From Corynebacterium appendicis CIP 107643 (GTDB lineage Bacteria > Actinomycetota > Actinomycetes > Mycobacteriales > Mycobacteriaceae), in NCBI RefSeq assembly GCF_030408415.1, contig NZ_CP046976.1:1834371-1898370 (forward strand): a DNA stretch of 64,000 bases, in the 5' to 3' direction. The translations under genes and the position numbers were made by a program. The notes below the pieces were generated by a model, which had not been told where the DNA came from, did not search any database, and was given only the letters and a program-made list of their open reading frames with translations. Each line of letters begins with the position of its first letter. The stretch's first letter is position 1. Shown piece after piece: positions 1-64,000 of this stretch.

Positions 1-1797
1 CTCTACGCACGTGCAAGCCTCATTCCGCACATGGATTCGGAGCGCCTGTTCGCACAGACGAAGGACGGTTTCGATTTCTACCACGAGAAATTCGGCCGCA
101 CCTACCCGTTCGGCGACAAGTACGACCAGATCTTCTGCCCCGAGTACAACATGGGCGCGATGGAGCACGTCGGTGCGGTGACCTACCGTGACGAGTACGT
201 CTTCACATCCGAGCCGACTCCGTACCGTCTCGAGCGCCGCAACGACACGATCCTCCACGAGATGGCCCACATGTGGTTCGGTGACCTGGTCACAATGCAG
301 TGGTGGGACGATCTGTGGCTCAACGAGTCCTTCGCGACCTGGTCCGCCGCAACAGCCCAGGTGGGCATCGGCGAGTACCCGGAGGCGTGGACGACATTCG
401 CCTCGGTAGAGAAGGCATGGGCCTACAACCAGGACCAGCTGCCGTCGACGCACCCGATCGCGGCTGACGCGCCCGATATCGAGACTGCCGAGCAGAACTT
501 CGACGGCATCACCTACGCCAAGGGCGCCAGCGTGCTCAAGCAGCTCCAGGCTTATGTCGGTTACGAGGAGTTCTTCGCCGGGGTTCGCACTCACTTCGAC
601 AATCACGCCTACTCCAATGCGGAGTTCGCGGATTTGCTTGGGGCGCTCGAGGAAGCGTCGGGACGCGACCTGTCCGACTGGGCGCAGCAGTGGCTGCGCA
701 CCACCGGCGTGTCCCGTTTGCGCCCGGACATCTCCGCAGACAGCTTCGCCGTCGTGCAAGAGTCCGATGTGATGCGCACGCACCGCGTCCGCGTCGGCCT
801 GTACTCGCTTATCGACGGCACCGTCACCCGCATCAAACAAGTCGAACTGGATGTCTCCGGCGAGCGCACCGAGATCCCCGAGCTGGCGGGCGTGGAGCAC
901 GACCTCACGTTGGTCAACGACGATGACCTCACCTACTGCCTCATGGGCCTGACCGAGGAGCATCAGCGTTTCGCCCTGGAACACCTCGGCGATATCGAGG
1001 ACTCCCTCGCACGCACTCTCGTGTGGTCGTCGTTGTGGGAGTCCGTGCGTGACGGCTTCCTGCCCGCCCGTCAGTTCGTCCAGCTGGTGGCACGCTTTGC
1101 CCGCCAGGAGACTCACCCGAGTGTGCAGGAGCGTCTGCTCGCCCAGGCAACCCAGGCAGTCAAGCAGTACGTCGCCGACGACTGGCGCGCCGAGGGCATG
1201 GCGCTGCTCAACACCGCTTTCCGCGGCGCCGAGCCCGCTGTCGTCTTCGACCGGGCCCTGGCCCGCCTCACTCCGGAAAAGGAGACGGTGGACCACTTCA
1301 CGCAGCTGCTGGAGACCTCAGATAACCAGGAAGTGCGCTGGCTGGCCATCACCGCGCTCATCGCCGCCGGCGAGTTGGATCTGTCGGCTGCCGAGGAAGA
1401 AAAGGATTCCTCCTCGGAGGGGGCGGTGTCGAGGCTGAGGGCGCGGGCGAGCGTCGATAAGCGCTGGGCGTGGGACAAGCTGGTGAACGAGGACCTCACC
1501 AACCTCGAATCCCGCTACCTCATGGATGGCCTGACCTTCTCCCGCGAGGGCCTCGACGGCTTGACCGACGAGTACTTCCGTGTGGCGCCGCAGCTGTGGG
1601 AGCGTCTGACCAACGAGATGGCGCAGCGCACGCTCGAGGGCATATACCCGCTGTGGGATGTCTCCGAGGAGGCGATCGCGAAGGCCGATGAAATGCTGGC
1701 CAGCGATATCCCGGCTGGTCTGCGCCGCATCATCTCCGAGGGCCAGGACCGCGCCGCCCGCGCACTGCGGAACCGCAAGGTGGACGCGCAGGCCTAA
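1..1797 (+). CDS. pepN: Aminopeptidase N (M1 family), 5'-truncated by window edge
   Basis: C-terminal 598 residues of a zinc aminopeptidase that removes N-terminal residues from peptides in the cytoplasm. The frame is open from base 1, so the true start lies upstream. The zinc motif HEMAH is at 256-270 and the third ligand Glu falls in NESFA about 20 residues later. The substrate-anchoring motif reads GAMEH rather than the usual GAMEN of M1 enzymes, an oddity in an otherwise canonical protein. The ERAP1-like helical C-terminal domain follows. It is convergent with metB, with a hairpin between them. Identification is secure; only the N-terminal domain is missing. Confidence 0.95.
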   Translation, partial: LYARASLIPHMDSERLFAQTKDGFDFYHEKFGRTYPFGDKYDQIFCPEYNMGAMEHVGAVTYRDEYVFTSEPTPYRLERRNDTILHEMAHMWFGDLVTMQWWDDLWLNESFATWSAATAQVGIGEYPEAWTTFASVEKAWAYNQDQLPSTHPIAADAPDIETAEQNFDGITYAKGASVLKQLQAYVGYEEFFAGVRTHFDNHAYSNAEFADLLGALEEASGRDLSDWAQQWLRTTGVSRLRPDISADSFAVVQESDVMRTHRVRVGLYSLIDGTVTRIKQVELDVSGERTEIPELAGVEHDLTLVNDDDLTYCLMGLTEEHQRFALEHLGDIEDSLARTLVWSSLWESVRDGFLPARQFVQLVARFARQETHPSVQERLLAQATQAVKQYVADDWRAEGMALLNTAFRGAEPAVVFDRALARLTPEKETVDHFTQLLETSDNQEVRWLAITALIAAGELDLSAAEEEKDSSSEGAVSRLRARASVDKRWAWDKLVNEDLTNLESRYLMDGLTFSREGLDGLTDEYFRVAPQLWERLTNEMAQRTLEGIYPLWDVSEEAIAKADEMLASDIPAGLRRIISEGQDRAARALRNRKVDAQA

Positions 1798-1808
1798 GTG
1801 ATTCCGGG

Positions 1809-1831
1809 GCTGGATGCAATCTGCATCCAGC
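1809..1831. terminator. Hairpin between convergent pepN and metB
   Basis: A 10-bp perfect inverted repeat, arm GCTGGATGCA, with a 3-base loop lies just after the pepN stop and just before the metB stop on the other strand. It has no T-run, so it is probably a shared but non-canonical bidirectional terminator. Confidence 0.5.
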
Positions 1832-1839
1832 GGACCCGG

Positions 1840-3036
1840 TCAGAGCTTCGCGAGCGCCTGCTCCAGATCGGCGATGAGGTCGGCCTCGTCCTCGATGCCG
1901 ACGGAGATACGCACGAGCTCTGGCGGGACCTCGAGCGCGGAACCTGCGACGGAGACGTGGGTCATGGTGGCCGGGTGCTCGAGGAGGCTCTCGACGCCGC
2001 CGAGGGATTCGGCGAGACAGAAGAGCTTGGTGGAGCGGCAGAAGGTCTCGGCCTGCTCGACGGTGTTGAAGGCGACAGAGACCATGCCGCCGAAACGGCT
2101 CATCTGGCGGGCGGCGATGTCGTGGCCCGGGTGGTCCTCGAGCCCCGGGTAGTAAACGCGGGCGACCTTGTCGGAGGCCTGCAGGTGCTTCGCCACAGCC
2201 TCGGCGTTGTCGCAGTGCTTGTCCATGCGCACGCCGAGGGTCTTCAGGCCGCGGCCGGTGAGGTAGGTGTCGAAGGGCGACGGGATCGCGCCGATCCAGC
2301 CGAAGAAGAAGCGAAGCTGGTCCTCGAAATCGTTCAGCTTGTCGAAGCTGGCTGCGGTCACGCCGGTCACGCCTTTCGACTCGGTGTCCGCGGGCCGGTT
2401 GGCGCACACGACACCGCCGACGACGTCGGAGTGGCCGCCGATGTACTTGGTGGTCGAGTGGAGCACCACATCCGCGCCGAGCTCCAGCGGCTGCTGCAGG
2501 TACGGGGAGGCGAAGGTGTTGTCGACGACGAGGGTGGAATCGCCCTTGACCTCTGCGAGGGCCTGGATATCGGCGATGGACAGCAGCGGGTTCGTCGGGG
2601 TCTCCACCCACACGACTTTGGTGTTGTCCTGGATCGCGGCGGCGACCTCGTCGGTGTTGGTGATATCCACCGGGGTGTTCTCGATCCCCCACTGGGTGAA
2701 GATCTGCTGGATCAGGCGGTAGGTACCGCCGTAGGCGTCGTTGCCGATGACAATGTGATCGCCAGGTTTGAGCAGGATGCGCAGCACGGTATCCACCGCG
2801 GCCATGCCGGAGGAGTAGGCGACGCAGTAGTCGGCCTTCTCCAGCGCGGCGACGGTCTTCTCCAGCGCCGTGATGGTCGGGTTGCCCACGCGGGTGTATT
2901 CGTAGCCGTTGCGGGTCACCGCCAGGTCGTCCTGCGCGAAGGTGGTCGACGCGTAGATGGGGGTGTTGATCGACCCGTAGAGGGAGTCGGGCTCGTACCC
3001 AGCGTGGATGGAATCGGTGCTAAATCCGGCAGACAT
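1840..3036 (-). CDS. metB: Cystathionine gamma-synthase
   Basis: PLP enzyme (Cys/Met metabolism family, fold type I) that joins an activated homoserine ester with cysteine to give cystathionine in methionine synthesis. The protein is 398 residues, close to the family norm. It opens with the characteristic [13 protein letters not shown] and has the PLP-lysine region [11 protein letters not shown]. An ATG at 3036 has AAAGGA 5 bases upstream; a GTG one codon earlier would be too close to that site. A half-matching McbR-type site lies upstream. Cystathionine gamma-lyase is the close alternative, but the length and N-terminus fit the actinobacterial MetB group. Confidence 0.88.
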
Positions 3037-3065
3037 CACAATCCTTTCTTATCCTCCTCGCACAA

Positions 3066-3081
3066 TAGACCAAGCGGTTCA
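3066..3081. promoter_or_regulatory. Possible degenerate McbR operator upstream of metB
   Basis: TAGAC-N6-GTTCA lies in the metB/haemoglobin intergenic region. The known C. glutamicum McbR site is TAGAC-N6-GTCTA. The left half matches fully and the right half 3 of 5. McbR represses metB in C. glutamicum, so the position is sensible, but the match is incomplete. Confidence 0.3.
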
Positions 3082-3147
3082 TTACGCCCATGGCGGGTGG
3101 TGGATTACATTCACGGACCCGCAAGCGCGCAGCGTAGGATGAGGAGG

Positions 3148-3603
3148 ATGACTACCAACGCGAGCGGCGACGCCGAGAACACGGCCCAAACGATGTATGA
3201 GGCACTCGGGGAGGATTTCTTCCGCCGGCTTGTCGGGGGCTTCTACAAGCAAGTGCGTGACGACGACCTGATCGGCCCCATGTACCCCGAAGGCGACTTC
3301 GAAGGAGCAGAAGACCGGCTCCGGTGGTTCCTCGTGCAGTACTGGGGCGGGCCGCAGACCTTCTCCGAGCGCCGCGGGGCTCCGATGCTGCGCCGGCGCC
3401 ACTTCCCCTACACAATCGGCCGCGCGGAAGCGGAGCGCTGGCTGCAGCTGATGGAGAATTCCCTCGACCAGTTCACCGAGGACGAACTGCTGCCGGCCCA
3501 GCGTCACGCATTGTGGAACCACATGCAGCGCGTGGCGTACATGATGATCAACCAGCCGGAAGACCACCCGGGAATGAGTCCGCAGGGCGGCAATTTGATG
3601 TAG
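3148..3603 (+). CDS. glbO: Group II truncated haemoglobin (trHbO)
   Basis: Haem protein of the 2-on-2 globin family, thought to handle O2/NO chemistry. The match is strong across the core: FYKQV, the YPEGDFEGAEDRLR helix, QYWGGP, the distal/proximal region RRRHFPYTIG and ERWLQLM. The start is set at ATG 3148 because a TAGGAT -10 hexamer ends 7 bases before it, implying a leaderless mRNA; the AGGAGG directly abutting this ATG is too close to be a ribosome site. This gives 151 residues, about 16 more at the N-terminus than typical trHbO. Divergent from metB. Confidence 0.9.
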   Translation: MTTNASGDAENTAQTMYEALGEDFFRRLVGGFYKQVRDDDLIGPMYPEGDFEGAEDRLRWFLVQYWGGPQTFSERRGAPMLRRRHFPYTIGRAEAERWLQLMENSLDQFTEDELLPAQRHALWNHMQRVAYMMINQPEDHPGMSPQGGNLM

Positions 3604-3674
3604 CGGCGCAGGTGCGGGAAATTCGCACCGTGAAAACACCCACATAGTTAGTTTGCTGAAACTACGATGGCGTC

Positions 3675-4880
3675 ATGCCATCTACGGTGATCAGTCCTTC
3701 ACAGACATTGCTCGCGGTCGTGCCGCCGCTCGTGGAGAGCGGGCAGATAGCGGCCCCGTACGCCGCCGTGGATATCGCAGCCTTCGACTACAACGCGAAG
3801 CAGATGGTCGGCCGGGCGCGGGGGTTACCGATCCGGGTGGCGTCGAAGTCGCTGCGCAGCGTCGCAGCACTCCGGAGGGCGCTTGACCACGACGGTTTCC
3901 AGGGGATTTTGTCCTACAGCGTGCCGGAGGCGATCCACCTGGCACAGGCGGGATTCGACGATATCGTCGTGGCCTACCCGTGTGTGAACACAGCGGCTCT
4001 CAGAGAGCTCGCGGCGGACCAGAAATTGCGCGAGACCATCACCGCGATGGTGGACTGCACCGAGCACCTCGAGCTGATTGAGGCGGCAGCGCAGGGCGCG
4101 GGGCCGGTGCGGGTGGCCATCGATTTGGACTGCACGCTCCACCTGCCCGGCGCGGTCATCGGGCCGCGGCGCTCCCCGGTGCGTACGCCGGAGCAGGTGG
4201 AGGAGCTGGCGGGGGCGATCGTCGATAAGCGTTGCCTGCGTCTGGTCGGCGTCATGGCGTACGAGGGGCAGGTCGCGTCGGTCGCTGATGCGGAATCGGG
4301 CGTGGCGGGTTCCGTGAAGCGGTGGTTGCGGCGCACGTCGATGGAGCAGCTGGCGCCGCGCCGAAAGGCGTGCATCGACGCGGCGCGGCAATTCGCGGAC
4401 CTGGAATTTGTCAACGGCGGCGGGACGGGCTCGCTGGACGTGAGCGCCGACGAGGGAACCCTGACGGAGCTCGCGGCGGGCTCGGGCTTTTACACGCCGG
4501 TCATCTTCGACAACTTCGCCACCGTCAACCACCGCGCGGCCGCATTCTTCATCTGCCAGGTCTCCCGCATCCCGGCGAAGGGCTGGGCGACGGTGAACTC
4601 AGGCGGGTGGATCGCGTCCGGCCCGCCCGCCGCGGACCGCGTGCCCGTGGCCGTGCACCCCGGCGGACTGAAATATTCCGCGACGGAGGGCGCGGGCGAG
4701 GTGCAGACCCCGCTCCACGGGCCGGGCGCGAGCAGCGTGCGCGTCGGCGACCTCGTGTGGTTCCGCCACGCAAAAGCCGGAGAGATGACGGAGCACGTCG
4801 ACGGAATCGTCGCCGTCCACCCGGACGGGACAGCAGAAACGTGGGACACATACAGAGGAAATGGGTGGACGCTGCGATGA
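3675..4880 (+). CDS. Fold-type III PLP enzyme (D-threonine aldolase / alanine racemase-like; amino acid deaminase/aldolase)
   Basis: 401-residue cytosolic PLP enzyme with an alanine-racemase-type barrel. The PLP lysine lies in IRVASKSLRS near residue 58, and the C-terminal metal/phosphate region includes VNSGGW and VWFRHAKAGE. Family members act on D-amino acids or beta-hydroxy amino acids; the exact substrate cannot be read from sequence. ATG 3675 has TACGAT 6 bases upstream and no ribosome site, suggesting leaderless translation. The stop overlaps the ATG of the lactone oxidase gene (ATGA), so the two form an operon. Confidence 0.82.
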   Translation: MPSTVISPSQTLLAVVPPLVESGQIAAPYAAVDIAAFDYNAKQMVGRARGLPIRVASKSLRSVAALRRALDHDGFQGILSYSVPEAIHLAQAGFDDIVVAYPCVNTAALRELAADQKLRETITAMVDCTEHLELIEAAAQGAGPVRVAIDLDCTLHLPGAVIGPRRSPVRTPEQVEELAGAIVDKRCLRLVGVMAYEGQVASVADAESGVAGSVKRWLRRTSMEQLAPRRKACIDAARQFADLEFVNGGGTGSLDVSADEGTLTELAAGSGFYTPVIFDNFATVNHRAAAFFICQVSRIPAKGWATVNSGGWIASGPPAADRVPVAVHPGGLKYSATEGAGEVQTPLHGPGASSVRVGDLVWFRHAKAGEMTEHVDGIVAVHPDGTAETWDTYRGNGWTLR

Positions 4881-6222
4881 CCTTCACAATCAGCGAACCT
4901 GAAATGCGCACGGGCCAAAGTTTCACCAACTGGTCGGGGTCGGTGAGCACCAACCCGACGGCGTTCTACTACCCCGCCACCATCGAGGAAGTCCAGCGCA
5001 TCGTGCGCACGCTGCCTGCGGGCCAATCTGTGCGCACGGTCGGCGGCGGCCACTCGTTCACGCCGGTCGCAGCGGGCACGCAGGCGATGATCAGCCTGGA
5101 CAAGCTCGCGGGCATCATGCGCATCGACACGGAGACCAAGCGCGTGCGCTTCCTCGCCGGCACGCGCCTGCACCGCATCCCGGAATACCTCCAGCCGTTC
5201 GGCCTCGCGCTCGCCAACCAGGGCGACATCGACGTCCAGTCGGTCGCCGGCGCGATCTCCACATCGACGCACGGCACGGGCATCGAGTGGACCGGGTTCG
5301 CGGGCACAGTCACCGGCATTTCGCTTATCGACGCCACCGGTGAGCGCCGCGACTACTCCATCGACCCCGATCCGGACATGCTCCGTTTGGTGACCGTCTC
5401 ACTGGGCGCCCTGGGCGTCGTCGTCGAGGTGGAAATGCAGTGCGTCGACGCCTTCGACCTGCTGGCGGAAGAGGGCGCCGAAAGCCTGGATGCGGTGCTC
5501 GATTCGTGGGAGGAGCGCTCCCGCGCCGTCGACCACTACGAGGCGTTCTGGTTCCCGCACACCGGCCGCGCGATGGTGAAGTCCAATACGCGCCTGGCCC
5601 CCGGTGTGCGGGCGCCCGGCGGCGAGCCGAAAGTGCGCGGTAAATTAACCCGTTTCCTCGAAGACGACGTGATCGGCAACGGCGCCTTCGCCGCCTCCCT
5701 GGCAGTCGCACGGGCGATTCCGCGCACCACTCCCGTGCTGAACAACATCGCGGCAAGCGCCATGGCCGCGAACCGCTACCGCTCCCGCGCCCACGACGTG
5801 TTTGCTACCCCGCGCCGGGTTCGCTTCCACGAAATGGAATTCGCGGTGCCCCTCGAGGCCGGGCCGGAGGCGGTGCGCGAAATCAATCGGGAATTTGAGC
5901 GCCGCAACTGGCTCATCCCCTTCCCCTGGAGCTGCGCACCACCGCCGCGGACGATGTAGCGCTGTCCACTTCCACTGGGCGGGAGTCGATGTACATCGCC
6001 TTCCACGTGTCTAAGGCGATGAATCCGCACGAGTTCTTCCCCGCGATCCAGGACATCTTGAAAGCCGCGGGCGGGCGCCCCCACTGGGGCAAGATGCACA
6101 CGCTCGGCCGAGAAGACTTCGCGGAGATGTACCCGCGTTTCGACGAATTCTGCACCCTGCGCGAGCAGATGGACCCGACCCGGAAATTCGGGTCGGAACA
6201 CCTGACGCAACTGTTCGGATAA
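4877..6222 (+). pseudogene. D-arabinono-1,4-lactone oxidase-like FAD oxidase, frameshifted
   Basis: FAD-binding oxidoreductase of the aldonolactone oxidase (VAO) family. The N-terminal FAD domain shows RTVGGGHSFTPVA and AGAISTSTHGTG; the C-terminal domain ends with HWGKMHT and FDEFCTLREQMDP. The first frame runs 4877-5959 and then hits a stop, while the conserved C-terminus continues one frame over to 6222. Reading switches correctly (FPLELRTTAADD) if one C is added to the CCCC at 5923-5926, so one base is missing in a homopolymer. It overlaps the aldolase stop by ATGA. It may be a true pseudogene or a sequencing error. Confidence 0.85.
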
Positions 6223-6225
6223 GGG

Positions 6226-6906
6226 TTAACCGAACAGGTTGATCCCGCCGGAGGTGTAGTAGACGCTGCCGAACGGGGCATCGAGGCGGATCCACCGGCC
6301 CGCGGTGGAGATGCGCATGTGCCGCGGGATCTCCACCGGGGCGCTCGGGCCCGGTATGAGTCCGAGCGAGGTGCAGGTGAAGATCATCCGCATCGGCACA
6401 TCGACCGGAGTGCCGCCGGTCTTTTCGGTGTCGGCGGTGAGCACGATCTGCTCGAGAAGCGAGCGCGGCGGGCCCATCGGCCCGGAGAACTGGCGCGCCA
6501 AGCGGCGGCCCTGGTCAGCGAGGTCGCGCACCACGTGAACCGGCACAATATCGCGCTGGACGTAGCCGGACTTCGGCGGCAGTGCGCCCAGCCAATTCGC
6601 GTCACGTGCCGGTCCGATCTCCAACGGCCCGTTGGAGGAGCCGGAGCTTAGATCGGTAACGCCGGCGAGGGCGTCGCGCAGGTCCTGCAGCGAGACCACT
6701 GCCCCGTCGCGGGAGGCCTGCCCCGCCACCCGGCGCGAGGCCACACAGCTAAACGGCGTGGTCACGAACACGTCGACGGAGGGGGTGGGGGCGGCAGGAA
6801 GCGTCGATAAGCGTGCTGAACCTGTTGCTTCCAGATGAAGCGCACGCTCGACGAGCGCCTTGAGCCCGGCTGCCCCCGACTCGACCGTGAGTGTCTCTGT
6901 ACCCAC
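6226..6906 (-). CDS. Conserved hypothetical protein
   Basis: 226-residue protein I do not recognise. It has no membrane segment or signal peptide. It opens VGTETLTVESGAAGLKALVE and contains a segment beginning DVFVTTPFSCVASRRV, probably a soluble alpha/beta fold. The GTG start at 6906 overlaps the last base of the upstream thioesterase stop (TAGTG), so translation is coupled and a related role is possible. The longer frame to 7023 lies inside the thioesterase gene and is not needed. Its stop is 3 bases from the end of the convergent lactone oxidase. Confidence 0.75.
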   Translation of the reverse strand: MGTETLTVESGAAGLKALVERALHLEATGSARLSTLPAAPTPSVDVFVTTPFSCVASRRVAGQASRDGAVVSLQDLRDALAGVTDLSSGSSNGPLEIGPARDANWLGALPPKSGYVQRDIVPVHVVRDLADQGRRLARQFSGPMGPPRSLLEQIVLTADTEKTGGTPVDVPMRMIFTCTSLGLIPGPSAPVEIPRHMRISTAGRWIRLDAPFGSVYYTSGGINLFG

Positions 6907-7328
6907 TAGTTTGCGGACTCGCCGGAACCGGCGTTCAGGATGCCGCGCTCTGCCTGCGTGATCTCGCGCGGGGCGGCGGTGGTGAGATCCACGGCGACCA
7001 GCACCGTGTTGACCACGCCGCACACACGGCCCTGACGGTCCTTGAGGTCCTGGCGCGTCTTGAACGATGTGTTGCCGATCTCCGTGACTGTTGTCTCCAC
7101 TTCGACCGCGGTCGTGTCCGCCATGACAGGGCGCAGGTAATCGATGTCCACGTGGCGGACGAACACCCCGAATTCCTGGTCGCGGTCGGCGAAATTCTCG
7201 CGCAGGAACGCGATGCGCGCCTCCTGGGAGATGTCCAGGAACTTGCAGTTGTTCAGGTGGTCGTACCGGTCGAAATCGTTCCAGCGCAGCGTGATGTGCT
7301 GGATATTGTTCGGGGCGTTGTCAGCCAT
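6906..7328 (-). CDS. Acyl-CoA thioesterase, hot-dog fold (4-hydroxybenzoyl-CoA thioesterase type)
   Basis: 140-residue hot-dog enzyme expected to hydrolyse acyl-CoA thioesters. The signature WNDFDRYDHLNN includes the catalytic Asp region (family D-x-x-x-H-x-N), followed by FVRHVDIDYLRPV and the strand VEVETTVTEIGNTSF. The length is typical of single hot-dog proteins. ATG 7328 is preceded by GAAAGGA. It is followed with 1-base overlap by a hypothetical gene and preceded by ettA on the same strand. Substrate unknown. Confidence 0.85.
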   Translation of the reverse strand: MADNAPNNIQHITLRWNDFDRYDHLNNCKFLDISQEARIAFLRENFADRDQEFGVFVRHVDIDYLRPVMADTTAVEVETTVTEIGNTSFKTRQDLKDRQGRVCGVVNTVLVAVDLTTAAPREITQAERGILNAGSGESAN

Positions 7329-7404
7329 GAGTCCGTGGATCCTTTCTCTTAAAGCGAGTCCACCCGCGCGGATCGTGGTTGCGCGGGTGGGTGAGCTGCG
7401 TGGA

Positions 7405-9075
7405 TTAGCGCGTCAGCTTGCGGTGCGTGACGCGGGACGGCTTGGCGGCTTCCTCGCCGAGACGCTCCACCTTATTGGCTTCGTAGTCGCCGAAGTTGCC
7501 TTCGAACCAGAACCACTTGCCTTCCTCAATATTGCCCTCCCAGGCGAGGATGTGTGTGCAAGTTCGGTCGAGGAACCAGCGGTCGTGCGAAATGACCACG
7601 GCACAGCCCGGGAATTTCTGGAGCGCATTCTCCAAAGAGCTCAGGGTTTCGACGTCGAGGTCGTTGGTCGGCTCGTCGAGGAGGATCAGGTTTCCGCCCT
7701 GCTTGAGGGTCAAAGCCAGGTTCAGGCGGTTGCGCTCACCACCGGAGAGAACCTTAGACGGCTTCTGCTGGTCCGGCCCCTTGAAGCCGAACGCGGACAG
7801 GTACGCGCGCGACGGCATTTCGTTCTGGCCGACGTGAATGTAATCGAGCCCGTCGGAGACGACCTCCCACACCGTCTGCTCTGGGTCGATGTTCTCGCGG
7901 TTTTGGTCCACGTACGAGATCTGCACAGTGTCGCCGACCTCGACCGAACCGGAATCCGGCTCCTCGAAACCGACGATCGTCTTGAACAGCGTCGACTTAC
8001 CCACACCGTTCGGGCCGATGACACCGACGATGCCGTTGCGCGGCAGCGTGAACGACAGGTCCTTGATCAGAGTGCGGCCGTCGAAGCCCTTGTTCAGGTC
8101 CTTGACCTCGACGACCTTGTTGCCCAGGCGCGGCGGCGTCGGGATCTGGATCTCCTCGAAGTCGAGCTTGCGGTACTGCTCCGCCTCGGCAGCCATCTCC
8201 TCGTAGCGCTCCAGGCGCGCCTTGTTCTTCGCCTGGCGTGCCTTCGGCGAGGAGCGGACCCACTCCAGCTCGCCCTTCAGTCGCTTCTGCAGCTTCTGGT
8301 CCTTCTTGCCCGCGATCTCGAGGCGCTCAGCCTTCTTCTCCAGGTAGGTGGAGTAGTTGCCCTCGTACGGGTAGAGCTTGCCGCGGTCGACCTCGCAGAT
8401 CCACTCCGCGACGTGGTCGAGGAAGTAGCGGTCGTGGGTAACGGCCAGGACGGCGCCCGGGTAGTCCTGGAGATGCTTCTCCAGCCACAGGACACTCTCG
8501 GCGTCGAGGTGGTTCGTCGGCTCGTCGAGAAGCAGCAGGTCCGGCTGGGACAGCAGCAGCTTGGCCAGTGCCACGCGGCGGCGCTCGCCACCCGAGAGGT
8601 TGGTCACCGGGGAATCCGACGGCGGGCAGCGCAGTGCCTCCATGGCCTGCTCGATCTTGGAGTCGACCTCCCACGCGTCAGCCGCGTCGAGCTCCTCCTG
8701 CAGCTTGCCCATTTCCTCCATGAGCTCGTCGGAGTAGTTCGTGGCCATCTCCGCGGCGATCTCCTCGAAGCGCTGCTTCTTCTCGAAGATGTCGCCCAGG
8801 CCCTCTTCGACATTCTCGCGTACCGTCTTCTCCTCGTTCAGTGGCGGTTCCTGGAGCAGGATGCCCACGGTCGCGCCCGGGTCGAGGAATGCCTCGCCGT
8901 TATTCGGCTGGTCGATGCCCGCCATGATCTTCAGCAGCGAGGACTTGCCCGCGCCGTTGGGGCCCACGACACCGATCTTGGCGCCCGGGTAAAAAGCCAT
9001 CGTGACATTGTCCAGAATGACCTTGTCACCGACCGCCCTGCGAACATTTTTCATCGTGTAGATGAACTCGGCCAC
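7405..9075 (-). CDS. ettA: Energy-dependent translational throttle protein EttA (ABC-F)
   Basis: 556-residue soluble ABC-F protein with two ATPase domains and no membrane part. EttA binds the ribosomal E site and gates entry into elongation according to ADP/ATP ratio. Walker A motifs are GPNGAGKSS and GPNGVGKST, and signature motifs LSGGERRR and LSGGERNR. Between them are the charged arm/linker segments (YLEKKAERLE, WVRSSPKARQAKNKARLERYEE). Start GTG 9075 follows AAAGGGGACTTAA. The length matches EttA rather than shorter ABC-F resistance proteins. Confidence 0.93.
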   Translation of the reverse strand: MAEFIYTMKNVRRAVGDKVILDNVTMAFYPGAKIGVVGPNGAGKSSLLKIMAGIDQPNNGEAFLDPGATVGILLQEPPLNEEKTVRENVEEGLGDIFEKKQRFEEIAAEMATNYSDELMEEMGKLQEELDAADAWEVDSKIEQAMEALRCPPSDSPVTNLSGGERRRVALAKLLLSQPDLLLLDEPTNHLDAESVLWLEKHLQDYPGAVLAVTHDRYFLDHVAEWICEVDRGKLYPYEGNYSTYLEKKAERLEIAGKKDQKLQKRLKGELEWVRSSPKARQAKNKARLERYEEMAAEAEQYRKLDFEEIQIPTPPRLGNKVVEVKDLNKGFDGRTLIKDLSFTLPRNGIVGVIGPNGVGKSTLFKTIVGFEEPDSGSVEVGDTVQISYVDQNRENIDPEQTVWEVVSDGLDYIHVGQNEMPSRAYLSAFGFKGPDQQKPSKVLSGGERNRLNLALTLKQGGNLILLDEPTNDLDVETLSSLENALQKFPGCAVVISHDRWFLDRTCTHILAWEGNIEEGKWFWFEGNFGDYEANKVERLGEEAAKPSRVTHRKLTR

Positions 9076-9241
9076 TTAAGTCCCCTTTACATGCGTGTAG
9101 GTGGAAAAACGTAAATCACCACAAAGGGTACATCACGGGCTTGGCGCGCAGACTCGCTCAGTGGCACCGCGGGCAACTGGCGCGCAGCACAGCGCGCACC
9201 CCGCGCCGGAACGTGGAGGTGCGCGCGTGGGAGCAGCTGCG

Positions 9242-9868
9242 CTAACCGACGGGCACCGGCGCCTTCTGCCCCTCCTGCGCCTCTTGGGTTTCCTGTGCCG
9301 ATTCGCGCTGCCGGTCGACGAAACTCATTTCTTCGGGCGTGCCGTTCCGCTCGATGACGCCGTCGGTGCCGTCGCCGGCCGGGCCGTTCGCGCCGTTCTG
9401 GACACCGGTCTTGGTGGTGCCGACTACCTCTGCGATGTCGTCGCGCGTGGTTTCGGCGACATCGTCCATGCCTTTCAGCGTGCGCTTCTGCACGCTGGTG
9501 GAGCGGGAGGAGACCTGGAAGCGGGTGAGCTCCAACGCGATCTGGTTGGCCTTGATGATGTGCTTGTAGCGGGAGTTGCCGTCCGCGTCGGTCCACTTAT
9601 CGGACACGAGGCGGCCGACCACGACAACGGGCATGCCCTTTGCCAGGGAAGCCTGCGTGTTCACGGCGAGCTGCCCCCAGCACTCGACGTCGATGTAGAG
9701 CAGGTCGGTATCCGCCCACTGGGCGTTGCCGTTTGCGTCTTCGGTCTCCGTACGCACGCGGCGGCTGGTGGCCACGCGCATGCGCGTCAGGGTGGAGCCG
9801 GTGTCGAAGGTCTTGCACACCGGATCGTCGGTGAGGTTGCCGGACAGGGTGATGGGAAGTTGGGACAT
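9242..9868 (-). CDS. ssb: Single-stranded DNA-binding protein
   Basis: 208-residue SSB. An N-terminal OB fold (about 1-115) starts MSQLPITLSGNLTDDPVCKTF and includes VECWGQLAVN and VVVGRLVSDKWTDADGN. The rest is a low-complexity acidic tail. The last residues (GQKAPVPVG) lack the DDDIPF-type tip that recruits repair proteins in many SSBs. This could therefore be a secondary, accessory or recombination-associated SSB rather than the replicative one normally found next to rpsF/rplI, which is not seen here. ATG 9868 is preceded by GAAAGG. Confidence 0.9.
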   Translation of the reverse strand: MSQLPITLSGNLTDDPVCKTFDTGSTLTRMRVATSRRVRTETEDANGNAQWADTDLLYIDVECWGQLAVNTQASLAKGMPVVVVGRLVSDKWTDADGNSRYKHIIKANQIALELTRFQVSSRSTSVQKRTLKGMDDVAETTRDDIAEVVGTTKTGVQNGANGPAGDGTDGVIERNGTPEEMSFVDRQRESAQETQEAQEGQKAPVPVG

Positions 9869-9992
9869 GTCGGTTCGAACCTTTCGTTGTGGGAGTTGTC
9901 CAGATGTTTGTTAGCGCCACGCACTTGTAACAAGGCGGTGACGCTTCAAGCTTTTCCCATAAAAAGGTTCAGGACGAGAACACGAAGCGGAA

Positions 9993-10031
9993 CCTGTGGA
10001 TAACCCCCAGTTCCGCGGGGTTATCCACAGG
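9993..10031. repeat. 15-bp inverted repeat containing two perfect DnaA-box sequences
   Basis: Perfect 15-bp arms at 9993-10007 and 10017-10031 enclose a 9-base loop. Each arm contains TTATCCACA, the DnaA-box consensus, at 10021-10029 on + and 9995-10003 on -, head to head. It lies after the CopD/CtaG gene stop and upstream of ssb. There is no T-run on either side, so it is not a canonical terminator. Confidence 0.75.
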
Positions 10032-10064
10032 CGCGGTTTGCCAGGCTGTCCCCTACCCGTTCAC

Positions 10065-12071
10065 TTAGTTGGTTCCGTTCGAGCCCCGATTCGAGTTCTG
10101 CTTCGACCGCGCCGAGTACTGCGCGAGCATCTCGTTGTAGGCGCGCCACTGCTCGTCATCCGATTCGTCTTCGCGGCGGTCGCTGTCCTTTGCGTCAGCG
10201 CGGTCGTCGCGAAGCCAGCCCAGAAGGAGAATGACGAAGACGAGCGCCATCGGGAAGCCGCCGGCCGCCCAGCCGATGCCGCCGCCGATCTTCTGGTCGC
10301 GCAGCAGATCTGGGTTCCACGGCAATTCGAGGTTGGTGTAGAAATCCTCGGCCAAGACGTAGGAGAGCTGCATCAGGTACACGCCCATGAATAGGTGGAT
10401 CGGCATGGAGAAGACGAACCACGCGAAGCGGATCACCGTGGCACGGCGGTTGGGCACATAGTCCGGTCCGATGAGGTCCCAGAAATAGAAGTAGCCCGAC
10501 AGCAGGAAGACGGCGTTCATGATGAGGTGGCCGGCGTGCTCGGAGACCGCGAATTCGTAGAACGACGGGAAAACGTAGAGCACGTAGAAGACAACAAGGA
10601 ACTGCACAGTGGACACCGGCGGGTATGTGACCACCTTGAGGAAGGTCGATTCCTCGAACGCTTCGACCCAGGCGCGGGCGTTGAACTCGCCTTCCGGGTA
10701 CGCCTGTTTGACCAGGGTCAGCGGGGCGCCGAGCACGAGGAAGACGGGCACGACCATCGACAGGATCATGTGCACGACCATGTGCACGGAGAAGCTCGCC
10801 GGCATGTACATGCCGATGCCCGACGACATGATCACGACCGTCGTCGCACAGCCGGCCAGCCACCATGCGGTGCGCGAGTGTTTCCAACCGTCCACCCGGC
10901 GCACGAGGTGCAGGTAGTAGGCGGCGAGCAGGAGCGCGATGACGCTGAAGAAGACCTCGAAGCGCCACATGCCGAACACGTTGGTCACCGTCGGCGCGAC
11001 TTCAAGGTTGTAGCCCATCTGGATCTGCATCGGCGTCAAGTCCGGTTGCAGCGGCGCCGGCGGAGGGGTGCGGCCCATCGACACAGCCACGCCCGTAACC
11101 GCTGCCATCACGAGCGTTTCGACGACGGCGATCCGCCCGAACAACCGTGGCCTGCTCTCCAACTGCGGAATGGTCAACTGACGGTGCGCGTAGCCCAGCA
11201 ACCCCAGCACGGCCAGCCCGATGACTTTGAGCAGCACCGTCCACCCGTAGGCCGTCGAGGTCAGATCGGAGAACTGCACCCGTATCAGCGCGTTGACCAC
11301 GCCGGAGACCATCAGCGTGACGAACGCGAACAGCGCCACCGACGAGTACCGCCGCACAGCGCGCGGCATCTCCGGCCCGAGCCTGCGCGCGTGCGCGATG
11401 AGCGCCAGCAGCCCGCCGACCCACAGCAGCATGAACACCAGGTGCCACAGGTAGGAGTTCGTGCCGTAGTCGTGGTTTCCGCCCGAGGCGGAGTGGCCCG
11501 ACAGGCCCAGCGGGATCACAGTGATGATCGAACCGATGAACAGCGCGACCTGCGACGACCACGAGCTGCACGCGAAACCGAAACCGGCGACGACCGCCGC
11601 GATCAGCCCCACGATCAACCAGATCTTCGCCTCCGCGACCCGCTCCAGGGCAGTCGCCCACATCTGCGGGGAGAACATCACCTCGGGCAGCGGTGTGCCC
11701 GACACATCCGACAGGACCAGCGGGATCATCACCAGCGCTATCAGCGCCAGCCCTGCGCTCGACCAGGCCGCAGTGCGGGCGGCAAGGTGGCCGTCGACGG
11801 CGAGTGAGGCGTCGATTAGCTTCCTGCTATTCGGCGGAATCATGAACGCCGCGAACATGAACGACCCGGTGGCGAGCGCCCCCAGCAACCAGGCCACCCC
11901 GCGCAACGCCGGCAACCCCACCGTGGTCAGCGGGCCTGGATCCGGGATGCCCAGCGCCGCCAGGGAACCACCCACGAAACTGAACGACAACGCCCCGGCC
12001 ACCACGGCGCCGACCGCCAACACCGCGAGGTAGACCGGCCACGCCGACTTCACTGCTTGCTTCTCCGACAT
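10065..12071 (-). CDS. Bifunctional CopD-type copper / CtaG (caa3_CtaG) cytochrome c oxidase assembly membrane protein
   Basis: 668-residue polytopic membrane protein. The N-terminal half has CopD-like segments (LLWVGGLLALIAHARRLGPEMPRA, RRYSSVALFAFVTLMVSG). The C-terminal half is a CtaG/caa3 assembly domain with HMVVHMILSMVVP and VLYVFPSFYEFAVSEHAGHL. The probable role is delivering copper to the cytochrome oxidase whose subunit I is encoded at 42895-44736. ATG 12071 is chosen; the open frame continues to 12185, but that extension looks non-coding. The charged C-tail ends near the DnaA-box hairpin. Confidence 0.85.
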   Translation of the reverse strand: MSEKQAVKSAWPVYLAVLAVGAVVAGALSFSFVGGSLAALGIPDPGPLTTVGLPALRGVAWLLGALATGSFMFAAFMIPPNSRKLIDASLAVDGHLAARTAAWSSAGLALIALVMIPLVLSDVSGTPLPEVMFSPQMWATALERVAEAKIWLIVGLIAAVVAGFGFACSSWSSQVALFIGSIITVIPLGLSGHSASGGNHDYGTNSYLWHLVFMLLWVGGLLALIAHARRLGPEMPRAVRRYSSVALFAFVTLMVSGVVNALIRVQFSDLTSTAYGWTVLLKVIGLAVLGLLGYAHRQLTIPQLESRPRLFGRIAVVETLVMAAVTGVAVSMGRTPPPAPLQPDLTPMQIQMGYNLEVAPTVTNVFGMWRFEVFFSVIALLLAAYYLHLVRRVDGWKHSRTAWWLAGCATTVVIMSSGIGMYMPASFSVHMVVHMILSMVVPVFLVLGAPLTLVKQAYPEGEFNARAWVEAFEESTFLKVVTYPPVSTVQFLVVFYVLYVFPSFYEFAVSEHAGHLIMNAVFLLSGYFYFWDLIGPDYVPNRRATVIRFAWFVFSMPIHLFMGVYLMQLSYVLAEDFYTNLELPWNPDLLRDQKIGGGIGWAAGGFPMALVFVILLLGWLRDDRADAKDSDRREDESDDEQWRAYNEMLAQYSARSKQNSNRGSNGTN

Positions 12072-12177
12072 GGCAATCACCCTACTTTCGTTGGACGGCA
12101 ATATGGAAAGCCGTCCCCCGTGCGATACGATGAGGTCCGCCCAAAACACGCGCCCCTCGAGCGCAAAAAAAGGGCAA

Positions 12178-12251
12178 GCCCCCATAGCTCAGTGGATTAG
12201 AGCATCCGGTTTCTACCCGGCTGGTCGCGGGTTCGAATCCTGCTGGGGGCG
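12178..12251 (+). tRNA. tRNA-Arg (anticodon UCU)
   Basis: Cloverleaf with acceptor GCCCCCA/TGGGGGC, D-arm GCTC..GAGC, anticodon loop TTTCTAC giving UCU, and T-arm GCGGGTTCGAATCCTGC. No CCA is encoded. The 3' 49 bases are duplicated at 16066-16114, marking this gene as the attachment site of an integrated element. Confidence 0.95.
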
Positions 12252-12252
12252 C
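12204..12252 (+). repeat. Left attachment repeat (attL), inside tRNA-Arg
   Basis: 49 bp identical to 16066-16114, running from the anticodon stem to one base beyond the discriminator. The functional tRNA is at this end, as expected when an element regenerates the 3' part of its target tRNA. Confidence 0.88.
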
Positions 12253-12383
12253 TTCGTTTTTGCTGTTCATCTGGGCAAACATCGACCTCCAGCAACGCTA
12301 GCCAGTGCCTGTGGACACATTTTGGACACAATTTGAAGTGTCCTGGGTTTAGTTCCGATCATTTCTAGAGAAGGATTGGAATC

Positions 12384-12701
12384 ATGCCAAGGAAGTACAG
12401 TGACGAGTTCAAGGCCAAGGCAGTGCGTTTGGCTGAGGACCTCGTTGAGCTCGAAGGGTGTTCGAAATGGGGTGCAGCCGTAGAGATCGGTGAAAAGCTC
12501 GGCATTCCAGCACACACGCTCAACGATTGGTTGAAGCCGAATATGGTCTCATCCGATGTTGAGATTGGCGCCGGCGAGTCAACGGCTGACGAACTGAAGC
12601 GGCTGCGGAAAGAGATTAAGGAGCTACGCAGGGCTAATGAGATCTTGAAAACCGCGTCAGCTTTTTTCGCGGCGCAACTCGACCGTCCCACCAGAAAATG
12701 A
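12384..12701 (+). CDS. IS3-family transposase OrfA
   Basis: 105-residue helix-turn-helix protein that recognises the IS ends. It starts MPRKYSDEFKAKAVRLAED, has the HTH around GIPAHTLNDWLK, and ends in a leucine-zipper-like helix (ELKRLRKEIKELRRANEILK) typical of IS3 OrfA. Its TGA overlaps the OrfB ATG (ATGA at 12698-12701). OrfB is in the -1 frame, so the transposase is made by coupling or by -1 frameshifting. The ribosome site GAGAAGGA lies about 10 bases upstream. Confidence 0.93.
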   Translation: MPRKYSDEFKAKAVRLAEDLVELEGCSKWGAAVEIGEKLGIPAHTLNDWLKPNMVSSDVEIGAGESTADELKRLRKEIKELRRANEILKTASAFFAAQLDRPTRK

Positions 12702-13612
12702 TCGAATACATCGATGCGTATCGCGATCGCTTCGGGGTCGAGGCTATCTGTCGCACATTGAAAGAGACAGAATGTGGGTTCATCACCTCTCGCGGCTACC
12801 GAGCAGCGAAAACACGACCGCCGTCGGCGAGGAGTTTGTCAGATGCGCTGCTCATTCCTGAATTGGTGAGGGTCTACGAGGACAACTTCAGCGTCTACGG
12901 GGTCCGCAAGATGTGGAAGGCTATGCAGCGCGCCGGCTGGAGCATCGGTCGTGATCAGACCGCGCGTTTGATGAAGCAAGCTGGCATTTACGGCCGCAGG
13001 CGTGGCCGCACACCGATGACAACGCTTCGGGCCAACGTGCCGGATTGCCGCCCTGACCTGGTCAACCGTGACTTCACTGCCCCCGCACCGCACCGGTTGT
13101 GGGTCGCTGACATTACCTATGTGCGCACCTTGTCTGGTTTTGCCTACACCGCGTTTATCACCGATGTGTACTCCAGAAAGATCGTCGGTGTCGCGACTCG
13201 GGCGAGCATGCGTACCGATGAACTGCCGCTGGAGGCCTTTGAGCACGCCCTGTATCACGCTGGTGATCTTCGCTCAGAAGGGCTTGTCCACCACAGTGAC
13301 CGCGGCTCGCAGTATGTGTCGATCCGTTACGGTGAAGCGCTCGCCCAGGCGGGTATCGATCCGTCTGTCGGCACCGTTGGCGACTCCTATGACAACGCGT
13401 TGGCTGAAACGGTCAACGGGCTCTACAAAACAGAGCTGATTTATCCCCACCGGCCGTGGGCATCGGTCGGTGAAGTCGAGATTGCCACCCTTCGCTGGGT
13501 GCACTGGTGGAACAACCAGCGACTTCATCAATCCCTAGGATATATCACTCCACAGGAGATGGAGGACGCTTACTATCAACGATCAGGCGCTCAAACGTTG
13601 GGCGTTAAATAA
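12698..13612 (+). CDS. IS3-family transposase OrfB (DDE catalytic subunit)
   Basis: 304-residue integrase-core protein that cuts and joins IS ends. The N-terminal HTH_21 part includes VYGVRKMWKAMQRAGWSIGR. DDE residues sit in WVADITYVRT (D), HHSDRGSQY (D) and DNALAETVNGLYKTELI (E). The terminal block WVHWWNNQRLHQSLGYITPQE is the usual rve_3 end. No frameshift or truncation is visible, so the element may still be active. Confidence 0.94.
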   Translation: MIEYIDAYRDRFGVEAICRTLKETECGFITSRGYRAAKTRPPSARSLSDALLIPELVRVYEDNFSVYGVRKMWKAMQRAGWSIGRDQTARLMKQAGIYGRRRGRTPMTTLRANVPDCRPDLVNRDFTAPAPHRLWVADITYVRTLSGFAYTAFITDVYSRKIVGVATRASMRTDELPLEAFEHALYHAGDLRSEGLVHHSDRGSQYVSIRYGEALAQAGIDPSVGTVGDSYDNALAETVNGLYKTELIYPHRPWASVGEVEIATLRWVHWWNNQRLHQSLGYITPQEMEDAYYQRSGAQTLGVK

Positions 13613-13637
13613 GCGGAACAAAAACCAGGACGCTTCA

Positions 13638-13987
13638 TTAGATGGAGCGGCTTCACCGCATTGCCGCTTGCCCGCCAGGCAGGTACCACAGCCTGATTTG
13701 ATCAACGGCGCGCAGGAGAAGGCGTGAGTGCGCTCCCCCTGGGGTCTCTGCCCTCGCTTTACGCAGCGACCCTGGGGGGTACCCCGCGCCGAGGATGCCT
13801 CCCCCCCCCCCGAGCGTATAGGCGCTAAGGCTGCGTACGGGTCTGGGAATTGGAGGGGGGGAAAGCAAACACCCGACCGAAGTCTTAGGATCCAGGTTGA
13901 CCAAAAGCTAGAGGCGCGCGCTACAATGGCACTATCTCATCTACCAACGGTAGAAGGAGTTACGGAGCCGTCCCCAAGGGGGCGGCT
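13638..13987. other. Gene-free segment with an 11-C homopolymer
   Basis: No credible gene is seen. An uninterrupted run of 11 C lies at 13801-13811, shortly after a CCCTGGGGGG stretch. A hairpin (arm GAGCCG then CCCC/GGGG, 13965-13988) sits at the stop of the leftward hypothetical gene and may end its transcript. Small open frames here have no start signal or recognisable product. Confidence 0.5.
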
Positions 13988-14497
13988 CTAGCCATTCCTG
14001 CCTTCCCAATACTGCGAGAATTTCTTCTCGCGCTTACGGCGTTGGTTGTTGAACTCGATTGGGAATGCTGTCCACAACAGCACCTCGCTCGTACGAGCAG
14101 CAACGACAACCAAATAGGTGAAGTCACTCAAAGCGATGTGATATCGGTATTCGCTTCTGCGCTTCTCCACCCACCACGCTATCCGCTCGTTCGAAGGCCG
14201 CGGATAACAACTAGCGAATTCATCCAGAATCAGGCGCGGCCACGTGATGCGTTCGAGTCGCTCGAGATCAGGGGTTCGGGAATCTTCTTCCTTCCCACTA
14301 GAGGTCAGATGAGCGTAGGTCGCCGGTAACCCGGCGCGGAACGGCTCCCGCTTTTCCCCATACTTCCGATCATCGACGGGCCATGTGGGCTTATCTAGTA
14401 CGAAGGCCTCTTCGTAAAACAGAAAGCAATGTCGGCGGAATTCTTCGATCCCCCCGTTAAAATCACAAAATTTTTGGGTAGGAAGCCAATCGTGCAC
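13988..14497 (-). CDS. Unknown protein coupled to DUF3800 gene
   Basis: 169-residue soluble protein, not confidently recognised. GTG 14497 overlaps the DUF3800 stop (TAGTG) with GGGAGGGAAGGG just upstream; an ATG at 14515 is the alternative. The C-terminal part has ITWPRLILDEFASCYPRP, RYHIALSDFTYLVVVAAR and VLLWTAFPIEFNNQRRKR. A helix, an H on a strand, a YLVVV strand, then a T-A-x-P-x-E strand followed by basic residues resembles the plan of phage-associated BECR-fold RNases. That likeness is inference from pattern only. Low G+C, inside the tRNA-Arg element. Confidence 0.7.
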   Translation of the reverse strand: MHDWLPTQKFCDFNGGIEEFRRHCFLFYEEAFVLDKPTWPVDDRKYGEKREPFRAGLPATYAHLTSSGKEEDSRTPDLERLERITWPRLILDEFASCYPRPSNERIAWWVEKRRSEYRYHIALSDFTYLVVVAARTSEVLLWTAFPIEFNNQRRKREKKFSQYWEGRNG

Positions 14498-15195
14498 TAC
14501 GCCCTTCCCTCCCATTGGAAGATATTGAACTTCTGCGCCTGGGGGAGAGTTGATTGCAGAAGGGTCGTGCCAGATCGCGCTTTAACTCTTGAAATTATTT
14601 CCATTTTGGCTGAGCTAGTCTTGAGACGTCGATTGGCGTAGGAGATGGACCCTAGTAGTAAATCCGCAAGTTGCAGTTGTTCAACTTCGTGCGATTGGAC
14701 GATCTGGAGCCTCTGAACGATCCGCTTGTCAAAATCGTGGCGTTTATTGGCCAGAATGTCGTGGAGTCGGCTTGCTTTTTCTCCGCCGCGGGTGTCCTTT
14801 TTATCGAGGTATATTCGATAGCTTGAATCCGGCTCGAGGAGCCTGACGATCAGCTGGTACATCATTTTGTAGTACCAGTCATCGTGCGTTTGGTTCCAAT
14901 GGTCGTGGTTCAGGGAAGTTTTGTCGGCTACCACCGCACGGAATCTAAGGTCATCGTCGTCGAAAAAGTAATCGACTAAATCGAGGTAATAGTCTTCTTT
15001 CGCTGGCGAGACATTTGTCCACTTAATTTCAAACGCTGGGGGGATTCCGTGCTTTTGTTTGATTTCACGGATTCGGGTAGCGATCTCTCGAGTCTTTCCT
15101 AGCGGGCACATGACTGCGCCTAACACCATCACCGGTATCTCGTCCGCAGGCAAATGGCCACTTTCATCGCAGTAGATGTTAAATATCTCCGACAT
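14497..15195 (-). CDS. DUF3800 domain protein
   Basis: 232-residue protein of the DUF3800 family, which is common on phages and mobile islands and is predicted to have an RNase H-like fold. The hallmark IYCDESGHLP near the N-terminus carries the conserved acidic pair; AVVADK, YRIYLDKKD and the late VEQLQLADLLLGSISY are other family blocks. The ribosome site GAAGGAGT lies 7 bases before ATG 15195. Its stop overlaps the next gene by one base. Base composition is AT-richer than the chromosome, fitting recent acquisition. Confidence 0.85.
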   Translation of the reverse strand: MSEIFNIYCDESGHLPADEIPVMVLGAVMCPLGKTREIATRIREIKQKHGIPPAFEIKWTNVSPAKEDYYLDLVDYFFDDDDLRFRAVVADKTSLNHDHWNQTHDDWYYKMMYQLIVRLLEPDSSYRIYLDKKDTRGGEKASRLHDILANKRHDFDKRIVQRLQIVQSHEVEQLQLADLLLGSISYANRRLKTSSAKMEIISRVKARSGTTLLQSTLPQAQKFNIFQWEGRA

Positions 15196-16065
15196 GGAGC
15201 ACTCCTTCGAATCAAGCGATTTCTAAGACACTATAGAGTCCACGGTGTCCTCGGAAGTAAAGGTAATCAAAGGGCAGTGGCGGTCAGTTGGTTCCGATAG
15301 GGGTCATTGGTGGTTTATGACTCCATGAGCGGGATTTGCGTTGTTGATTCTCTGATAAACGGATTATTGTGATTCCCCAATCAATCCCCGGATTGCCTTC
15401 GACTTAGAAGGATCCCCCTCGTGAGTCTTAGATCTGCTGCCGCCCTGGCCCCTTCGTCTGCCTGCCATCAGGGTTTTCTTCAGGGTGGTGGAAAGTTACG
15501 AGTTTACCTGCGCGAAGGGTGGCTTCGCGGGCCGAGGTCTCGCGCGTGTAGGTGGCTGGGAACGTGCCTCTCATCGGTGGGGCTTCCAACCCCGAGCACC
15601 TAGCCACCCGGCACGTGTTTGGGACGTACTCTCAAGAGTTTCGCTCAAAAGTGTTCACATCCTCGGAGATCTTCCCGGCTCCGGGAGTTTTTCGGTGATC
15701 CCCGGGAAACTCAAGTTCTGAGCTCTGACGTCCACACTGACCTGCTTTTTTAGGGGCAACCCCAAAGCTTCCGGTGAGCTGGCGGGAGCCTTTTCCTGGG
15801 ATCGCATGAAACAGTCGTCGGGGACTTCCTGCAGGTATTTGGTGCAAACCCGTACCTCGGTTTTTCGCCGGCGGGAGCCTCTTCATGCGGTCTCCGGTAA
15901 AAGCGCCCCCTACCCGACTAATTGATTGTCGCGCCAACATTTTCGTCCTCCGGCCATGGACCCGTTTTGGACACATTTTATTTTGATTCGGTAGTATTGC
16001 CTGGGATTTTGCCGAATTAGCGAATACCTCACTACCAGGGATTAGCCTGCTCTCCTGCATATTTG
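15196..16065. other. 870-bp right part of the tRNA-Arg element, no convincing gene
   Basis: Open frames on both strands here have improbable composition and no start signals. A short hairpin with a T5 run (about 15672-15692, arm TTCCCG/CGGGAG) would end a rightward transcript, so a small RNA is possible. The 11-mer TTTTGGACACA at 15965-15975 repeats a sequence near the left end of the element. Confidence 0.4.
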
Positions 16066-16114
16066 ATCCGGTTTCTACCCGGCTGGTCGCGGGTTCGAAT
16101 CCTGCTGGGGGCGC
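16066..16114 (+). repeat. Right attachment repeat (attR), partial tRNA-Arg copy
   Basis: 49 bp identical to 12204-12252. It lacks the acceptor 5' strand and D-arm, so it is not a functional tRNA. It is followed directly by a segment and hairpin resembling those found after tRNA-His, which suggests this flank is the original tRNA-Arg downstream sequence. Confidence 0.88.
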
Positions 16115-16460
16115 GTTGTCAACAATCGCGACATCGTTGACAGATCAGTCGCGACATGGTGGATAAACCAGCGCCTAGGTTCTCCCGGGTGCCGGTTTCA
16201 GGTATCGGGGCACTGCTTTCCACGAGCCGACACCCAAAGTTTTAAGAAGGTTCGAAAAACCATTCGAGAAAGCTGACAGCTTGGTTCATCCAGTTTCTTA
16301 GAGTGCGACATGCAGCGATTCAAAGGCCACAGGTAAGAAGACCGCGCTGAGATGCAAAGCCTTTCTCCACAGTGGCCCGTTCGCTGGGCGCTAGCGCCAT
16401 ATTTCTATCGACCATCCCCCTAGCCACGACGAGGCGGACAGTTCCTGAAAGGGCCAACAC
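16115..16460. other. Intergenic: displaced tRNA-Arg terminator region and leader of the Ltp gene
   Basis: It starts with the tRNA-downstream repeat (16126-16167). An imperfect hairpin follows at about 16165-16198 (AAACC at the left foot, GGTTT at the right foot), which probably ended the tRNA-Arg transcript before the element inserted. No gene is seen; GAAAGGG at 16449-16455 is the ribosome site of the next gene. Confidence 0.45.
16126..16167 (+). repeat. tRNA-downstream repeat, copy 1
   Basis: 42 bp matching 20200-20241 at 37 positions. It contains two TCGCGACAT units 23 bp apart, then GGTGGATAAA, and leads into a hairpin. It sits directly after attR. Confidence 0.75.
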
Positions 16461-17129
16461 ATGAGTACCGCATTCAACCCCAACCAGGGTGACCCGCAGT
16501 GGATCCAGAACCAGCAGCCACAGTGGGGACAGGGGCAGCCCCAGCCGGGCCAGGCTCCCCAGCAACCCCAGGCGCCCGAGCAGCCAAAGAGGAAGGGAGG
16601 CTGCCTGAAGTGGGGCGGAATCATTCTCGGCGGCCTGATTCTGATCGGCATTGGTAGCGCGATTGGCGGCGGCAGCGACAGTGCCGAAGAGCAAAGCTCC
16701 GCACCAGAAACCACCGCGATCGAATCCGCCGACGATGCGCCTGAAGCAGCGCCCGCCGACCAGCCAGACGAAAAGGCAGAAGAGGAGCCACAGGAGAAGC
16801 CGGAGGAAAAGAAGGAGGACGTTCCCCGCGAATTCAAGAGCGCGCTCAAGAAGGCCCAAACCTACTCTGACACGATGCATATGTCCGAAGCTGGTTTGTA
16901 CGAGCAGCTCACGTCCGAATATGGAGAGAAGTTCAGCCCAGAAGCTGCCCAGTACGCCATCGAGAATGTGAAGGCGGACTACAACAAGAATGCTCTCGAG
17001 ATGGCCAAGACATACCAGGACACCATGGAGATGGCACCCGACGCGATCTACGACCAGCTTGTGTCCGAGTACGGTGAGCAGTTCACTCCGGAGCAGGCCC
17101 AGTACGCGGTAGACAACCTGCCCCTGTAG
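16461..17129 (+). CDS. Membrane-anchored protein with two Ltp-type repeats
   Basis: 222 residues. A Gln/Pro-rich N-terminal tail (about 1-42) is followed by KRKGGCLKWGG and a single membrane helix (about 50-70), an acidic Glu/Pro-rich linker (75-125), then two similar repeats at about 128-172 and 176-220 (AQTYSDTMHMSEAGLYEQL and AKTYQDTMEMAPDAIYDQL). These match the host cell surface-exposed (Ltp) repeat; phage TP-J34 Ltp uses such repeats to block DNA injection. Here the anchor is an internal helix, not an N-terminal lipobox. A phage-exclusion role is plausible but unproven. GAAAGGG lies before ATG. Confidence 0.8.
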   Translation: MSTAFNPNQGDPQWIQNQQPQWGQGQPQPGQAPQQPQAPEQPKRKGGCLKWGGIILGGLILIGIGSAIGGGSDSAEEQSSAPETTAIESADDAPEAAPADQPDEKAEEEPQEKPEEKKEDVPREFKSALKKAQTYSDTMHMSEAGLYEQLTSEYGEKFSPEAAQYAIENVKADYNKNALEMAKTYQDTMEMAPDAIYDQLVSEYGEQFTPEQAQYAVDNLPL

Positions 17130-17263
17130 CCTGCCCCTTCGGCCCGTGGGGAACATGAGCTGCTCCCATGGGCCAGGGAAGCATCCGCGATTGCGCACTG
17201 AAATGTACATTTGACGTGCGCGAACGCGCGACAAGTGCGCCGCGTGAAATTACGATGAGGGCC

Positions 17264-17899
17264 ATGAACGGCACTTCCACGATCACCGCGACACTCAACG
17301 AACTCGAATTCCTCATGAGCACCATCTATCCGCCGGCGTTCATGGCTTTAGGCGACGGGATGGCGCTCGCCGATATCCAACGCACGGTGAACGCGTACTC
17401 GCCTGTGCTGGAAAAGGCCGGCGTCGATTTCCCGTCCGAGCTGGTCGAACTGTACCACTGGCACAATGGCTCGAACCGCGAGGACATTATCGGCCCAGTC
17501 CAGCTACTCAGCCTCGAGGAGGCGTTAGAGACGTGGCGCGCGCTTATCGACGCCAGAGACACCGAATTCCCCTCCGACGACTGGTACTACCCAAGCTGGA
17601 TCCCTTTCGCCGAATCGTGGTCCGACAGCTACCTGTGCATTGATGCAAAAGGCGTGGCCGGCGGCAACCGCGGCCAGATCGTGGAATTCAACCGCAACCG
17701 CCCGTCGAGGACCATTCAGGCGCTTTACATGCGGGACTGGTTCCAGCAGGTGGTGGATGACTACGCGCTCGAGGAACTCACCCGCACCCACGGCATCCCT
17801 GCCGGGGAGGAGGGCGAGGACGGGCTCTACGACTACGACCCAGAGGAGCCGCCCGAGGGGCCGAACTGCCACGTGCGATTCTTCGAAGCAGGTGAGTGA
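17264..17899 (+). CDS. SMI1/KNR4 (SUKH) family protein
   Basis: 211-residue soluble protein of the SUKH superfamily. Core motifs are FPSELVELYHWHNGSN, LLSLEEALETW, WIPFAESWSDSYLCID and GQIVEFN, followed by an acidic C-tail. SUKH proteins often act as immunity factors against contact-dependent or polymorphic toxins; no toxin gene is adjacent. ATG 17264 is chosen (GAGGG just upstream); an in-frame ATG at 17255 and a longer frame to 17168 are possible. Confidence 0.8.
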   Translation: MNGTSTITATLNELEFLMSTIYPPAFMALGDGMALADIQRTVNAYSPVLEKAGVDFPSELVELYHWHNGSNREDIIGPVQLLSLEEALETWRALIDARDTEFPSDDWYYPSWIPFAESWSDSYLCIDAKGVAGGNRGQIVEFNRNRPSRTIQALYMRDWFQQVVDDYALEELTRTHGIPAGEEGEDGLYDYDPEEPPEGPNCHVRFFEAGE

Positions 17900-18012
17900 G
17901 CCGGCCGCCAGCCCACCAGGTTCGGGCGGATTTCCGGTCGCGGCTACCCACGAATGGCTATGCTGGTCCGTGTAAAGCGTCAACAACGTCTTTAGCACTG
18001 AAGGAGGACGCT

Positions 18013-18147
18013 ATGTCCAACGAAGGCCCTATCCGCGAGGACAGCATCGACGACCTGACCGATCCGGAGGCCGACGCCGATCTGCAGGACCGTGCAGACA
18101 AGACCGGCCAAAAGGACACGGAAACGGACGCAGAGGAGCAGAAATAA
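18013..18147 (+). CDS. Small acidic hypothetical protein
   Basis: 44 residues, very rich in Asp/Glu (MSNEGPIREDSIDDLTDPEA at the start), with no cysteine and no membrane part. A strong ribosome site AAGGAGG lies 5 bases before ATG. Its TAA overlaps the next ATG by one base (TAATG), so the two small genes form a translationally coupled pair. Function unknown; probably disordered. Confidence 0.65.
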   Translation: MSNEGPIREDSIDDLTDPEADADLQDRADKTGQKDTETDAEEQK

Positions 18148-18368
18148 TGACGCAGCCGGACAACAACACTGGTAACGCAGGCAGCGAAAAAGGCAAGCTT
18201 CTCGACGCAGCGACGCGCCGCATCGGCAACGAGCCCGATACCGATCCCATCTCCGATCTGGACCGTCTAGAGTCCCGCGACCTGGACCGCCTAGACGAGG
18301 AGGAGATCGGCGAGGACGACAGCAGCTTCGCCAACGACAACCCGGATGGACCAAGCGAGCTGACCTAA
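18147..18368 (+). CDS. Small acidic hypothetical protein
   Basis: 73-residue hydrophilic, acidic protein (DRLESRDLDRLDEEEIGEDD in the middle), with no recognised domain. It is coupled to the preceding 44-residue gene by a one-base overlap and followed by a strong terminator, so the pair makes a compact two-gene unit. Function unknown. Confidence 0.65.
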   Translation: MTQPDNNTGNAGSEKGKLLDAATRRIGNEPDTDPISDLDRLESRDLDRLDEEEIGEDDSSFANDNPDGPSELT

Positions 18369-18398
18369 CCACGCAGCACCGCTCTACCTGGGCCGAAC

Positions 18399-18428
18399 AC
18401 GCCACCCTGGAAACTGGGTGGCGTTTTT
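18399..18428 (+). terminator. Intrinsic terminator of the small acidic gene pair
   Basis: A 9-bp GC-rich stem with arm ACGCCACCC, an 8-base loop and a T5 run at 18424-18428. Confidence 0.85.
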
Positions 18429-18443
18429 CGTGCGCCCGCACTT

Positions 18444-18581
18444 GACGCCTTATCTAATCACCCCCCCGTCAATCTGTCCGTTCTGAAAAACAACCGTGCG
18501 AAAGCCTTCCAGTTCACCACGCTCACCGCGATCTGCCAGGCGCCCGACTGCCAGCCGGGCGAGGTGTTCTCGGTCAAATAA
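18444..18581 (+). pseudogene. Possible remnant of a decayed coding sequence
   Basis: An open frame without a start codon reads as ordinary protein near its end (NNRAKAFQFTTLTAICQAPD, then CQPGEVFSVK and TAA). Codon choice looks coding, but there is no promoter, start or ribosome site. It may be the tail of a lost gene; family not recognised. Confidence 0.25.
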
Positions 18582-18620
18582 TGCGGGAGCAGTCCGCAGC
18601 GCACCTGTAGGCTCGCAGGC

Positions 18621-19421
18621 ATGAGTTTCCCCTCCCCCGCACGTGATTTCTACGCACTGGTCACCGGCGCGAGCCAAGGCATCGGCGAGGCCATGGCCCG
18701 CGATTTCGCCGCCGAAGGCCACAACCTCATCATCGTTGCCCGCCGCGAAGACGTCCTGACGCAGCTCGCAGAGGAGCTAGAGAAGGACTACGGCGTCGAT
18801 GTCGTAGTGGCGGCGCATGATCTATCGGTCACGGAAGACGTCGATACGCTGCTTTCGCTCATCGACGAAAAGCGCATCTCCATCTGCGTCAACTCCGCCG
18901 GCATCGCTTCCTTCGGGCCTTTCATGGACCAGGACTGGAACTACGAGACGAACCAGTTCAACCTCAATGCCACGGCTGTCTTCCGCATCACCAAGGCGGT
19001 GCTCGACCAGATGGTCCGGCGAGGCGAGGGTGCGCTGTGCAACGTCGGTTCCGCCGCCGGAAATGTGCCGATCCCGAATAACGCGACCTACGTGCTCACC
19101 AAAGCCGGCGTCAACGCGTTCACGGAGGCGCTGCACTACGAACTAAAGAAGACCGGCGTGCACTGCACCCTGCTCGCGCCCGGCCCGGTGCGCGACGCCG
19201 TCATTCCGGAAGAGGACCAGTCCATCGTGGACAAGGTGGTCCCGGAGTTCTTGTGGACGACCTACGAGTCCTGCTCCCGCGAGACCATCGACGCGATGAA
19301 GAAGAACCGCCGCCGCATCACCCCCGGCCCGTTGTCCAAGGCCATGGACTTCGTCTCCTCGTACGCGCCGCGCGGTGCGCTCGCACCGGTCATGGGCTGG
19401 TTCTACGCCAAGATGGGTTAG
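18621..19421 (+). CDS. cmrA: Short-chain dehydrogenase, mycolate reductase CmrA ortholog
   Basis: 266-residue NAD(P)-dependent SDR. The cofactor motif TGASQGIG is at residues 15-22, NSAG at 91-94, Ser144 and Tyr157-xxx-Lys161 form the active site. The linkage to orn matches C. glutamicum cmrA and M. tuberculosis Rv2509-Rv2511, where this enzyme reduces the beta-keto group of newly made mycolate precursors. This makes the window mycolic-acid-bearing. TAGGCT ends 7 bases before ATG 18621, so the mRNA is likely leaderless. Confidence 0.85.
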
Positions 19422-19431
19422 CGTGGGCCTC

Positions 19432-20064
19432 ATGAGTGAAGCACTGGCACAAAAAGACGACCGGATTGTCTGGGTCGATTTGGAAATGACCGGGCTCGAC
19501 CCCGACCGCCACGTCATCGTCGAGGTCGCTGCCCTGGTCACCGATGCCGAGCTGAATATTCTCGACGACGGCATTGACCTCGTCGTCCACGCCACCGACG
19601 CAGAGCTAGCCGAGATGGACGATTTCGTCACCGAGATGCATGGCTCCTCCGGGCTGACGGAGCAGATCAAGGCCTCCACCGTCACGATCGAGGAGGCGGA
19701 AGAAGCGGTGCTGGGGCTCGTCGAAAAGCACTGCGGCGAGCACCGCCCTCCGCTGGCCGGCAATTCCATCGCCACGGACCGCTCCTTCATCCGTGCGCAG
19801 ATGCCGCGCCTGGACGCGGCGCTGCACTACCGCATGATCGACGTCTCCACCGTCAAGGAGCTCACACGCCGCTGGTTCCCCAAGGCCTACTACAACCAGC
19901 CGGACAAGGGCATGGCCCACCGCGCTCTGGCCGATATCGTCGAGTCCATCCGCGAGCTCGACTACTACCGCCGCAGCGTGTTCGTGCCCGCACCAGGGCC
20001 GTCCTCGTCTGAAGCAAGCGAGAGCACGAAGGCCGCGACCGAGGCGTACCAGCAGTTTTTGTAA
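19432..20064 (+). CDS. orn: Oligoribonuclease
   Basis: 210-residue DEDDh 3'-5' exonuclease that degrades 2-5 nt RNA fragments (including pGpG) in the cytoplasm. The first acidic motif is [20 protein letters not shown], with [11 protein letters not shown] and the catalytic His in [13 protein letters not shown] 19432 gives the usual N-terminus and length; the upstream frame is intergenic. It is 10 bases after cmrA on the same strand and so probably cotranscribed. Confidence 0.95.
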
Positions 20065-20112
20065 AACCGAGCGCGTGAACTAATGTAGAAACCCGCTGCA
20101 ATTTGCAGCGAT

Positions 20113-20189
20113 GGTGGCTGTAGTTCAGCTGGTAGAGCACCAGGTTGTGATCCTGGGTGTCGCGGGTTCGAGCCCCGTCAGCCACCCCA
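20113..20189 (+). tRNA. tRNA-His (anticodon GUG)
   Basis: Cloverleaf with acceptor GTGGCTG/CAGCCAC plus the extra 5' G (20113), anticodon loop TTGTGAT, T-arm GCGGGTTCGAGCCCCGT, and an encoded CCA at 20187-20189. Confidence 0.95.
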
Positions 20190-20199
20190 AAGTCATCAG

Positions 20200-20241
20200 T
20201 CGCGACATCGTTGGCATATGAGTCGCGAGATGGTGGACAAA
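20200..20241 (+). repeat. tRNA-downstream repeat, copy 2
   Basis: 37 of 42 positions match 16126-16167. It lies 10 bp after tRNA-His and runs into its terminator. Confidence 0.75.
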
Positions 20242-20242
20242 T

Positions 20243-20282
20243 ACCGGCGTCTTGGTTTTCATTTTCCAAGGCGCCGGTTTTT
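20243..20282 (+). terminator. Terminator of tRNA-His
   Basis: A 13-bp stem (arm ACCGGCG then CTTGG) with a 10-base T-rich loop and T5 at 20278-20282. Confidence 0.88.
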
Positions 20283-20296
20283 GTCGTTTAACCCGA

Positions 20297-21364
20297 TTAG
20301 TCGACGGGATAGCCGGTGACTGGGCCGTCAGTGTTCGGCTGCCAGCCCAGCGCGGGGGCGACGTGGGTGGCGAAGTTTTCCAAGATCTTCACGTTGACGT
20401 CGACGCCCATGCCGGTGGGAATGGTGATGAGCAGGGTGTCGGCGGACATGACGGCGGGGTCCGCTTTGAGCTGCTCGATGAGCTTGTCCGGCTCGGCGGC
20501 GTAGGTGCGGCCGAAGGTGGTTGAGCCGGCATCAGGCAGCGCGCCCACCTGGTCGGAACCGGTGGCCTGCATGCCGAACATCTGCATGTCCGCGCCGTCG
20601 ACGATGGGGAAAATGGAGCGGGACACCGACACGCGCGGGGTCCAGTCGTGGCCAGCCTCCTTCCACGCGGCGCGGTAACGGCTGATCTGATCTGCCTGGA
20701 TCTCACCCAAGGACTCGGCAGTGGTCTCAGAGACCAGGGTGGAGGACATCAGGTTCAACCCGTCCTTGGCGGCCTGATCCGCCGAGGTGTGGGTGCCCGA
20801 GCCGTAAAAGATGTGCTTACGCAGCTCGGGCACCATGGGGAAGACCGGCAGGGCGGAGCCGGGCTGGAACATGTTGGGGTACTGCCGGTCCAGCGGAGCG
20901 GCAGTGGCGAATCCGTTGCCGTCCACTGCAGCCATAAACGCCTCGAGGTGGCCGCGCGCCACGTCCGCGCCGTTGAGCGCTTCGCCCGTGTAACCGAAGG
21001 CCTCCCAGCCGCGGTCAGCCACCTCGGGGGCGCCGCGCGAGACGCCCAAGGCCACGCGGCCACCGGAAATCTGGTAGAGCGACGCAGCCTCCTCGGCGAG
21101 GTAGAGCGGGTTCTCATAGCGCATGTCGATGACACCGGTGCCCACCTCGATGTGTTTGGTGGTGGCCGCGACAGCACCGAGCAGCGGCATCGGGGCGGAG
21201 GCCTGCGGCACGAAGTGGTGGACGCGGAAGGACGCGTTGTTCGCGCCGATCTCATCCGCAGCCTGGGCGATTTCCAGGTGGATCTTGGCGATCTTTTCCG
21301 CAGATGGCCCGTGCTGGCCACCGAAGGCGTAGTGCCCGAAGCTTAAGAATCCGAATGCTTTCAT
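20297..21364 (-). CDS. LLM-class flavin-dependent oxidoreductase (luciferase-like)
   Basis: 355-residue soluble bacterial-luciferase-fold protein that would use reduced FMN or F420. It starts MKAFGFLSFGHYAFGG. Family blocks are EVGTGVIDMRYENPLYLAEEAAS, GGRVALGVSRGAPEV and the DTLLITIPTG-containing C-terminus. ATG 21364 is chosen for AAAGGAG 10 bases upstream; the longer frame adds an implausible N-terminus. Substrate unknown. It borders the copper cassette, with an IS-end remnant between. Confidence 0.85.
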   Translation of the reverse strand: MKAFGFLSFGHYAFGGQHGPSAEKIAKIHLEIAQAADEIGANNASFRVHHFVPQASAPMPLLGAVAATTKHIEVGTGVIDMRYENPLYLAEEAASLYQISGGRVALGVSRGAPEVADRGWEAFGYTGEALNGADVARGHLEAFMAAVDGNGFATAAPLDRQYPNMFQPGSALPVFPMVPELRKHIFYGSGTHTSADQAAKDGLNLMSSTLVSETTAESLGEIQADQISRYRAAWKEAGHDWTPRVSVSRSIFPIVDGADMQMFGMQATGSDQVGALPDAGSTTFGRTYAAEPDKLIEQLKADPAVMSADTLLITIPTGMGVDVNVKILENFATHVAPALGWQPNTDGPVTGYPVD

Positions 21365-21449
21365 TGGGTAACACTCCTTTTGGTGACGTATCAACAACTA
21401 GGGTAATGCCTCACCTCGAGATTGTCACGGATGGTGGCGGATTGAAACC

Positions 21450-21480
21450 TCCTGGGTTTAGTTCCGATCATTTCTAGAGA
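21450..21480. mobile_element. Solitary left-end fragment of the IS3-family element
   Basis: 31 bp identical to 12341-12371 (IS left end starting TCCTGGGTTTAG), then the match stops. No transposase or right end is nearby. It lies between the luciferase-like gene and csoR, at the edge of the copper cassette. Confidence 0.8.
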
Positions 21481-21546
21481 GGCCTACCGCCCTCTGCCCC
21501 CATTTGAGCAATGGGCGCAGGAGGTTGGACGTCTGGCCTTGAGGAT

Positions 21547-21858
21547 TTAGGAGCGGACGAGGCGGGCGATGGCGTCGGCAGCTTCGACAAGTTTTTCTTC
21601 GGCGGCTGGCCCGTCGGTTTGGGCTGCACGAACGACGCAGTGGCGCATATGGTCATCGAGCAGGCTCAGCGCGACGTTATTCAGGGCTGAGGTGATGGAG
21701 CTGATCTGGGTGAGGATATCGATGCAATATTTCTCTTCATCGATCATGCGATGAATCCCGCGGGCCTGGCCTTCAATGCGTTTCAATCGGGCCAGGTAGC
21801 GGTCTTTGTCACTGATATAGCCGTGGTCAGCGGAATCAGCATGCGGGGTTTTAGTCAT
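21547..21858 (-). CDS. csoR: CsoR-family copper-sensing repressor
   Basis: 103-residue all-helical metal sensor (DUF156/CsoR). Copper ligands Cys45, His70 and Cys74 keep the C-x24-H-x3-C spacing of M. tuberculosis CsoR; the DNA-binding face includes RYLARLKRIEGQARGIHRM. ATG 21858 is chosen over the longer frame to 21891. It lies 47 bp downstream of copB on the same strand and so is probably cotranscribed and autoregulating, with its operator at 24334-24353. Confidence 0.87.
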   Translation of the reverse strand: MTKTPHADSADHGYISDKDRYLARLKRIEGQARGIHRMIDEEKYCIDILTQISSITSALNNVALSLLDDHMRHCVVRAAQTDGPAAEEKLVEAADAIARLVRS

Positions 21859-21905
21859 GGGCCTGCTTTCTTCGTGCGCCAACGTTGTCACAGCAGTGTC
21901 TCATG

Positions 21906-24137
21906 TTAGGCGTCCATGGTCTCGGGTTTCCGGTCCAGGGACTTAGCAACACTGGCAGCCGGGGTCAGATCCAAGCGGCGCAGCAGCTGGGCATTGAGAG
22001 CTACTACCACGGTTGAGGCCGACATCAGAATTGCCCCCACACTCATCGGCAGCATAAACCCGATCGGAGCCAGCACTCCAGCGGCCAGGGGGACGGCTGC
22101 GATATTGTAGCCAGCAGCCCACCACAGGTTCTGTTTCATTTTCCGGTAACTGGCCTCGGAGAGCTCAAATACGGACAAGACCGAGCGGGGATCCGAGGAA
22201 GCCAGGATAACCCCGGCCGAGCCGATGGCCACATCGGTGCCGGCACCAATGGCGATGCCCACATCGGCCTGAGCCAAAGCTGGCGCGTCATTGACCCCGT
22301 CACCGACCATGGCCACTTTGCGGCCCTCAGCTTGAAGTTCTGCGACCTTGGCGGCCTTATCTTCGGGCCGGACCCCAGCAAAGACTCGGTCAATACCCAG
22401 CTCTTCGGCCACGGTCTCGGCCACGGCTTGGGCATCACCGGTGATCATCACGACCTGGACCCCCTGGGCATGCAGGGCATCCACGGTGTCACGGGATTCG
22501 GGTCGGATTTCATCAGCTAGACGCAGCGCGCCAATAACTTGGCCATCGGCCATCACGTGAAGAATGATTGCGCCTTCGTCGCGCCACCGCTCAGCAATCG
22601 CTATCTCATCTTGGGAGTGGTGTTCTAACAGGTAAGGGCCACCGACTTCAATGACCGTGCCATTGACCGTTGCTTTGACGCCCACAGCTGGGGAAGAGGA
22701 AAAATCACTGGTGCCAGGTACGTCGAGGTTGCGGGCCCGGGCCGCGCCGACAATGGCCTGCGCTAGGGGGTGCTCGCTGTCGGCTTCAGCAGCGGCGGCC
22801 AACGCTAACACCTCATCTTTGGTTCTATCACCCACAGGGTGGATCCCGGTGACGGTGGGCTCACCTTTGGTCAGGGTGCCGGTTTTATCGAACAGTACCG
22901 AATCCACGGAGCGCATCGATTCCAGTGCCAAGCGATCTTTGATCAACACCCCGCCACGAGCCGCACGCTCGGTGGCAATCGATACCACCAACGGAATTGC
23001 GAGGCCCAAGGCGTGAGGGCAGGCAATGACCAGCACCGTAATGGTGCGTACTACAGCGGCGTCGGGCATACCCAGTATGGACCACACCAGCGCAGTAATT
23101 ACCGCAGCCCCGAAGGCGAACCAGAACAACCAACCGGCGGCGGTGTCGGCAATGCGTTGGGCTTTGGACGAGGAGGATTGGGCGTCGGCGACCAGTTTCT
23201 GGATCCCCGCCAGCGCGGTGTCATCTCCAATGGCGGTGACTTTGACCCGCAGCCCGGAATCCGTGGCCACAGTGCCGGCCACGACGTGGTCGTCCGGGCC
23301 GCGTCGGACGGTTTTGGATTCCCCGGTGACCATGGATTCATCCATGGAGGCACTACCATCGACGATCTGGCCATCGGCCGGGACCGCAGATCCAGGCCGA
23401 ACAATGACGACATCTCCAACGACCAGCTCCGCCGGGGCGACGGTGACAACGTCATCGCCGTCGACCTTCTCAGCTTCATCCGGCAGCAAGGCGGCCAGGG
23501 AGTCTAAGGCGGAAGTGGTTTGGGCCAAGGACCGCATTTCAATCCAGTGGCCTAACAACATAATGACCACCAGTAGCGCCAGTTCCCACCAGAAGTTCAG
23601 CTCGTAATCCAAGATGCCCAGGGTCGCACCCCAGGAGGCAATGAAGGCCACCGTGATTGCTAACCCGATAAGCAGCATCATGCCGGGTTGTCGGGACCGG
23701 ATCTCGGAGACGGCCCCCGTCAAGAAAGGCCGGCCACCCCAGAAATAGATGATTGTGCCCAGGATCGGCGACACCCACCACACCCAGGCCGTGTCAGGTA
23801 ATTGATAGCTCAACAGGTCGGCGAACATCGGGTTGAACGCGACCACTGGAGTTGCCAGCACCAACATGATCCAAAATAACCGCCGGAATTGTCCGACATG
23901 ATCCCCATGGTCCCCGTGGCCATGTCCGGCATGGCCGCCATGCATCTCGTGGCCGGAATGGTGTTGGCCCTCCTGGCCGTGCCCGCCCGCGCCGTGTTCG
24001 TGATGCTCATGCCCGTCGTGCCCCATGGCGCCAGCTTGGCTGGCTTGATGATCCGCCTGGTGGACTTCGGTTTCAGTAGTGCGAGCCTGTTGATGCGCAA
24101 TGTGGTGTTGGGGGTGATGGTGGTCGCGTTCAACCAT
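21906..24137 (-). CDS. copB: Copper-translocating P-type ATPase, CopB type (P1B-3)
   Basis: 743-residue membrane pump that uses ATP to export copper. The N-terminal 80 residues are His-rich (about 23 His) in place of CxxC domains. Motifs: the transmembrane CPH in VIACPHALGLAIP (CPH marks the CopB group rather than CPC CopA), TGES, DKTGTLT and GDGVNDAPAL. ATG 24137 has GGAAAGG 8 bases upstream; the open frame to 24314 runs through the promoter region. Divergent from the DUF1541 lipoprotein gene and followed by csoR. Confidence 0.92.
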   Translation of the reverse strand: MVERDHHHPQHHIAHQQARTTETEVHQADHQASQAGAMGHDGHEHHEHGAGGHGQEGQHHSGHEMHGGHAGHGHGDHGDHVGQFRRLFWIMLVLATPVVAFNPMFADLLSYQLPDTAWVWWVSPILGTIIYFWGGRPFLTGAVSEIRSRQPGMMLLIGLAITVAFIASWGATLGILDYELNFWWELALLVVIMLLGHWIEMRSLAQTTSALDSLAALLPDEAEKVDGDDVVTVAPAELVVGDVVIVRPGSAVPADGQIVDGSASMDESMVTGESKTVRRGPDDHVVAGTVATDSGLRVKVTAIGDDTALAGIQKLVADAQSSSSKAQRIADTAAGWLFWFAFGAAVITALVWSILGMPDAAVVRTITVLVIACPHALGLAIPLVVSIATERAARGGVLIKDRLALESMRSVDSVLFDKTGTLTKGEPTVTGIHPVGDRTKDEVLALAAAAEADSEHPLAQAIVGAARARNLDVPGTSDFSSSPAVGVKATVNGTVIEVGGPYLLEHHSQDEIAIAERWRDEGAIILHVMADGQVIGALRLADEIRPESRDTVDALHAQGVQVVMITGDAQAVAETVAEELGIDRVFAGVRPEDKAAKVAELQAEGRKVAMVGDGVNDAPALAQADVGIAIGAGTDVAIGSAGVILASSDPRSVLSVFELSEASYRKMKQNLWWAAGYNIAAVPLAAGVLAPIGFMLPMSVGAILMSASTVVVALNAQLLRRLDLTPAASVAKSLDRKPETMDA

Positions 24138-24333
24138 GTCAGAAGCCTTTCCGTGGAAGTGATTGTGAAATATTTCCGCGTCCGAAGAGCTGAGCGATAT
24201 CCATCGAGCGTGTAGCGCCTCGCGAGAACTTGCGGGCTCATGCACTCGTCGGACTGGGTGGCGGTTTCGCACTAGACACGCGACGCGCGTTAACCCGCCG
24301 CCTCGACAGCCCATCTTAGTCCGCTTGCTATAT

Positions 24334-24353
24334 ACCCTATACCCCTATAGGGT
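24334..24353. promoter_or_regulatory. CsoR operator in the divergent copB/DUF1541 promoter region
   Basis: A perfect 8-bp inverted repeat, ACCCTATA-CCCC-TATAGGGT. It matches the AT/GGG-rich palindromes bound by CsoR and sits between the two divergent copper genes, so one site could control both. Confidence 0.8.
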
Positions 24354-24404
24354 TCGGTTTCAATGGGTGGCATCCCCGTCCACCCCGAAATGACAGGAGC
24401 ACTG

Positions 24405-25001
24405 ATGAACAAACTGACCCAGATAACTCGACTTACTCTCGTCGCAGCAGTGGGTACCTTGGCCCTGACCAGCTGCGCCGGACCCGGTGACGACGAGACT
24501 GTCCCAGAATCCGCGCCCACCCAAGACCAGGTGCAGACCGATACCCCCAGTTCCGATGCACAGGCCCACGATCATGACCCGGATGGCGGTCCAGCACCGT
24601 CGGGAATGAAAGAAGCCACCGATCCCACATATGCTGTCGGCGACTCTGTGATCCTCGACGCCGACCATATGCCAGGTATGGATAATGCTGAAGCCACCAT
24701 CTCTGGCGCATTTGATACGACCACTTATTCTGTGAGCTACACGCCCACTGATGGTGGCACCCCTGTGACGGACCACAAGTGGGTCGTCCACGAAGAACTC
24801 GAAGGCCACGGCGAAGCGCCGCTTGAAGCAGGCAGTCAAGTCATTTTGAACGCCGATCACATGCCTGGAATGAAGGGAGCAGAAGCCACCATAGATAGCT
24901 CCACCGACGAAACCGTCTACATGGTCGATTTCGAGATGGGCGGCATGGAGATGACCAATCACAAATGGGTCGTGGAGAGCGAAATTCAACCCCGCAACTA
25001 A
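24405..25001 (+). CDS. DUF1541 (YdhK-like) lipoprotein with two repeats
   Basis: 198-residue secreted lipoprotein with lipobox LTSC (Cys24). Two DUF1541 repeats at about 80-140 and 143-198 each contain ADHMPGM and end DHKWVVHEE or NHKWVVESE. Met/His clusters (HMPGM, MGGMEM) could bind copper outside the membrane; this is inferred from composition and context. The family often accompanies copper-resistance genes. AGGAG lies 6 bases before ATG 24405. Confidence 0.85.
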   Translation: MNKLTQITRLTLVAAVGTLALTSCAGPGDDETVPESAPTQDQVQTDTPSSDAQAHDHDPDGGPAPSGMKEATDPTYAVGDSVILDADHMPGMDNAEATISGAFDTTTYSVSYTPTDGGTPVTDHKWVVHEELEGHGEAPLEAGSQVILNADHMPGMKGAEATIDSSTDETVYMVDFEMGGMEMTNHKWVVESEIQPRN

Positions 25002-25032
25002 GGCACCGATATAAAAGCGCCTGTGATAAAAG

Positions 25033-25073
25033 CACCCTGTGCAGTTCCTCTCCGCGAGGATCCGCACAGGGTG
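25033..25073. terminator. Bidirectional terminator between DUF1541 and L,D-transpeptidase genes
   Basis: A perfect 10-bp stem CACCCTGTGC/GCACAGGGTG with short T-rich sequence after it, between convergent genes. Confidence 0.7.
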
Positions 25074-25094
25074 TTTGCGTTGACCTGAGTCCGC

Positions 25095-26291
25095 CTAGCC
25101 TTCGTCGACGTTGCCGGCCTTGAGGGTCTCCCAGTCGAGGTTCCAGTAACCGAGGCCGTCCAGGCCCGACAGGGTTCCACCGGAGGTGTTGACCACCTCG
25201 ACCGGATCCCCCTGCTTGACGTAGTTCATGAACCACTGGGCGTCATCCGGCGTGGCGTTGATGCAACCGTGGGATTGGTTGAAGCTGCCCAGCGCACCGA
25301 TCGCCCACGGGGCGGAGTGAACGTAGATGCCAGACCAGGACATCTGCGTGGCGTAGTTCACCGGGGTGCGGTAGCCGCCGTTCTCCAGCGCCAAACCGTA
25401 GGTGGTGGAGTCCATCACCATGGACTCGTTCCGGTCGCCGATGACGTACATGCCGTTCGGAGTGGCGAACTGGCCGTCGCGGCCGAGGGAGACCGGGAAG
25501 GACCTCACCTCTTCACCGTTGCGGTAGACCGTCAGCGTCTTCGTGCTGTCGTCCACGAGCGTTTCCACCAGGTCGCCGACGGTGAAGGTGGACGAGGAGT
25601 CCTCCGCACCGTAGATGCCGCCGCCGAGATTCTTTCCGTAGATAACGGACTTCACGGTCACCTCGGTGCCCGGCTCCCAGTACTCCTTCGGGCGCCAGAT
25701 CAGGTGGGCAGGATCAATCCAGTAGAACGCACCCTCCGTATCATTCGACGACTCGACGGTGATGGCGTCCTGGGCTGCCTGTCGATCACTCGGCGCAATA
25801 TCGAAGTAGACGTTGATCGCGTGGGCGACACCGACTTCGCTGCCGTCCATCGGGCCGATGTAAGCGTTCGTCTGCCCGCCCGGAACGACGGTGGTGAACA
25901 CCGACTGGGAGGTCTCGCCCTGGGTGGTGGTTGCCTCGACGGTGTACTCGCGGCCGTAGCCGAGCGGCTCAGCCGTGGTCCACTCCGTCTTGTCCTCGTT
26001 GAGCTCGGCCTCGACCTCTTTACCCTCTTCATTGGTCATGGTGACGGACTCAAGGCCGTCGGGGGACGTCACGGCCACCGGCTCGTCCGGCGCCACGCCC
26101 TCGGCGCCGTCCTCCACGGAAATGACCGCAGGGTCATGCTTCTCGGGCTCCGTGGTCTCCACCGACTCCCCCGGCTCCGCCGCAGCTCCCTGCCGGTCAA
26201 TGGTGCACGCCGCCAACGACCCGCCTGCCAGCAGAACGACCGCCCCGGCAGCGATGATCCGGCGCATCCGCGCCCCCGTCTTCTCAGTCAT
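25095..26291 (-). CDS. L,D-transpeptidase lipoprotein (Ig-like domains + YkuD)
   Basis: 398 residues. It forms 3-3 peptidoglycan cross-links on the outer face of the membrane. Lipobox LAAC (Cys29) is followed by two Ig-like domains (about 55-250) and the YkuD domain with His in YVHSAPW and SHGCIN (catalytic Cys). The layout resembles mycobacterial LdtMt2. ATG 26291 is chosen; an internal ATG at 26267 would still leave a signal peptide. Confidence 0.9.
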   Translation of the reverse strand: MTEKTGARMRRIIAAGAVVLLAGGSLAACTIDRQGAAAEPGESVETTEPEKHDPAVISVEDGAEGVAPDEPVAVTSPDGLESVTMTNEEGKEVEAELNEDKTEWTTAEPLGYGREYTVEATTTQGETSQSVFTTVVPGGQTNAYIGPMDGSEVGVAHAINVYFDIAPSDRQAAQDAITVESSNDTEGAFYWIDPAHLIWRPKEYWEPGTEVTVKSVIYGKNLGGGIYGAEDSSSTFTVGDLVETLVDDSTKTLTVYRNGEEVRSFPVSLGRDGQFATPNGMYVIGDRNESMVMDSTTYGLALENGGYRTPVNYATQMSWSGIYVHSAPWAIGALGSFNQSHGCINATPDDAQWFMNYVKQGDPVEVVNTSGGTLSGLDGLGYWNLDWETLKAGNVDEG

Positions 26292-26564
26292 AGTGCAACC
26301 ACGCAACCCTTGAATCCGCTATGAAGATGCTTATTGTTCCCAGTGCAACGAGTATTTACCCTATAGTCCGCCGCGACCCTAAAGCTAGTTACACGCGCCG
26401 AGTTCGAGGAGAGGCTGCTCACCCCCGCGGCACCTCTGCAACGCATGCGCGACAGAAGCTAGATCAACATATTAAGTCCAGTCATGATCCATCCGCCTGA
26501 CCAGGCGATTTCTCCCATTAGAAACAAGCTGCTATATTTTCTTCTCGTTGCCTTCCACGGCAAA

Positions 26565-26637
<73 letters not shown>

Positions 26638-26720
26638 CAATACGGCCAGGTCGAACGGTACAAACCGCGACCTGGCCTTCAGCTTTGCGCGCCTCCACCC
26701 GGCAGCTACATTGGGGAGGC

Positions 26721-27305
26721 GTGAATAGCCAGCCGCAGTCCCCCATCACCGCAGTCACGGTCTTCGCCGGTGCGCGCGAGGGCCTGGACGAGTCGATGAC
26801 CACAGCCGCGTACGGTTTCGGAACCGCACTCGCCCGCCACGGGATCGCGCTGGTGTACGGCGGCGGCCGGCTGGGCATGATGGGCGCTGTCGCGCAGGGG
26901 GCGATCGACGCCGGCGGCGAGACTGTCGGCATCATGCCGGAGCACCTGTCGCAGCACGAGATCGCGCACACGGGCCTGAGTGAACTGGTGATCGTCGACA
27001 CGCTCGCGGAACGAAAACGCCTCATGAGTAAGAGGTGCGGCGCGTTCGTCGCGCTTCCCGGAGGTGCGGGCACACTCGACGAGCTTTTCGACGAATGGAC
27101 CAACCAGCAGCTCGGCCTCCACACCAAACCGATCGGGCTATTGGGCGCGGAATTCTGGGAACCTCTCACGACGATGATCGACCACATGGTCGCCGCGGGC
27201 TTCATCCGCCAGGCTGACCGGGACAGCTTGATAGTGGCGGACGACCCGGACGAGCTCATCGGTGCGCTGGCACAGTGGACGCCGCAACCGCCCCGCTGGG
27301 GTTAA
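26721..27305 (+). CDS. LOG-family protein (cytokinin riboside 5'-monophosphate phosphoribohydrolase-like)
   Basis: 194-residue Rossmann-fold enzyme that removes the ribose phosphate from adenine nucleotides such as cytokinin monophosphates. The nucleotide motif GGGRLGMMGAVAQGA and the active motif PGGAGTLDELFDEWT are intact. GTG 26721 is chosen: TACATT lies 8 bases upstream, and the earlier ATG at 26685 precedes that promoter. In corynebacteria the physiological substrate is uncertain. Confidence 0.87.
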   Translation: MNSQPQSPITAVTVFAGAREGLDESMTTAAYGFGTALARHGIALVYGGGRLGMMGAVAQGAIDAGGETVGIMPEHLSQHEIAHTGLSELVIVDTLAERKRLMSKRCGAFVALPGGAGTLDELFDEWTNQQLGLHTKPIGLLGAEFWEPLTTMIDHMVAAGFIRQADRDSLIVADDPDELIGALAQWTPQPPRWG

Positions 27306-27327
27306 ACAACGTTGTACGCTGGGTTTT

Positions 27328-27948
27328 ATGGATACCGAGAACCCAGCTGGCACCGCTAGCACCAGCAATGTGAGCAACGGGAACAGAGCGCTCGTCGTCG
27401 TCGACGTGCAGAACGACTTCTGCCCTGGCGGAGCACTCGGCACCGCGCGCGGCGACGAAGTCGCTTCCAAGATCGCCGCGCTGATCACAGAGGGCGACAA
27501 CCGGGGCCACGACTACAGCCACATTGTGGCTACGCAGGACTGGCACATCGACCCGGGCGCGCATTTCTCCGACGACCCCGATTTCGTCGACTCCTGGCCC
27601 GTGCACTGCGTCGCGGAGTCGGAGGGGGCCGCACTGCGCGGACCGATCGCGGACATCGCCTTCGACGAGTTCTTCCGGAAAGGCGAGTACGAGGCGGCGT
27701 ACAGCGGGTTTGAGGGGGCGTCGATAATCGATAAAGTTCTTCTCGCGGATTGGCTTCGTGCGCGCGGCATCAGCGACATCGACGTCGTCGGCATCGCGAC
27801 CGACCACTGCGTGCGCGCGACCGTGCTCGACGCGCGGAAGGAAGGCTTCGGTGTGCGCGTGCTGCGCGGCATGTGCTCGCCTGTCGACGACGCACGCGGA
27901 TCCGCCGCCCTCGAGGAGATGCGGTCCGCCGGCGCTGAACTGGTCTAA
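27328..27948 (+). CDS. pncA: Nicotinamidase (isochorismatase family)
   Basis: 206-residue cytosolic hydrolase converting nicotinamide to nicotinic acid for NAD salvage; pncB and nadE are also in this window. The catalytic triad is Asp26 (VVVDVQNDF), Lys118 (FRKGEYEAAY) and Cys161 (TDHC). Metal ligands are D71, H73 and H79 (DWHIDPGAH). TACGCT ends 7 bases before ATG 27328, so it is probably leaderless. Confidence 0.9.
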   Translation: MDTENPAGTASTSNVSNGNRALVVVDVQNDFCPGGALGTARGDEVASKIAALITEGDNRGHDYSHIVATQDWHIDPGAHFSDDPDFVDSWPVHCVAESEGAALRGPIADIAFDEFFRKGEYEAAYSGFEGASIIDKVLLADWLRARGISDIDVVGIATDHCVRATVLDARKEGFGVRVLRGMCSPVDDARGSAALEEMRSAGAELV

Positions 27949-27955
27949 AACGAAA

Positions 27956-27987
27956 CGCGCCGCTCCCCTTCTCCAGAGAACGGCGCG
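27956..27987. terminator. Hairpin between convergent pncA and DUF3618 genes
   Basis: Arms CGCGCCG/CGGCGCG with an 18-base loop. No T-run; weak evidence as a terminator. Confidence 0.4.
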
Positions 27988-28003
27988 CGTATCGGCGGGC
28001 TGT

Positions 28004-28279
28004 TTAGCGCTGCGACAGCAGACGCTGCAGCTCCTTCAGATCCTTCTTCTTCTTGCGCTTGTTCGCGGTGCTGATCACGATGAGCGCGGCAATGGCGACG
28101 CCGACACCTGCGAGAATCTTCTGCACGTTGTCGTCCTGCAGCTTCGCGGTGGCCTGCTTCTTCGCATCATTCACCAAGTTCTCCGGGCGGGTGCGGTCCG
28201 CCAGCTCGTCGATGGTGGCGGCGAGGTTGCCGCGGGTGCGCTCGATGTCGCGCTGAATGTCGTTAATGTCTCGTGCCAC
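28004..28279 (-). CDS. DUF3618 membrane protein
   Basis: 91 residues. The N-terminal amphipathic part has DIQRDIERTRGNLAATIDEL (the DUF3618 signature), followed by one membrane helix (about 57-73, ILAGVGVAIAALIVIS) and a very basic tail (NKRKKKKDLKEL). It is common in mycolata; function unknown. GTG 28279 follows GGGAG. Convergent with pncA and divergent from bcp. Confidence 0.82.
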   Translation of the reverse strand: MARDINDIQRDIERTRGNLAATIDELADRTRPENLVNDAKKQATAKLQDDNVQKILAGVGVAIAALIVISTANKRKKKKDLKELQRLLSQR

Positions 28280-28373
28280 TTTTTACTCCCAGATCGAACT
28301 GATTGAACGTCAACGAAGCCGATAAAGCTTTTGTCTCGCTCCCACAGTACTTGATGTCGCTACAGTGGCGTAC

Positions 28374-28847
28374 ATGACTGAAGCAACACGTCTGACTGAA
28401 GGCGACACAGCCCCCGCATTCTCCCTGCCCAACGACAAAGGCGACACGGTCTCGCTGTCCGACTACGCCGGCAAGCGCGTCATCGTGTACTTCTACCCGA
28501 AGGCCAACACTCCCGGGTGCACGACCGAGGCATGCGACTTCACCGAGAACCTCTCCGATTTCGAGGACGCCTCCGTCTCCGTCGTGGGTATCAGCCCCGA
28601 CTCGCCGGAGAAGCTAGCTAAGTTCCGTTCCGACCACGACCTGACCATCGAGCTTCTCAGCGACGAGTCCAAAGAGGTCATGACGGCCTACGGTGCCTTC
28701 GGCGAGAAGAAGAATTACGGCAAGATCGTCCAGGGCGTCATCCGCTCCACCTTCCTCGTCGGCACTGACGGCACCATCGAGTCCGCCCAGTACAACGTCA
28801 AGGCGACCGGCCACGTCGGCCGCCTGCTGCGCGACCTCGACCTCTAG
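28374..28847 (+). CDS. bcp: Thiol peroxidase, BCP/PrxQ peroxiredoxin
   Basis: 157-residue peroxiredoxin that reduces hydroperoxides using thioredoxin. Peroxidatic Cys49 and resolving Cys54 lie in NTPGCTTEACDF, five apart as in PrxQ. YFYPKA and the later IRSTFLVGTDG complete the family pattern. TACAGT ends 7 bases before ATG 28374, arguing for this start over a GTG at 28365 and for a leaderless mRNA. Confidence 0.92.
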   Translation: MTEATRLTEGDTAPAFSLPNDKGDTVSLSDYAGKRVIVYFYPKANTPGCTTEACDFTENLSDFEDASVSVVGISPDSPEKLAKFRSDHDLTIELLSDESKEVMTAYGAFGEKKNYGKIVQGVIRSTFLVGTDGTIESAQYNVKATGHVGRLLRDLDL

Positions 28848-28950
28848 GCAGCCGTTAGCCCCGGCGCGCGTCGGGGCTACGACTCTGAATATCAAGCAAG
28901 GGTTTGTTTTTCTGCGCTGGGCGCAGACGGTACACTGTGAACCGCTTCGA

Positions 28951-29035
<85 letters not shown>

Positions 29036-29079
29036 ATCAAACTTTCGGGGGATTTGCCCCGCTTGCTAGAATGCCGAGC

Positions 29080-29568
29080 GTGAGCAACGCAGCGACAGAC
29101 CCCGACCACGGGGATACGGCCAGTGGCGCCGACACCGCGCCCGAGGCCCCCAAGCGGGAGCGCCTACGGGTCCGCGCCTGGCATGTCCTGCTGCTCGTCG
29201 CCGCCGTCATCATCTCGCTACTGCTCGCCCGATGGCAATGGGAACGCTTCCAATCCGGCACCGGTTCGCTTCAGAACCTGGGATACGCGCTACAATGGCC
29301 GTTCTTCGGTGCCTTCCTCGTCTTCATCTACCGCGCCGGCATGCGCATGGAGAACGAGAAAATCGATGCCGAGAATTCCGGCGACAAAATGCAGGCTCTC
29401 TACGAGGCCGACAAAGCCGCATTTGGCGAACCCGAAGTGGTCACGGAGATCGACGAAGACTTTCTGCCCAGCCGGCCCACGATGGACATCGACGAGTACA
29501 ACGCCCGTTTCGCCCCGCGGCGCGGCGCCGAGGCAGACATGACCGATCCGGACGGATCAGAGAGGTAG
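29080..29568 (+). CDS. Actinobacterial small membrane protein, function unknown
   Basis: 162 residues: an acidic, disordered N-tail (1-25), two membrane helices (about 33-50 VLLLVAAVIISLLLARW and 66-84), then a hydrophilic C-tail ending in DEYNARFAPRR. A hypothetical protein of a type common in corynebacteria. GTG 29080 is preferred because TAGAAT ends 7 bases upstream and no ribosome site exists; ATG 29071 overlaps that hexamer. It is 8 bp before the DUF3817 gene and cotranscribed. Confidence 0.75.
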   Translation: MSNAATDPDHGDTASGADTAPEAPKRERLRVRAWHVLLLVAAVIISLLLARWQWERFQSGTGSLQNLGYALQWPFFGAFLVFIYRAGMRMENEKIDAENSGDKMQALYEADKAAFGEPEVVTEIDEDFLPSRPTMDIDEYNARFAPRRGAEADMTDPDGSER

Positions 29569-29576
29569 GACACACC

Positions 29577-29972
29577 ATGACTGACAATCCCACCGACACC
29601 TCCGCGCCGACGAGCGCCCCCGGGGCCTCAAGCACACCGCGCGTCCACCCGGAGCGTCAGCGCCGCGTTCGCACGGCTCTGCGGCTGTTCTCTGTGGCCG
29701 CGTGGATCACGGGTGTCATGCTGCTTCTGCTGTGCGCCCGCATGATCATGGAGTACGGCTTCGACATGGATGTCAGCCTGCTCAGCTGGGTCGCCATCCT
29801 CCACGGCTGGATGTACGCCCTGTTCCTCCTGGCCACTTTGAACCTGGGCATGAAGGCCCGCTGGTCAACGAGCCAGTGGATCGTCACCGCTATCGCCGGT
29901 GTCGTGCCGTTCCTCTCCTTCTTTGTCGAGGCGTGGCGCCGCAAGGAAGTCACGGAGGAATTCGACCTCTAA
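29577..29972 (+). CDS. DUF3817 membrane protein
   Basis: 131 residues. A Pro/Ser/Thr-rich N-tail is followed by three membrane helices (about 36-58, 70-92, 98-115), with the DUF3817 pattern SLLSWVAILHGWMYALFLLATLNL and a basic end. DUF3817 proteins are small integral membrane proteins of unknown role in actinobacteria. The weak GAGAGGTAGGA ribosome site overlaps the upstream stop, implying coupling. Confidence 0.8.
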   Translation: MTDNPTDTSAPTSAPGASSTPRVHPERQRRVRTALRLFSVAAWITGVMLLLLCARMIMEYGFDMDVSLLSWVAILHGWMYALFLLATLNLGMKARWSTSQWIVTAIAGVVPFLSFFVEAWRRKEVTEEFDL

Positions 29973-29993
29973 GGAGGGGGTGGGGCGAACCAG

Positions 29994-30078
29994 CCCCTAT
30001 GCCGAGTCCCCTATGCGATGCTGAAATTCGGTCGACTGCGGCCTGGGCTTTTCACATCGCATAGGGGACATCGCATAG
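29994..30078. repeat. Cluster of inverted and direct copies of CCCCTATGCGATG
   Basis: Perfect 15-bp arms at 30006-30020 and 30055-30069 are separated by 34 bp. A partial copy lies at 29994-30002 and a second CATCGCATAG directly adjoining at 30069-30078. It lies between convergent genes, but the large loop and lack of T-run make it unusual for a terminator. Confidence 0.7.
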
Positions 30079-30123
30079 TGCGCTCAACTACTCGCACCGA
30101 ACCGGCTACGAGTAGCCCAGCGG

Positions 30124-30486
30124 CTACTCGGAAACGCGGGTGAGGACGAGGATGTCCTTCGCGTCGCCGCCGTCCGGGGTCAGGGTGAGGGACTCGTCGG
30201 TCTGCTCCATGTCGTACTTCAGGTCCTTGCCGGTGTCGACATCGGCGAGCTTGATGGAGTTGCCGCTCTCCTCGCAGCGCGCGGTCTTCGTCTCACCGGT
30301 CGAGGTATCGGTCACCGACCAGTTGCAGTCTCCGCCGTCGATCTCCAGGGAGACATTGCCGGCGGCAGCGCCCGTCTCGGAGTCCTGGCCGGTCCCCTCC
30401 CACGTTCCGTCGAGGGAGTTGCCGCAGGCGGTCAACAGACCGGCGGACATCACTGCGGTTCCAGCGAGGACGAGTTTCTTATTCAT
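30124..30486 (-). CDS. Small lipoprotein, function unknown
   Basis: 120-residue precursor with lipobox LTAC (Cys21), then a small beta-rich domain starting LDGTWEGTGQDSETG with two further cysteines (GDCNW, TARCEES) that may form a disulfide. The pattern resembles corynebacterial extracytoplasmic lipocalin-like lipoproteins, but I cannot assign a family. GAAGGAG lies about 9 bases before ATG 30486; the longer frame begins upstream of the ribosome site. Confidence 0.75.
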   Translation of the reverse strand: MNKKLVLAGTAVMSAGLLTACGNSLDGTWEGTGQDSETGAAAGNVSLEIDGGDCNWSVTDTSTGETKTARCEESGNSIKLADVDTGKDLKYDMEQTDESLTLTPDGGDAKDILVLTRVSE

Positions 30487-30552
30487 ATCAATGGCTCCTT
30501 CGACACACTTATTGATGTCTATGTTCAGCCCCACCGACCCTACCCCCGAAAT

Positions 30553-31173
30553 CTACTGCGCGAGTTCAGCGATGCGGGGGGCCAGTTCACGCAGCGCTTT
30601 TCCGCGGTGCGAGCGGGTGTTCTTCTCCTCCGGGGTGAGCTCCGCGGCGGAACGCCCCGGGGCATCGGCGGGTGCGAAGAGCGGGTCGTAGCCGAAGCCG
30701 CCTTCCCCGCGCGGTTCGCGCAACAGGGAGCCTTCCCAGCGCCCCTCCGCGGTGAATTCAGCTCCATCGGGAGTCACGAGGGCGCAGCAGGACACGAAGG
30801 CAGCGCCGCGGTGCGGGTCGCCGATGTCGCTGGTCTGGGCGAGCAGCAACTCGTTGTTGGAGGCGTCGTCGCCGTGACGGCCGCACCAGCGGGCAGACAG
30901 GATGCCGGGCATGCCGTTGAGGGCTGCGACGGCGAGGCCGGAATCGTCAGCCACGCATGGCAGGCCGGTCTGCTTTACGCCCTCGCGGGCCTTGATCAAC
31001 GCGTTCTCCGCGAATGTGAGGCCGTTTTCCACCGGCTCCGGGTATGCGGGAATGTCTGCGAGAGAGACGAGTTCGACGCCGTCGACTCCGAGTTCACTAA
31101 GAACGGTTTCGAGCTCTATCAGCTTCTTCGCATTGCCCGAGGCGACAAGTACCTTCAAAGGGCCGTTCACCAT
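30553..31173 (-). CDS. rdgB: XTP/dITP diphosphatase (Ham1/RdgB)
   Basis: 206-residue housecleaning enzyme that hydrolyses inosine and xanthosine triphosphates. Motifs: [15 protein letters not shown] at the N-terminus, [19 protein letters not shown], and [20 protein letters not shown]. It starts inside the end of rph (7-bp overlap at ATG 31173; GTG 31170 is also possible), so the two are coupled, as in other actinobacteria. Confidence 0.93.
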
Positions 31174-31916
31174 CCCAGCGCCGCCTTCTGCGCGGCGATG
31201 AGCTCGGAACAGCCCTTCTCCGCCGCGTCGAGCATCAGGTCGAGCTGCTCGCGGCCGAAGAGGCCGTGCTCGCCGGTGCCCTGCACCTCAACGAAATTGC
31301 CGGATTCGCTCATGACCACGTTCAGGTCGACCTCCGCGCGCGAGTCCTCCTCGTAGGGCAGGTCGAGGCTCACGCGGCCGTCGACAATGCCAACGGAGAC
31401 TGCGGCGACAGGCGGAAGCAGTGGCTCGCCGGGGACAAGGTCTCGTTCCTTGAGGTGCGCGATCGCGTCAGCCAGCGCGACATAGGCGCCGGTGATCGAC
31501 GCGGTGCGGGTGCCGCCGTCGGCCTGCAGCACATCGCAGTCGAGCTGGATCGTGTTCTCGCCGAGCTGGCTCAGATCCACCGCGGCGCGCAAGGAGCGGC
31601 CCACTAGGCGTGAGATCTCGTGGGTACGACCCTTGACCTTGCCCTTCATCGACTCACGTGGCATGCGCTCATGAGTCGCCGACGGCAGCATGGCGTACTC
31701 GGCGGTGAGCCAGCCCTCGCCGGAGTCCTTCTTGAAGCGGGGCACGCCCTCTTCCGCGCTGGCGGTGCACATGACGCGGGTGTTGCCGAATTCGACGAGC
31801 ACGCTGCCCGCCGGGTTTGAGGTGAAGCCGCGGGTGATGCGCACCGGGCGCATCTCGTCGAGGACGCGGCCGTCCGCGCGGACAAAAGGTTCTTGCGGGG
31901 TATTCGCTTCAGTCAT
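31167..31916 (-). CDS. rph: Ribonuclease PH
   Basis: 249-residue phosphate-dependent 3'-5' exoribonuclease that trims tRNA 3' ends. Signature blocks: [70 protein letters not shown] ends 7 bases before ATG 31916; the track-length upstream frame belongs to the neighbouring gene. It lies downstream of the phosphodiesterase gene and overlaps rdgB. Confidence 0.95.
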
Positions 31917-31942
31917 GGGACCGAGCCTACAGCCCGCGCCAA

Positions 31943-32716
31943 CTAGACCTCGTAGACGTCCTTCGCGTTGCCAATGACGATCTCGCCGTCGAATTCCTCC
32001 GCGGCCGCACGGCGGGTCGCTTCCTTGTCGCTCCACGGCTGGATGTGGACGAGCACGAGCTTTTTCACGCCTGCTTCGCGGGCGATGCGGCCGGCGTCCC
32101 GGCCGGACATGTGCATGCCTGTCGGAGTGTTCTCGTCCGTTTCCGGCCCCCACGCGGCTTCGCAGAGGAAGAGGTCGGCGTCGCGGGCGGCGTCGATAAG
32201 CGTGGGCGTGTAGGCGGAATCGCCGGAGAACGCGATGACCTTGCCCGAATCCTTGTGCTCGATGCGGAGCGCCTGTGACTCTGCGGCCGGATGAACCGCG
32301 GGATACGGCGCGACCGTCACCGCGTCGATGTCGACCGGGCGACCGTTCCACGCGCGGATGTCGAAGGTGTCCGAAATATCGTCGATGTCGTTTGGACCGT
32401 TGCCGCCGAGGCGACCGAGGTGCTCCGGCGCGTAGCTCGGGCCGACCAGAATGTTGCGGCGGCGGGCTGGGGCCGTCGGGTGGAAACGGCGCCAGATGAT
32501 CAGCGACGTCGTGTCCGAACAGTGGTCGGCGTGCAAGTGGCTGAACACCAGATGCGCATCCGACGGGTCCGCGACCTCTTGCAGGGCGGCCAATGCGCCT
32601 GGGCCGAAGTCCATCAGAATGCCGGGCTGCCCGTCCTCCGTATCGATCAGGTAGGACGAGCCGGGATTGCCCGGGGCCGCGAGCGAGCCCGTGCAGCCGA
32701 GAACTGTCAACTTCAT
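31943..32716 (-). CDS. Metallo-beta-lactamase-fold cyclic nucleotide phosphodiesterase, Rv1339-like
   Basis: 257 residues. The zinc motif HLHADHC at about 60-66, with later ligands in [10 protein letters not shown] and the conserved VLVHIQPW end. It sits between murI and rph exactly as does M. tuberculosis Rv1339, reported as an atypical cAMP phosphodiesterase; function here is assigned by family and position. ATG 32716 begins [11 protein letters not shown], a typical strand of the fold. tRNase Z-like activity is a less likely alternative. Confidence 0.82.
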
Positions 32717-32801
32717 GGCCTTACTGTGCCACGAACGCGGGTGAAAATCTAAACAAAAGTGAGGTTTTCGATGCCGTGTCGGGTGTGGTGTTTCACGCCA
32801 C

Positions 32802-33617
32802 TTACTGGGCGTCGTGCGCGACAGCGGACATCTGCGGACCGAGGAAACGAGCAGCGAGGCGGTCGAACGCCTCCGGGTCGCCGGTCGTCTCGAATGTCCG
32901 CGTCGGCGCGTGGTCCGGGTCGGCGAACATGTTCTTTTCCGTGAGCACGCGCAGCACGTCCTTCGCGGTCTCCTCAGCGGACGACACGAGCGTGACGTCG
33001 TCACCTATCGCCAACTGGATCACGCCGGACAACAGCGGGTAGTGGGTACAGCCGAGCACGAGCGTATCGACGCCCGCGGCCTGCAGCGGCTCCAGATAGC
33101 CCTGCGCCACCCCGAGGATCTGGCGCCCCGAGGTGACTCCCCTCTCGACGAACTCGACGAATGCCGGGCAGGCGGCAGCGGTGACCTCGACGCCCGACGC
33201 GATGGAAAACAAGTCTTGGTACGCGTGCGAGCGGATCGTGGCCTGCGTGCCGATGACGCCGACCTTGCCGTTGCGGGTCGTAGCGATCGCGCGGCGGACC
33301 GCTGGCTGGATGACCTCGATGACCGGGACGTCGTAACGTTCGCGCGCGTCGTGCAGGAAAGCGGCCGAGGCCGTGTTGCACGCGATCACGATCATTTTGC
33401 AGCCGCGCTCCACCAGTTCATCCGCGATAGCAGTGGCGTGACGGCGGACGTCCGCGATCGGTTTCGGGCCGTAGGGCCCATTAGCGCCGTCGCCGATGTA
33501 CATGATGGACTCACTGCCCAGCTGGTCCATGACCGCACGCGCGACTGTCAGGCCGCCGAAGCCTGAATCGAAAATGCCGATCGGGGCGTTGTTGTGTTCG
33601 CTGCTCAACTCAACCAC
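32802..33617 (-). CDS. murI: Glutamate racemase
   Basis: 271-residue cofactor-independent racemase supplying D-glutamate for peptidoglycan. The two catalytic cysteines are Cys80 (IACNTAS) and Cys190 (LGCTHYPLL); the N-terminal [13 protein letters not shown] is diagnostic. GTG 33617 is preceded by TAGAAT 8 bases away and no ribosome site. It lies upstream of the phosphodiesterase, rph and rdgB in the same direction. Confidence 0.95.
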
Positions 33618-33659
33618 GGTGACGGATTCTACCGTGGCGCATACCCTGCTAAAGAGACG

Positions 33660-34169
33660 CTATGCGACACCGGCGGCGGGCAGCTCGGCGCGCTGGCGCG
33701 GCGCAGGAACAGCCTCGCCCGCGAGCGCGGCGTTGATGCGGGTCAGCGCAGTGGAGAAAACCTCGAGTTCGTCGCCGGTCAGATTGTCGAAGAGAATGCG
33801 GCGCAACTCAGCAATGTAGCCCGGGTGGCCCGCCTGCACTGCGCGCTGTCCGGCCGGAGTCAGAGCCGCGAACGTGGCGCGGCCGTCGTTCGGGTCCGGG
33901 ATACGGGCGACGAAGCCCTTCTTCTCCAAACGGGTGATGACCCGGGAGAGGTGAGACAGCGACATAGCCGTCGCTTCAGACAAGTCCGTCATGCGGCGGG
34001 ACGCGTTCGGGTTCTCGCTGATCTTCAGCATCGCCTGGAACTCGAAGTAGGTGACGTCAGCGTCGCGCTTCAGCGTCGCGTCCAGGACGCACGGCAACTG
34101 CATGTTGCACGACCACATGCGTGCCCAGGTATCCGCTTCCTCGGCGGTGAGCTTCTCCATGTTTTCCAT
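33660..34169 (-). CDS. MarR-family transcriptional regulator
   Basis: 169-residue winged-helix repressor. The DNA-binding region is MTDLSEATAMSLSHLSRVIT (recognition helix) followed by the wing RIPDPNDGRATFAALTPAG. The target is unknown; in the M. tuberculosis version of this cluster no MarR gene lies between rhomboid and murI. TAATCT ends 7 bases before ATG 34169, so it is leaderless. It is 42 bp upstream of murI. Confidence 0.88.
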   Translation of the reverse strand: MENMEKLTAEEADTWARMWSCNMQLPCVLDATLKRDADVTYFEFQAMLKISENPNASRRMTDLSEATAMSLSHLSRVITRLEKKGFVARIPDPNDGRATFAALTPAGQRAVQAGHPGYIAELRRILFDNLTGDELEVFSTALTRINAALAGEAVPAPRQRAELPAAGVA

Positions 34170-34354
34170 GGAACTTAGATTAACTTAAGGTTTAAGAGTT
34201 CCATAACGGGACACGTCTACATTCTGCAAACTTACTAGACACCACGCACGGCTTAGCATCAGATCACATCCGTGTCATTAAGGAACGGCTTAGCTTGCCT
34301 GGAAAGCGATGGTCACAGACTTATTTTTGCGGGAAGCTTCAAGACAAAAGGAAC

Positions 34355-34392
34355 CGGGGCACCGGGCGGTTCATGTTCGTACCGGTGCCCCG
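34355..34392. terminator. Terminator downstream of the rhomboid gene
   Basis: A perfect 11-bp stem CGGGGCACCGG/CCGGTGCCCCG with a 16-base loop. T-rich sequence follows on the leftward strand. Confidence 0.7.
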
Positions 34393-34414
34393 CTAGAAGG
34401 CTTTTTGCCCCGCT

Positions 34415-35344
34415 TTACGCCCGCGGCGGATTGTAAAACGGCCCCGACTGCGGAGGGTTGCTTGGGAAGCGCGGGGTGTGCGGGTCCGGCTGCGTCCCCT
34501 GGTGGGTGTGCGGGCCCGGCTGCGGATAGGGCTGCTGCTGCGCTGCGGTGGCGCCGACAGTTCGCTCCGCGCGAAGCTTTTCAGCCTTTTTCGCTTCCCG
34601 CTTCGCGCGCAGTGCCGGCGGGTCGTCGGACGTGATGAGCATGCCAGCGGCAATGCCGCCGATCGCGCCGAAAAGGTGGGCTTGCCAGCTGATGCCCTCG
34701 TCAACAGGCAGCACGCCCCACACCAGACCGGAGTAAAGGAGCCCCAGCACCACGCCCAGCGCGATCTGGGCGCCGGAGCGGTTGAAGATGCCGCGGACGA
34801 GCAGGTACGCCAACCAGCCGTACACCAGCATCGATGCACCGACGTGGTTGGTGCCCGGCCCGCCGAACAGCCATGTGCCCAAGCCTCCGATCAGCACCAC
34901 GAACGCGGTGACCTCCCAGAACACGCGGTGACTAGAACAGCCGATCAGGAACGCGAAGATCGCGCCCGGCACGGTGTTGGACAAGACGTGGCTGAAGTCC
35001 ACGTGGAGGATCGGGGACGTGAAAATATACGGCAGGCTCGACAGCTCGAGCGGGTGAATGCCGAAGTAGACTAAAGCGCCGCCGAAGATGAGCGTGCTGA
35101 TGATGTGCACGGCCCAGATGAGCACCACATACCCCACCGCATAGGTCAAGCCACGCTTCATTTGCGCACGGCGCGTGTTCTGCGATGGTCGCTGGTGCGC
35201 AGGCGTGCGGAAACCGCCGGGCTGGCCGAACGAAGCGGACTGGCTCTGCTGGTTCGTGCGGTGCGCTTGGGCGGACTGCGCATACGGGTTGTGCGTCTGC
35301 TGGTTCCAAGAGTTCTGCGGCGTGGAATACGGGTTATTGCTCAT
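34415..35344 (-). CDS. Rhomboid-family intramembrane serine protease
   Basis: 309 residues. A Gln/Asn-rich cytoplasmic N-tail (1-60), six predicted membrane helices (65-235), and a Pro/Gln-rich C-tail. Catalytic dyad: Ser171 in NHVGASMLVYG and His223 in WQAHLFGAIGG; HVDFSHVLSN near 114-123 fits the oxyanion region. ATG 35344 is chosen; the longer frame overlaps the upstream peptidase gene. Ortholog position of Rv1337, beside murI. The proteolytic substrate is unknown. Confidence 0.88.
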   Translation of the reverse strand: MSNNPYSTPQNSWNQQTHNPYAQSAQAHRTNQQSQSASFGQPGGFRTPAHQRPSQNTRRAQMKRGLTYAVGYVVLIWAVHIISTLIFGGALVYFGIHPLELSSLPYIFTSPILHVDFSHVLSNTVPGAIFAFLIGCSSHRVFWEVTAFVVLIGGLGTWLFGGPGTNHVGASMLVYGWLAYLLVRGIFNRSGAQIALGVVLGLLYSGLVWGVLPVDEGISWQAHLFGAIGGIAAGMLITSDDPPALRAKREAKKAEKLRAERTVGATAAQQQPYPQPGPHTHQGTQPDPHTPRFPSNPPQSGPFYNPPRA

Positions 35345-35357
35345 GGTGCCGTTCAGC

Positions 35358-36386
35358 TTAATGTGCTGCTGTGGCGATGTCTCCCCACGCCGCAACGTCG
35401 TAACCGGGCGATGCTGCAGCGACGCCGTCGACGATGGCCGCCTCGACGCAGCGGGCGGACGCGTCGCACAGCGTGTAATAGAGATCGGGGTCGGCATCCG
35501 CGGGGCTCACTGCGGAGTAGGCGTCGGCACTGGCAGTAGACACGGCAAAGAGCGAGTCGCCGTCCAGCGGCGAATGCGAGGGGCGAACCGCGCGGGCAAT
35601 GCCGTCGTGCCCCGTCATGGCGAGACGCTCCAGCTGCGCCTGCGGCAGCGGGCAGTCGGTGGCGATTACACCGATAGTGGTGTTGAGCTTCGGTGCCGGC
35701 CGCTCCAGCGCACTGAACTGCTCGAGGTCCACCGGCGGACGCGAGGGGTCGCCGAAGAACCTGCCGGTCTCTGGGTCGATCACACTGCCAAGCGGGTTCG
35801 CAACGACAAGCGCTGCGACCGTGTGCACAGCGCCGTTCTCGCCCGCGACGGTGGTCTGCGCGGTGCCCACTCCCCCGCGCAGCACGCCGGCCGTCGCACC
35901 GCAGCCGGCACCGACGCTGCCAGATTCGGGCGCACCTCCGTCGTCGAGGGCAGCCTGCACCGCAGCGGCTCCGTCCTGGGCTCCCGGACGGTGGCCGGGG
36001 TCGCCGATGATGAGGTCGAAGATCACTGCGGCGGGGACGATCGGCACGCGCGGGCCGGGCTGATCCTCGCCGAAGACAGCGAAGCCGCGGCCGCGGGACT
36101 CGAGTTCGCGCATCGCCCCGTCAGCCGCGCCCAAACCGAAAGCGGATCCGCCGGACAAGACGACGGCGTGAACGCGCTGGACAGTGTTGTGGGGATTGAG
36201 CAGGTCGGTCTCCCGTGTGCCGGGACCACCGCCGCGCACGTCGACCGCGCCGGTCATGCCCGCGTTATCCGCAGCGACGAGCGCTGTCACGCCGGTGTCA
36301 CCGAGCGAGACGTGACCAACTCGCAAGCCGGGGATGTCGAATTGTCCGGGCTGCACAGCGGCGGGAGTGGCGGGCACGCTATTCAC
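35358..36386 (-). CDS. P1 family peptidase (DmpA/ornithine acyltransferase fold)
   Basis: 342-residue Ntn-type hydrolase of PF03576. Conserved HNTVQRVHAVVLSGGSAFGL precedes the processing region, and GSVGAGCGATAG with TTIGVIATDCPL follows. In DmpA-type enzymes autocleavage before a Ser exposes the nucleophile. GTG 36386 overlaps the DUF2017 stop by 8 bp; the gene ends 13 bp before the rhomboid ATG. Corresponds to Rv1333 in the equivalent mycobacterial cluster. Substrate unknown. Confidence 0.87.
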   Translation of the reverse strand: MNSVPATPAAVQPGQFDIPGLRVGHVSLGDTGVTALVAADNAGMTGAVDVRGGGPGTRETDLLNPHNTVQRVHAVVLSGGSAFGLGAADGAMRELESRGRGFAVFGEDQPGPRVPIVPAAVIFDLIIGDPGHRPGAQDGAAAVQAALDDGGAPESGSVGAGCGATAGVLRGGVGTAQTTVAGENGAVHTVAALVVANPLGSVIDPETGRFFGDPSRPPVDLEQFSALERPAPKLNTTIGVIATDCPLPQAQLERLAMTGHDGIARAVRPSHSPLDGDSLFAVSTASADAYSAVSPADADPDLYYTLCDASARCVEAAIVDGVAAASPGYDVAAWGDIATAAH

Positions 36387-36918
36387 CCATCAGGGCTTCC
36401 AGCAGGGAGTCCTGGCAAAACGCCAGCCACTCGACGAGATTGTCGCGGTCCTGCTCCGCCGCTTCATTCTTCGCGTCGGCGGAGGCGACGTAGAGGCGCA
36501 TGTCGTTGAGCGCGGCGATAACCTGGTGGGCTTCCTCTTCCTCGACGGTGACGGCCACGCCACCGGTGGGGCCCAGCGCAGCGTTGATCACCTGGAGGTT
36601 CATCAACTTCGCCTTGATGATGTCGTTCTCGTGCAGGCTGCGCAGCAACGAGTTGTCCCCGTCGAATTCCTCGTCGCCTTCGCGCTCGAAATCGGGCAAC
36701 AAGCGCGCCAGGGAAGGATCCTCCGGCGCCTCGCTGTGGCCGGACGGCATGTCCATCATCGCGGCCAGCTCATCCTTCGGCGCCGACTGGGCACGCTGGA
36801 TCAGCGCCTCAGAGACCGTGGCTGTCAGGTCGCCGATGACTTCGCGCTCCATCGGGTCGAACACGGTGCTGTAACGCGGGGTGCGCATGAGCCCTTTCTT
36901 CCGCCGCCACGGCTGCAT
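36379..36918 (-). CDS. DUF2017 domain protein
   Basis: 179-residue soluble, mainly helical acidic protein of the actinobacterial DUF2017 family, typically next to clpS (Rv1332 position). FDPMEREVIGDLTATVSEAL and the central PSLARLLPDF are family blocks. The start at 36918 gives the basic N-terminus MQPWRRKKGL seen in relatives; an internal ATG at 36888 has a better ribosome site (GAAAGGG) and is a real alternative. Function unknown; linkage suggests a role with ClpS. Confidence 0.8.
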   Translation of the reverse strand: MQPWRRKKGLMRTPRYSTVFDPMEREVIGDLTATVSEALIQRAQSAPKDELAAMMDMPSGHSEAPEDPSLARLLPDFEREGDEEFDGDNSLLRSLHENDIIKAKLMNLQVINAALGPTGGVAVTVEEEEAHQVIAALNDMRLYVASADAKNEAAEQDRDNLVEWLAFCQDSLLEALMGE

Positions 36919-37001
36919 CTATTCGCCTCTCCCTCGAACCAGTTTCAATGTCTGTCGCTGTCTGTCACTGCCGGTTGAATTCACCGGCATTGGCCGCGGT
37001 G

Positions 37002-37328
37002 CTAGCCGGCCTGCTGCATCGTGGCCCACAGGCCAGCGGTGTGTAGCTTCTTCACGTCGCCTTCGACCTTGTCCTTCTCGCCGGAGGAGACGACGGCTTT
37101 GCCTTCGGTGTGCACCTGCATCATTAGCTCTTGGGCGCGCTTGCGCCCGTACCCCAGGACGGTCTGGAAGACGTAGGTGACGTAGCTCTGCAGGTTCACC
37201 GGGTCATCCCACACAATGCACATCCAGGGCAGGTTCTCGGCGACATCGACGTCGACGTCGATGTCCTCGTCGAGCTCAGGCGTAGCCATCGGGGAGCCCA
37301 TCCGAATCTCGCGTGTGACACCAGTCAT
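37002..37328 (-). CDS. clpS: ATP-dependent Clp protease adaptor ClpS
   Basis: 108-residue N-recognin that hands substrates with destabilising N-terminal residues to the Clp ATPase. The core [21 protein letters not shown] holds the conserved D-D-x-x-N pocket, and [12 protein letters not shown] is the C-terminal signature. The first 30 residues are an acidic disordered arm ([10 protein letters not shown]). TACCCT ends 7 bases before ATG 37328. Divergent from pncB. Confidence 0.93.
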
Positions 37329-37446
37329 AAGCCCAAGGGTACTAGACTTCCGCTGCCCGTCGCGGGGCGGCCGTCGTCACGCGTGCGTGTGCCCGCTGAA
37401 CGCACTAGGGCGCCGTGTGGTCCACCCACGGACTAATGTTGTGCCC

Positions 37447-38793
37447 ATGACTACGCCCGAGTCGGACATCCAGTCCAGCGACCACCAGACCTCCACCGCC
37501 TTTTTGACGGACATGTACGAGCTGACCATGCTCGACGCCTCCATGAAGGACGGGACGCATTCGCGCCCGTGCGTGTTCGAGGTCTTCGCCCGCAAACTGC
37601 AGCACGAACGCCGCTACGGCGTCGTCGCCGGCACGGGCCGTTTGATCGAGGCAGTGCGCAAATTCCGTTTCACCGAGGAGCAGCTCGCCACCGCCGATTT
37701 CCTGAGCGAGGAGACGAAGGACTTCCTGCGCAATTACCGCTTCAGCGGGCAGATCGACGGCTACCGCGAGGGCGAGCTGTACTTCCCCTACTCCCCCATC
37801 CTGACGGTGCGCGGCACGTTCGCGGAGTGCTGCATTCTGGAGACGGTGATTCTGTCGATCCTGAACTCGGACTCCGCTGTGGCGACCGCGGCGTCGCGCA
37901 TGGTCACCGCGGCGGACGGCCGCCCGATCATGGAGATGGGGTCGCGCCGCACCAACGAGCAGTCCGCCGTGACCTCGGCACGCGCCGCGTACATCGCAGG
38001 CTTCGATTCCACTTCCAATATGGAGGCCAGCCTGCGGTACGGCATCCCGGCCGCCGGCACCGCGGCGCACGCGTGGACCCTGCTGCACACCGACCCGGAC
38101 GGCACTCCGAACGAGAAGGCGGCGTTCAAGGCGCAAATCGAGTCGCTGGGGGTGGACACGACGCTGCTGGTGGACACCTACGACATCACCCAGGGCGTGG
38201 CCAACGCGATTGAAGTCGCGGGGACGGAACTCGGCGGCGTGCGCCTTGACTCGGGCGATCTGGGCATCATGTCTCGGCGTGTGCGCGCGCAGCTCGACGG
38301 CCTCGGCGCTTATAACACCAAGATCATCGTTTCCAGCGACCTCGACGAATTCGCCATCGCCGGTCTGCGCGGCGACCCGGTCGACGGCTTCGGTGTGGGC
38401 ACATCCGTGGTCACGGGCTCAGGCGCCCCGACCGCGGGCATGGTGTACAAGCTCGTCGAAGTCGACGGCGTCGCGGTGGCGAAGCGCTCGTCCGGCAAAC
38501 AGATGAAGGGCGGCGCGAAGGGCGCGGTGCGGACCTACCGCGGCACGGGTGTCGCGGTGGACGAGATCGTCTACCCGCAGTCCAACCCGCCGGTGAACCC
38601 GACAACGCTGGATTACCGCGAGCTTGTCATCCCGCTGATGCGCGACGGCGAGATCGTCGACGGCCAAGAGGATCTGGATGCCTCCCGCGAGCACCTGGCC
38701 AAGCAGCGCGAGACGTTGCCGTGGGAGGGCCTGTCCCTGTCCCGCGACGAACCGGCTGTGCGCACACGCTTTATCGGCTTCCCCGAAGAGTGA
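37447..38793 (+). CDS. pncB: Nicotinate phosphoribosyltransferase
   Basis: 448 residues. Joins nicotinate to PRPP in NAD salvage. Starts TAFLTDMYELTMLDA; the active region has GSRRTNEQSAV (phosphorylated His of classical PncB replaced in this subtype), GVRLDSGDL and GFGVGTSVVT. TAATGT ends 7 bases before ATG 37447. The GTG of the next gene overlaps its stop, so it forms an operon with the helicase, as with Rv1330c-Rv1329c. Confidence 0.93.
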   Translation: MTTPESDIQSSDHQTSTAFLTDMYELTMLDASMKDGTHSRPCVFEVFARKLQHERRYGVVAGTGRLIEAVRKFRFTEEQLATADFLSEETKDFLRNYRFSGQIDGYREGELYFPYSPILTVRGTFAECCILETVILSILNSDSAVATAASRMVTAADGRPIMEMGSRRTNEQSAVTSARAAYIAGFDSTSNMEASLRYGIPAAGTAAHAWTLLHTDPDGTPNEKAAFKAQIESLGVDTTLLVDTYDITQGVANAIEVAGTELGGVRLDSGDLGIMSRRVRAQLDGLGAYNTKIIVSSDLDEFAIAGLRGDPVDGFGVGTSVVTGSGAPTAGMVYKLVEVDGVAVAKRSSGKQMKGGAKGAVRTYRGTGVAVDEIVYPQSNPPVNPTTLDYRELVIPLMRDGEIVDGQEDLDASREHLAKQRETLPWEGLSLSRDEPAVRTRFIGFPEE

Positions 38794-40805
38794 CGGGCGC
38801 GCAAGAGGACAACGAGCAGGATAAGGATCCGGACCGCCCGCTCTCGTTGTCGACGGAAGAGCTTCTCGACGCAGCGGTGGACGCCCTCGGCGGCGCCCGC
38901 CGTCCTGGCCAGGTGGCCATGGCGGAAGCAGTGTCGAATGCCGTGGAGTCCGAACGGCACCTCGCGGTCCAGGCCGGCACCGGCACGGGCAAGTCGTTGG
39001 CCTACCTGGTGCCCGCAATCCGGCACGCCCAGGCCACTGACACCACCGTGATCGTCTCCACCGCGACGCTCGCGCTGCAGCGCCAGCTCGTGGAGCGCGA
39101 CCTGCCGCGGCTCGTCGAGGCACTCGACCCGCTGCTGCCGCGCACACCGACCTTCGCCATCCAGAAAGGCCGGTCGAACTACCTGTGCCTCAATAAGCTC
39201 ACCGTCGACCAGGAAGCGCCGGAAGCGCTCATGGACACCGACGAGGTCTCATGGCTCGGCGGGCACATTAAGCGCGTCCATGAATGGGCCGACGAGACGG
39301 AAACGGGCGACCGCGACGAGCTCGAGCCGGGCGTGCCGGATATGGCGTGGCGCCAGGTCTCCGTCACCGCGAACGAGTGCCTGGGCGCCACGCGCTGCCC
39401 GCATGGCGAGGAATGCTTCGCCGAGGCCGCGCGCCGCCGCACGCAGGACGTGGACATCGTGGTCGCCAACCACGCTTTGCTCGCCATCGATGCCATGTCG
39501 GACGTGAATATCCTCCCCGAGCACGACGTTGTCATCATCGACGAGGCCCACGAGCTCGACGGCCGGGTCACATCCGTGGCCACCAACGAGCTCTCCGCAC
39601 GCGCACTCACTCTCGCCGCGCGCCGCGCCGGGAAGCTGAAGGCGAAGACCGAACAGCAAAAGCTCGAAGAGCTTATCGACGACTTCTCCGCCGTCCTCGA
39701 CCTGGAAACCCCCGGCCGCTGGGAGACGATTTCCGATCCTGCCCGCGCCTCGTTTGCCGCTGTCCGCGACGCCCTGTGGCGGACTCGCGAAGCGATCGCG
39801 CGCGTACCCGAAGGTGAGGCGACGAATGATCCGGAGACGTTCGCCGAGCGTGAGAACCTGAAGAACCATCTGCAGGAGCAGCACGATTCACTCGTGCGCA
39901 TCCTCGAAGTCTTCGACGAGGAGGATCCGACTAAGCACTTCGACGTGGTCTGGCTGACCCGTTCGGAGCGCTACGGCGATTCCGTGGCTGTCGCGCCACT
40001 GTCGGTCGCCGCCCTTCTGCGCGAGCGTCTCTTCACCGAGCAGACCGTCGTTTTGGCATCAGCCACCCTCGCCGTCGGCGGTAATTTCCGCGCCATGGCG
40101 GCCAATTGGGGCCTGCCCGACGGTTCCTGGGACAGCCTCGACGCCGGCACGCCCTTCGACCCGCGAAAGAGCGGCATTCTCTACATCGCACGGCACCTGC
40201 CGCCACCCGGACGCGACGGGCTGCGCAGCGAGACCCTCGACGAGATGGCCGAACTCATCACCGCGGCCGGTGGCAGGACGCTGGGGCTGTTCTCGTCGAA
40301 ACGCGCGGCCGTCGAAGCCGCCGAAGCACTGCACCCCCGCCTGCCCTTCGACATCTATGTCCAAGGCGACGATTCGATCGGTGCGCTGGTCAAAGAGTTC
40401 ACTAACAACGAGAATTCCTGCCTTTTCGGCACACTGACTCTGTGGCAGGGAGTGGATGTGCCGGGTAGCTCTCTGTCCCAGGTGATCATCGACCGAATCC
40501 CCTTCCCCCGGCCCGACGACCCGCTGCTGCAGGCGCGCAGCAACGCCGCCGACGCCGCCGGCCGCTCCGGGTTCATGGAAGTCTCCGCCACACACGCCGC
40601 TCTCCTGCTGGCGCAGGGCACCGGCCGCCTGCTGCGCAGCACCACCGACCGCGGCGTCGTCTCGGTGCTCGACAGTCGCCTGGCCACGAAGCGCTACGGC
40701 CAATTCCTCCGCGCATCGCTGCCGGATTTCTGGCAGACGACCGACCCGGAGGTCGTCCGCGGCGCGCTGCGCCGGTTGACCGCGCCGCAAAAGGGCGGGA
40801 AGTAG
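38790..40805 (+). CDS. dinG: DinG/XPD-like ATP-dependent DNA helicase
   Basis: 671-residue superfamily 2 helicase with an iron-sulfur domain. Walker A AGTGTGKS is at 62-69, DEAH is at about 39545-39554, and four cysteines (YLC, ECLGATRC, EECF) lie between them as in XPD-type FeS clusters. The C-terminal helicase motif GTGRLLRSTTDRG is intact. It probably resolves R-loops or repair intermediates. GTG 38790 overlaps the pncB stop (GTGA). Confidence 0.92.
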   Translation: MTGAQEDNEQDKDPDRPLSLSTEELLDAAVDALGGARRPGQVAMAEAVSNAVESERHLAVQAGTGTGKSLAYLVPAIRHAQATDTTVIVSTATLALQRQLVERDLPRLVEALDPLLPRTPTFAIQKGRSNYLCLNKLTVDQEAPEALMDTDEVSWLGGHIKRVHEWADETETGDRDELEPGVPDMAWRQVSVTANECLGATRCPHGEECFAEAARRRTQDVDIVVANHALLAIDAMSDVNILPEHDVVIIDEAHELDGRVTSVATNELSARALTLAARRAGKLKAKTEQQKLEELIDDFSAVLDLETPGRWETISDPARASFAAVRDALWRTREAIARVPEGEATNDPETFAERENLKNHLQEQHDSLVRILEVFDEEDPTKHFDVVWLTRSERYGDSVAVAPLSVAALLRERLFTEQTVVLASATLAVGGNFRAMAANWGLPDGSWDSLDAGTPFDPRKSGILYIARHLPPPGRDGLRSETLDEMAELITAAGGRTLGLFSSKRAAVEAAEALHPRLPFDIYVQGDDSIGALVKEFTNNENSCLFGTLTLWQGVDVPGSSLSQVIIDRIPFPRPDDPLLQARSNAADAAGRSGFMEVSATHAALLLAQGTGRLLRSTTDRGVVSVLDSRLATKRYGQFLRASLPDFWQTTDPEVVRGALRRLTAPQKGGK

Positions 40806-40811
40806 ACAGCC

Positions 40812-41549
40812 CTAGGCGTATTTACCCGGCAGGGCGACGACGGTCGTGGATCCGGGAGCGACCTCTGTGAAGCCGCTGTCCTGCACCGCCACCGCGGCGG
40901 TGTCGGCGGCGAGCTGCGCGAATTCAGCGCGCGGGATCTCCCGGACTTGCAGCGGGAAGCCGTCGGCGGCCCACGCTGAGACGTGTTCCTCGCTCATCGC
41001 GGCGGCGAGCAGCATCGAGCCGTGCCCGGCCTGGGCGGCGGCTTTGCCGGCGGTCATCTCCAGCTCGGCATCGACTGCGATGAGAGGAATCGATGCGTCC
41101 GGCTGGCTTTGCTCATCTACCGGCAGCTCCGTGCCGCGGATCTGGAGCTTGGAGAGCAGGTGCGGGACGTCAGCCACCGCCGACGGAATGAACGCGCGGG
41201 CGGAAGCTCCACCCACTGTCGCGGTGCAGCCCGGCAGCGCCTGGACATTATCCCACCCGGCACCGCGGGCACGCCGGGCGATTTTGCGGATGCGGTGGCC
41301 GTACCACTGCCCCAGCGCGTCGCGCCAGGCGCCGTTTTGGCCCGCACGGGGGTCGAGGCACACCGCGACGACGGCTTGAGCAGCGGCGGCCAGCAGTTCG
41401 TCCCGCCTTGGGCGGTCCGGTTTCGGCACGTGCAGCGCGATCTGCATGGCCTGCACCGTCTGCGGGTCGTCGGGGTCCTCGTCGCCCCGCCCGGGGGCGG
41501 TTAGGGACTGGACGAGGAAGCGGTGGGCGTCGATAAGCTCGCTTCCCAT
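40812..41549 (-). CDS. PTH2-type peptidyl-tRNA hydrolase domain protein
   Basis: 245 residues. The C-terminal ~110 residues carry the PTH2 signature ELEMTAGKAAAQAGHGSMLL and end with a TTVVALPGKYA-type strand; the N-terminal ~120 residues are an extension seen in actinobacterial members. The expected reaction is release of peptides from tRNA, but this divergent group is not well studied. ATG 41549 overlaps the serB stop (TGATG), so translation is coupled. Confidence 0.78.
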   Translation of the reverse strand: MGSELIDAHRFLVQSLTAPGRGDEDPDDPQTVQAMQIALHVPKPDRPRRDELLAAAAQAVVAVCLDPRAGQNGAWRDALGQWYGHRIRKIARRARGAGWDNVQALPGCTATVGGASARAFIPSAVADVPHLLSKLQIRGTELPVDEQSQPDASIPLIAVDAELEMTAGKAAAQAGHGSMLLAAAMSEEHVSAWAADGFPLQVREIPRAEFAQLAADTAAVAVQDSGFTEVAPGSTTVVALPGKYA

Positions 41550-42799
41550 CAATCGAGTGCGACCTTGCCGTCGATGCCCTGCTCGTCGTTGAGCACGTCG
41601 ATCTCGTGGCGCGGAACGCCCATGATGTAGAGCACCGAGTCGAGGAACGGGTAGCTCAATGCGGTGTCGGCGACCTCGCGCAGCGCCGGCTTCGCGTTGA
41701 ACGCGATGCCCAGGCCCGCCTGCGTGATCATGTCGATGTCGTTGGCACCGTCGCCCACCGCGACCGTCTGCGACATGCGCAGCCCGGAATCCGCGGCGAA
41801 TTCCGCGAGGAAATCAGCCTTTGCCCGCCTATCGACGACCTGCCCGATCACCTCGCCCGTCAGCTTCCCGTCAACGATCTCGAGCGTGTTGGCGCGCGCG
41901 TAGTCCAGCTCGAGGTCGGCCACCAGGGGCTCGAGCACCTGGATGAAGCCGCCGGAGACGACCGCTGTGCGGTACCCCATTTGCTTCAGCGTGCGGATCG
42001 TCGTCCGCGCGCCCGGTGTGAGCACGATACCGCGGGCGACCTCGTCGATCACCGTCGCGTCGAGCCCCGCCAACGCCTTCACGCGCTCGCGGAGGGACTC
42101 CTCGAAGTCGAGCTCGCCGCGCATTGCGCGCTCCGTGACCGCGGCGACCTCTTCCTCGCGCCCCGCGTGCGCGGCGAGCATCTCGATGACTTCGCCCGTG
42201 ACCAAGGTGGAATCGCAGTCGAAGCAGACCAGGCGCTTCGAGCGGCGCGCGAGCCCGGCACGCTCGATCGCGATGTCCACCCCGAGGCCCGACGACAGCT
42301 CGGCGAGCGCCTTGCGCACCGTGTGGCTGACCTCGTCGCCCTGCCCCGGGATGGTGATGGACAGCTCGAGACCCGTCACCGGGTAGTCGGAAATCCCGCG
42401 GATGCGATCGATATTGGCACCGAAATCTGCCAAGGTCCGGCCGATCTCCGAGACATCTTCCGCCGTCACCGGATTGCCCAGCACCACCACCGCGTGAGTG
42501 GAACGCTTGCGCTGCGGGGCTAGAGCCTCCTCCTCGGTCTCGATCAGGACGGCGTGGTCCGACAGCTCCGATGCGGCCTCCAGATCGCGGCGCAGCGCCT
42601 CCACCGCTGACGGTTTGACCCCCGCGAAGGCCGCCAGAGCCAGACGTCCCCGGAAATTAGCCTGTTCCGCGTCGAGGAGCTGCACCCCGTGCTGCGACAG
42701 GATGGCGAAAAAAGCCGCCGTCACACCCGGACGGTCCGCTCCCGTCAACGTAATCACGGCGTAGTGGAGACCAGGCTGCAAAGCGACGGCGTAACTCAT
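41549..42799 (-). CDS. serB: Phosphoserine phosphatase with N-terminal ACT domain
   Basis: 416-residue HAD phosphatase, last step of serine synthesis. ACT region about 10-165; HAD motif I FDCDSTLV (nucleophile Asp194), motif II in AVVSGGF, and motif IV VGDGANDIDMI. TAGTTT ends 7 bases before ATG 42799; the longer frame extends into the ctaD terminator. The ACT part may allow serine feedback. Same order (ctaD-serB) as in other corynebacteria. Confidence 0.93.
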   Translation of the reverse strand: MSYAVALQPGLHYAVITLTGADRPGVTAAFFAILSQHGVQLLDAEQANFRGRLALAAFAGVKPSAVEALRRDLEAASELSDHAVLIETEEEALAPQRKRSTHAVVVLGNPVTAEDVSEIGRTLADFGANIDRIRGISDYPVTGLELSITIPGQGDEVSHTVRKALAELSSGLGVDIAIERAGLARRSKRLVCFDCDSTLVTGEVIEMLAAHAGREEEVAAVTERAMRGELDFEESLRERVKALAGLDATVIDEVARGIVLTPGARTTIRTLKQMGYRTAVVSGGFIQVLEPLVADLELDYARANTLEIVDGKLTGEVIGQVVDRRAKADFLAEFAADSGLRMSQTVAVGDGANDIDMITQAGLGIAFNAKPALREVADTALSYPFLDSVLYIMGVPRHEIDVLNDEQGIDGKVALD

Positions 42800-42820
42800 G
42801 GATACGAAACTACAGCACGA

Positions 42821-42851
42821 AGCCCCGCACCACTCGAAGTGGTGCGGGGCT
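42821..42851. terminator. Hairpin after ctaD
   Basis: A perfect 13-bp stem AGCCCCGCACCAC/GTGGTGCGGGGCT, loop TCGAA. No long T-run, yet very stable. Confidence 0.8.
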
Positions 42852-42894
42852 GTCAATCAGGAGCGGCTTTTCGCAGCCGCTGAGTCGTACGCGA

Positions 42895-44736
42895 CTAGTC
42901 GGTCACTTTGGTGGAACCCGATGCCGGACCGCGGCCTTCAGCCGGGCGGACGGTGGTCACCGCTTCAGTCTCGGTGCGCACGGCACGACCATCGGTCTCG
43001 CCCGGGGTGGTCGCCTCGGAGCGCGGGTCGTGGTGGCCGGTGTGAGCCTCACGGCGCATGGTCTCAACCATGTGCGGGTAGTGCAGCTCGAAGGCCGGAC
43101 GCTCCGAACGGATGCGCGGCAGGGACTCGAAGTTGTGTCCCGGAGGCGGGCACGAGGTCGCCCACTCAAGGGAGTTGCCGTAGCCCCACGGATCGTCGAC
43201 AGTGACGACCTCGCCGTAGCGCCAGGACTTGTACACGTTCCAGATGAACGGCAGGAACGCGATGCCTAGGATCAGCGCGCCGACAGTGGAGATCTGGTTG
43301 AACAGCGTGAAGCCGTCAGAGTCCAGGTAGTCGGCGTAACGGCGCGGCATGCCCATGTTGCCCAGCCAGTGCTGGATCAGGAAGGTCGTGTTGAAGCCGA
43401 TGAAGGTCAGCCAGAAGTGCCACTTGCCCAGGGTCTCGTCGAGCATGCGGCCCGTCATCTTCGGGAACCAGAAGTACACGCCGGCGCAGGAAGCGAAGAC
43501 CACAGTACCGAACAGGGTGTAGTGGAAGTGCGCGACGACGAAGTAGGAGTCGTGCAGCTGGAAGTCCAGCGGCGGGGAGGCCAGCATGATGCCGGTCAGA
43601 CCACCGAAGAGGAAGGTAGCCAGGAAGCCCATCGCCCAGATCATCGGCGTCTCGAAGGTCAGGTGGCCGTTCCACATCGTGCCAACCCAGTTGAAGAACT
43701 TCACGCCGGTCGGAACCGCGATCAGGAAGGTCATGAACGAGAAGAACGGCAGCAGGATTGCACCGGTGGCGTACATGTGGTGCGCCCAGACAGCCATGGA
43801 CAGGCCACCAATAGCCAGGGTCGCGAAGACCAGGCCGATGTAGCCGAAGATCGGCTTACGGGAGAAGACCGGAACGACCTCGGAGATGATGCCGAAGAAC
43901 GGCAGTGCGAGGACGTAGACCTCCGGGTGGCCGAAGAACCAGAACAGGTGCTGCCACAGGATGGCGCCGCCGTTAGCCGGGTCGAAAATGTGGCCGCCGA
44001 GCTTACGGTCGTACAGCACACCGAGAGCAGCCGCGGTCAGCAGCGGGAAGATCATCAGCGCCATGATGGACGCGACGAAGATGGTCCAGGTGAACACCGG
44101 CAGGCGGAACATAGTCAGGCCCGGCGCACGCAGCGTCAGGATGGTGGAGACCATGTTGATGGCGGACGCCAGGGTACCGATACCGGTCGCACCGACACCC
44201 AGGATCCACAGGTCAGCGCCCACACCCGGTGTGTGGATCGCGTCAGCCAGCGGCAGGTACATGGTCCAGCCGAAGTCGGCTGCGCCGCCCGGGGTGAGAA
44301 AGCCGGCGAGCATCGCCAAAACACCGGCCTGGGTGATCCAGAAACCGAAGGAGTTCAGGCGCGGGAAGGCCACATCGGGTGCGCCGACCTGCAGCGGCAG
44401 CACGAAGTTGGCGAAGCCCCAGACGATCGGGGTACCGAACGCCAGCAGCATCACTGTTCCGTGAAGGGTGAACAGCTGGTTGAACTGTTCGTTGGACAGG
44501 AACTGCAGACCCGGGGAGAAGAGCTCCGCGCGGATGAGCAGTGCCATAAGGCCACCGACAAAGAACCACACGAAGGACATGATGATGTAGAAGATGCCCA
44601 GCTGTTTGTGGTCTGTCGTGGTCAACAGGTCGTAAAAGCGGGTACCTTTACGTGCCTTTCCGGTCGGCTCCGGCCGGACCGGGGCGACAACGTCGGTCCC
44701 AGCCGTGTTGTCGAGCCGTGGTGCCACAGCAGTCAT
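42895..44736 (-). CDS. ctaD: Cytochrome c oxidase (aa3) subunit I
   Basis: 613-residue, 12-helix haem-copper oxidase core. Haem and CuB histidines fall in [28 protein letters not shown] (His-Tyr crosslink region), WAHHMYATG and [13 protein letters not shown]. The Pro-rich C-tail is cytoplasmic. The electron donor is probably the bc1 complex. AGGAGG lies 8 bases before ATG 44736. The CopD/CtaG-like protein at 10065-12071 probably supplies its copper. Confidence 0.97.
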
Positions 44737-44946
44737 TCGTTTCCTCCTGATTGAGACTCAGCCGCGTCTCACCGCTGGCGCTCTCCGAGTCACCGGCGGC
44801 ACCCCAAGCAGGCGCATGGGTAGGCGCAACTAGTACCGCTTCATCTTAACGGTCGGCCCAGCCAAAATCCAGACATCACAGGCCACACCCATTTTGGGCG
44901 TGGCACCTGCTCGATTGGCCGTGACTGATTGACCCCGGATTGGGGA

Positions 44947-44975
44947 GAGCGGGCCTGAATCGCTCAGGCCCGCTC
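44947..44975. terminator. Hairpin after nrdF
   Basis: A perfect 12-bp stem GAGCGGGCCTGA/TCAGGCCCGCTC with a 5-base loop, about 35 bp beyond the nrdF stop in the leftward direction. Confidence 0.75.
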
Positions 44976-45009
44976 CCGATGATGCGGATTGATTTATGAA
45001 AAGTCGGGT

Positions 45010-48238
<3,229 letters not shown>

Positions 48239-48328
48239 GGTTTTCGGGCCTTTCTCAAGCAGTGATCAAATACGTAATTTCAGGGCTAAATATTCAACCG
48301 TCCAGTTGGACGGCCAGCAGTTATGCAG

Positions 48329-48853
48329 CTACACAGCGTGGTAGCGCTCGCGCAGCCGGGCGAGACGCAGTTCACTTTCCGACGTCTCCGCCCGACGCGC
48401 CTCCATCACCTCACGCTCCTGCGCGGTCAGCGGTTCAAGGCCGAGCTTATCGACGCCCGCCACCAAGTTCTCGCGGACCTTCTCCACGTCCTCCTCCGAG
48501 CCCATCAGCTCGAAGCGGTACAGATACGGCACACCCGTCTTTTCAGCGATGACGTCGCCCGCCTTGCAGAAATCCGGGCCGAAATTCGAGTTCCCCGCGG
48601 CGATCACGCCGCGCAGCAGCTTCCGGTTCGCCTCGTCGTTCAAGAAACGGATCACCTGCGCCGGCACCGGCCGCACATTCTCGTGCGTCAACGACACCCC
48701 GCCGCCGTAGGTCGGGCACACCAGCACGTACGGCTCGTGAACTTTCAGCGGCGCGTCACTCCTCCGGAGCGGAATCCGTGCACTCGGCAGACCGAGCTTG
48801 TCCACAAAGCTGTGGGTATTGCCCGTCGCGGAAGAAAAGTAAACGACCAACAT
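48329..48853 (-). CDS. nrdI: NrdI flavodoxin-like protein
   Basis: 174-residue FMN protein that makes the oxidant needed to assemble the NrdF metallocofactor. [16 protein letters not shown] is the FMN phosphate loop, VCPTYGGG the second flavin loop, and [18 protein letters not shown] the 50s-loop hallmark. The last ~35 residues are a charged extension. ATG 48853 follows AAAGGTCGG. Part of nrdH-nrdI-nrdE. Confidence 0.94.
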
Positions 48854-49013
48854 GACTGATTGCCGACCTTTGACTCACAAAATGTCCGACAGAAACGACA
48901 AGAACGAGGAACGACTAGAACAAACGATGAAATTATGGATACGCTGCGCGGAGCAACCACCGCTAAACGTTAAGCCGCCAACAACGTGACGGCTTGAACT
49001 TCATGCGGGGCGG

Positions 49014-49247
49014 CTACGCGGCGCTCTCAGCGAGGGAGCGGATGCGGTCCGGGCGGAAGCCCGACCAGTGCTCGCCGTCGACCTCGACGACCGGGGCCTG
49101 CAGGTAACCCAGCGCCATGACGTAGTCGCGCGCGGAATCGTCCATGGAGATATCCACGGTGTTGTACTGCAGACCAGCGCGGTCCAGTGCCTTCTTCGTC
49201 GCATTGCACTGAACGCAAGCCGGCTTGGTGTAAAGGGTGATCGACAT
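49014..49247 (-). CDS. nrdH: NrdH glutaredoxin-like electron donor
   Basis: 77-residue thioredoxin-fold protein that reduces NrdE. Redox motif CVQC (Cys11, Cys14) and the C-terminal WSGFRPDRI typical of NrdH. ATG 49247 is chosen over an upstream in-frame ATG. First gene of the nrdHIE operon, with NrdR boxes 155-200 bp upstream. Confidence 0.94.
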   Translation of the reverse strand: MSITLYTKPACVQCNATKKALDRAGLQYNTVDISMDDSARDYVMALGYLQAPVVEVDGEHWSGFRPDRIRSLAESAA

Positions 49248-49401
49248 AGTTCTCAAGGCTCTTTTCTTCTCAGAGGATGTTCGGGCTAGTGAGACTTACC
49301 TGGCGGCCACAGGGGTGCCGCTAGCGCTCGAATCAACTGAAGAGTGGTGCGGCATCGAGCGATGCGCCGCGCCCGCACCCCATGGGGGCGAACACCAAGA
49401 G

Positions 49402-49449
49402 ACACTATACGTTGTGCCATATTATGGCAACCGATACTATATGTAGTAG
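49402..49449. promoter_or_regulatory. Tandem NrdR boxes upstream of nrdHIE
   Basis: Two 16-bp sequences, ACACTATACGTTGTGC (49402-49417) and ATACTATATGTAGTAG (49434-49449), match the ACACwATATwTwGTGT-like NrdR consensus. They start 32 bp apart, three helical turns, as in known NrdR operators. A short palindrome GCCAT-ATT-ATGGC lies between and may contain the -10 of the leftward promoter. Confidence 0.82.
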
Positions 49450-49819
49450 TTACACGCATGGTATTCGCAGGATAGACAGGGGAAATAACCTACATGTAGT
49501 TTCACCACAGCCGTTAGCACACGAAAAACGGCTTACACAGATGGAATTTTCGCCGAAATATTTTCCTCTGCGTCCAAGATCACACCGGAACTGCGCCGAA
49601 ACCGCGCCGCGACTCCACTGTCTCACGGCATGCCCCGGCAACGAATTCACCAAATCATGCGACGCCTGCTTCGCCGCATCCATACGCGTGCCACCGTCGG
49701 CGTCTTCCTCACTCATCGACCACGAGGCATCCAGAAAGGCCAAATCTAACCCCCGTGCGACACGCCGAGCTAGACACACATTTTGTCGTTCAACCCACAA
49801 GCTGCGTGCGCAGCGCATG
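49450..49819. other. Intergenic region between nrdH promoter and rpmJ terminator, no gene seen
   Basis: An open frame of 133 codons on the minus strand has an implausible composition and no ribosome site. No RNA gene, repeat or further operator is apparent. Confidence 0.5.
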
Positions 49820-49864
49820 AAAAACGCCCCCGCCGAGAGCACGAAGCTCATTGCGACGGGGGCG
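49820..49864 (-). terminator. Intrinsic terminator of rpmJ
   Basis: A long hairpin with outer arms CGCCCCCG/CGGGGGCG and inner arms GAGC/GCTC. T5 on the leftward strand (49820-49824). Confidence 0.88.
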
Positions 49865-49881
49865 TCGATCTTTTTATGCGT

Positions 49882-50004
49882 TTAGCCCTGGCGTGCCTTG
49901 AAACGCGGATCCTTCTTGTTGATCACGTAGACCTTGCCACGGCGGCGGACAACCTGAGCGCCCGGCTTGTTCTTCAGCGACCGAAGGGACTTACGGACCT
50001 TCAT
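49882..50004 (-). CDS. rpmJ: 50S ribosomal protein L36
   Basis: 40 residues, starting [20 protein letters not shown] and ending [10 protein letters not shown]. The zinc-binding cysteines of canonical L36 are absent ([12 protein letters not shown]), so this is the zinc-free (C-minus) paralog that replaces L36 under zinc limitation in many bacteria. AAAGGAG lies 8 bases before ATG 50004. It stands alone beside nrdH rather than in a ribosomal protein operon. Confidence 0.93.
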
Positions 50005-50210
50005 CGGGCGCTCCTTTCTACTCGTTAATGTTCCGAGTGGCCGCCGCGACTCCACCTAAATACGAGCAGGTGGCGACGGACATTCGTTTCTTTCCTCGGC
50101 GCACCGTGAATCGGCGCTGCCGTGCAACGGGAGTCAATGCTACCTGACCGGCCCCGCAGCACCAAAACGGCCGAAGCTCACGCTGTTACTTCCGCGCTAC
50201 GATAGCGGAT

Positions 50211-51083
50211 ATGCCACACGAGTCCGACAATCTGTCCGAGAACCCGTCCCACGACGCGATCGGTGCTACGCAGCAAGAGATCATCGCTGCGCTCGGCGTG
50301 AAGCCGTTCATCGCACCCGCCGGCGAGATCGCCCGGCGCGTGGACTTCCTCGTCGACTACCTGGAGAAGACCGGGGCGAAAGGCTTCGTCCTCGGCATTT
50401 CGGGCGGCCAAGACTCGACGTTGGCGGGCAAGCTCGCGCAGCTTGCCGTGGAGAAAGCCCGGGAACAGGGGCGCGAGGCCACGTTCGTCGCGGTGCGCCT
50501 CCCCCACGGTGTCCAGTCAGACGAGGACGACGCGCAGCTCGCGCTCGATTTCATCCAGCCGGACCGGCGCGTCACGGTCAATATCGAACCCGCGACGACC
50601 GCGCTCGCAGCCGAAGTCGCCGGCAGCCTCGACCGCGAGAAGCTCGGCGACTTCAACAAGGGCAACGTCAAAGCCCGTCTGCGCATGACTGCCCAGTACG
50701 CGATCGCGGGCGAGCTCGGCCTCCTCGTTATCGGCACGGACCACGCGGCGGAGAACGTCACGGGATTCTTCACAAAATTCGGCGACGGTGCCGCGGACCT
50801 CGTCCCGCTCGCCGGTCTGAACAAGCGCCAAGGCGCGCAGCTCCTCGCTCACCTCGAGGCCGACAAGCGCCTCTACGAGAAGGTTCCCACCGCCGACCTC
50901 GAGGAAGACCGCCCGGCGCTTCCCGACGAGGAGGCGCTCGGCATCACCTACGCCGAGATCGACGACTACTTGGAAGGCACGCTTATCGACGCCTCCTCCG
51001 CCCAGCGCCTCGAGCACCTCTGGACGGTCGGCCAGCACAAGCGGCACCTACCACCCGGCCCGGCAGAGACCTGGTGGGTTTAG
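50211..51083 (+). CDS. nadE: NH3-dependent NAD+ synthetase
   Basis: 290-residue adenine nucleotide alpha-hydrolase that converts deamido-NAD to NAD. The ATP loop [14 protein letters not shown], the [23 protein letters not shown] block and [10 protein letters not shown] are diagnostic; no glutaminase domain, so ammonia is the donor. TACGAT ends 7 bases before ATG 50211, implying a leaderless mRNA. Complements pncA and pncB. Confidence 0.95.
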
Positions 51084-51178
51084 CGCGGAACTGGCCATTT
51101 ACGCCCACCCCTTGTTGGCTTCAATTCCGCAGTTTCTAATTTCGACGTTAGCCACAGGAAATTTTCCCGTCAATGGCA

Positions 51179-51952
51179 TTAACCGACGACGCGCAGCGTC
51201 TCCTCCGCCGCGCGGACCAGCGCAGATCCGTAGCTGGGTCCGTGGGTGTAGGCGTGGACGGCGAGCGGGTGGAGCTGGTGGACCGGGATGCGCCGTTCCC
51301 AGTCGCCGCCGGAGGCATCGCCCAAGGATCCTCCGGAGGCGAGGTAGCCGTCGATAAGCGAGCGCAGGTGCGGTGCGCCGAAGAGCTCGAGCATCGCGAT
51401 GTCCGTCAGCGGGTGGCCGCCGTGCGCGGCCGGGTCGATGAACCGCGGGCCGGTCGTTGAAAACAGGAGGTTGCCCGTCCATAGATCGCCGTGAATGCGC
51501 GCGAGCGGTGCGTCCTCGTCCTCCGCGAGTAGAGCGTCGCACGCGCGCTGGACCGTGTCTAAGCCTGCCGCGTCCAGGTTGCCTCTCGTGTGGGCCTTCT
51601 CTGCGAACGGCAGGACGCGTTGCTCGGTGTAGAACTCCCCCCAACGTTCTGTCGGCGTGCATTCCTGCTGCGCGCGCCCGATGAAATTGGGGCCGTCCCA
51701 GCCGTCGGCGGGCGCGCCGAATGCGTCCGCACCCATCGCGTGAATGGCGGCGAGCTCGCGCCCGGCCTCCTTGGCGGCGTCAGCGCTCGGGCGGGCGCTG
51801 ACGACACGCTCGATGGTGACCGTGTTGGCGTCTTCGTCGAGGCCTAAAACCTCCACTACCGCGTCGGAGCCCTCCCGCAGCCAACGCAGGTACGCCGCCT
51901 CAGCTGCGGCGGCGCCCGGCGCGCTGCCCTGCTTCACGAATGCGTCAGACAT
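51179..51952 (-). CDS. Fructosamine kinase family protein
   Basis: 257-residue protein-kinase-like fold enzyme expected to phosphorylate ketoamines or ribulosamines on glycated amines. The catalytic loop RIHGDLWTGNLLF and metal motif FIDPAAHGG match the FN3K family; WGEFYTEQRVLPF precedes them. ATG 51952 overlaps the ogt end by 8 bp, so the two genes are coupled. The earlier in-frame start would sit inside ogt. Confidence 0.87.
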   Translation of the reverse strand: MSDAFVKQGSAPGAAAAEAAYLRWLREGSDAVVEVLGLDEDANTVTIERVVSARPSADAAKEAGRELAAIHAMGADAFGAPADGWDGPNFIGRAQQECTPTERWGEFYTEQRVLPFAEKAHTRGNLDAAGLDTVQRACDALLAEDEDAPLARIHGDLWTGNLLFSTTGPRFIDPAAHGGHPLTDIAMLELFGAPHLRSLIDGYLASGGSLGDASGGDWERRIPVHQLHPLAVHAYTHGPSYGSALVRAAEETLRVVG

Positions 51953-52424
51953 CGATGCCCTCCAATTCGAGTAGGAATCGCTTTGTTTCGGAGCTGCCAC
52001 GGTACCCGCCGAGCCCGCCGTCCGCGCGCAGCACGCGGTGGCACGGGACGAGAAGCGGCAGCGGGTTATTCGCGCACGCTCCGCCGATGGCGCGCACCGC
52101 CTTCGGGTTGCCGACCTTGCCGGCGAGCTCGCGGTACGTCGTGGTCTCCCCGTACGGCACGCGTGCGAGCTCCCGCAGAACCTGCCCGCGGAAGTCGGTG
52201 GCGAAACGGTAGTCCAAAGGCACCGTGAACTCGCGTCGGCGCCCCGCGAAATACTCCTTCAACTGGTGCGCGGCGAGCGGGACCACAGCCTTTGCCCCGA
52301 TGCGGTCGCGTTCAGCGTCGATCCCGTCGGACTCGAACAGCACCTTGGCAACCCCCGCCTGCGACACCACCAACCCGATCCGGCCGATCGGGGAATCGAT
52401 CTGGTGAAACTGCAGCTCGTCCAT
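51945..52424 (-). CDS. ogt: Methylated-DNA--[protein]-cysteine S-methyltransferase
   Basis: 159-residue suicide repair protein that removes O6-alkyl groups from guanine. The acceptor cysteine is Cys128 in PCHRV; YGETTTYRELAGKVGNPKAV is the DNA-binding HTH. ATG 52424 is chosen because TACCGT ends 7 bases upstream (leaderless). It overlaps the fructosamine kinase gene. Confidence 0.93.
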   Translation of the reverse strand: MDELQFHQIDSPIGRIGLVVSQAGVAKVLFESDGIDAERDRIGAKAVVPLAAHQLKEYFAGRRREFTVPLDYRFATDFRGQVLRELARVPYGETTTYRELAGKVGNPKAVRAIGGACANNPLPLLVPCHRVLRADGGLGGYRGSSETKRFLLELEGIDV

Positions 52425-52543
52425 GGCCCCCACGGTACTGATCTTCTCTAGATTTCGCGCAGCTCACGCCATGATCACACAAATCGCCGCTCCGTCCGTC
52501 ACCGCGCTTCCCGACCTTAAATAATACGGGCTACTCAAATGCG

Positions 52544-52572
52544 AAAACCCAGCCGTGATCGCGGCTGGGTTT
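52544..52572 (-). terminator. Terminator of tRNA-Ala
   Basis: An 11-bp stem AAACCCAGCCG/CGGCTGGGTTT with a 6-base loop and T4 on the leftward strand. Confidence 0.85.
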
Positions 52573-52578
52573 CAATGT

Positions 52579-52654
52579 TGGTGGAGCTAACGGGATTCGA
52601 ACCCGTGACCCCCACACTGCCAGTGTGGTGCGCTACCAACTGCGCCATAGCCCC
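52579..52654 (-). tRNA. tRNA-Ala (anticodon GGC)
   Basis: Leftward cloverleaf with acceptor GGGGCTA/TAGCTCC, anticodon loop CTGGCAG, T-arm CGGGTTCGAATCCCG, encoded CCA. Confidence 0.95.
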
Positions 52655-52742
52655 GTTGCTTCAGCGGATCTCCGCGAAGCGACTCCGATAAATATACACC
52701 GTGGGTGCGGGCGAGACCAAAATCGCCCGCAGTCAGTGACTT

Positions 52743-53507
52743 TTAGCTAGCCAGAAGGTCGTCGATCCAGTTCTCGAGGGGGTTGGAGTCGACGTCCTTG
52801 CCGTCGACAAGCACGCGCGGGGAGGAAAGCTCGCCGGTCTTGTCCACGAGGTCCTTCTGGTTGGCCTCGCCGAGCTCCTTTGCCTGGTCGACGTAGTCGC
52901 CGTTGCGGATGGCGTCGACAGCGTCACCGGAAGCGCCGACGCCCTTCGCGAGGTCGGCGAGCTTCTCCGGGTCGGCGCTGCCGTACAGGCCCTCCTGCTC
53001 CTCGAGGAGGGCCTTGCGCAGGTTCCAGTACGCCTCGGTCTCGCCCTTGTCGGCGAGCGCGAGCACAGCGGCCAGGGTGTTCGTCGAGTGGCCGACGGTG
53101 TGCTGCTCACCGGTGCCGTCGAGGAAGACCATGGGGCGTATGTGGACCGTGACCTCGCCGGCCTTGATCTTCCCCAGCATCTCAGCGTCGGTCTTCTTCG
53201 CCAGGTCGGCGCAGTAGCTGCAGGCGAAGTCCTCGTAGAGGGAGGCTTCCTTCGCGCCGTCGCTGTTCTCGCCGGACAGGGTGATGGTGTTGTCGGTGAG
53301 CTCCATGGTCACGCCGTCGACGGGCTCGACGTTCTCGGCGATGCGGTCAGCCTGCGCGCCGCGGCCGTTGTAGACGATCAGGCCGATCACCAGCGCGCCG
53401 ACGAGGACCAGGGCGAGAAGCGCCCACAGGAAGCCTTTGCCGCCGGTCGAGTTGGGGTTGGACACCTTGGTGGAACCCTTGGTGTTCGACGTAGAAGAGG
53501 AAGTCAC
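52743..53507 (-). CDS. DsbA-like membrane-anchored thiol oxidoreductase
   Basis: 254 residues. A Ser/Thr-rich N-tail, one membrane anchor (about 25-46), then a thioredoxin domain with an inserted helical part and the CSYC pair (Cys96, Cys99); cis-Pro region SPRVLVDGKDV. Probably forms disulfides in exported proteins. GTG 53507 follows AAGGTG. The MauE-like gene upstream on the same strand may be its redox partner, as VKOR/MauE proteins often pair with DsbA. Confidence 0.87.
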   Translation of the reverse strand: MTSSSTSNTKGSTKVSNPNSTGGKGFLWALLALVLVGALVIGLIVYNGRGAQADRIAENVEPVDGVTMELTDNTITLSGENSDGAKEASLYEDFACSYCADLAKKTDAEMLGKIKAGEVTVHIRPMVFLDGTGEQHTVGHSTNTLAAVLALADKGETEAYWNLRKALLEEQEGLYGSADPEKLADLAKGVGASGDAVDAIRNGDYVDQAKELGEANQKDLVDKTGELSSPRVLVDGKDVDSNPLENWIDDLLAS

Positions 53508-53555
53508 AGTGCATCACCTTATGAATTGGGGGTCAAGCTGTTTCAGCAGGCAAGT

Positions 53556-54077
53556 CTACGGGTACAGCGCGAATTTCTTAAACGGGCGGTAGATCATGAA
53601 CAGCGTCACGGCGATCAGGCCGATGTCGCGGATGATGTCCCAGAGCAGGTCACCGCTGGGGTTTCCCGGGTCCGGCGCGAGACAGCCGCAGTCGATCTGC
53701 AGTCCACGGGCATACGCGGACGAAAGGCCGATGACGAACAAGAGGAGCACGCCGAACGACACCCAACCAGCGGGCCGGATTTTGATGCCCAGCAGCAGGA
53801 TCAGGCCGCCAGCGAGTTCCAGCGGGCCGATGAGGTTCGCCAGCAGACTCGACCAGTACGGGGTGAAAATATCGTATGCTTCGATATTCCGCGCCACCGT
53901 CATGTGGTTGCCGAGTTTTGTCGTGCCCCTGACAATCCACATCACGGCGAGACCGAAGCGAGCGAGCGCGGAGAGCACGTCGAGCACGCGTTCGCTTGTC
54001 GACGTCTCCCCTGCTCCCGGCTCCGCGCCGTCCAGAGTGTCGGGCTCTGCCACCTGCACATCGTATGTATTCGCCAC
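53556..54077 (-). CDS. MauE/DoxX-family redox membrane protein
   Basis: 173 residues, four membrane helices (about 36-55, 80-98, 103-122, 142-165) and a CGC cysteine pair in QIDCGCLAPDP between helices 3 and 4. The MauE family helps form disulfides during methylamine dehydrogenase assembly; here the DsbA-like gene follows. GTG 54077 has TAAGGT 7 bases upstream (leaderless). Function is inferred from fold and context. Confidence 0.8.
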   Translation of the reverse strand: MANTYDVQVAEPDTLDGAEPGAGETSTSERVLDVLSALARFGLAVMWIVRGTTKLGNHMTVARNIEAYDIFTPYWSSLLANLIGPLELAGGLILLLGIKIRPAGWVSFGVLLLFVIGLSSAYARGLQIDCGCLAPDPGNPSGDLLWDIIRDIGLIAVTLFMIYRPFKKFALYP

Positions 54078-54154
54078 CTCAACGACCTTAGTCGATGGGC
54101 GGGGCGCCGAGAAGTTTCGCGCAGTGAGGTTTCCGTCACGCCGGCAGCGAATTC

Positions 54155-55813
54155 TTATTCGCCGAGCACTGAACTGACCAGCTCTTGGGCTTCCTTCTGC
54201 ACCTGCTTCAGGTGCTCCTCACCGCTGAATGATTCGGCGTAAATCTTGTATTTATCTTCCGTGCCGGACGGGCGCGCGGCGAACCAGGCGTTGTCGGTGG
54301 TGACCTTGAGCCCGCCGATGGCCGCGCCGTTGCCGGGTGCTTCGGTGAGCTTCGCGGTGATCGGGTCGCCCGCCAGCGTGGTGGCCGTGACCTGGTCCGG
54401 GGAGAGCTTCTTCAACGTCGCCTTCTGCTCGCGGTTTGCCTCGGCGTCGGTGCGGGCGTAGACCGGTGCGCCGAATTCCTGCTCCAGTTCCGCGTAGCGC
54501 TGCGACGGAGTCTTCCCGGTCACCGCGGTGATCTCGGCGGCGAGCAGATCCATGATCAGGCCGTCCTTGTCGGTCGACCATACGGTGCCGTCTGTGCGCA
54601 GGAAGGAGGCACCCGCGGATTCTTCGCCGCCGAAACCGACCGCGCCGTCGATAAGCCCGGGCACGAACCACTTGAAGCCGACGGGCACCTCGACCAGCTT
54701 CTTGTCCAGCGACGCCACAACGCGATCAATCATCGAGGAAGACACGAGTGTCTTGCCCACGGCGGTATCCGCGCCCCAGCCGTCGCGGTGGGTGAACAGG
54801 TACTCGATGGCCACGGCCAGATAGTGGTTCGGGTTCATCAGCCCAGCATCCGGGGTGACGATGCCGTGGCGGTCCGCGTCCGCGTCATTGCCCGTCGCAA
54901 TGTCGTATTTATCGCGGTTGGCAACGAGACTCGCCATGGAATTCGGCGAGGAGCAGTCCATGCGGATCTTGCCGTCGGTGTCCAGCGTCATGAACCGCCA
55001 GGTGGCGTCCACCGTCGGGTTCACCACCGTGAGGTCGAGCTTGTGTGCCTCGGCGATCGCGCCCCAGTAGTCCACGCTCGCGCCACCCATCGGGTCCGCG
55101 CCGATGCGCACGCCTGCGCCCCGGATTGCGTCGATATCCACGACATTCGGCAGGTCCGCGACGTAGTTGTCCATGAAGGGGTGTGTACCCGCGCGCTCGT
55201 CGAGCACGCCGCTCACCGCCGTGCGGCGCACACCGTCGAGCCCTTTGGCCAGGTACTCGTTCGCCCGTGCGGCGATCCAGTCCGTCGCGTCAGTGTCGGC
55301 TGGACCGCCCGACGGCGGGTTGTATTTGAAGCCGCCGTCGCGCGGTGGGTTGTGGGACGGAGTGATGACGATACCGTCGGCCCGCTTCGGATCCGTGCCG
55401 GTGACACCGCCAGCCAGCTTCGCGTTGTGCGCGAGGATCGCGTGGGACACGGCGGGGGTCGGAGTGTAGCGCCCCGCGGCGTCGACAAGCACTGCGACAT
55501 CGTTGCCGATGAGCACCTCGAGCGCCGACACCATCGCTGGTTCGCTGAGTGCGTGCGTGTCGCGGCCGATGTAGACGGGCCCGTCGATGCTGTTCTCGCG
55601 ACGGTAGTCGACGATCGCCTGCGTCGTCGCCCAGATGTGCTGCTGGTTGAACGCGTTGTCCAGGCTCGACCCGCGGTGGCCGGACGTGCCGAACGCGACC
55701 TGCTGGTCCGGGTCCGCCGCGTCGATGTCGCGCGTGTAGTAGGCGGTGACCACCTCCGCGATGTCGATCAGATCCTCGGGACGTGCCGGCTGGCCGGCTC
55801 GCTCGTGTGCCAT
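54155..55813 (-). CDS. pgm: Phosphoglucomutase (alpha-D-glucose-1,6-bisphosphate-dependent)
   Basis: 552 residues of the alpha-D-phosphohexomutase superfamily, interconverting glucose 1- and 6-phosphate. [16 protein letters not shown] is the N-terminal signature; phosphoserine Ser153 in TPSHNP; the metal loop DADADRHGI; sugar loop [10 protein letters not shown]; phosphate loop [21 protein letters not shown] lies about 9 bases before ATG 55813. Feeds glycogen, trehalose and cell-wall precursors. Confidence 0.94.
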
Positions 55814-55964
55814 GGTTGCGCTCCTTCGTGCGTGCTAGTCGGTCATGCTGGTCGGTCGCCTCCCATCTTCCCTTGGTTTCCGCGCGCCCGCCACGGATAA
55901 AGCATGCCCGCGGCCGCAACGCCCCCTCTCCGCGCGCCCGACTGCCCTGGGTTACCGTGAAAGC

Positions 55965-56327
55965 GTGGTGAACACGGCATTCAAAGAAGCTCTCGCGGTC
56001 GGTTTCGGCGCGTCTTTCGGCGCACTCGCGCGCTTCGCGTTCACCCCGCTGATCGCGCCGGAGCCGCCGTCCGAGATCGTCATCATCTTCATCATCAATG
56101 CGATCGGCTGCTTCCTCATGGGCCGTTTCGACCCGGGCCCGTTCTGGGGCCGCGGCATGATCGGCGGCTTCACCACGTTTTCCGCCGTGTCGTTCCTGGC
56201 CATGCAGTCCAGCGCTTTCATCGCGCTCATCTACATGGCCGGCACCATGATCGTCGCGCTCGCAGCATGGGAACTCGGCGACGCTTTACGACGCCGCCGT
56301 GACCGCCCCCAGGAGGTGACACCGTGA
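55965..56327 (+). CDS. crcB: Fluoride channel subunit CrcB/Fluc, first paralog
   Basis: 120-residue four-helix membrane protein that exports fluoride. GASFGALARFAFTPLI and NAIGCFLMGRF, then GGFTTFSAVSFLAMQ hold the polar track and Phe box. GTG 55965 follows TACCGT by 6 bases (leaderless). Its stop overlaps the next GTG (GTGA), so the two are made as a pair, as in heterodimeric channels. No fluoride riboswitch is visible upstream. Confidence 0.9.
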   Translation: MVNTAFKEALAVGFGASFGALARFAFTPLIAPEPPSEIVIIFIINAIGCFLMGRFDPGPFWGRGMIGGFTTFSAVSFLAMQSSAFIALIYMAGTMIVALAAWELGDALRRRRDRPQEVTP

Positions 56328-56767
56328 CTCCCCGCACCCCGCAGTACCAGGGCCCCGAGGGCGTCGTCGGCAGCCATCTGCTCGAAGCGCTGAGCACCGA
56401 AGACGGCATCCGCACTGTGTTCCTGCTCTTCGTGCTCGTTGGCGCGGGCGCTTTCCTCGGGGGCATGGCCCGCTCGGCCTTGAGCACGCTTCTGCCCGGC
56501 AGGACCGGTACCTTCGCAGCCAATATGGTGGGGTCCGCCGTCGTCGGCTTCTCCGCCGCCCTCCCTGTGCTGTGGCCTGCTTTCCTCGGCGCCGGATTCG
56601 CCGGAGCCGTGTCCACGCTGTCGACGATGGCGAAGGAGATGGGCGCGATGGTGCGGCAGAAGCAGTGGTGGCCGCTTGCCCGCTACGTTCTTGTCACCTG
56701 CGCGTTCGGTATTGTCGCGGCGTGGTTCGGACTCAAATACGGGCTGCGCGTCATGCCTGCCTTCTAG
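56324..56767 (+). CDS. crcB: Fluoride channel subunit CrcB/Fluc, second paralog
   Basis: 147 residues with a longer N-tail (1-30), GAFLGGMARSALSTLLP and GTFAANMVGSAVVGF near the first helices, and GFAGAVSTLSTMAKEMG matching the CrcB GGxTTFST block, though less canonical (GFAGAVSTL). Forms a heterodimer with the upstream paralog in antiparallel orientation, by family precedent. GTG start overlaps the upstream TGA. Confidence 0.88.
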   Translation: MTPRTPQYQGPEGVVGSHLLEALSTEDGIRTVFLLFVLVGAGAFLGGMARSALSTLLPGRTGTFAANMVGSAVVGFSAALPVLWPAFLGAGFAGAVSTLSTMAKEMGAMVRQKQWWPLARYVLVTCAFGIVAAWFGLKYGLRVMPAF

Positions 56768-56779
56768 CCGGTTGCTGCG

Positions 56780-59338
56780 CTATTCAGCGATGGCGTCCAG
56801 CGGCGGCGTTTTCGCCGCACGCTGCGCAGGCCACAGCGCGGCAATGATGCCGACGAGCACCGAACCCGCGAGCATTCCCGCGATCATCGTCCACGGATAG
56901 GCGATATTCTCCAGGCCCTGGTCGGCCAGCACCGTGAGGAAGGCCCAGCCGAGCAGCAGACCCGTCGCCACGCCGAGCAGCGCGCCGAACACCGCGATCT
57001 GGACGGACTCCAGAATGATCATGGTGCGCACCTGCCCGCGCTGCGTGCCCACCGCGCGGAGCATGCCGATCTCCTGACGGCGCTCGATGACCGACAGCGT
57101 CAGCGTGTTGATGATGCCCAGAATCGCGATCACCACCGCCAACGACAGCAGCGCGTAGAGGATGTACAGCATCTGGTTGATCATCTGCTGCGCCTCACCG
57201 CCGAGCTCCTCCGGGGAACGGACCTGCACCACGATGTCGTCGTGAATAGCCGCCTCGAGATTGGCGCGCAGTTCGTCCTCACTGACAGAACCGTCGTTAT
57301 TCACGCCCACCATGAGCACCTTGAAGCTCTCCGGCGGCATGAGCTGCTCCACTGTCTTCTGCGACAGGACCCAGGACGCGAAGATTTGGGAGTCCTCGAA
57401 CAGGCCGGTCACTGTGGCTTCCGCCTCGGGCGCACTCTCCCACTCGGGCGCGGCGATGGTCACCGTGTCTCCGACAGCCACGCCTTTTTCTTGGGCGAGG
57501 GAGGCGGGGAGGAGAACGCCGCCGTCGCTAAGCGAAGAGCTGCCCTCCGTCATGGTGAGCGTGACGAGCTTGCCCGGGTCTCCCGCGATGACATCCGTGG
57601 CCCCGACCGGGCCGAACTGGTTGCTGAATTCCCCGTTCACCGTCACGCGCGCCTGCGTGTACGAGACGACTTCACCGGCTCCGTCCACGTCCTTGACGCG
57701 TTCGGGCAGATCGTTCGGGATAGGGAACGTGCCCAGCTGCGGCCCCTGGAGCACCATGTCGGCATCGACGTCGTTTTCCAGCACGTCGTCGACGGAACGC
57801 TCCATCGTGGAACCCAACATGCCGATCGCCGTCACCAGCGCGATGCCGAGCATGAGCGCGAACGCCGTCGCTGAGGCGCGGCGCGGATTGCGCTTCGAAT
57901 TCGTCGCCGCAAGCGAGCCCACCGAGCCGAACGGCGCGCCAATGACCCGCCCCAGGACCGGAACGACCGGCAACGACAATGCGGGGCCTGCGAGGAAGAG
58001 ACCGACGATGACGAACACCGCTGCGGCACCGATGAGCAGCGCGCGGCGGCTCGTCGAACCGTCGTCCCACATCACGCCCCAGGCGAGGAACCCGGCGCCC
58101 GCGGCGAGCAGCAGTCCGCCCACGACGGTGCGCGCGAGAAGCGGCTGCGGGGTCGCAGACTCGCTGGACCTCATCGCCTCCACCGGCTGGACGCGGCCTG
58201 CGCGGCGCGCAGGCGCCCACGCCGAGAGCACCGTCGCTACACCGCCCACGACGATGGGCACCACGACCGCGCTGACCGACAGCCCCGCCCCTGCGCCGGG
58301 CAGACCCATGCCCTGGGCGTCCATCACCGCGCGGATCACCGCCACCATGCCGGCGCCGGCGGCCACGCCCAGAACAGAGCCGAGCAGGCCCACCAGGAGC
58401 GCTTCCACCACGACTGAGCGGGTGATCTGCCCTTTCGAGGCGCCGAGGGCGCGAAGCAGCGCGAATTCCTTCGTCCTCTGCGCGACGATCATCGAGAAGG
58501 TGTTGGCGATCAAGAAGGTGCCGACCAGAAGACCCACGAGACCGAAAGCAGTCAGGAAGTAGCTGATGAAGCTCAAGCCCTCGCGGATTTGCTTGGACAT
58601 GTCGTCGGCAAGCACGAAGCCCTCTTTGACCGTGACGTCGCTGTGCGCTTTCGCGATGTGGTCTTTCAGTTGCGTGGGCTCTGTGCCGTCCGCGGCTGTG
58701 AGTGCAAGGCCGGGGACGTAACGGCCGTTGGTGTAATACTCGAGGAAGGCGCTCTCGGGCACCTTCAGCATGAGCGATGCGCCCTGGTCGAGGTCGTCCG
58801 TGTACAAGCCCGTCACCCTCATAGTGTGGCGACCCTCCGGGTCCGCGACGATGACCTCATCGCCCACCGCGAGGCCGTATTTCTCCGCTCCCGCGGCGTT
58901 CAGCAACGTCTCCCCCGGCTTCGTCGGGCCAGCGCCCTCCGTGATCTGAAAAGGCGCGCCCACGACCGCGTCGTCCGGGTAGTACAGCCCCACGCGCGAC
59001 TCGCCGGCGCCGGTCTGGATCGCATTCGCGTCGGCGTCCGCGACGACCACGGCTTCCGATCCGTCCACCGCGACCCGGGCGACCTTCGGGTCCGCCGCGA
59101 GCTCGTCGCGCAGCTCCGCGGGGACGATCGACTTTCCTTCCGCTGGCTGGACGACCACGTCGATATCGTCGTACCTGCTCGCCACCGCCTGATCGAAGGA
59201 ACGCTCGAGCATATTCGTGAACATCAGCGAGCCCGAAATGAACGCCGTGCCCAGCACGACAGCGAGCACCGTGAGAGCGAGCCGCAGCTTATGGGCGCCG
59301 ATATTCCTCACCGACACCTTCGTCATTGCGCCCGCCAT
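56780..59338 (-). CDS. ABC transporter permease, FtsX/MacB type
   Basis: 852-residue membrane protein with two FtsX domains and two large extracytoplasmic (MacB_PCD) domains: N-terminal helix and PCD (about 20-230), three helices (250-380), a second helix and PCD (480-700) and the final helices (720-840). NTLTLSVIERRQEIGMLRAVG and EFALLRALGASKGQI are the conserved cytoplasmic coupling loops. ATG 59338 overlaps the ATPase stop (TGATG). Likely exports or modifies envelope components; substrate unknown. Confidence 0.9.
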   Translation of the reverse strand: MAGAMTKVSVRNIGAHKLRLALTVLAVVLGTAFISGSLMFTNMLERSFDQAVASRYDDIDVVVQPAEGKSIVPAELRDELAADPKVARVAVDGSEAVVVADADANAIQTGAGESRVGLYYPDDAVVGAPFQITEGAGPTKPGETLLNAAGAEKYGLAVGDEVIVADPEGRHTMRVTGLYTDDLDQGASLMLKVPESAFLEYYTNGRYVPGLALTAADGTEPTQLKDHIAKAHSDVTVKEGFVLADDMSKQIREGLSFISYFLTAFGLVGLLVGTFLIANTFSMIVAQRTKEFALLRALGASKGQITRSVVVEALLVGLLGSVLGVAAGAGMVAVIRAVMDAQGMGLPGAGAGLSVSAVVVPIVVGGVATVLSAWAPARRAGRVQPVEAMRSSESATPQPLLARTVVGGLLLAAGAGFLAWGVMWDDGSTSRRALLIGAAAVFVIVGLFLAGPALSLPVVPVLGRVIGAPFGSVGSLAATNSKRNPRRASATAFALMLGIALVTAIGMLGSTMERSVDDVLENDVDADMVLQGPQLGTFPIPNDLPERVKDVDGAGEVVSYTQARVTVNGEFSNQFGPVGATDVIAGDPGKLVTLTMTEGSSSLSDGGVLLPASLAQEKGVAVGDTVTIAAPEWESAPEAEATVTGLFEDSQIFASWVLSQKTVEQLMPPESFKVLMVGVNNDGSVSEDELRANLEAAIHDDIVVQVRSPEELGGEAQQMINQMLYILYALLSLAVVIAILGIINTLTLSVIERRQEIGMLRAVGTQRGQVRTMIILESVQIAVFGALLGVATGLLLGWAFLTVLADQGLENIAYPWTMIAGMLAGSVLVGIIAALWPAQRAAKTPPLDAIAE

Positions 59339-60105
59339 CAGCCCTCGATTCCGCTCATCGTGGACAGGATCTCCTCCATCGTGGGTGCGTGGAGCTCGTC
59401 AACAATATTGCCGTCAGCGAGGAATACCACGCGGTCCGCGTACGACGCCGCCCGCGCATCGTGTGTGACAATGACGACGGTCTGCTCGTCGCCGTCGACC
59501 GCGGAGCGCAGGATCTCCAGCACCTCACGCGACGAGTTCGAGTCGAGGTTGCCTGTCGGCTCGTCGCCGAAGATGATCTCCGGCCGGCTCACGAGCGCAC
59601 GCGCGCACGCCACGCGTTGCTGCTGCCCACCGGACAGTTCGCTCGGACGGTGGCTCAGACGCTTCGCCAACCCGAGGCGCTGCGTGATCTCCTCGTACCA
59701 CGCACGGTCGACCTTGCGGCCCGCAATATCCGCCGGCAGAGTGATATTCTCCGCCGCCGTCAGCGTGGGAACCAGATTGAAAGACTGGAAAATGAAGCCC
59801 AAACGGTCGCGCCGCAGCGCAGTCAGTTCCTTCTCATTCAGCGTCGCCAGATCCGTCCCGCCGATCTCCACGGAGCCGGAATCGAAAGAATCCAGCCCAG
59901 CCATCGTATGCATAAGCGTCGACTTGCCGGAACCGCTCGGCCCCATGATCGCTGTGAACTCATGCGCCGGGAACTCGTAGCTCACCCCATCCAGCGCAGT
60001 GACCTGCGTGTCGCCGTGGCCGTACGTCTTCACCAAGCTCACCGCTCTCGCGGCATAAGCATTCCGCTTATCGACGGCACCGTACCCCACCGAATGCTTC
60101 CCCAT
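59338..60105 (-). CDS. ABC transporter ATP-binding protein (MacB/LolD type)
   Basis: 255-residue ATPase. Walker A GPSGSGKST, Q-loop FQSFNLVP, signature LSGGQQQRVACARAL, Walker B IIFGDEPTGNLDS (the TGNLDS ending is typical of the MacB/LolD class), H-loop VTHDARAASYADR. AAAGGAG lies 9 bases before ATG 60105. Pairs with the coupled permease downstream; sits between them and the rRNA operon terminator. Confidence 0.93.
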   Translation of the reverse strand: MGKHSVGYGAVDKRNAYAARAVSLVKTYGHGDTQVTALDGVSYEFPAHEFTAIMGPSGSGKSTLMHTMAGLDSFDSGSVEIGGTDLATLNEKELTALRRDRLGFIFQSFNLVPTLTAAENITLPADIAGRKVDRAWYEEITQRLGLAKRLSHRPSELSGGQQQRVACARALVSRPEIIFGDEPTGNLDSNSSREVLEILRSAVDGDEQTVVIVTHDARAASYADRVVFLADGNIVDELHAPTMEEILSTMSGIEG

Positions 60106-60177
60106 CAGTATTCTCTCCTTTAACCACGCAGATCTTGCGTCGACCTGACCAAGTGTACGGAATGAATATAGGCATAG

Positions 60178-60224
60178 AAAAAGGACGGCCCTGAAGGATC
60201 GTCATTGTCCTTCAGGGCCGTCCT
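60178..60224 (-). terminator. Strong intrinsic terminator of the rRNA operon
   Basis: A perfect 17-bp stem (arms 60182-60198 and 60208-60224, arm AGGACGGCCCTGAAGGA), 9-base loop, T5 on the leftward strand at 60178-60182. Directly after 5S. Confidence 0.93.
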
Positions 60225-60240
60225 GCATTCATGAAGTTTT

Positions 60241-60358
60241 TGGTCGGCGGTAACTTACTCTCCCACACCCTCCCGAGTGCAGTACCATCAGCGCGGGTGG
60301 GCTTAGCTTCCGGGTTCGGAATGGGTCCGGGCGTTTCCCCACCGCTATCAACCACCGA
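60241..60358 (-). rRNA. 5S ribosomal RNA
   Basis: Read leftward it starts near TCGGTGGTTGATAGC and ends near ACCGCCGACC; the loop CCCGGACCCATTCCGAACC is conserved. Ends are approximate to a few bases. Confidence 0.93.
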
Positions 60359-60447
60359 CACACCTATAAGGGTCTGTCATGGTCGCAACACGTGGTGTGG
60401 TGTTGCGGGTTATGCAGTTATGTATCTGTGTGGCCACACCATGGGTT

Positions 60448-60481
60448 GGTGTGGTGTGTCAGATACTGCATAGTGGACGCG
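60448..60481 (-). other. 3' arm of the 23S processing stem
   Basis: In the leftward transcript CGCGUCCACUAUGCAG, a short bulge, then ACACACCACACC. Complementary to 63671-63703 in the 16S-23S spacer. Confidence 0.8.
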
Positions 60482-60545
60482 GCAGAAGTTGTTGTTGTCT
60501 GCGTTTTTGGTGTTTCGCCCGCGTGCGGGTTTATGAAACATGGTT

Positions 60546-63613
<3,068 letters not shown>

Positions 63614-64000
63614 CACACACGAATAACCCAACACACAAACAAAACACACACAAACAAAAAACAAGATGCTCGCGTCCACTATACAGTTCTCACACACCAC
63701 ACCCACCACCACCAACCAGCCCACACGACCAGCCAGCAAATAATGAGCCACAAAAGGAACAACCACCCACACACAAACACGCGCGCAGGCACCATGTGCT
63801 GCCCCAGACACCCAACAGTGCACCAATGACCAACCACAACAAAGGTCGAAAAAGTTCAGTTCCTACCGGTTCATGCACCCCGTGCCCACACCACCCAGCA
63901 TCCTTGAGCCGGGGTGGTACGTGTCCACCTGGAATTTCACAAACAAACGTCGGCAGCACCACGATCGTGTACTCAACCAACAAACACCCACAACTGTGGG
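63614..64000. other. 16S-23S spacer, incomplete (16S lies beyond the window)
   Basis: No tRNA gene is seen in the 387 visible bases. CA-rich sequence (GT-rich in the leftward transcript) holds the 5' arm of the 23S processing stem at 63671-63703. Confidence 0.8.
63671..63703 (-). other. 5' arm of the 23S processing stem
   Basis: In the leftward transcript GGUGUGGUGUGU, GAGAA, then CUGUAUAGUGGACGCG; pairs with 60448-60481 (12 plus 16 bp, one G-U). Confidence 0.8.

Follow-up and report, generated by a model that had tools for sequence, protein, structure and literature searches.

What keeps a short DNA word, repeated far beyond chance on both strands, in place in the chromosome of Corynebacterium appendicis? 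The window, the whole stretch of 64,000 nucleotides analysed here, holds 15 exact copies of the 11-mer CGTCGATAAGC (8 on the plus and 7 on the minus strand), and a direct count confirmed the number, the strands and the range, between positions 807 and 60076, that an earlier sequence-only reading of this DNA had given. That reading expected less than one copy by chance, and in 100 dinucleotide shuffles of the window the mean was indeed 0.04 and the largest count 1. It also proposed a genome-wide tag, which proved to be an understatement, with 585 exact copies in the whole genome and 1,324 of a degenerate form. The conserved unit is this degenerate word, CGTCGNNAAGC, with nine fixed and two free bases, rather than the 11-mer, whose exact count stood; CGTCGATAAGC is its commonest form and accounts for the 15 of 28 window copies that have AT at the two free bases. 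CGTCGNNAAGC is a chromosome-wide tag that is kept at the DNA level, occurs in species dialects and has been re-spelled in place at its sites.

The 1,324 genomic copies (663 and 661 by strand) compare with 92 (48 and 44) of the reversed word. The word is strict, since the exact form was found 229 times in 864 kb and each one-base variant of the nine fixed positions 0 to 23 times. In two stretches that together make up about 38% of the genome and were assumed to lie in opposite replichores, the strand split was 132/136 and 114/121. Orientation bias relative to the direction of replication, as expected of a Chi- or KOPS-type signal, was not seen there, in agreement with the lack of strand bias noted earlier. 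Spacing in these two stretches was near-random (CV 0.99 and 0.88) and marked clustering was not found in them. The windows of lowest GC carried fewer copies.

Within the window, CGTCGATAAGC lies at 807..817 (−), 1452..1462 (+), 5323..5333 (−) and 6802..6812 (+), and in sense orientation, encoding VDK, at 4220..4230 (+) in the ORF at 3675-4880. Antisense copies read as LID are located at 17542..17552 (−), 41528..41538 (+) and 51349..51359 (+). Pfam assigns further copies to a DinG-like helicase ORF (39671..39681, −, LID), nrdI (48445..48455, −, VDK), nadE (50981..50991, −, LID), pgm (54646..54656, +, LID) and an ABC-transporter ATPase gene (60066..60076, −, VDK). The copy at 32191..32201 (+) falls in the overlap of an RNase PH ORF (31170-32351) and a beta-lactamase-fold ORF (31946-33004); it more likely belongs to the latter, as it is upstream of the domain in the RNase PH ORF. 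The copy at 46059..46069 (+) is between two predicted genes. The form CGTCGAGAAGC encodes LLD at 8523..8533 (+, antisense), 18197..18207 (−, antisense) and 38861..38871 (−, DinG-like helicase ORF by Pfam). CGTCGACAAGC is found at 52802..52812 (+, antisense, LVD), 53994..54004 (−, sense, other frame) and, by Pfam in pgm, 55480..55490 (+, LVD), and CGTCGAAAAGC at 19719..19729 (+) and 27083..27093 (−, antisense, LFD). The other forms are CGTCGCGAAGC at 10205..10215 (+, antisense, LRD), CGTCGGGAAGC in nadE by Pfam at 50918..50928 (−, LPD), CGTCGTAAAGC at 56283..56293 (−, antisense, other frame), CGTCGCTAAGC at 57523..57533 (+, antisense, LSD) and CGTCGGCAAGC at 58603..58613 (+, antisense, LAD). 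Only 57% of the window is covered by the rough gene calls; 21 of the 28 copies fall within them, and the other seven are the one at 46059 and six in long ORFs. Four of the gene names first proposed (nadE, nrdI, pgm, dinG) match the Pfam domains of the tagged ORFs, among them NAD synthase, NrdI, phosphoglucomutase and a DinG-like helicase. As had been described, no copies occur in 10216-17541 (tRNA-Arg and an integrase ORF that is IS3-like by its domains), in 19730-27082 (which holds a P-type ATPase ORF) or in the 5S/23S rRNA region at 60242-63615.

The proposed count against a codon-aware expectation placed the tag far above the shuffled level: predicted genes in 864 kb contain 374 copies, compared with 45.8 (sd 5.6) after synonymous codon shuffling, as predicted if selection acts on the DNA and not on the protein. 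All seven control words stayed within about 1.4 times their own shuffled counts, and one of them lay 2.3-fold below. The reading frames, previously called varied, are not very varied, as 321 of the 374 coding copies use two frames, with 247 antisense in one (L-x-D) and 74 sense in another (V-x-K). By gene orientation, 269 copies are antisense and 105 sense (12.7 and 31.8 when shuffled). A transcriptional effect was considered for this antisense excess and dropped. The excess follows largely from the proteins, because the main frames permit the word at 537 antisense positions but only at 125 sense positions, of which 46% (247/537) and 59% (74/125), respectively, are occupied.

In 242 genomes of the genus Corynebacterium, 172 carry CGTCGNNAAGC at three or more times the count of the reversed word (the G-dialect), 14 carry its one-base dialect CATCGNNAAGC (the A-dialect), 4 are intermediate and 52 have neither. 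The dialects are interleaved on a LepA tree. When CGTCGNNAAGC sites were aligned to seven A-dialect loci, 666 of 1,566 pairs read CATCGNNAAGC, 3 read CGTCGNNAAGC and 897 neither; sites have switched dialect in place. Conservation of the fixed bases is strong between genomes that share a dialect and vanishes in comparisons with untagged ones. At 80-85% identity, 2,917 site pairs between G-dialect genomes showed a mismatch of 0.052 in the word versus 0.177 in the flanks, and 73% of the pairs were intact, whereas for 794 pairs between G-dialect and untagged genomes the values were 0.190 and 0.196 with 1% intact. Twelve control words were tried and those with fewer than 10 sites left out; at 85-90% identity nine words gave mismatches of 0.10-0.23, and at 90-95% identity two of five came close to the tag (0.026), with 0.038 and 0.044 at 26 and 20 sites. 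A de novo search in genomes that have few copies of the 11-mer revealed a separate tag, CGCGGCGTCA, with 636 copies, in one of the 52 without either dialect (G011). Matches from three other genomes were rejected as tags: in G020 22 copies lay inside 4.9 kb, those of G131 look CRISPR-like, which is a guess, and those of G127 were weak. Further tags may exist, because the search sampled 20-100 kb per genome and a minority of the 52 untagged genomes.

In Corynebacterium, CGTCGNNAAGC probably serves as a DNA uptake (self-recognition) sequence, uptake itself being inferred from the properties of the word. The tag shares with known uptake sequences its copy number in both orientations (663 and 661, versus 48 and 44 reversed), its maintenance as a DNA word, seen in the codon shuffle and the dialect-tied constraint, its dialects in related species (172 and 14 of 242) and its scarcity in mobile DNA, here on six plasmids. 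These plasmids of tagged species, a small sample of 203 kb, hold 9 copies, compared with 0.37-0.61 per kb at five loci on the chromosomes of four tagged species. Seven of the nine lie in a single stretch of pTP10 that also carries tetAB and genes of chromosomal type. Plasmid GC (0.52-0.59) is below that of most tagged chromosomes and may account for part of the scarcity. Potentially, tagged DNA is bound best by a cell-surface or envelope receptor, probably one belonging to a Tad/Flp pilus-ComEA-ComEC route, and DNA of kin would be preferentially taken up and recombined. Tagged alleles would then spread and go on replacing untagged ones, a shift in receptor specificity would convert sites that are one base away, and after loss of uptake the tags would decay like any other sequence. 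The fuller proposal, which we favour by a little over even odds, is an actinobacterial uptake-sequence system with a Tad/Flp-pilus or ComEA-type reader that exists in most of the genus and whose tag changed its spelling at existing sites in several lineages and gave way to CGCGGCGTCA in at least one species.

Pasteurellaceae and Neisseriaceae are both proteobacterial. It is in these two families that a 2016 review, in the part consulted, places uptake sequences (PMC5031613). In the relevant part of Frye et al. (2013; PMC3630211), the DUS of Neisseriaceae are described as species-specific, closely related dialects; the corynebacterial tag is likewise a short word with very many chromosomal copies and close species dialects, but differs in the word, the phylum and the two free bases at mid-word. 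With the USS of Pasteurellaceae, as covered in that portion of the review, it has in common a 9-nt word, hundreds to thousands of copies and species variants, whereas the word is another one and the host, an actinobacterium, has ComEA/ComEC and a Tad/Flp locus. Micrococcus luteus, another actinobacterium, has comEA, comEC and a tad/flp locus as well and uses comEA, comEC and Flp pili for transformation (PMC6370729, in part); an uptake sequence is unmentioned in that part of the article, although the term is used twice elsewhere in the paper.

An alternative, in our view unlikely, is an internal site for chromosomal architecture, replication, repair or recombination, such as a non-polar Chi-like or nucleoid-protein site. 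A strict word kept inside coding sequence and spread genome-wide at near-random distances would suit such a role. However, Chi and KOPS are strand-biased signals, and neither strand bias nor marked clustering was seen in the two stretches (about 38% of the genome); moreover, one would hardly expect a basic internal site to change its spelling in several lineages and to be lacking in 52 of 242 genomes. Still less likely is a HIP1-like word, produced by a DNA methylase with directed repair, that is by mutational bias and not by selection for function. Like HIP1 in the pertinent part of PMC4390886, the tag is genome-wide in one clade and absent or replaced by other words in some members, but the HIP words described there are palindromes matched by methylases, while CGTCGNNAAGC is not its own reverse complement and has a two-base gap, and repair bias does not obviously account for the scarcity on plasmids. 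Of the initial analogy to HIP1 or uptake sequences, the uptake half fits well, on copy number, strictness, dialects and scarcity in mobile DNA, and HIP1 less well. Codon usage, a repeated peptide or a chance window is extremely improbable: most genic copies do encode L-x-D or V-x-K, but synonymous shuffling, which keeps every peptide, removes about 88% of the coding copies and, with the dialect-dependent constraint, rules out a codon or peptide artefact, and 172 of 242 genomes are tagged.

If CGTCGNNAAGC is an uptake sequence, it adds a further case in a phylum other than that of Pasteurellaceae and Neisseriaceae, and the 242 tagged, re-spelled and untagged genomes would allow direct tests of how tags originate, switch and are lost. 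Corynebacteria are common on human skin and mucosa, and their DNA exchange would then probably favour kin; the literature matches listed contain no such route. Those matches included no natural transformation in the genus, and for the motif strings only papers that seem unrelated by title. Should the tag instead be read inside the cell, a well-studied genus would turn out to have a major chromosomal signal still lacking an explanation.

ComEC is present in 241 of 242 genomes, ComEA at 118 of 121 comEC loci and Tad pilin in 78 of 80 genomes, including all 52 untagged ones. Being near-universal in the genus, ComEC and Tad pilin do not separate tagged from untagged species. T2SSF matches were fewer in untagged genomes, probably through weak detection; Tad was dropped as a discriminator because the pilin family occurs in 52 of 52 untagged genomes, contrary to the T2SSF numbers. 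That some protein binds or modifies the tag had been suggested as well; the tag itself is borne out, and scoring columns of ComEA, ComEC, HolA, LepA and DegV (which gave no rows) against dialect, with inspection of the helix-hairpin-helix region of ComEA by eye, yielded no convincing reader. ComEA position 160 scored 0.83 versus 0.78 for the best HolA column, with exceptions in both dialects: T occupies this position in 47 of 63 G rows and also in two A rows (G001 and G026). ORFs beside Tad pilin were listed without scoring, and nothing there was convincing as a reader. One tagged genome (G171) had neither a detected Tad pilin nor a T2SSF gene. Three other tagged genomes (G013, G090 and G229) each gave two separate ComEC matches, which reflect a broken frame or an assembly fault.

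The sequence-only reading had claimed 15 copies of the 11-mer CGTCGATAAGC in the window, far above chance, and had proposed a genome-wide count that included its one-base variants. The window, bases 1834371-1898370 of the genome, contains these 15 copies (8 on the + strand, 7 on the - strand) vs 0.04 expected, and the whole genome (2,284,440 bases, single contig) contains 282 + 303 = 585, against one copy of the reversed word. A de novo k-mer ranking of 864 kb placed CGTCGATAAGC first among 11-mers (229 copies vs 3.3 under a fourth-order Markov model). Over the same 864 kb, one-base changes at nine fixed positions give 0-23 copies apiece, A, C or G at base 7 gives 41-43 copies apiece, and words with both middle bases altered are also found, e.g. 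CGTCGTCAAGC (43 copies). The tag is written here as CGTCGNNAAGC, with two free middle bases that are AT in 229 of the 503 copies in 864 kb. Genome-wide it occurs 663 + 661 = 1,324 times (vs 48 + 44 reversed words), about once per 1.7 kb, and 28 times in the window.

A simple codon-based caller predicted 633 genes in the 864 kb, and 374 of the 503 tag copies lie inside them; this count is conservative, because the caller marks 76-77% overall, and just 57% of the window, as coding. Synonymous-codon shuffling within genes left 45.8 copies (sd 5.6, maximum 59, 30 runs) vs the 374 observed, which supports upkeep of the tag at the DNA level, as the earlier reading had proposed. The AT form behaved likewise (153 vs 5.7), and seven control words, including the one-base variant CATCGNNAAGC (the A word; CGTCGNNAAGC is the G word), reached 0.44-1.35 times their own shuffled counts. 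Where the protein permits the tag by synonymous choice, it occupies 74/125 places in the sense main frame (V-x-K), 247/537 in the antisense main frame (L-x-D) and 12-19% in the other four. The reversed word occupies 0-3% in four of six frames, 1/4 in the fifth and 13/31 in the sixth, which is made up of common codons and which we interpret as codon preference.

Tag strand counts were 132/136 (1434371-1898370) and 114/121 (1-400000) in two stretches that are opposite replichores only if the origin lies near base 1, as was assumed. The lack of strand bias seen in the window is found in both, and the reported absence of copies from the tRNA-Arg island and the rRNA also holds: the tRNA-Arg/integrase segment, the rRNA genes and a segment with a P-type ATPase lie in the long tag gaps of the window. 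Gaps between tags appear random (CV 0.99 and 0.88 in the two stretches). The 4-kb windows below 60% GC (8/214) average about 1.0 tag, vs 2.0-2.6 in other GC classes. An integrase-core ORF, IS3-like by its domains, lies at window positions 12698-13609, directly downstream of tRNA-Arg (12178-12252). Elsewhere in the genome, a stretch of about 17.5 kb at 1767567-1785039, which lies within a few kb of comEC, has a lower GC content (0.58-0.60) and one tag copy, and may be acquired DNA.

Copy numbers of the exact 11-mer run from 0 to 782 among 242 Corynebacterium genomes; in 271 genomes from 30 other genera (of a family sample of 301), where the exact form was counted, none exceeds 7. We set our own thresholds, calling a genome G when the G word reached three times the reversed count or more, and A when it had 450 or more copies of CATCGNNAAGC. 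On these, the 242 comprise 172 G genomes, 14 A genomes, 4 intermediates with 159-223 A words, and 52 that carry neither word, some assignments being borderline. A words number 490-1,337 in the A genomes, where G words do not exceed 97 except in G023 (352). At the best 80 of 204 comEC loci found, all 80 with species names, most of about 21 kb, the G word occurs in C. striatum, C. tuberculostearicum, C. minutissimum, C. aurimucosum, C. propinquum, C. pilosum, C. glaucum and others, the A word in C. macginleyi, C. phoceense and several further species, and few or no tags in C. jeikeium, C. falsenii, C. phocae, C. spheniscorum and C. uropygiale. G011, one of the 52 genomes with neither word, carries the 10-mer CGCGGCGTCA 636 times vs 15 reversed; the remaining 241 genomes have at most 67 each. 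To its right the 10-mer is flanked by T (0.68) and then by A-rich sequence, which is reminiscent of GGCGTC-NNN-AA, and it may be a far dialect of the tag or a separate word. In untagged G131 (loci L125, L145), CRISPR-like-looking repeats top the k-mer list.

A LepA tree was built by a quick method from 121 rows, of which 104 differ and in which some species are represented twice; SH-aLRT is its only support measure, and many of its forks are weak. It places A genomes at about four points amid G genomes and untagged genomes at many; C. appendicis clusters with Corynebacterium sp. Marseille-P3884 and G171. On aligned comEC loci, where site pairs are not independent, fixed-base mismatch between G genomes at 85-90% identity was 0.026, vs 0.112 for flanking bases (84% of 793 pairs intact), and at 80-85% it was 0.052 vs 0.177 (73% of 2,917 pairs intact). 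Between A genomes it was 0.058 vs 0.168 at 75-80% (396 pairs, 89% intact). When G genomes were compared with untagged ones, mismatch was about the same as in the flanks, with 0.190 vs 0.196 at 80-85% (794 pairs, 1% intact) and 0.234 vs 0.234 at 75-80% (2,070 pairs, 4% intact). Untagged sp. zg-331, aligned with C. oculi and C. lowii, had an intact word in none of 14 comparisons, a number in which some sites appear twice. At 90-95% identity, two of five control words were conserved nearly as well as the tag. From G to A, constraint was weaker (0.129 vs 0.158 at 80-85%, 480 pairs; intact share rounding to 0.00). The dialects switched in place: 1,566 CGTCGNNAAGC pairs with seven A-dialect loci comprise 666 CATCGNNAAGC, 3 G words and 897 neither, and conversely 1,762 A sites face 666 G, 45 A and 1,051 neither. 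Of the five A sites aligned between C. macginleyi and C. tuberculostearicum, four match a G site except at base 2.

The tag is dense and non-polar, is constrained within dialects, is rare on plasmids and has switched its spelling in place. In these respects it resembles published DNA uptake sequences (DUS/USS; PMC3630211, PMC5031613), and by this likeness it is rather probably such a sequence. In the open-access literature, none of the matches listed describes the tag word, and none reports an uptake sequence for Corynebacterium. Uptake itself we infer, because the machinery does not discriminate and a reader, a putative protein recognising the tag, was sought and not found by column scoring of proteins against dialect, by inspection of ComEA or among ORFs beside the Tad pilin. 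The genome carries comEA-comEC-holA and a tad-like locus (genes named by eye) with a Flp-type pilin (pilin family match). In M. luteus, transformation requires Flp pili, and comEA and comEC are also present (PMC6370729). ComEC occurs in 241/242 genomes and the Tad pilin in 78/80, tagged or not alike; their presence therefore permits the uptake reading without supporting it.

C. phoceense (G128; loci L265/L304) has a ComEC frame of just 285 aa and no ComEA match, yet 625 A tags; its com locus was possibly lost recently. Among loci of untagged genomes, L138 (G123) has a TGA stop inside the comEC match, and L137 (G207) about 2.5 kb between the comEA and comEC frames. G171, a close relative of C. 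appendicis with 1,535 tags, has no Tad pilin or T2SSF match, through either loss or an assembly gap.

Six plasmids (C. striatum, three; C. tuberculostearicum, two; C. aurimucosum, one; 203 kb, two covered to base 50,000 only) hold 9 tags and 3 reversed words, vs 0.37-0.61 tags per kb at five chromosomal loci of these species and C. minutissimum. Composition may contribute to this scarcity, since plasmid GC (0.52-0.59) is below that of most tagged chromosomes. Two of the nine tags lie on NZ_CP069515, in a predicted aac(3)-XI gene and the adjoining sensor-kinase gene. The other seven lie on pTP10 (L350) at 5.7-13.1 kb, a region that includes tetAB and genes of chromosomal type, for example mshC and dihydroorotate dehydrogenase. 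The tag could serve to trace where DNA came from; on pTP10, tag positions trace the outline of the chromosomal-type stretch.
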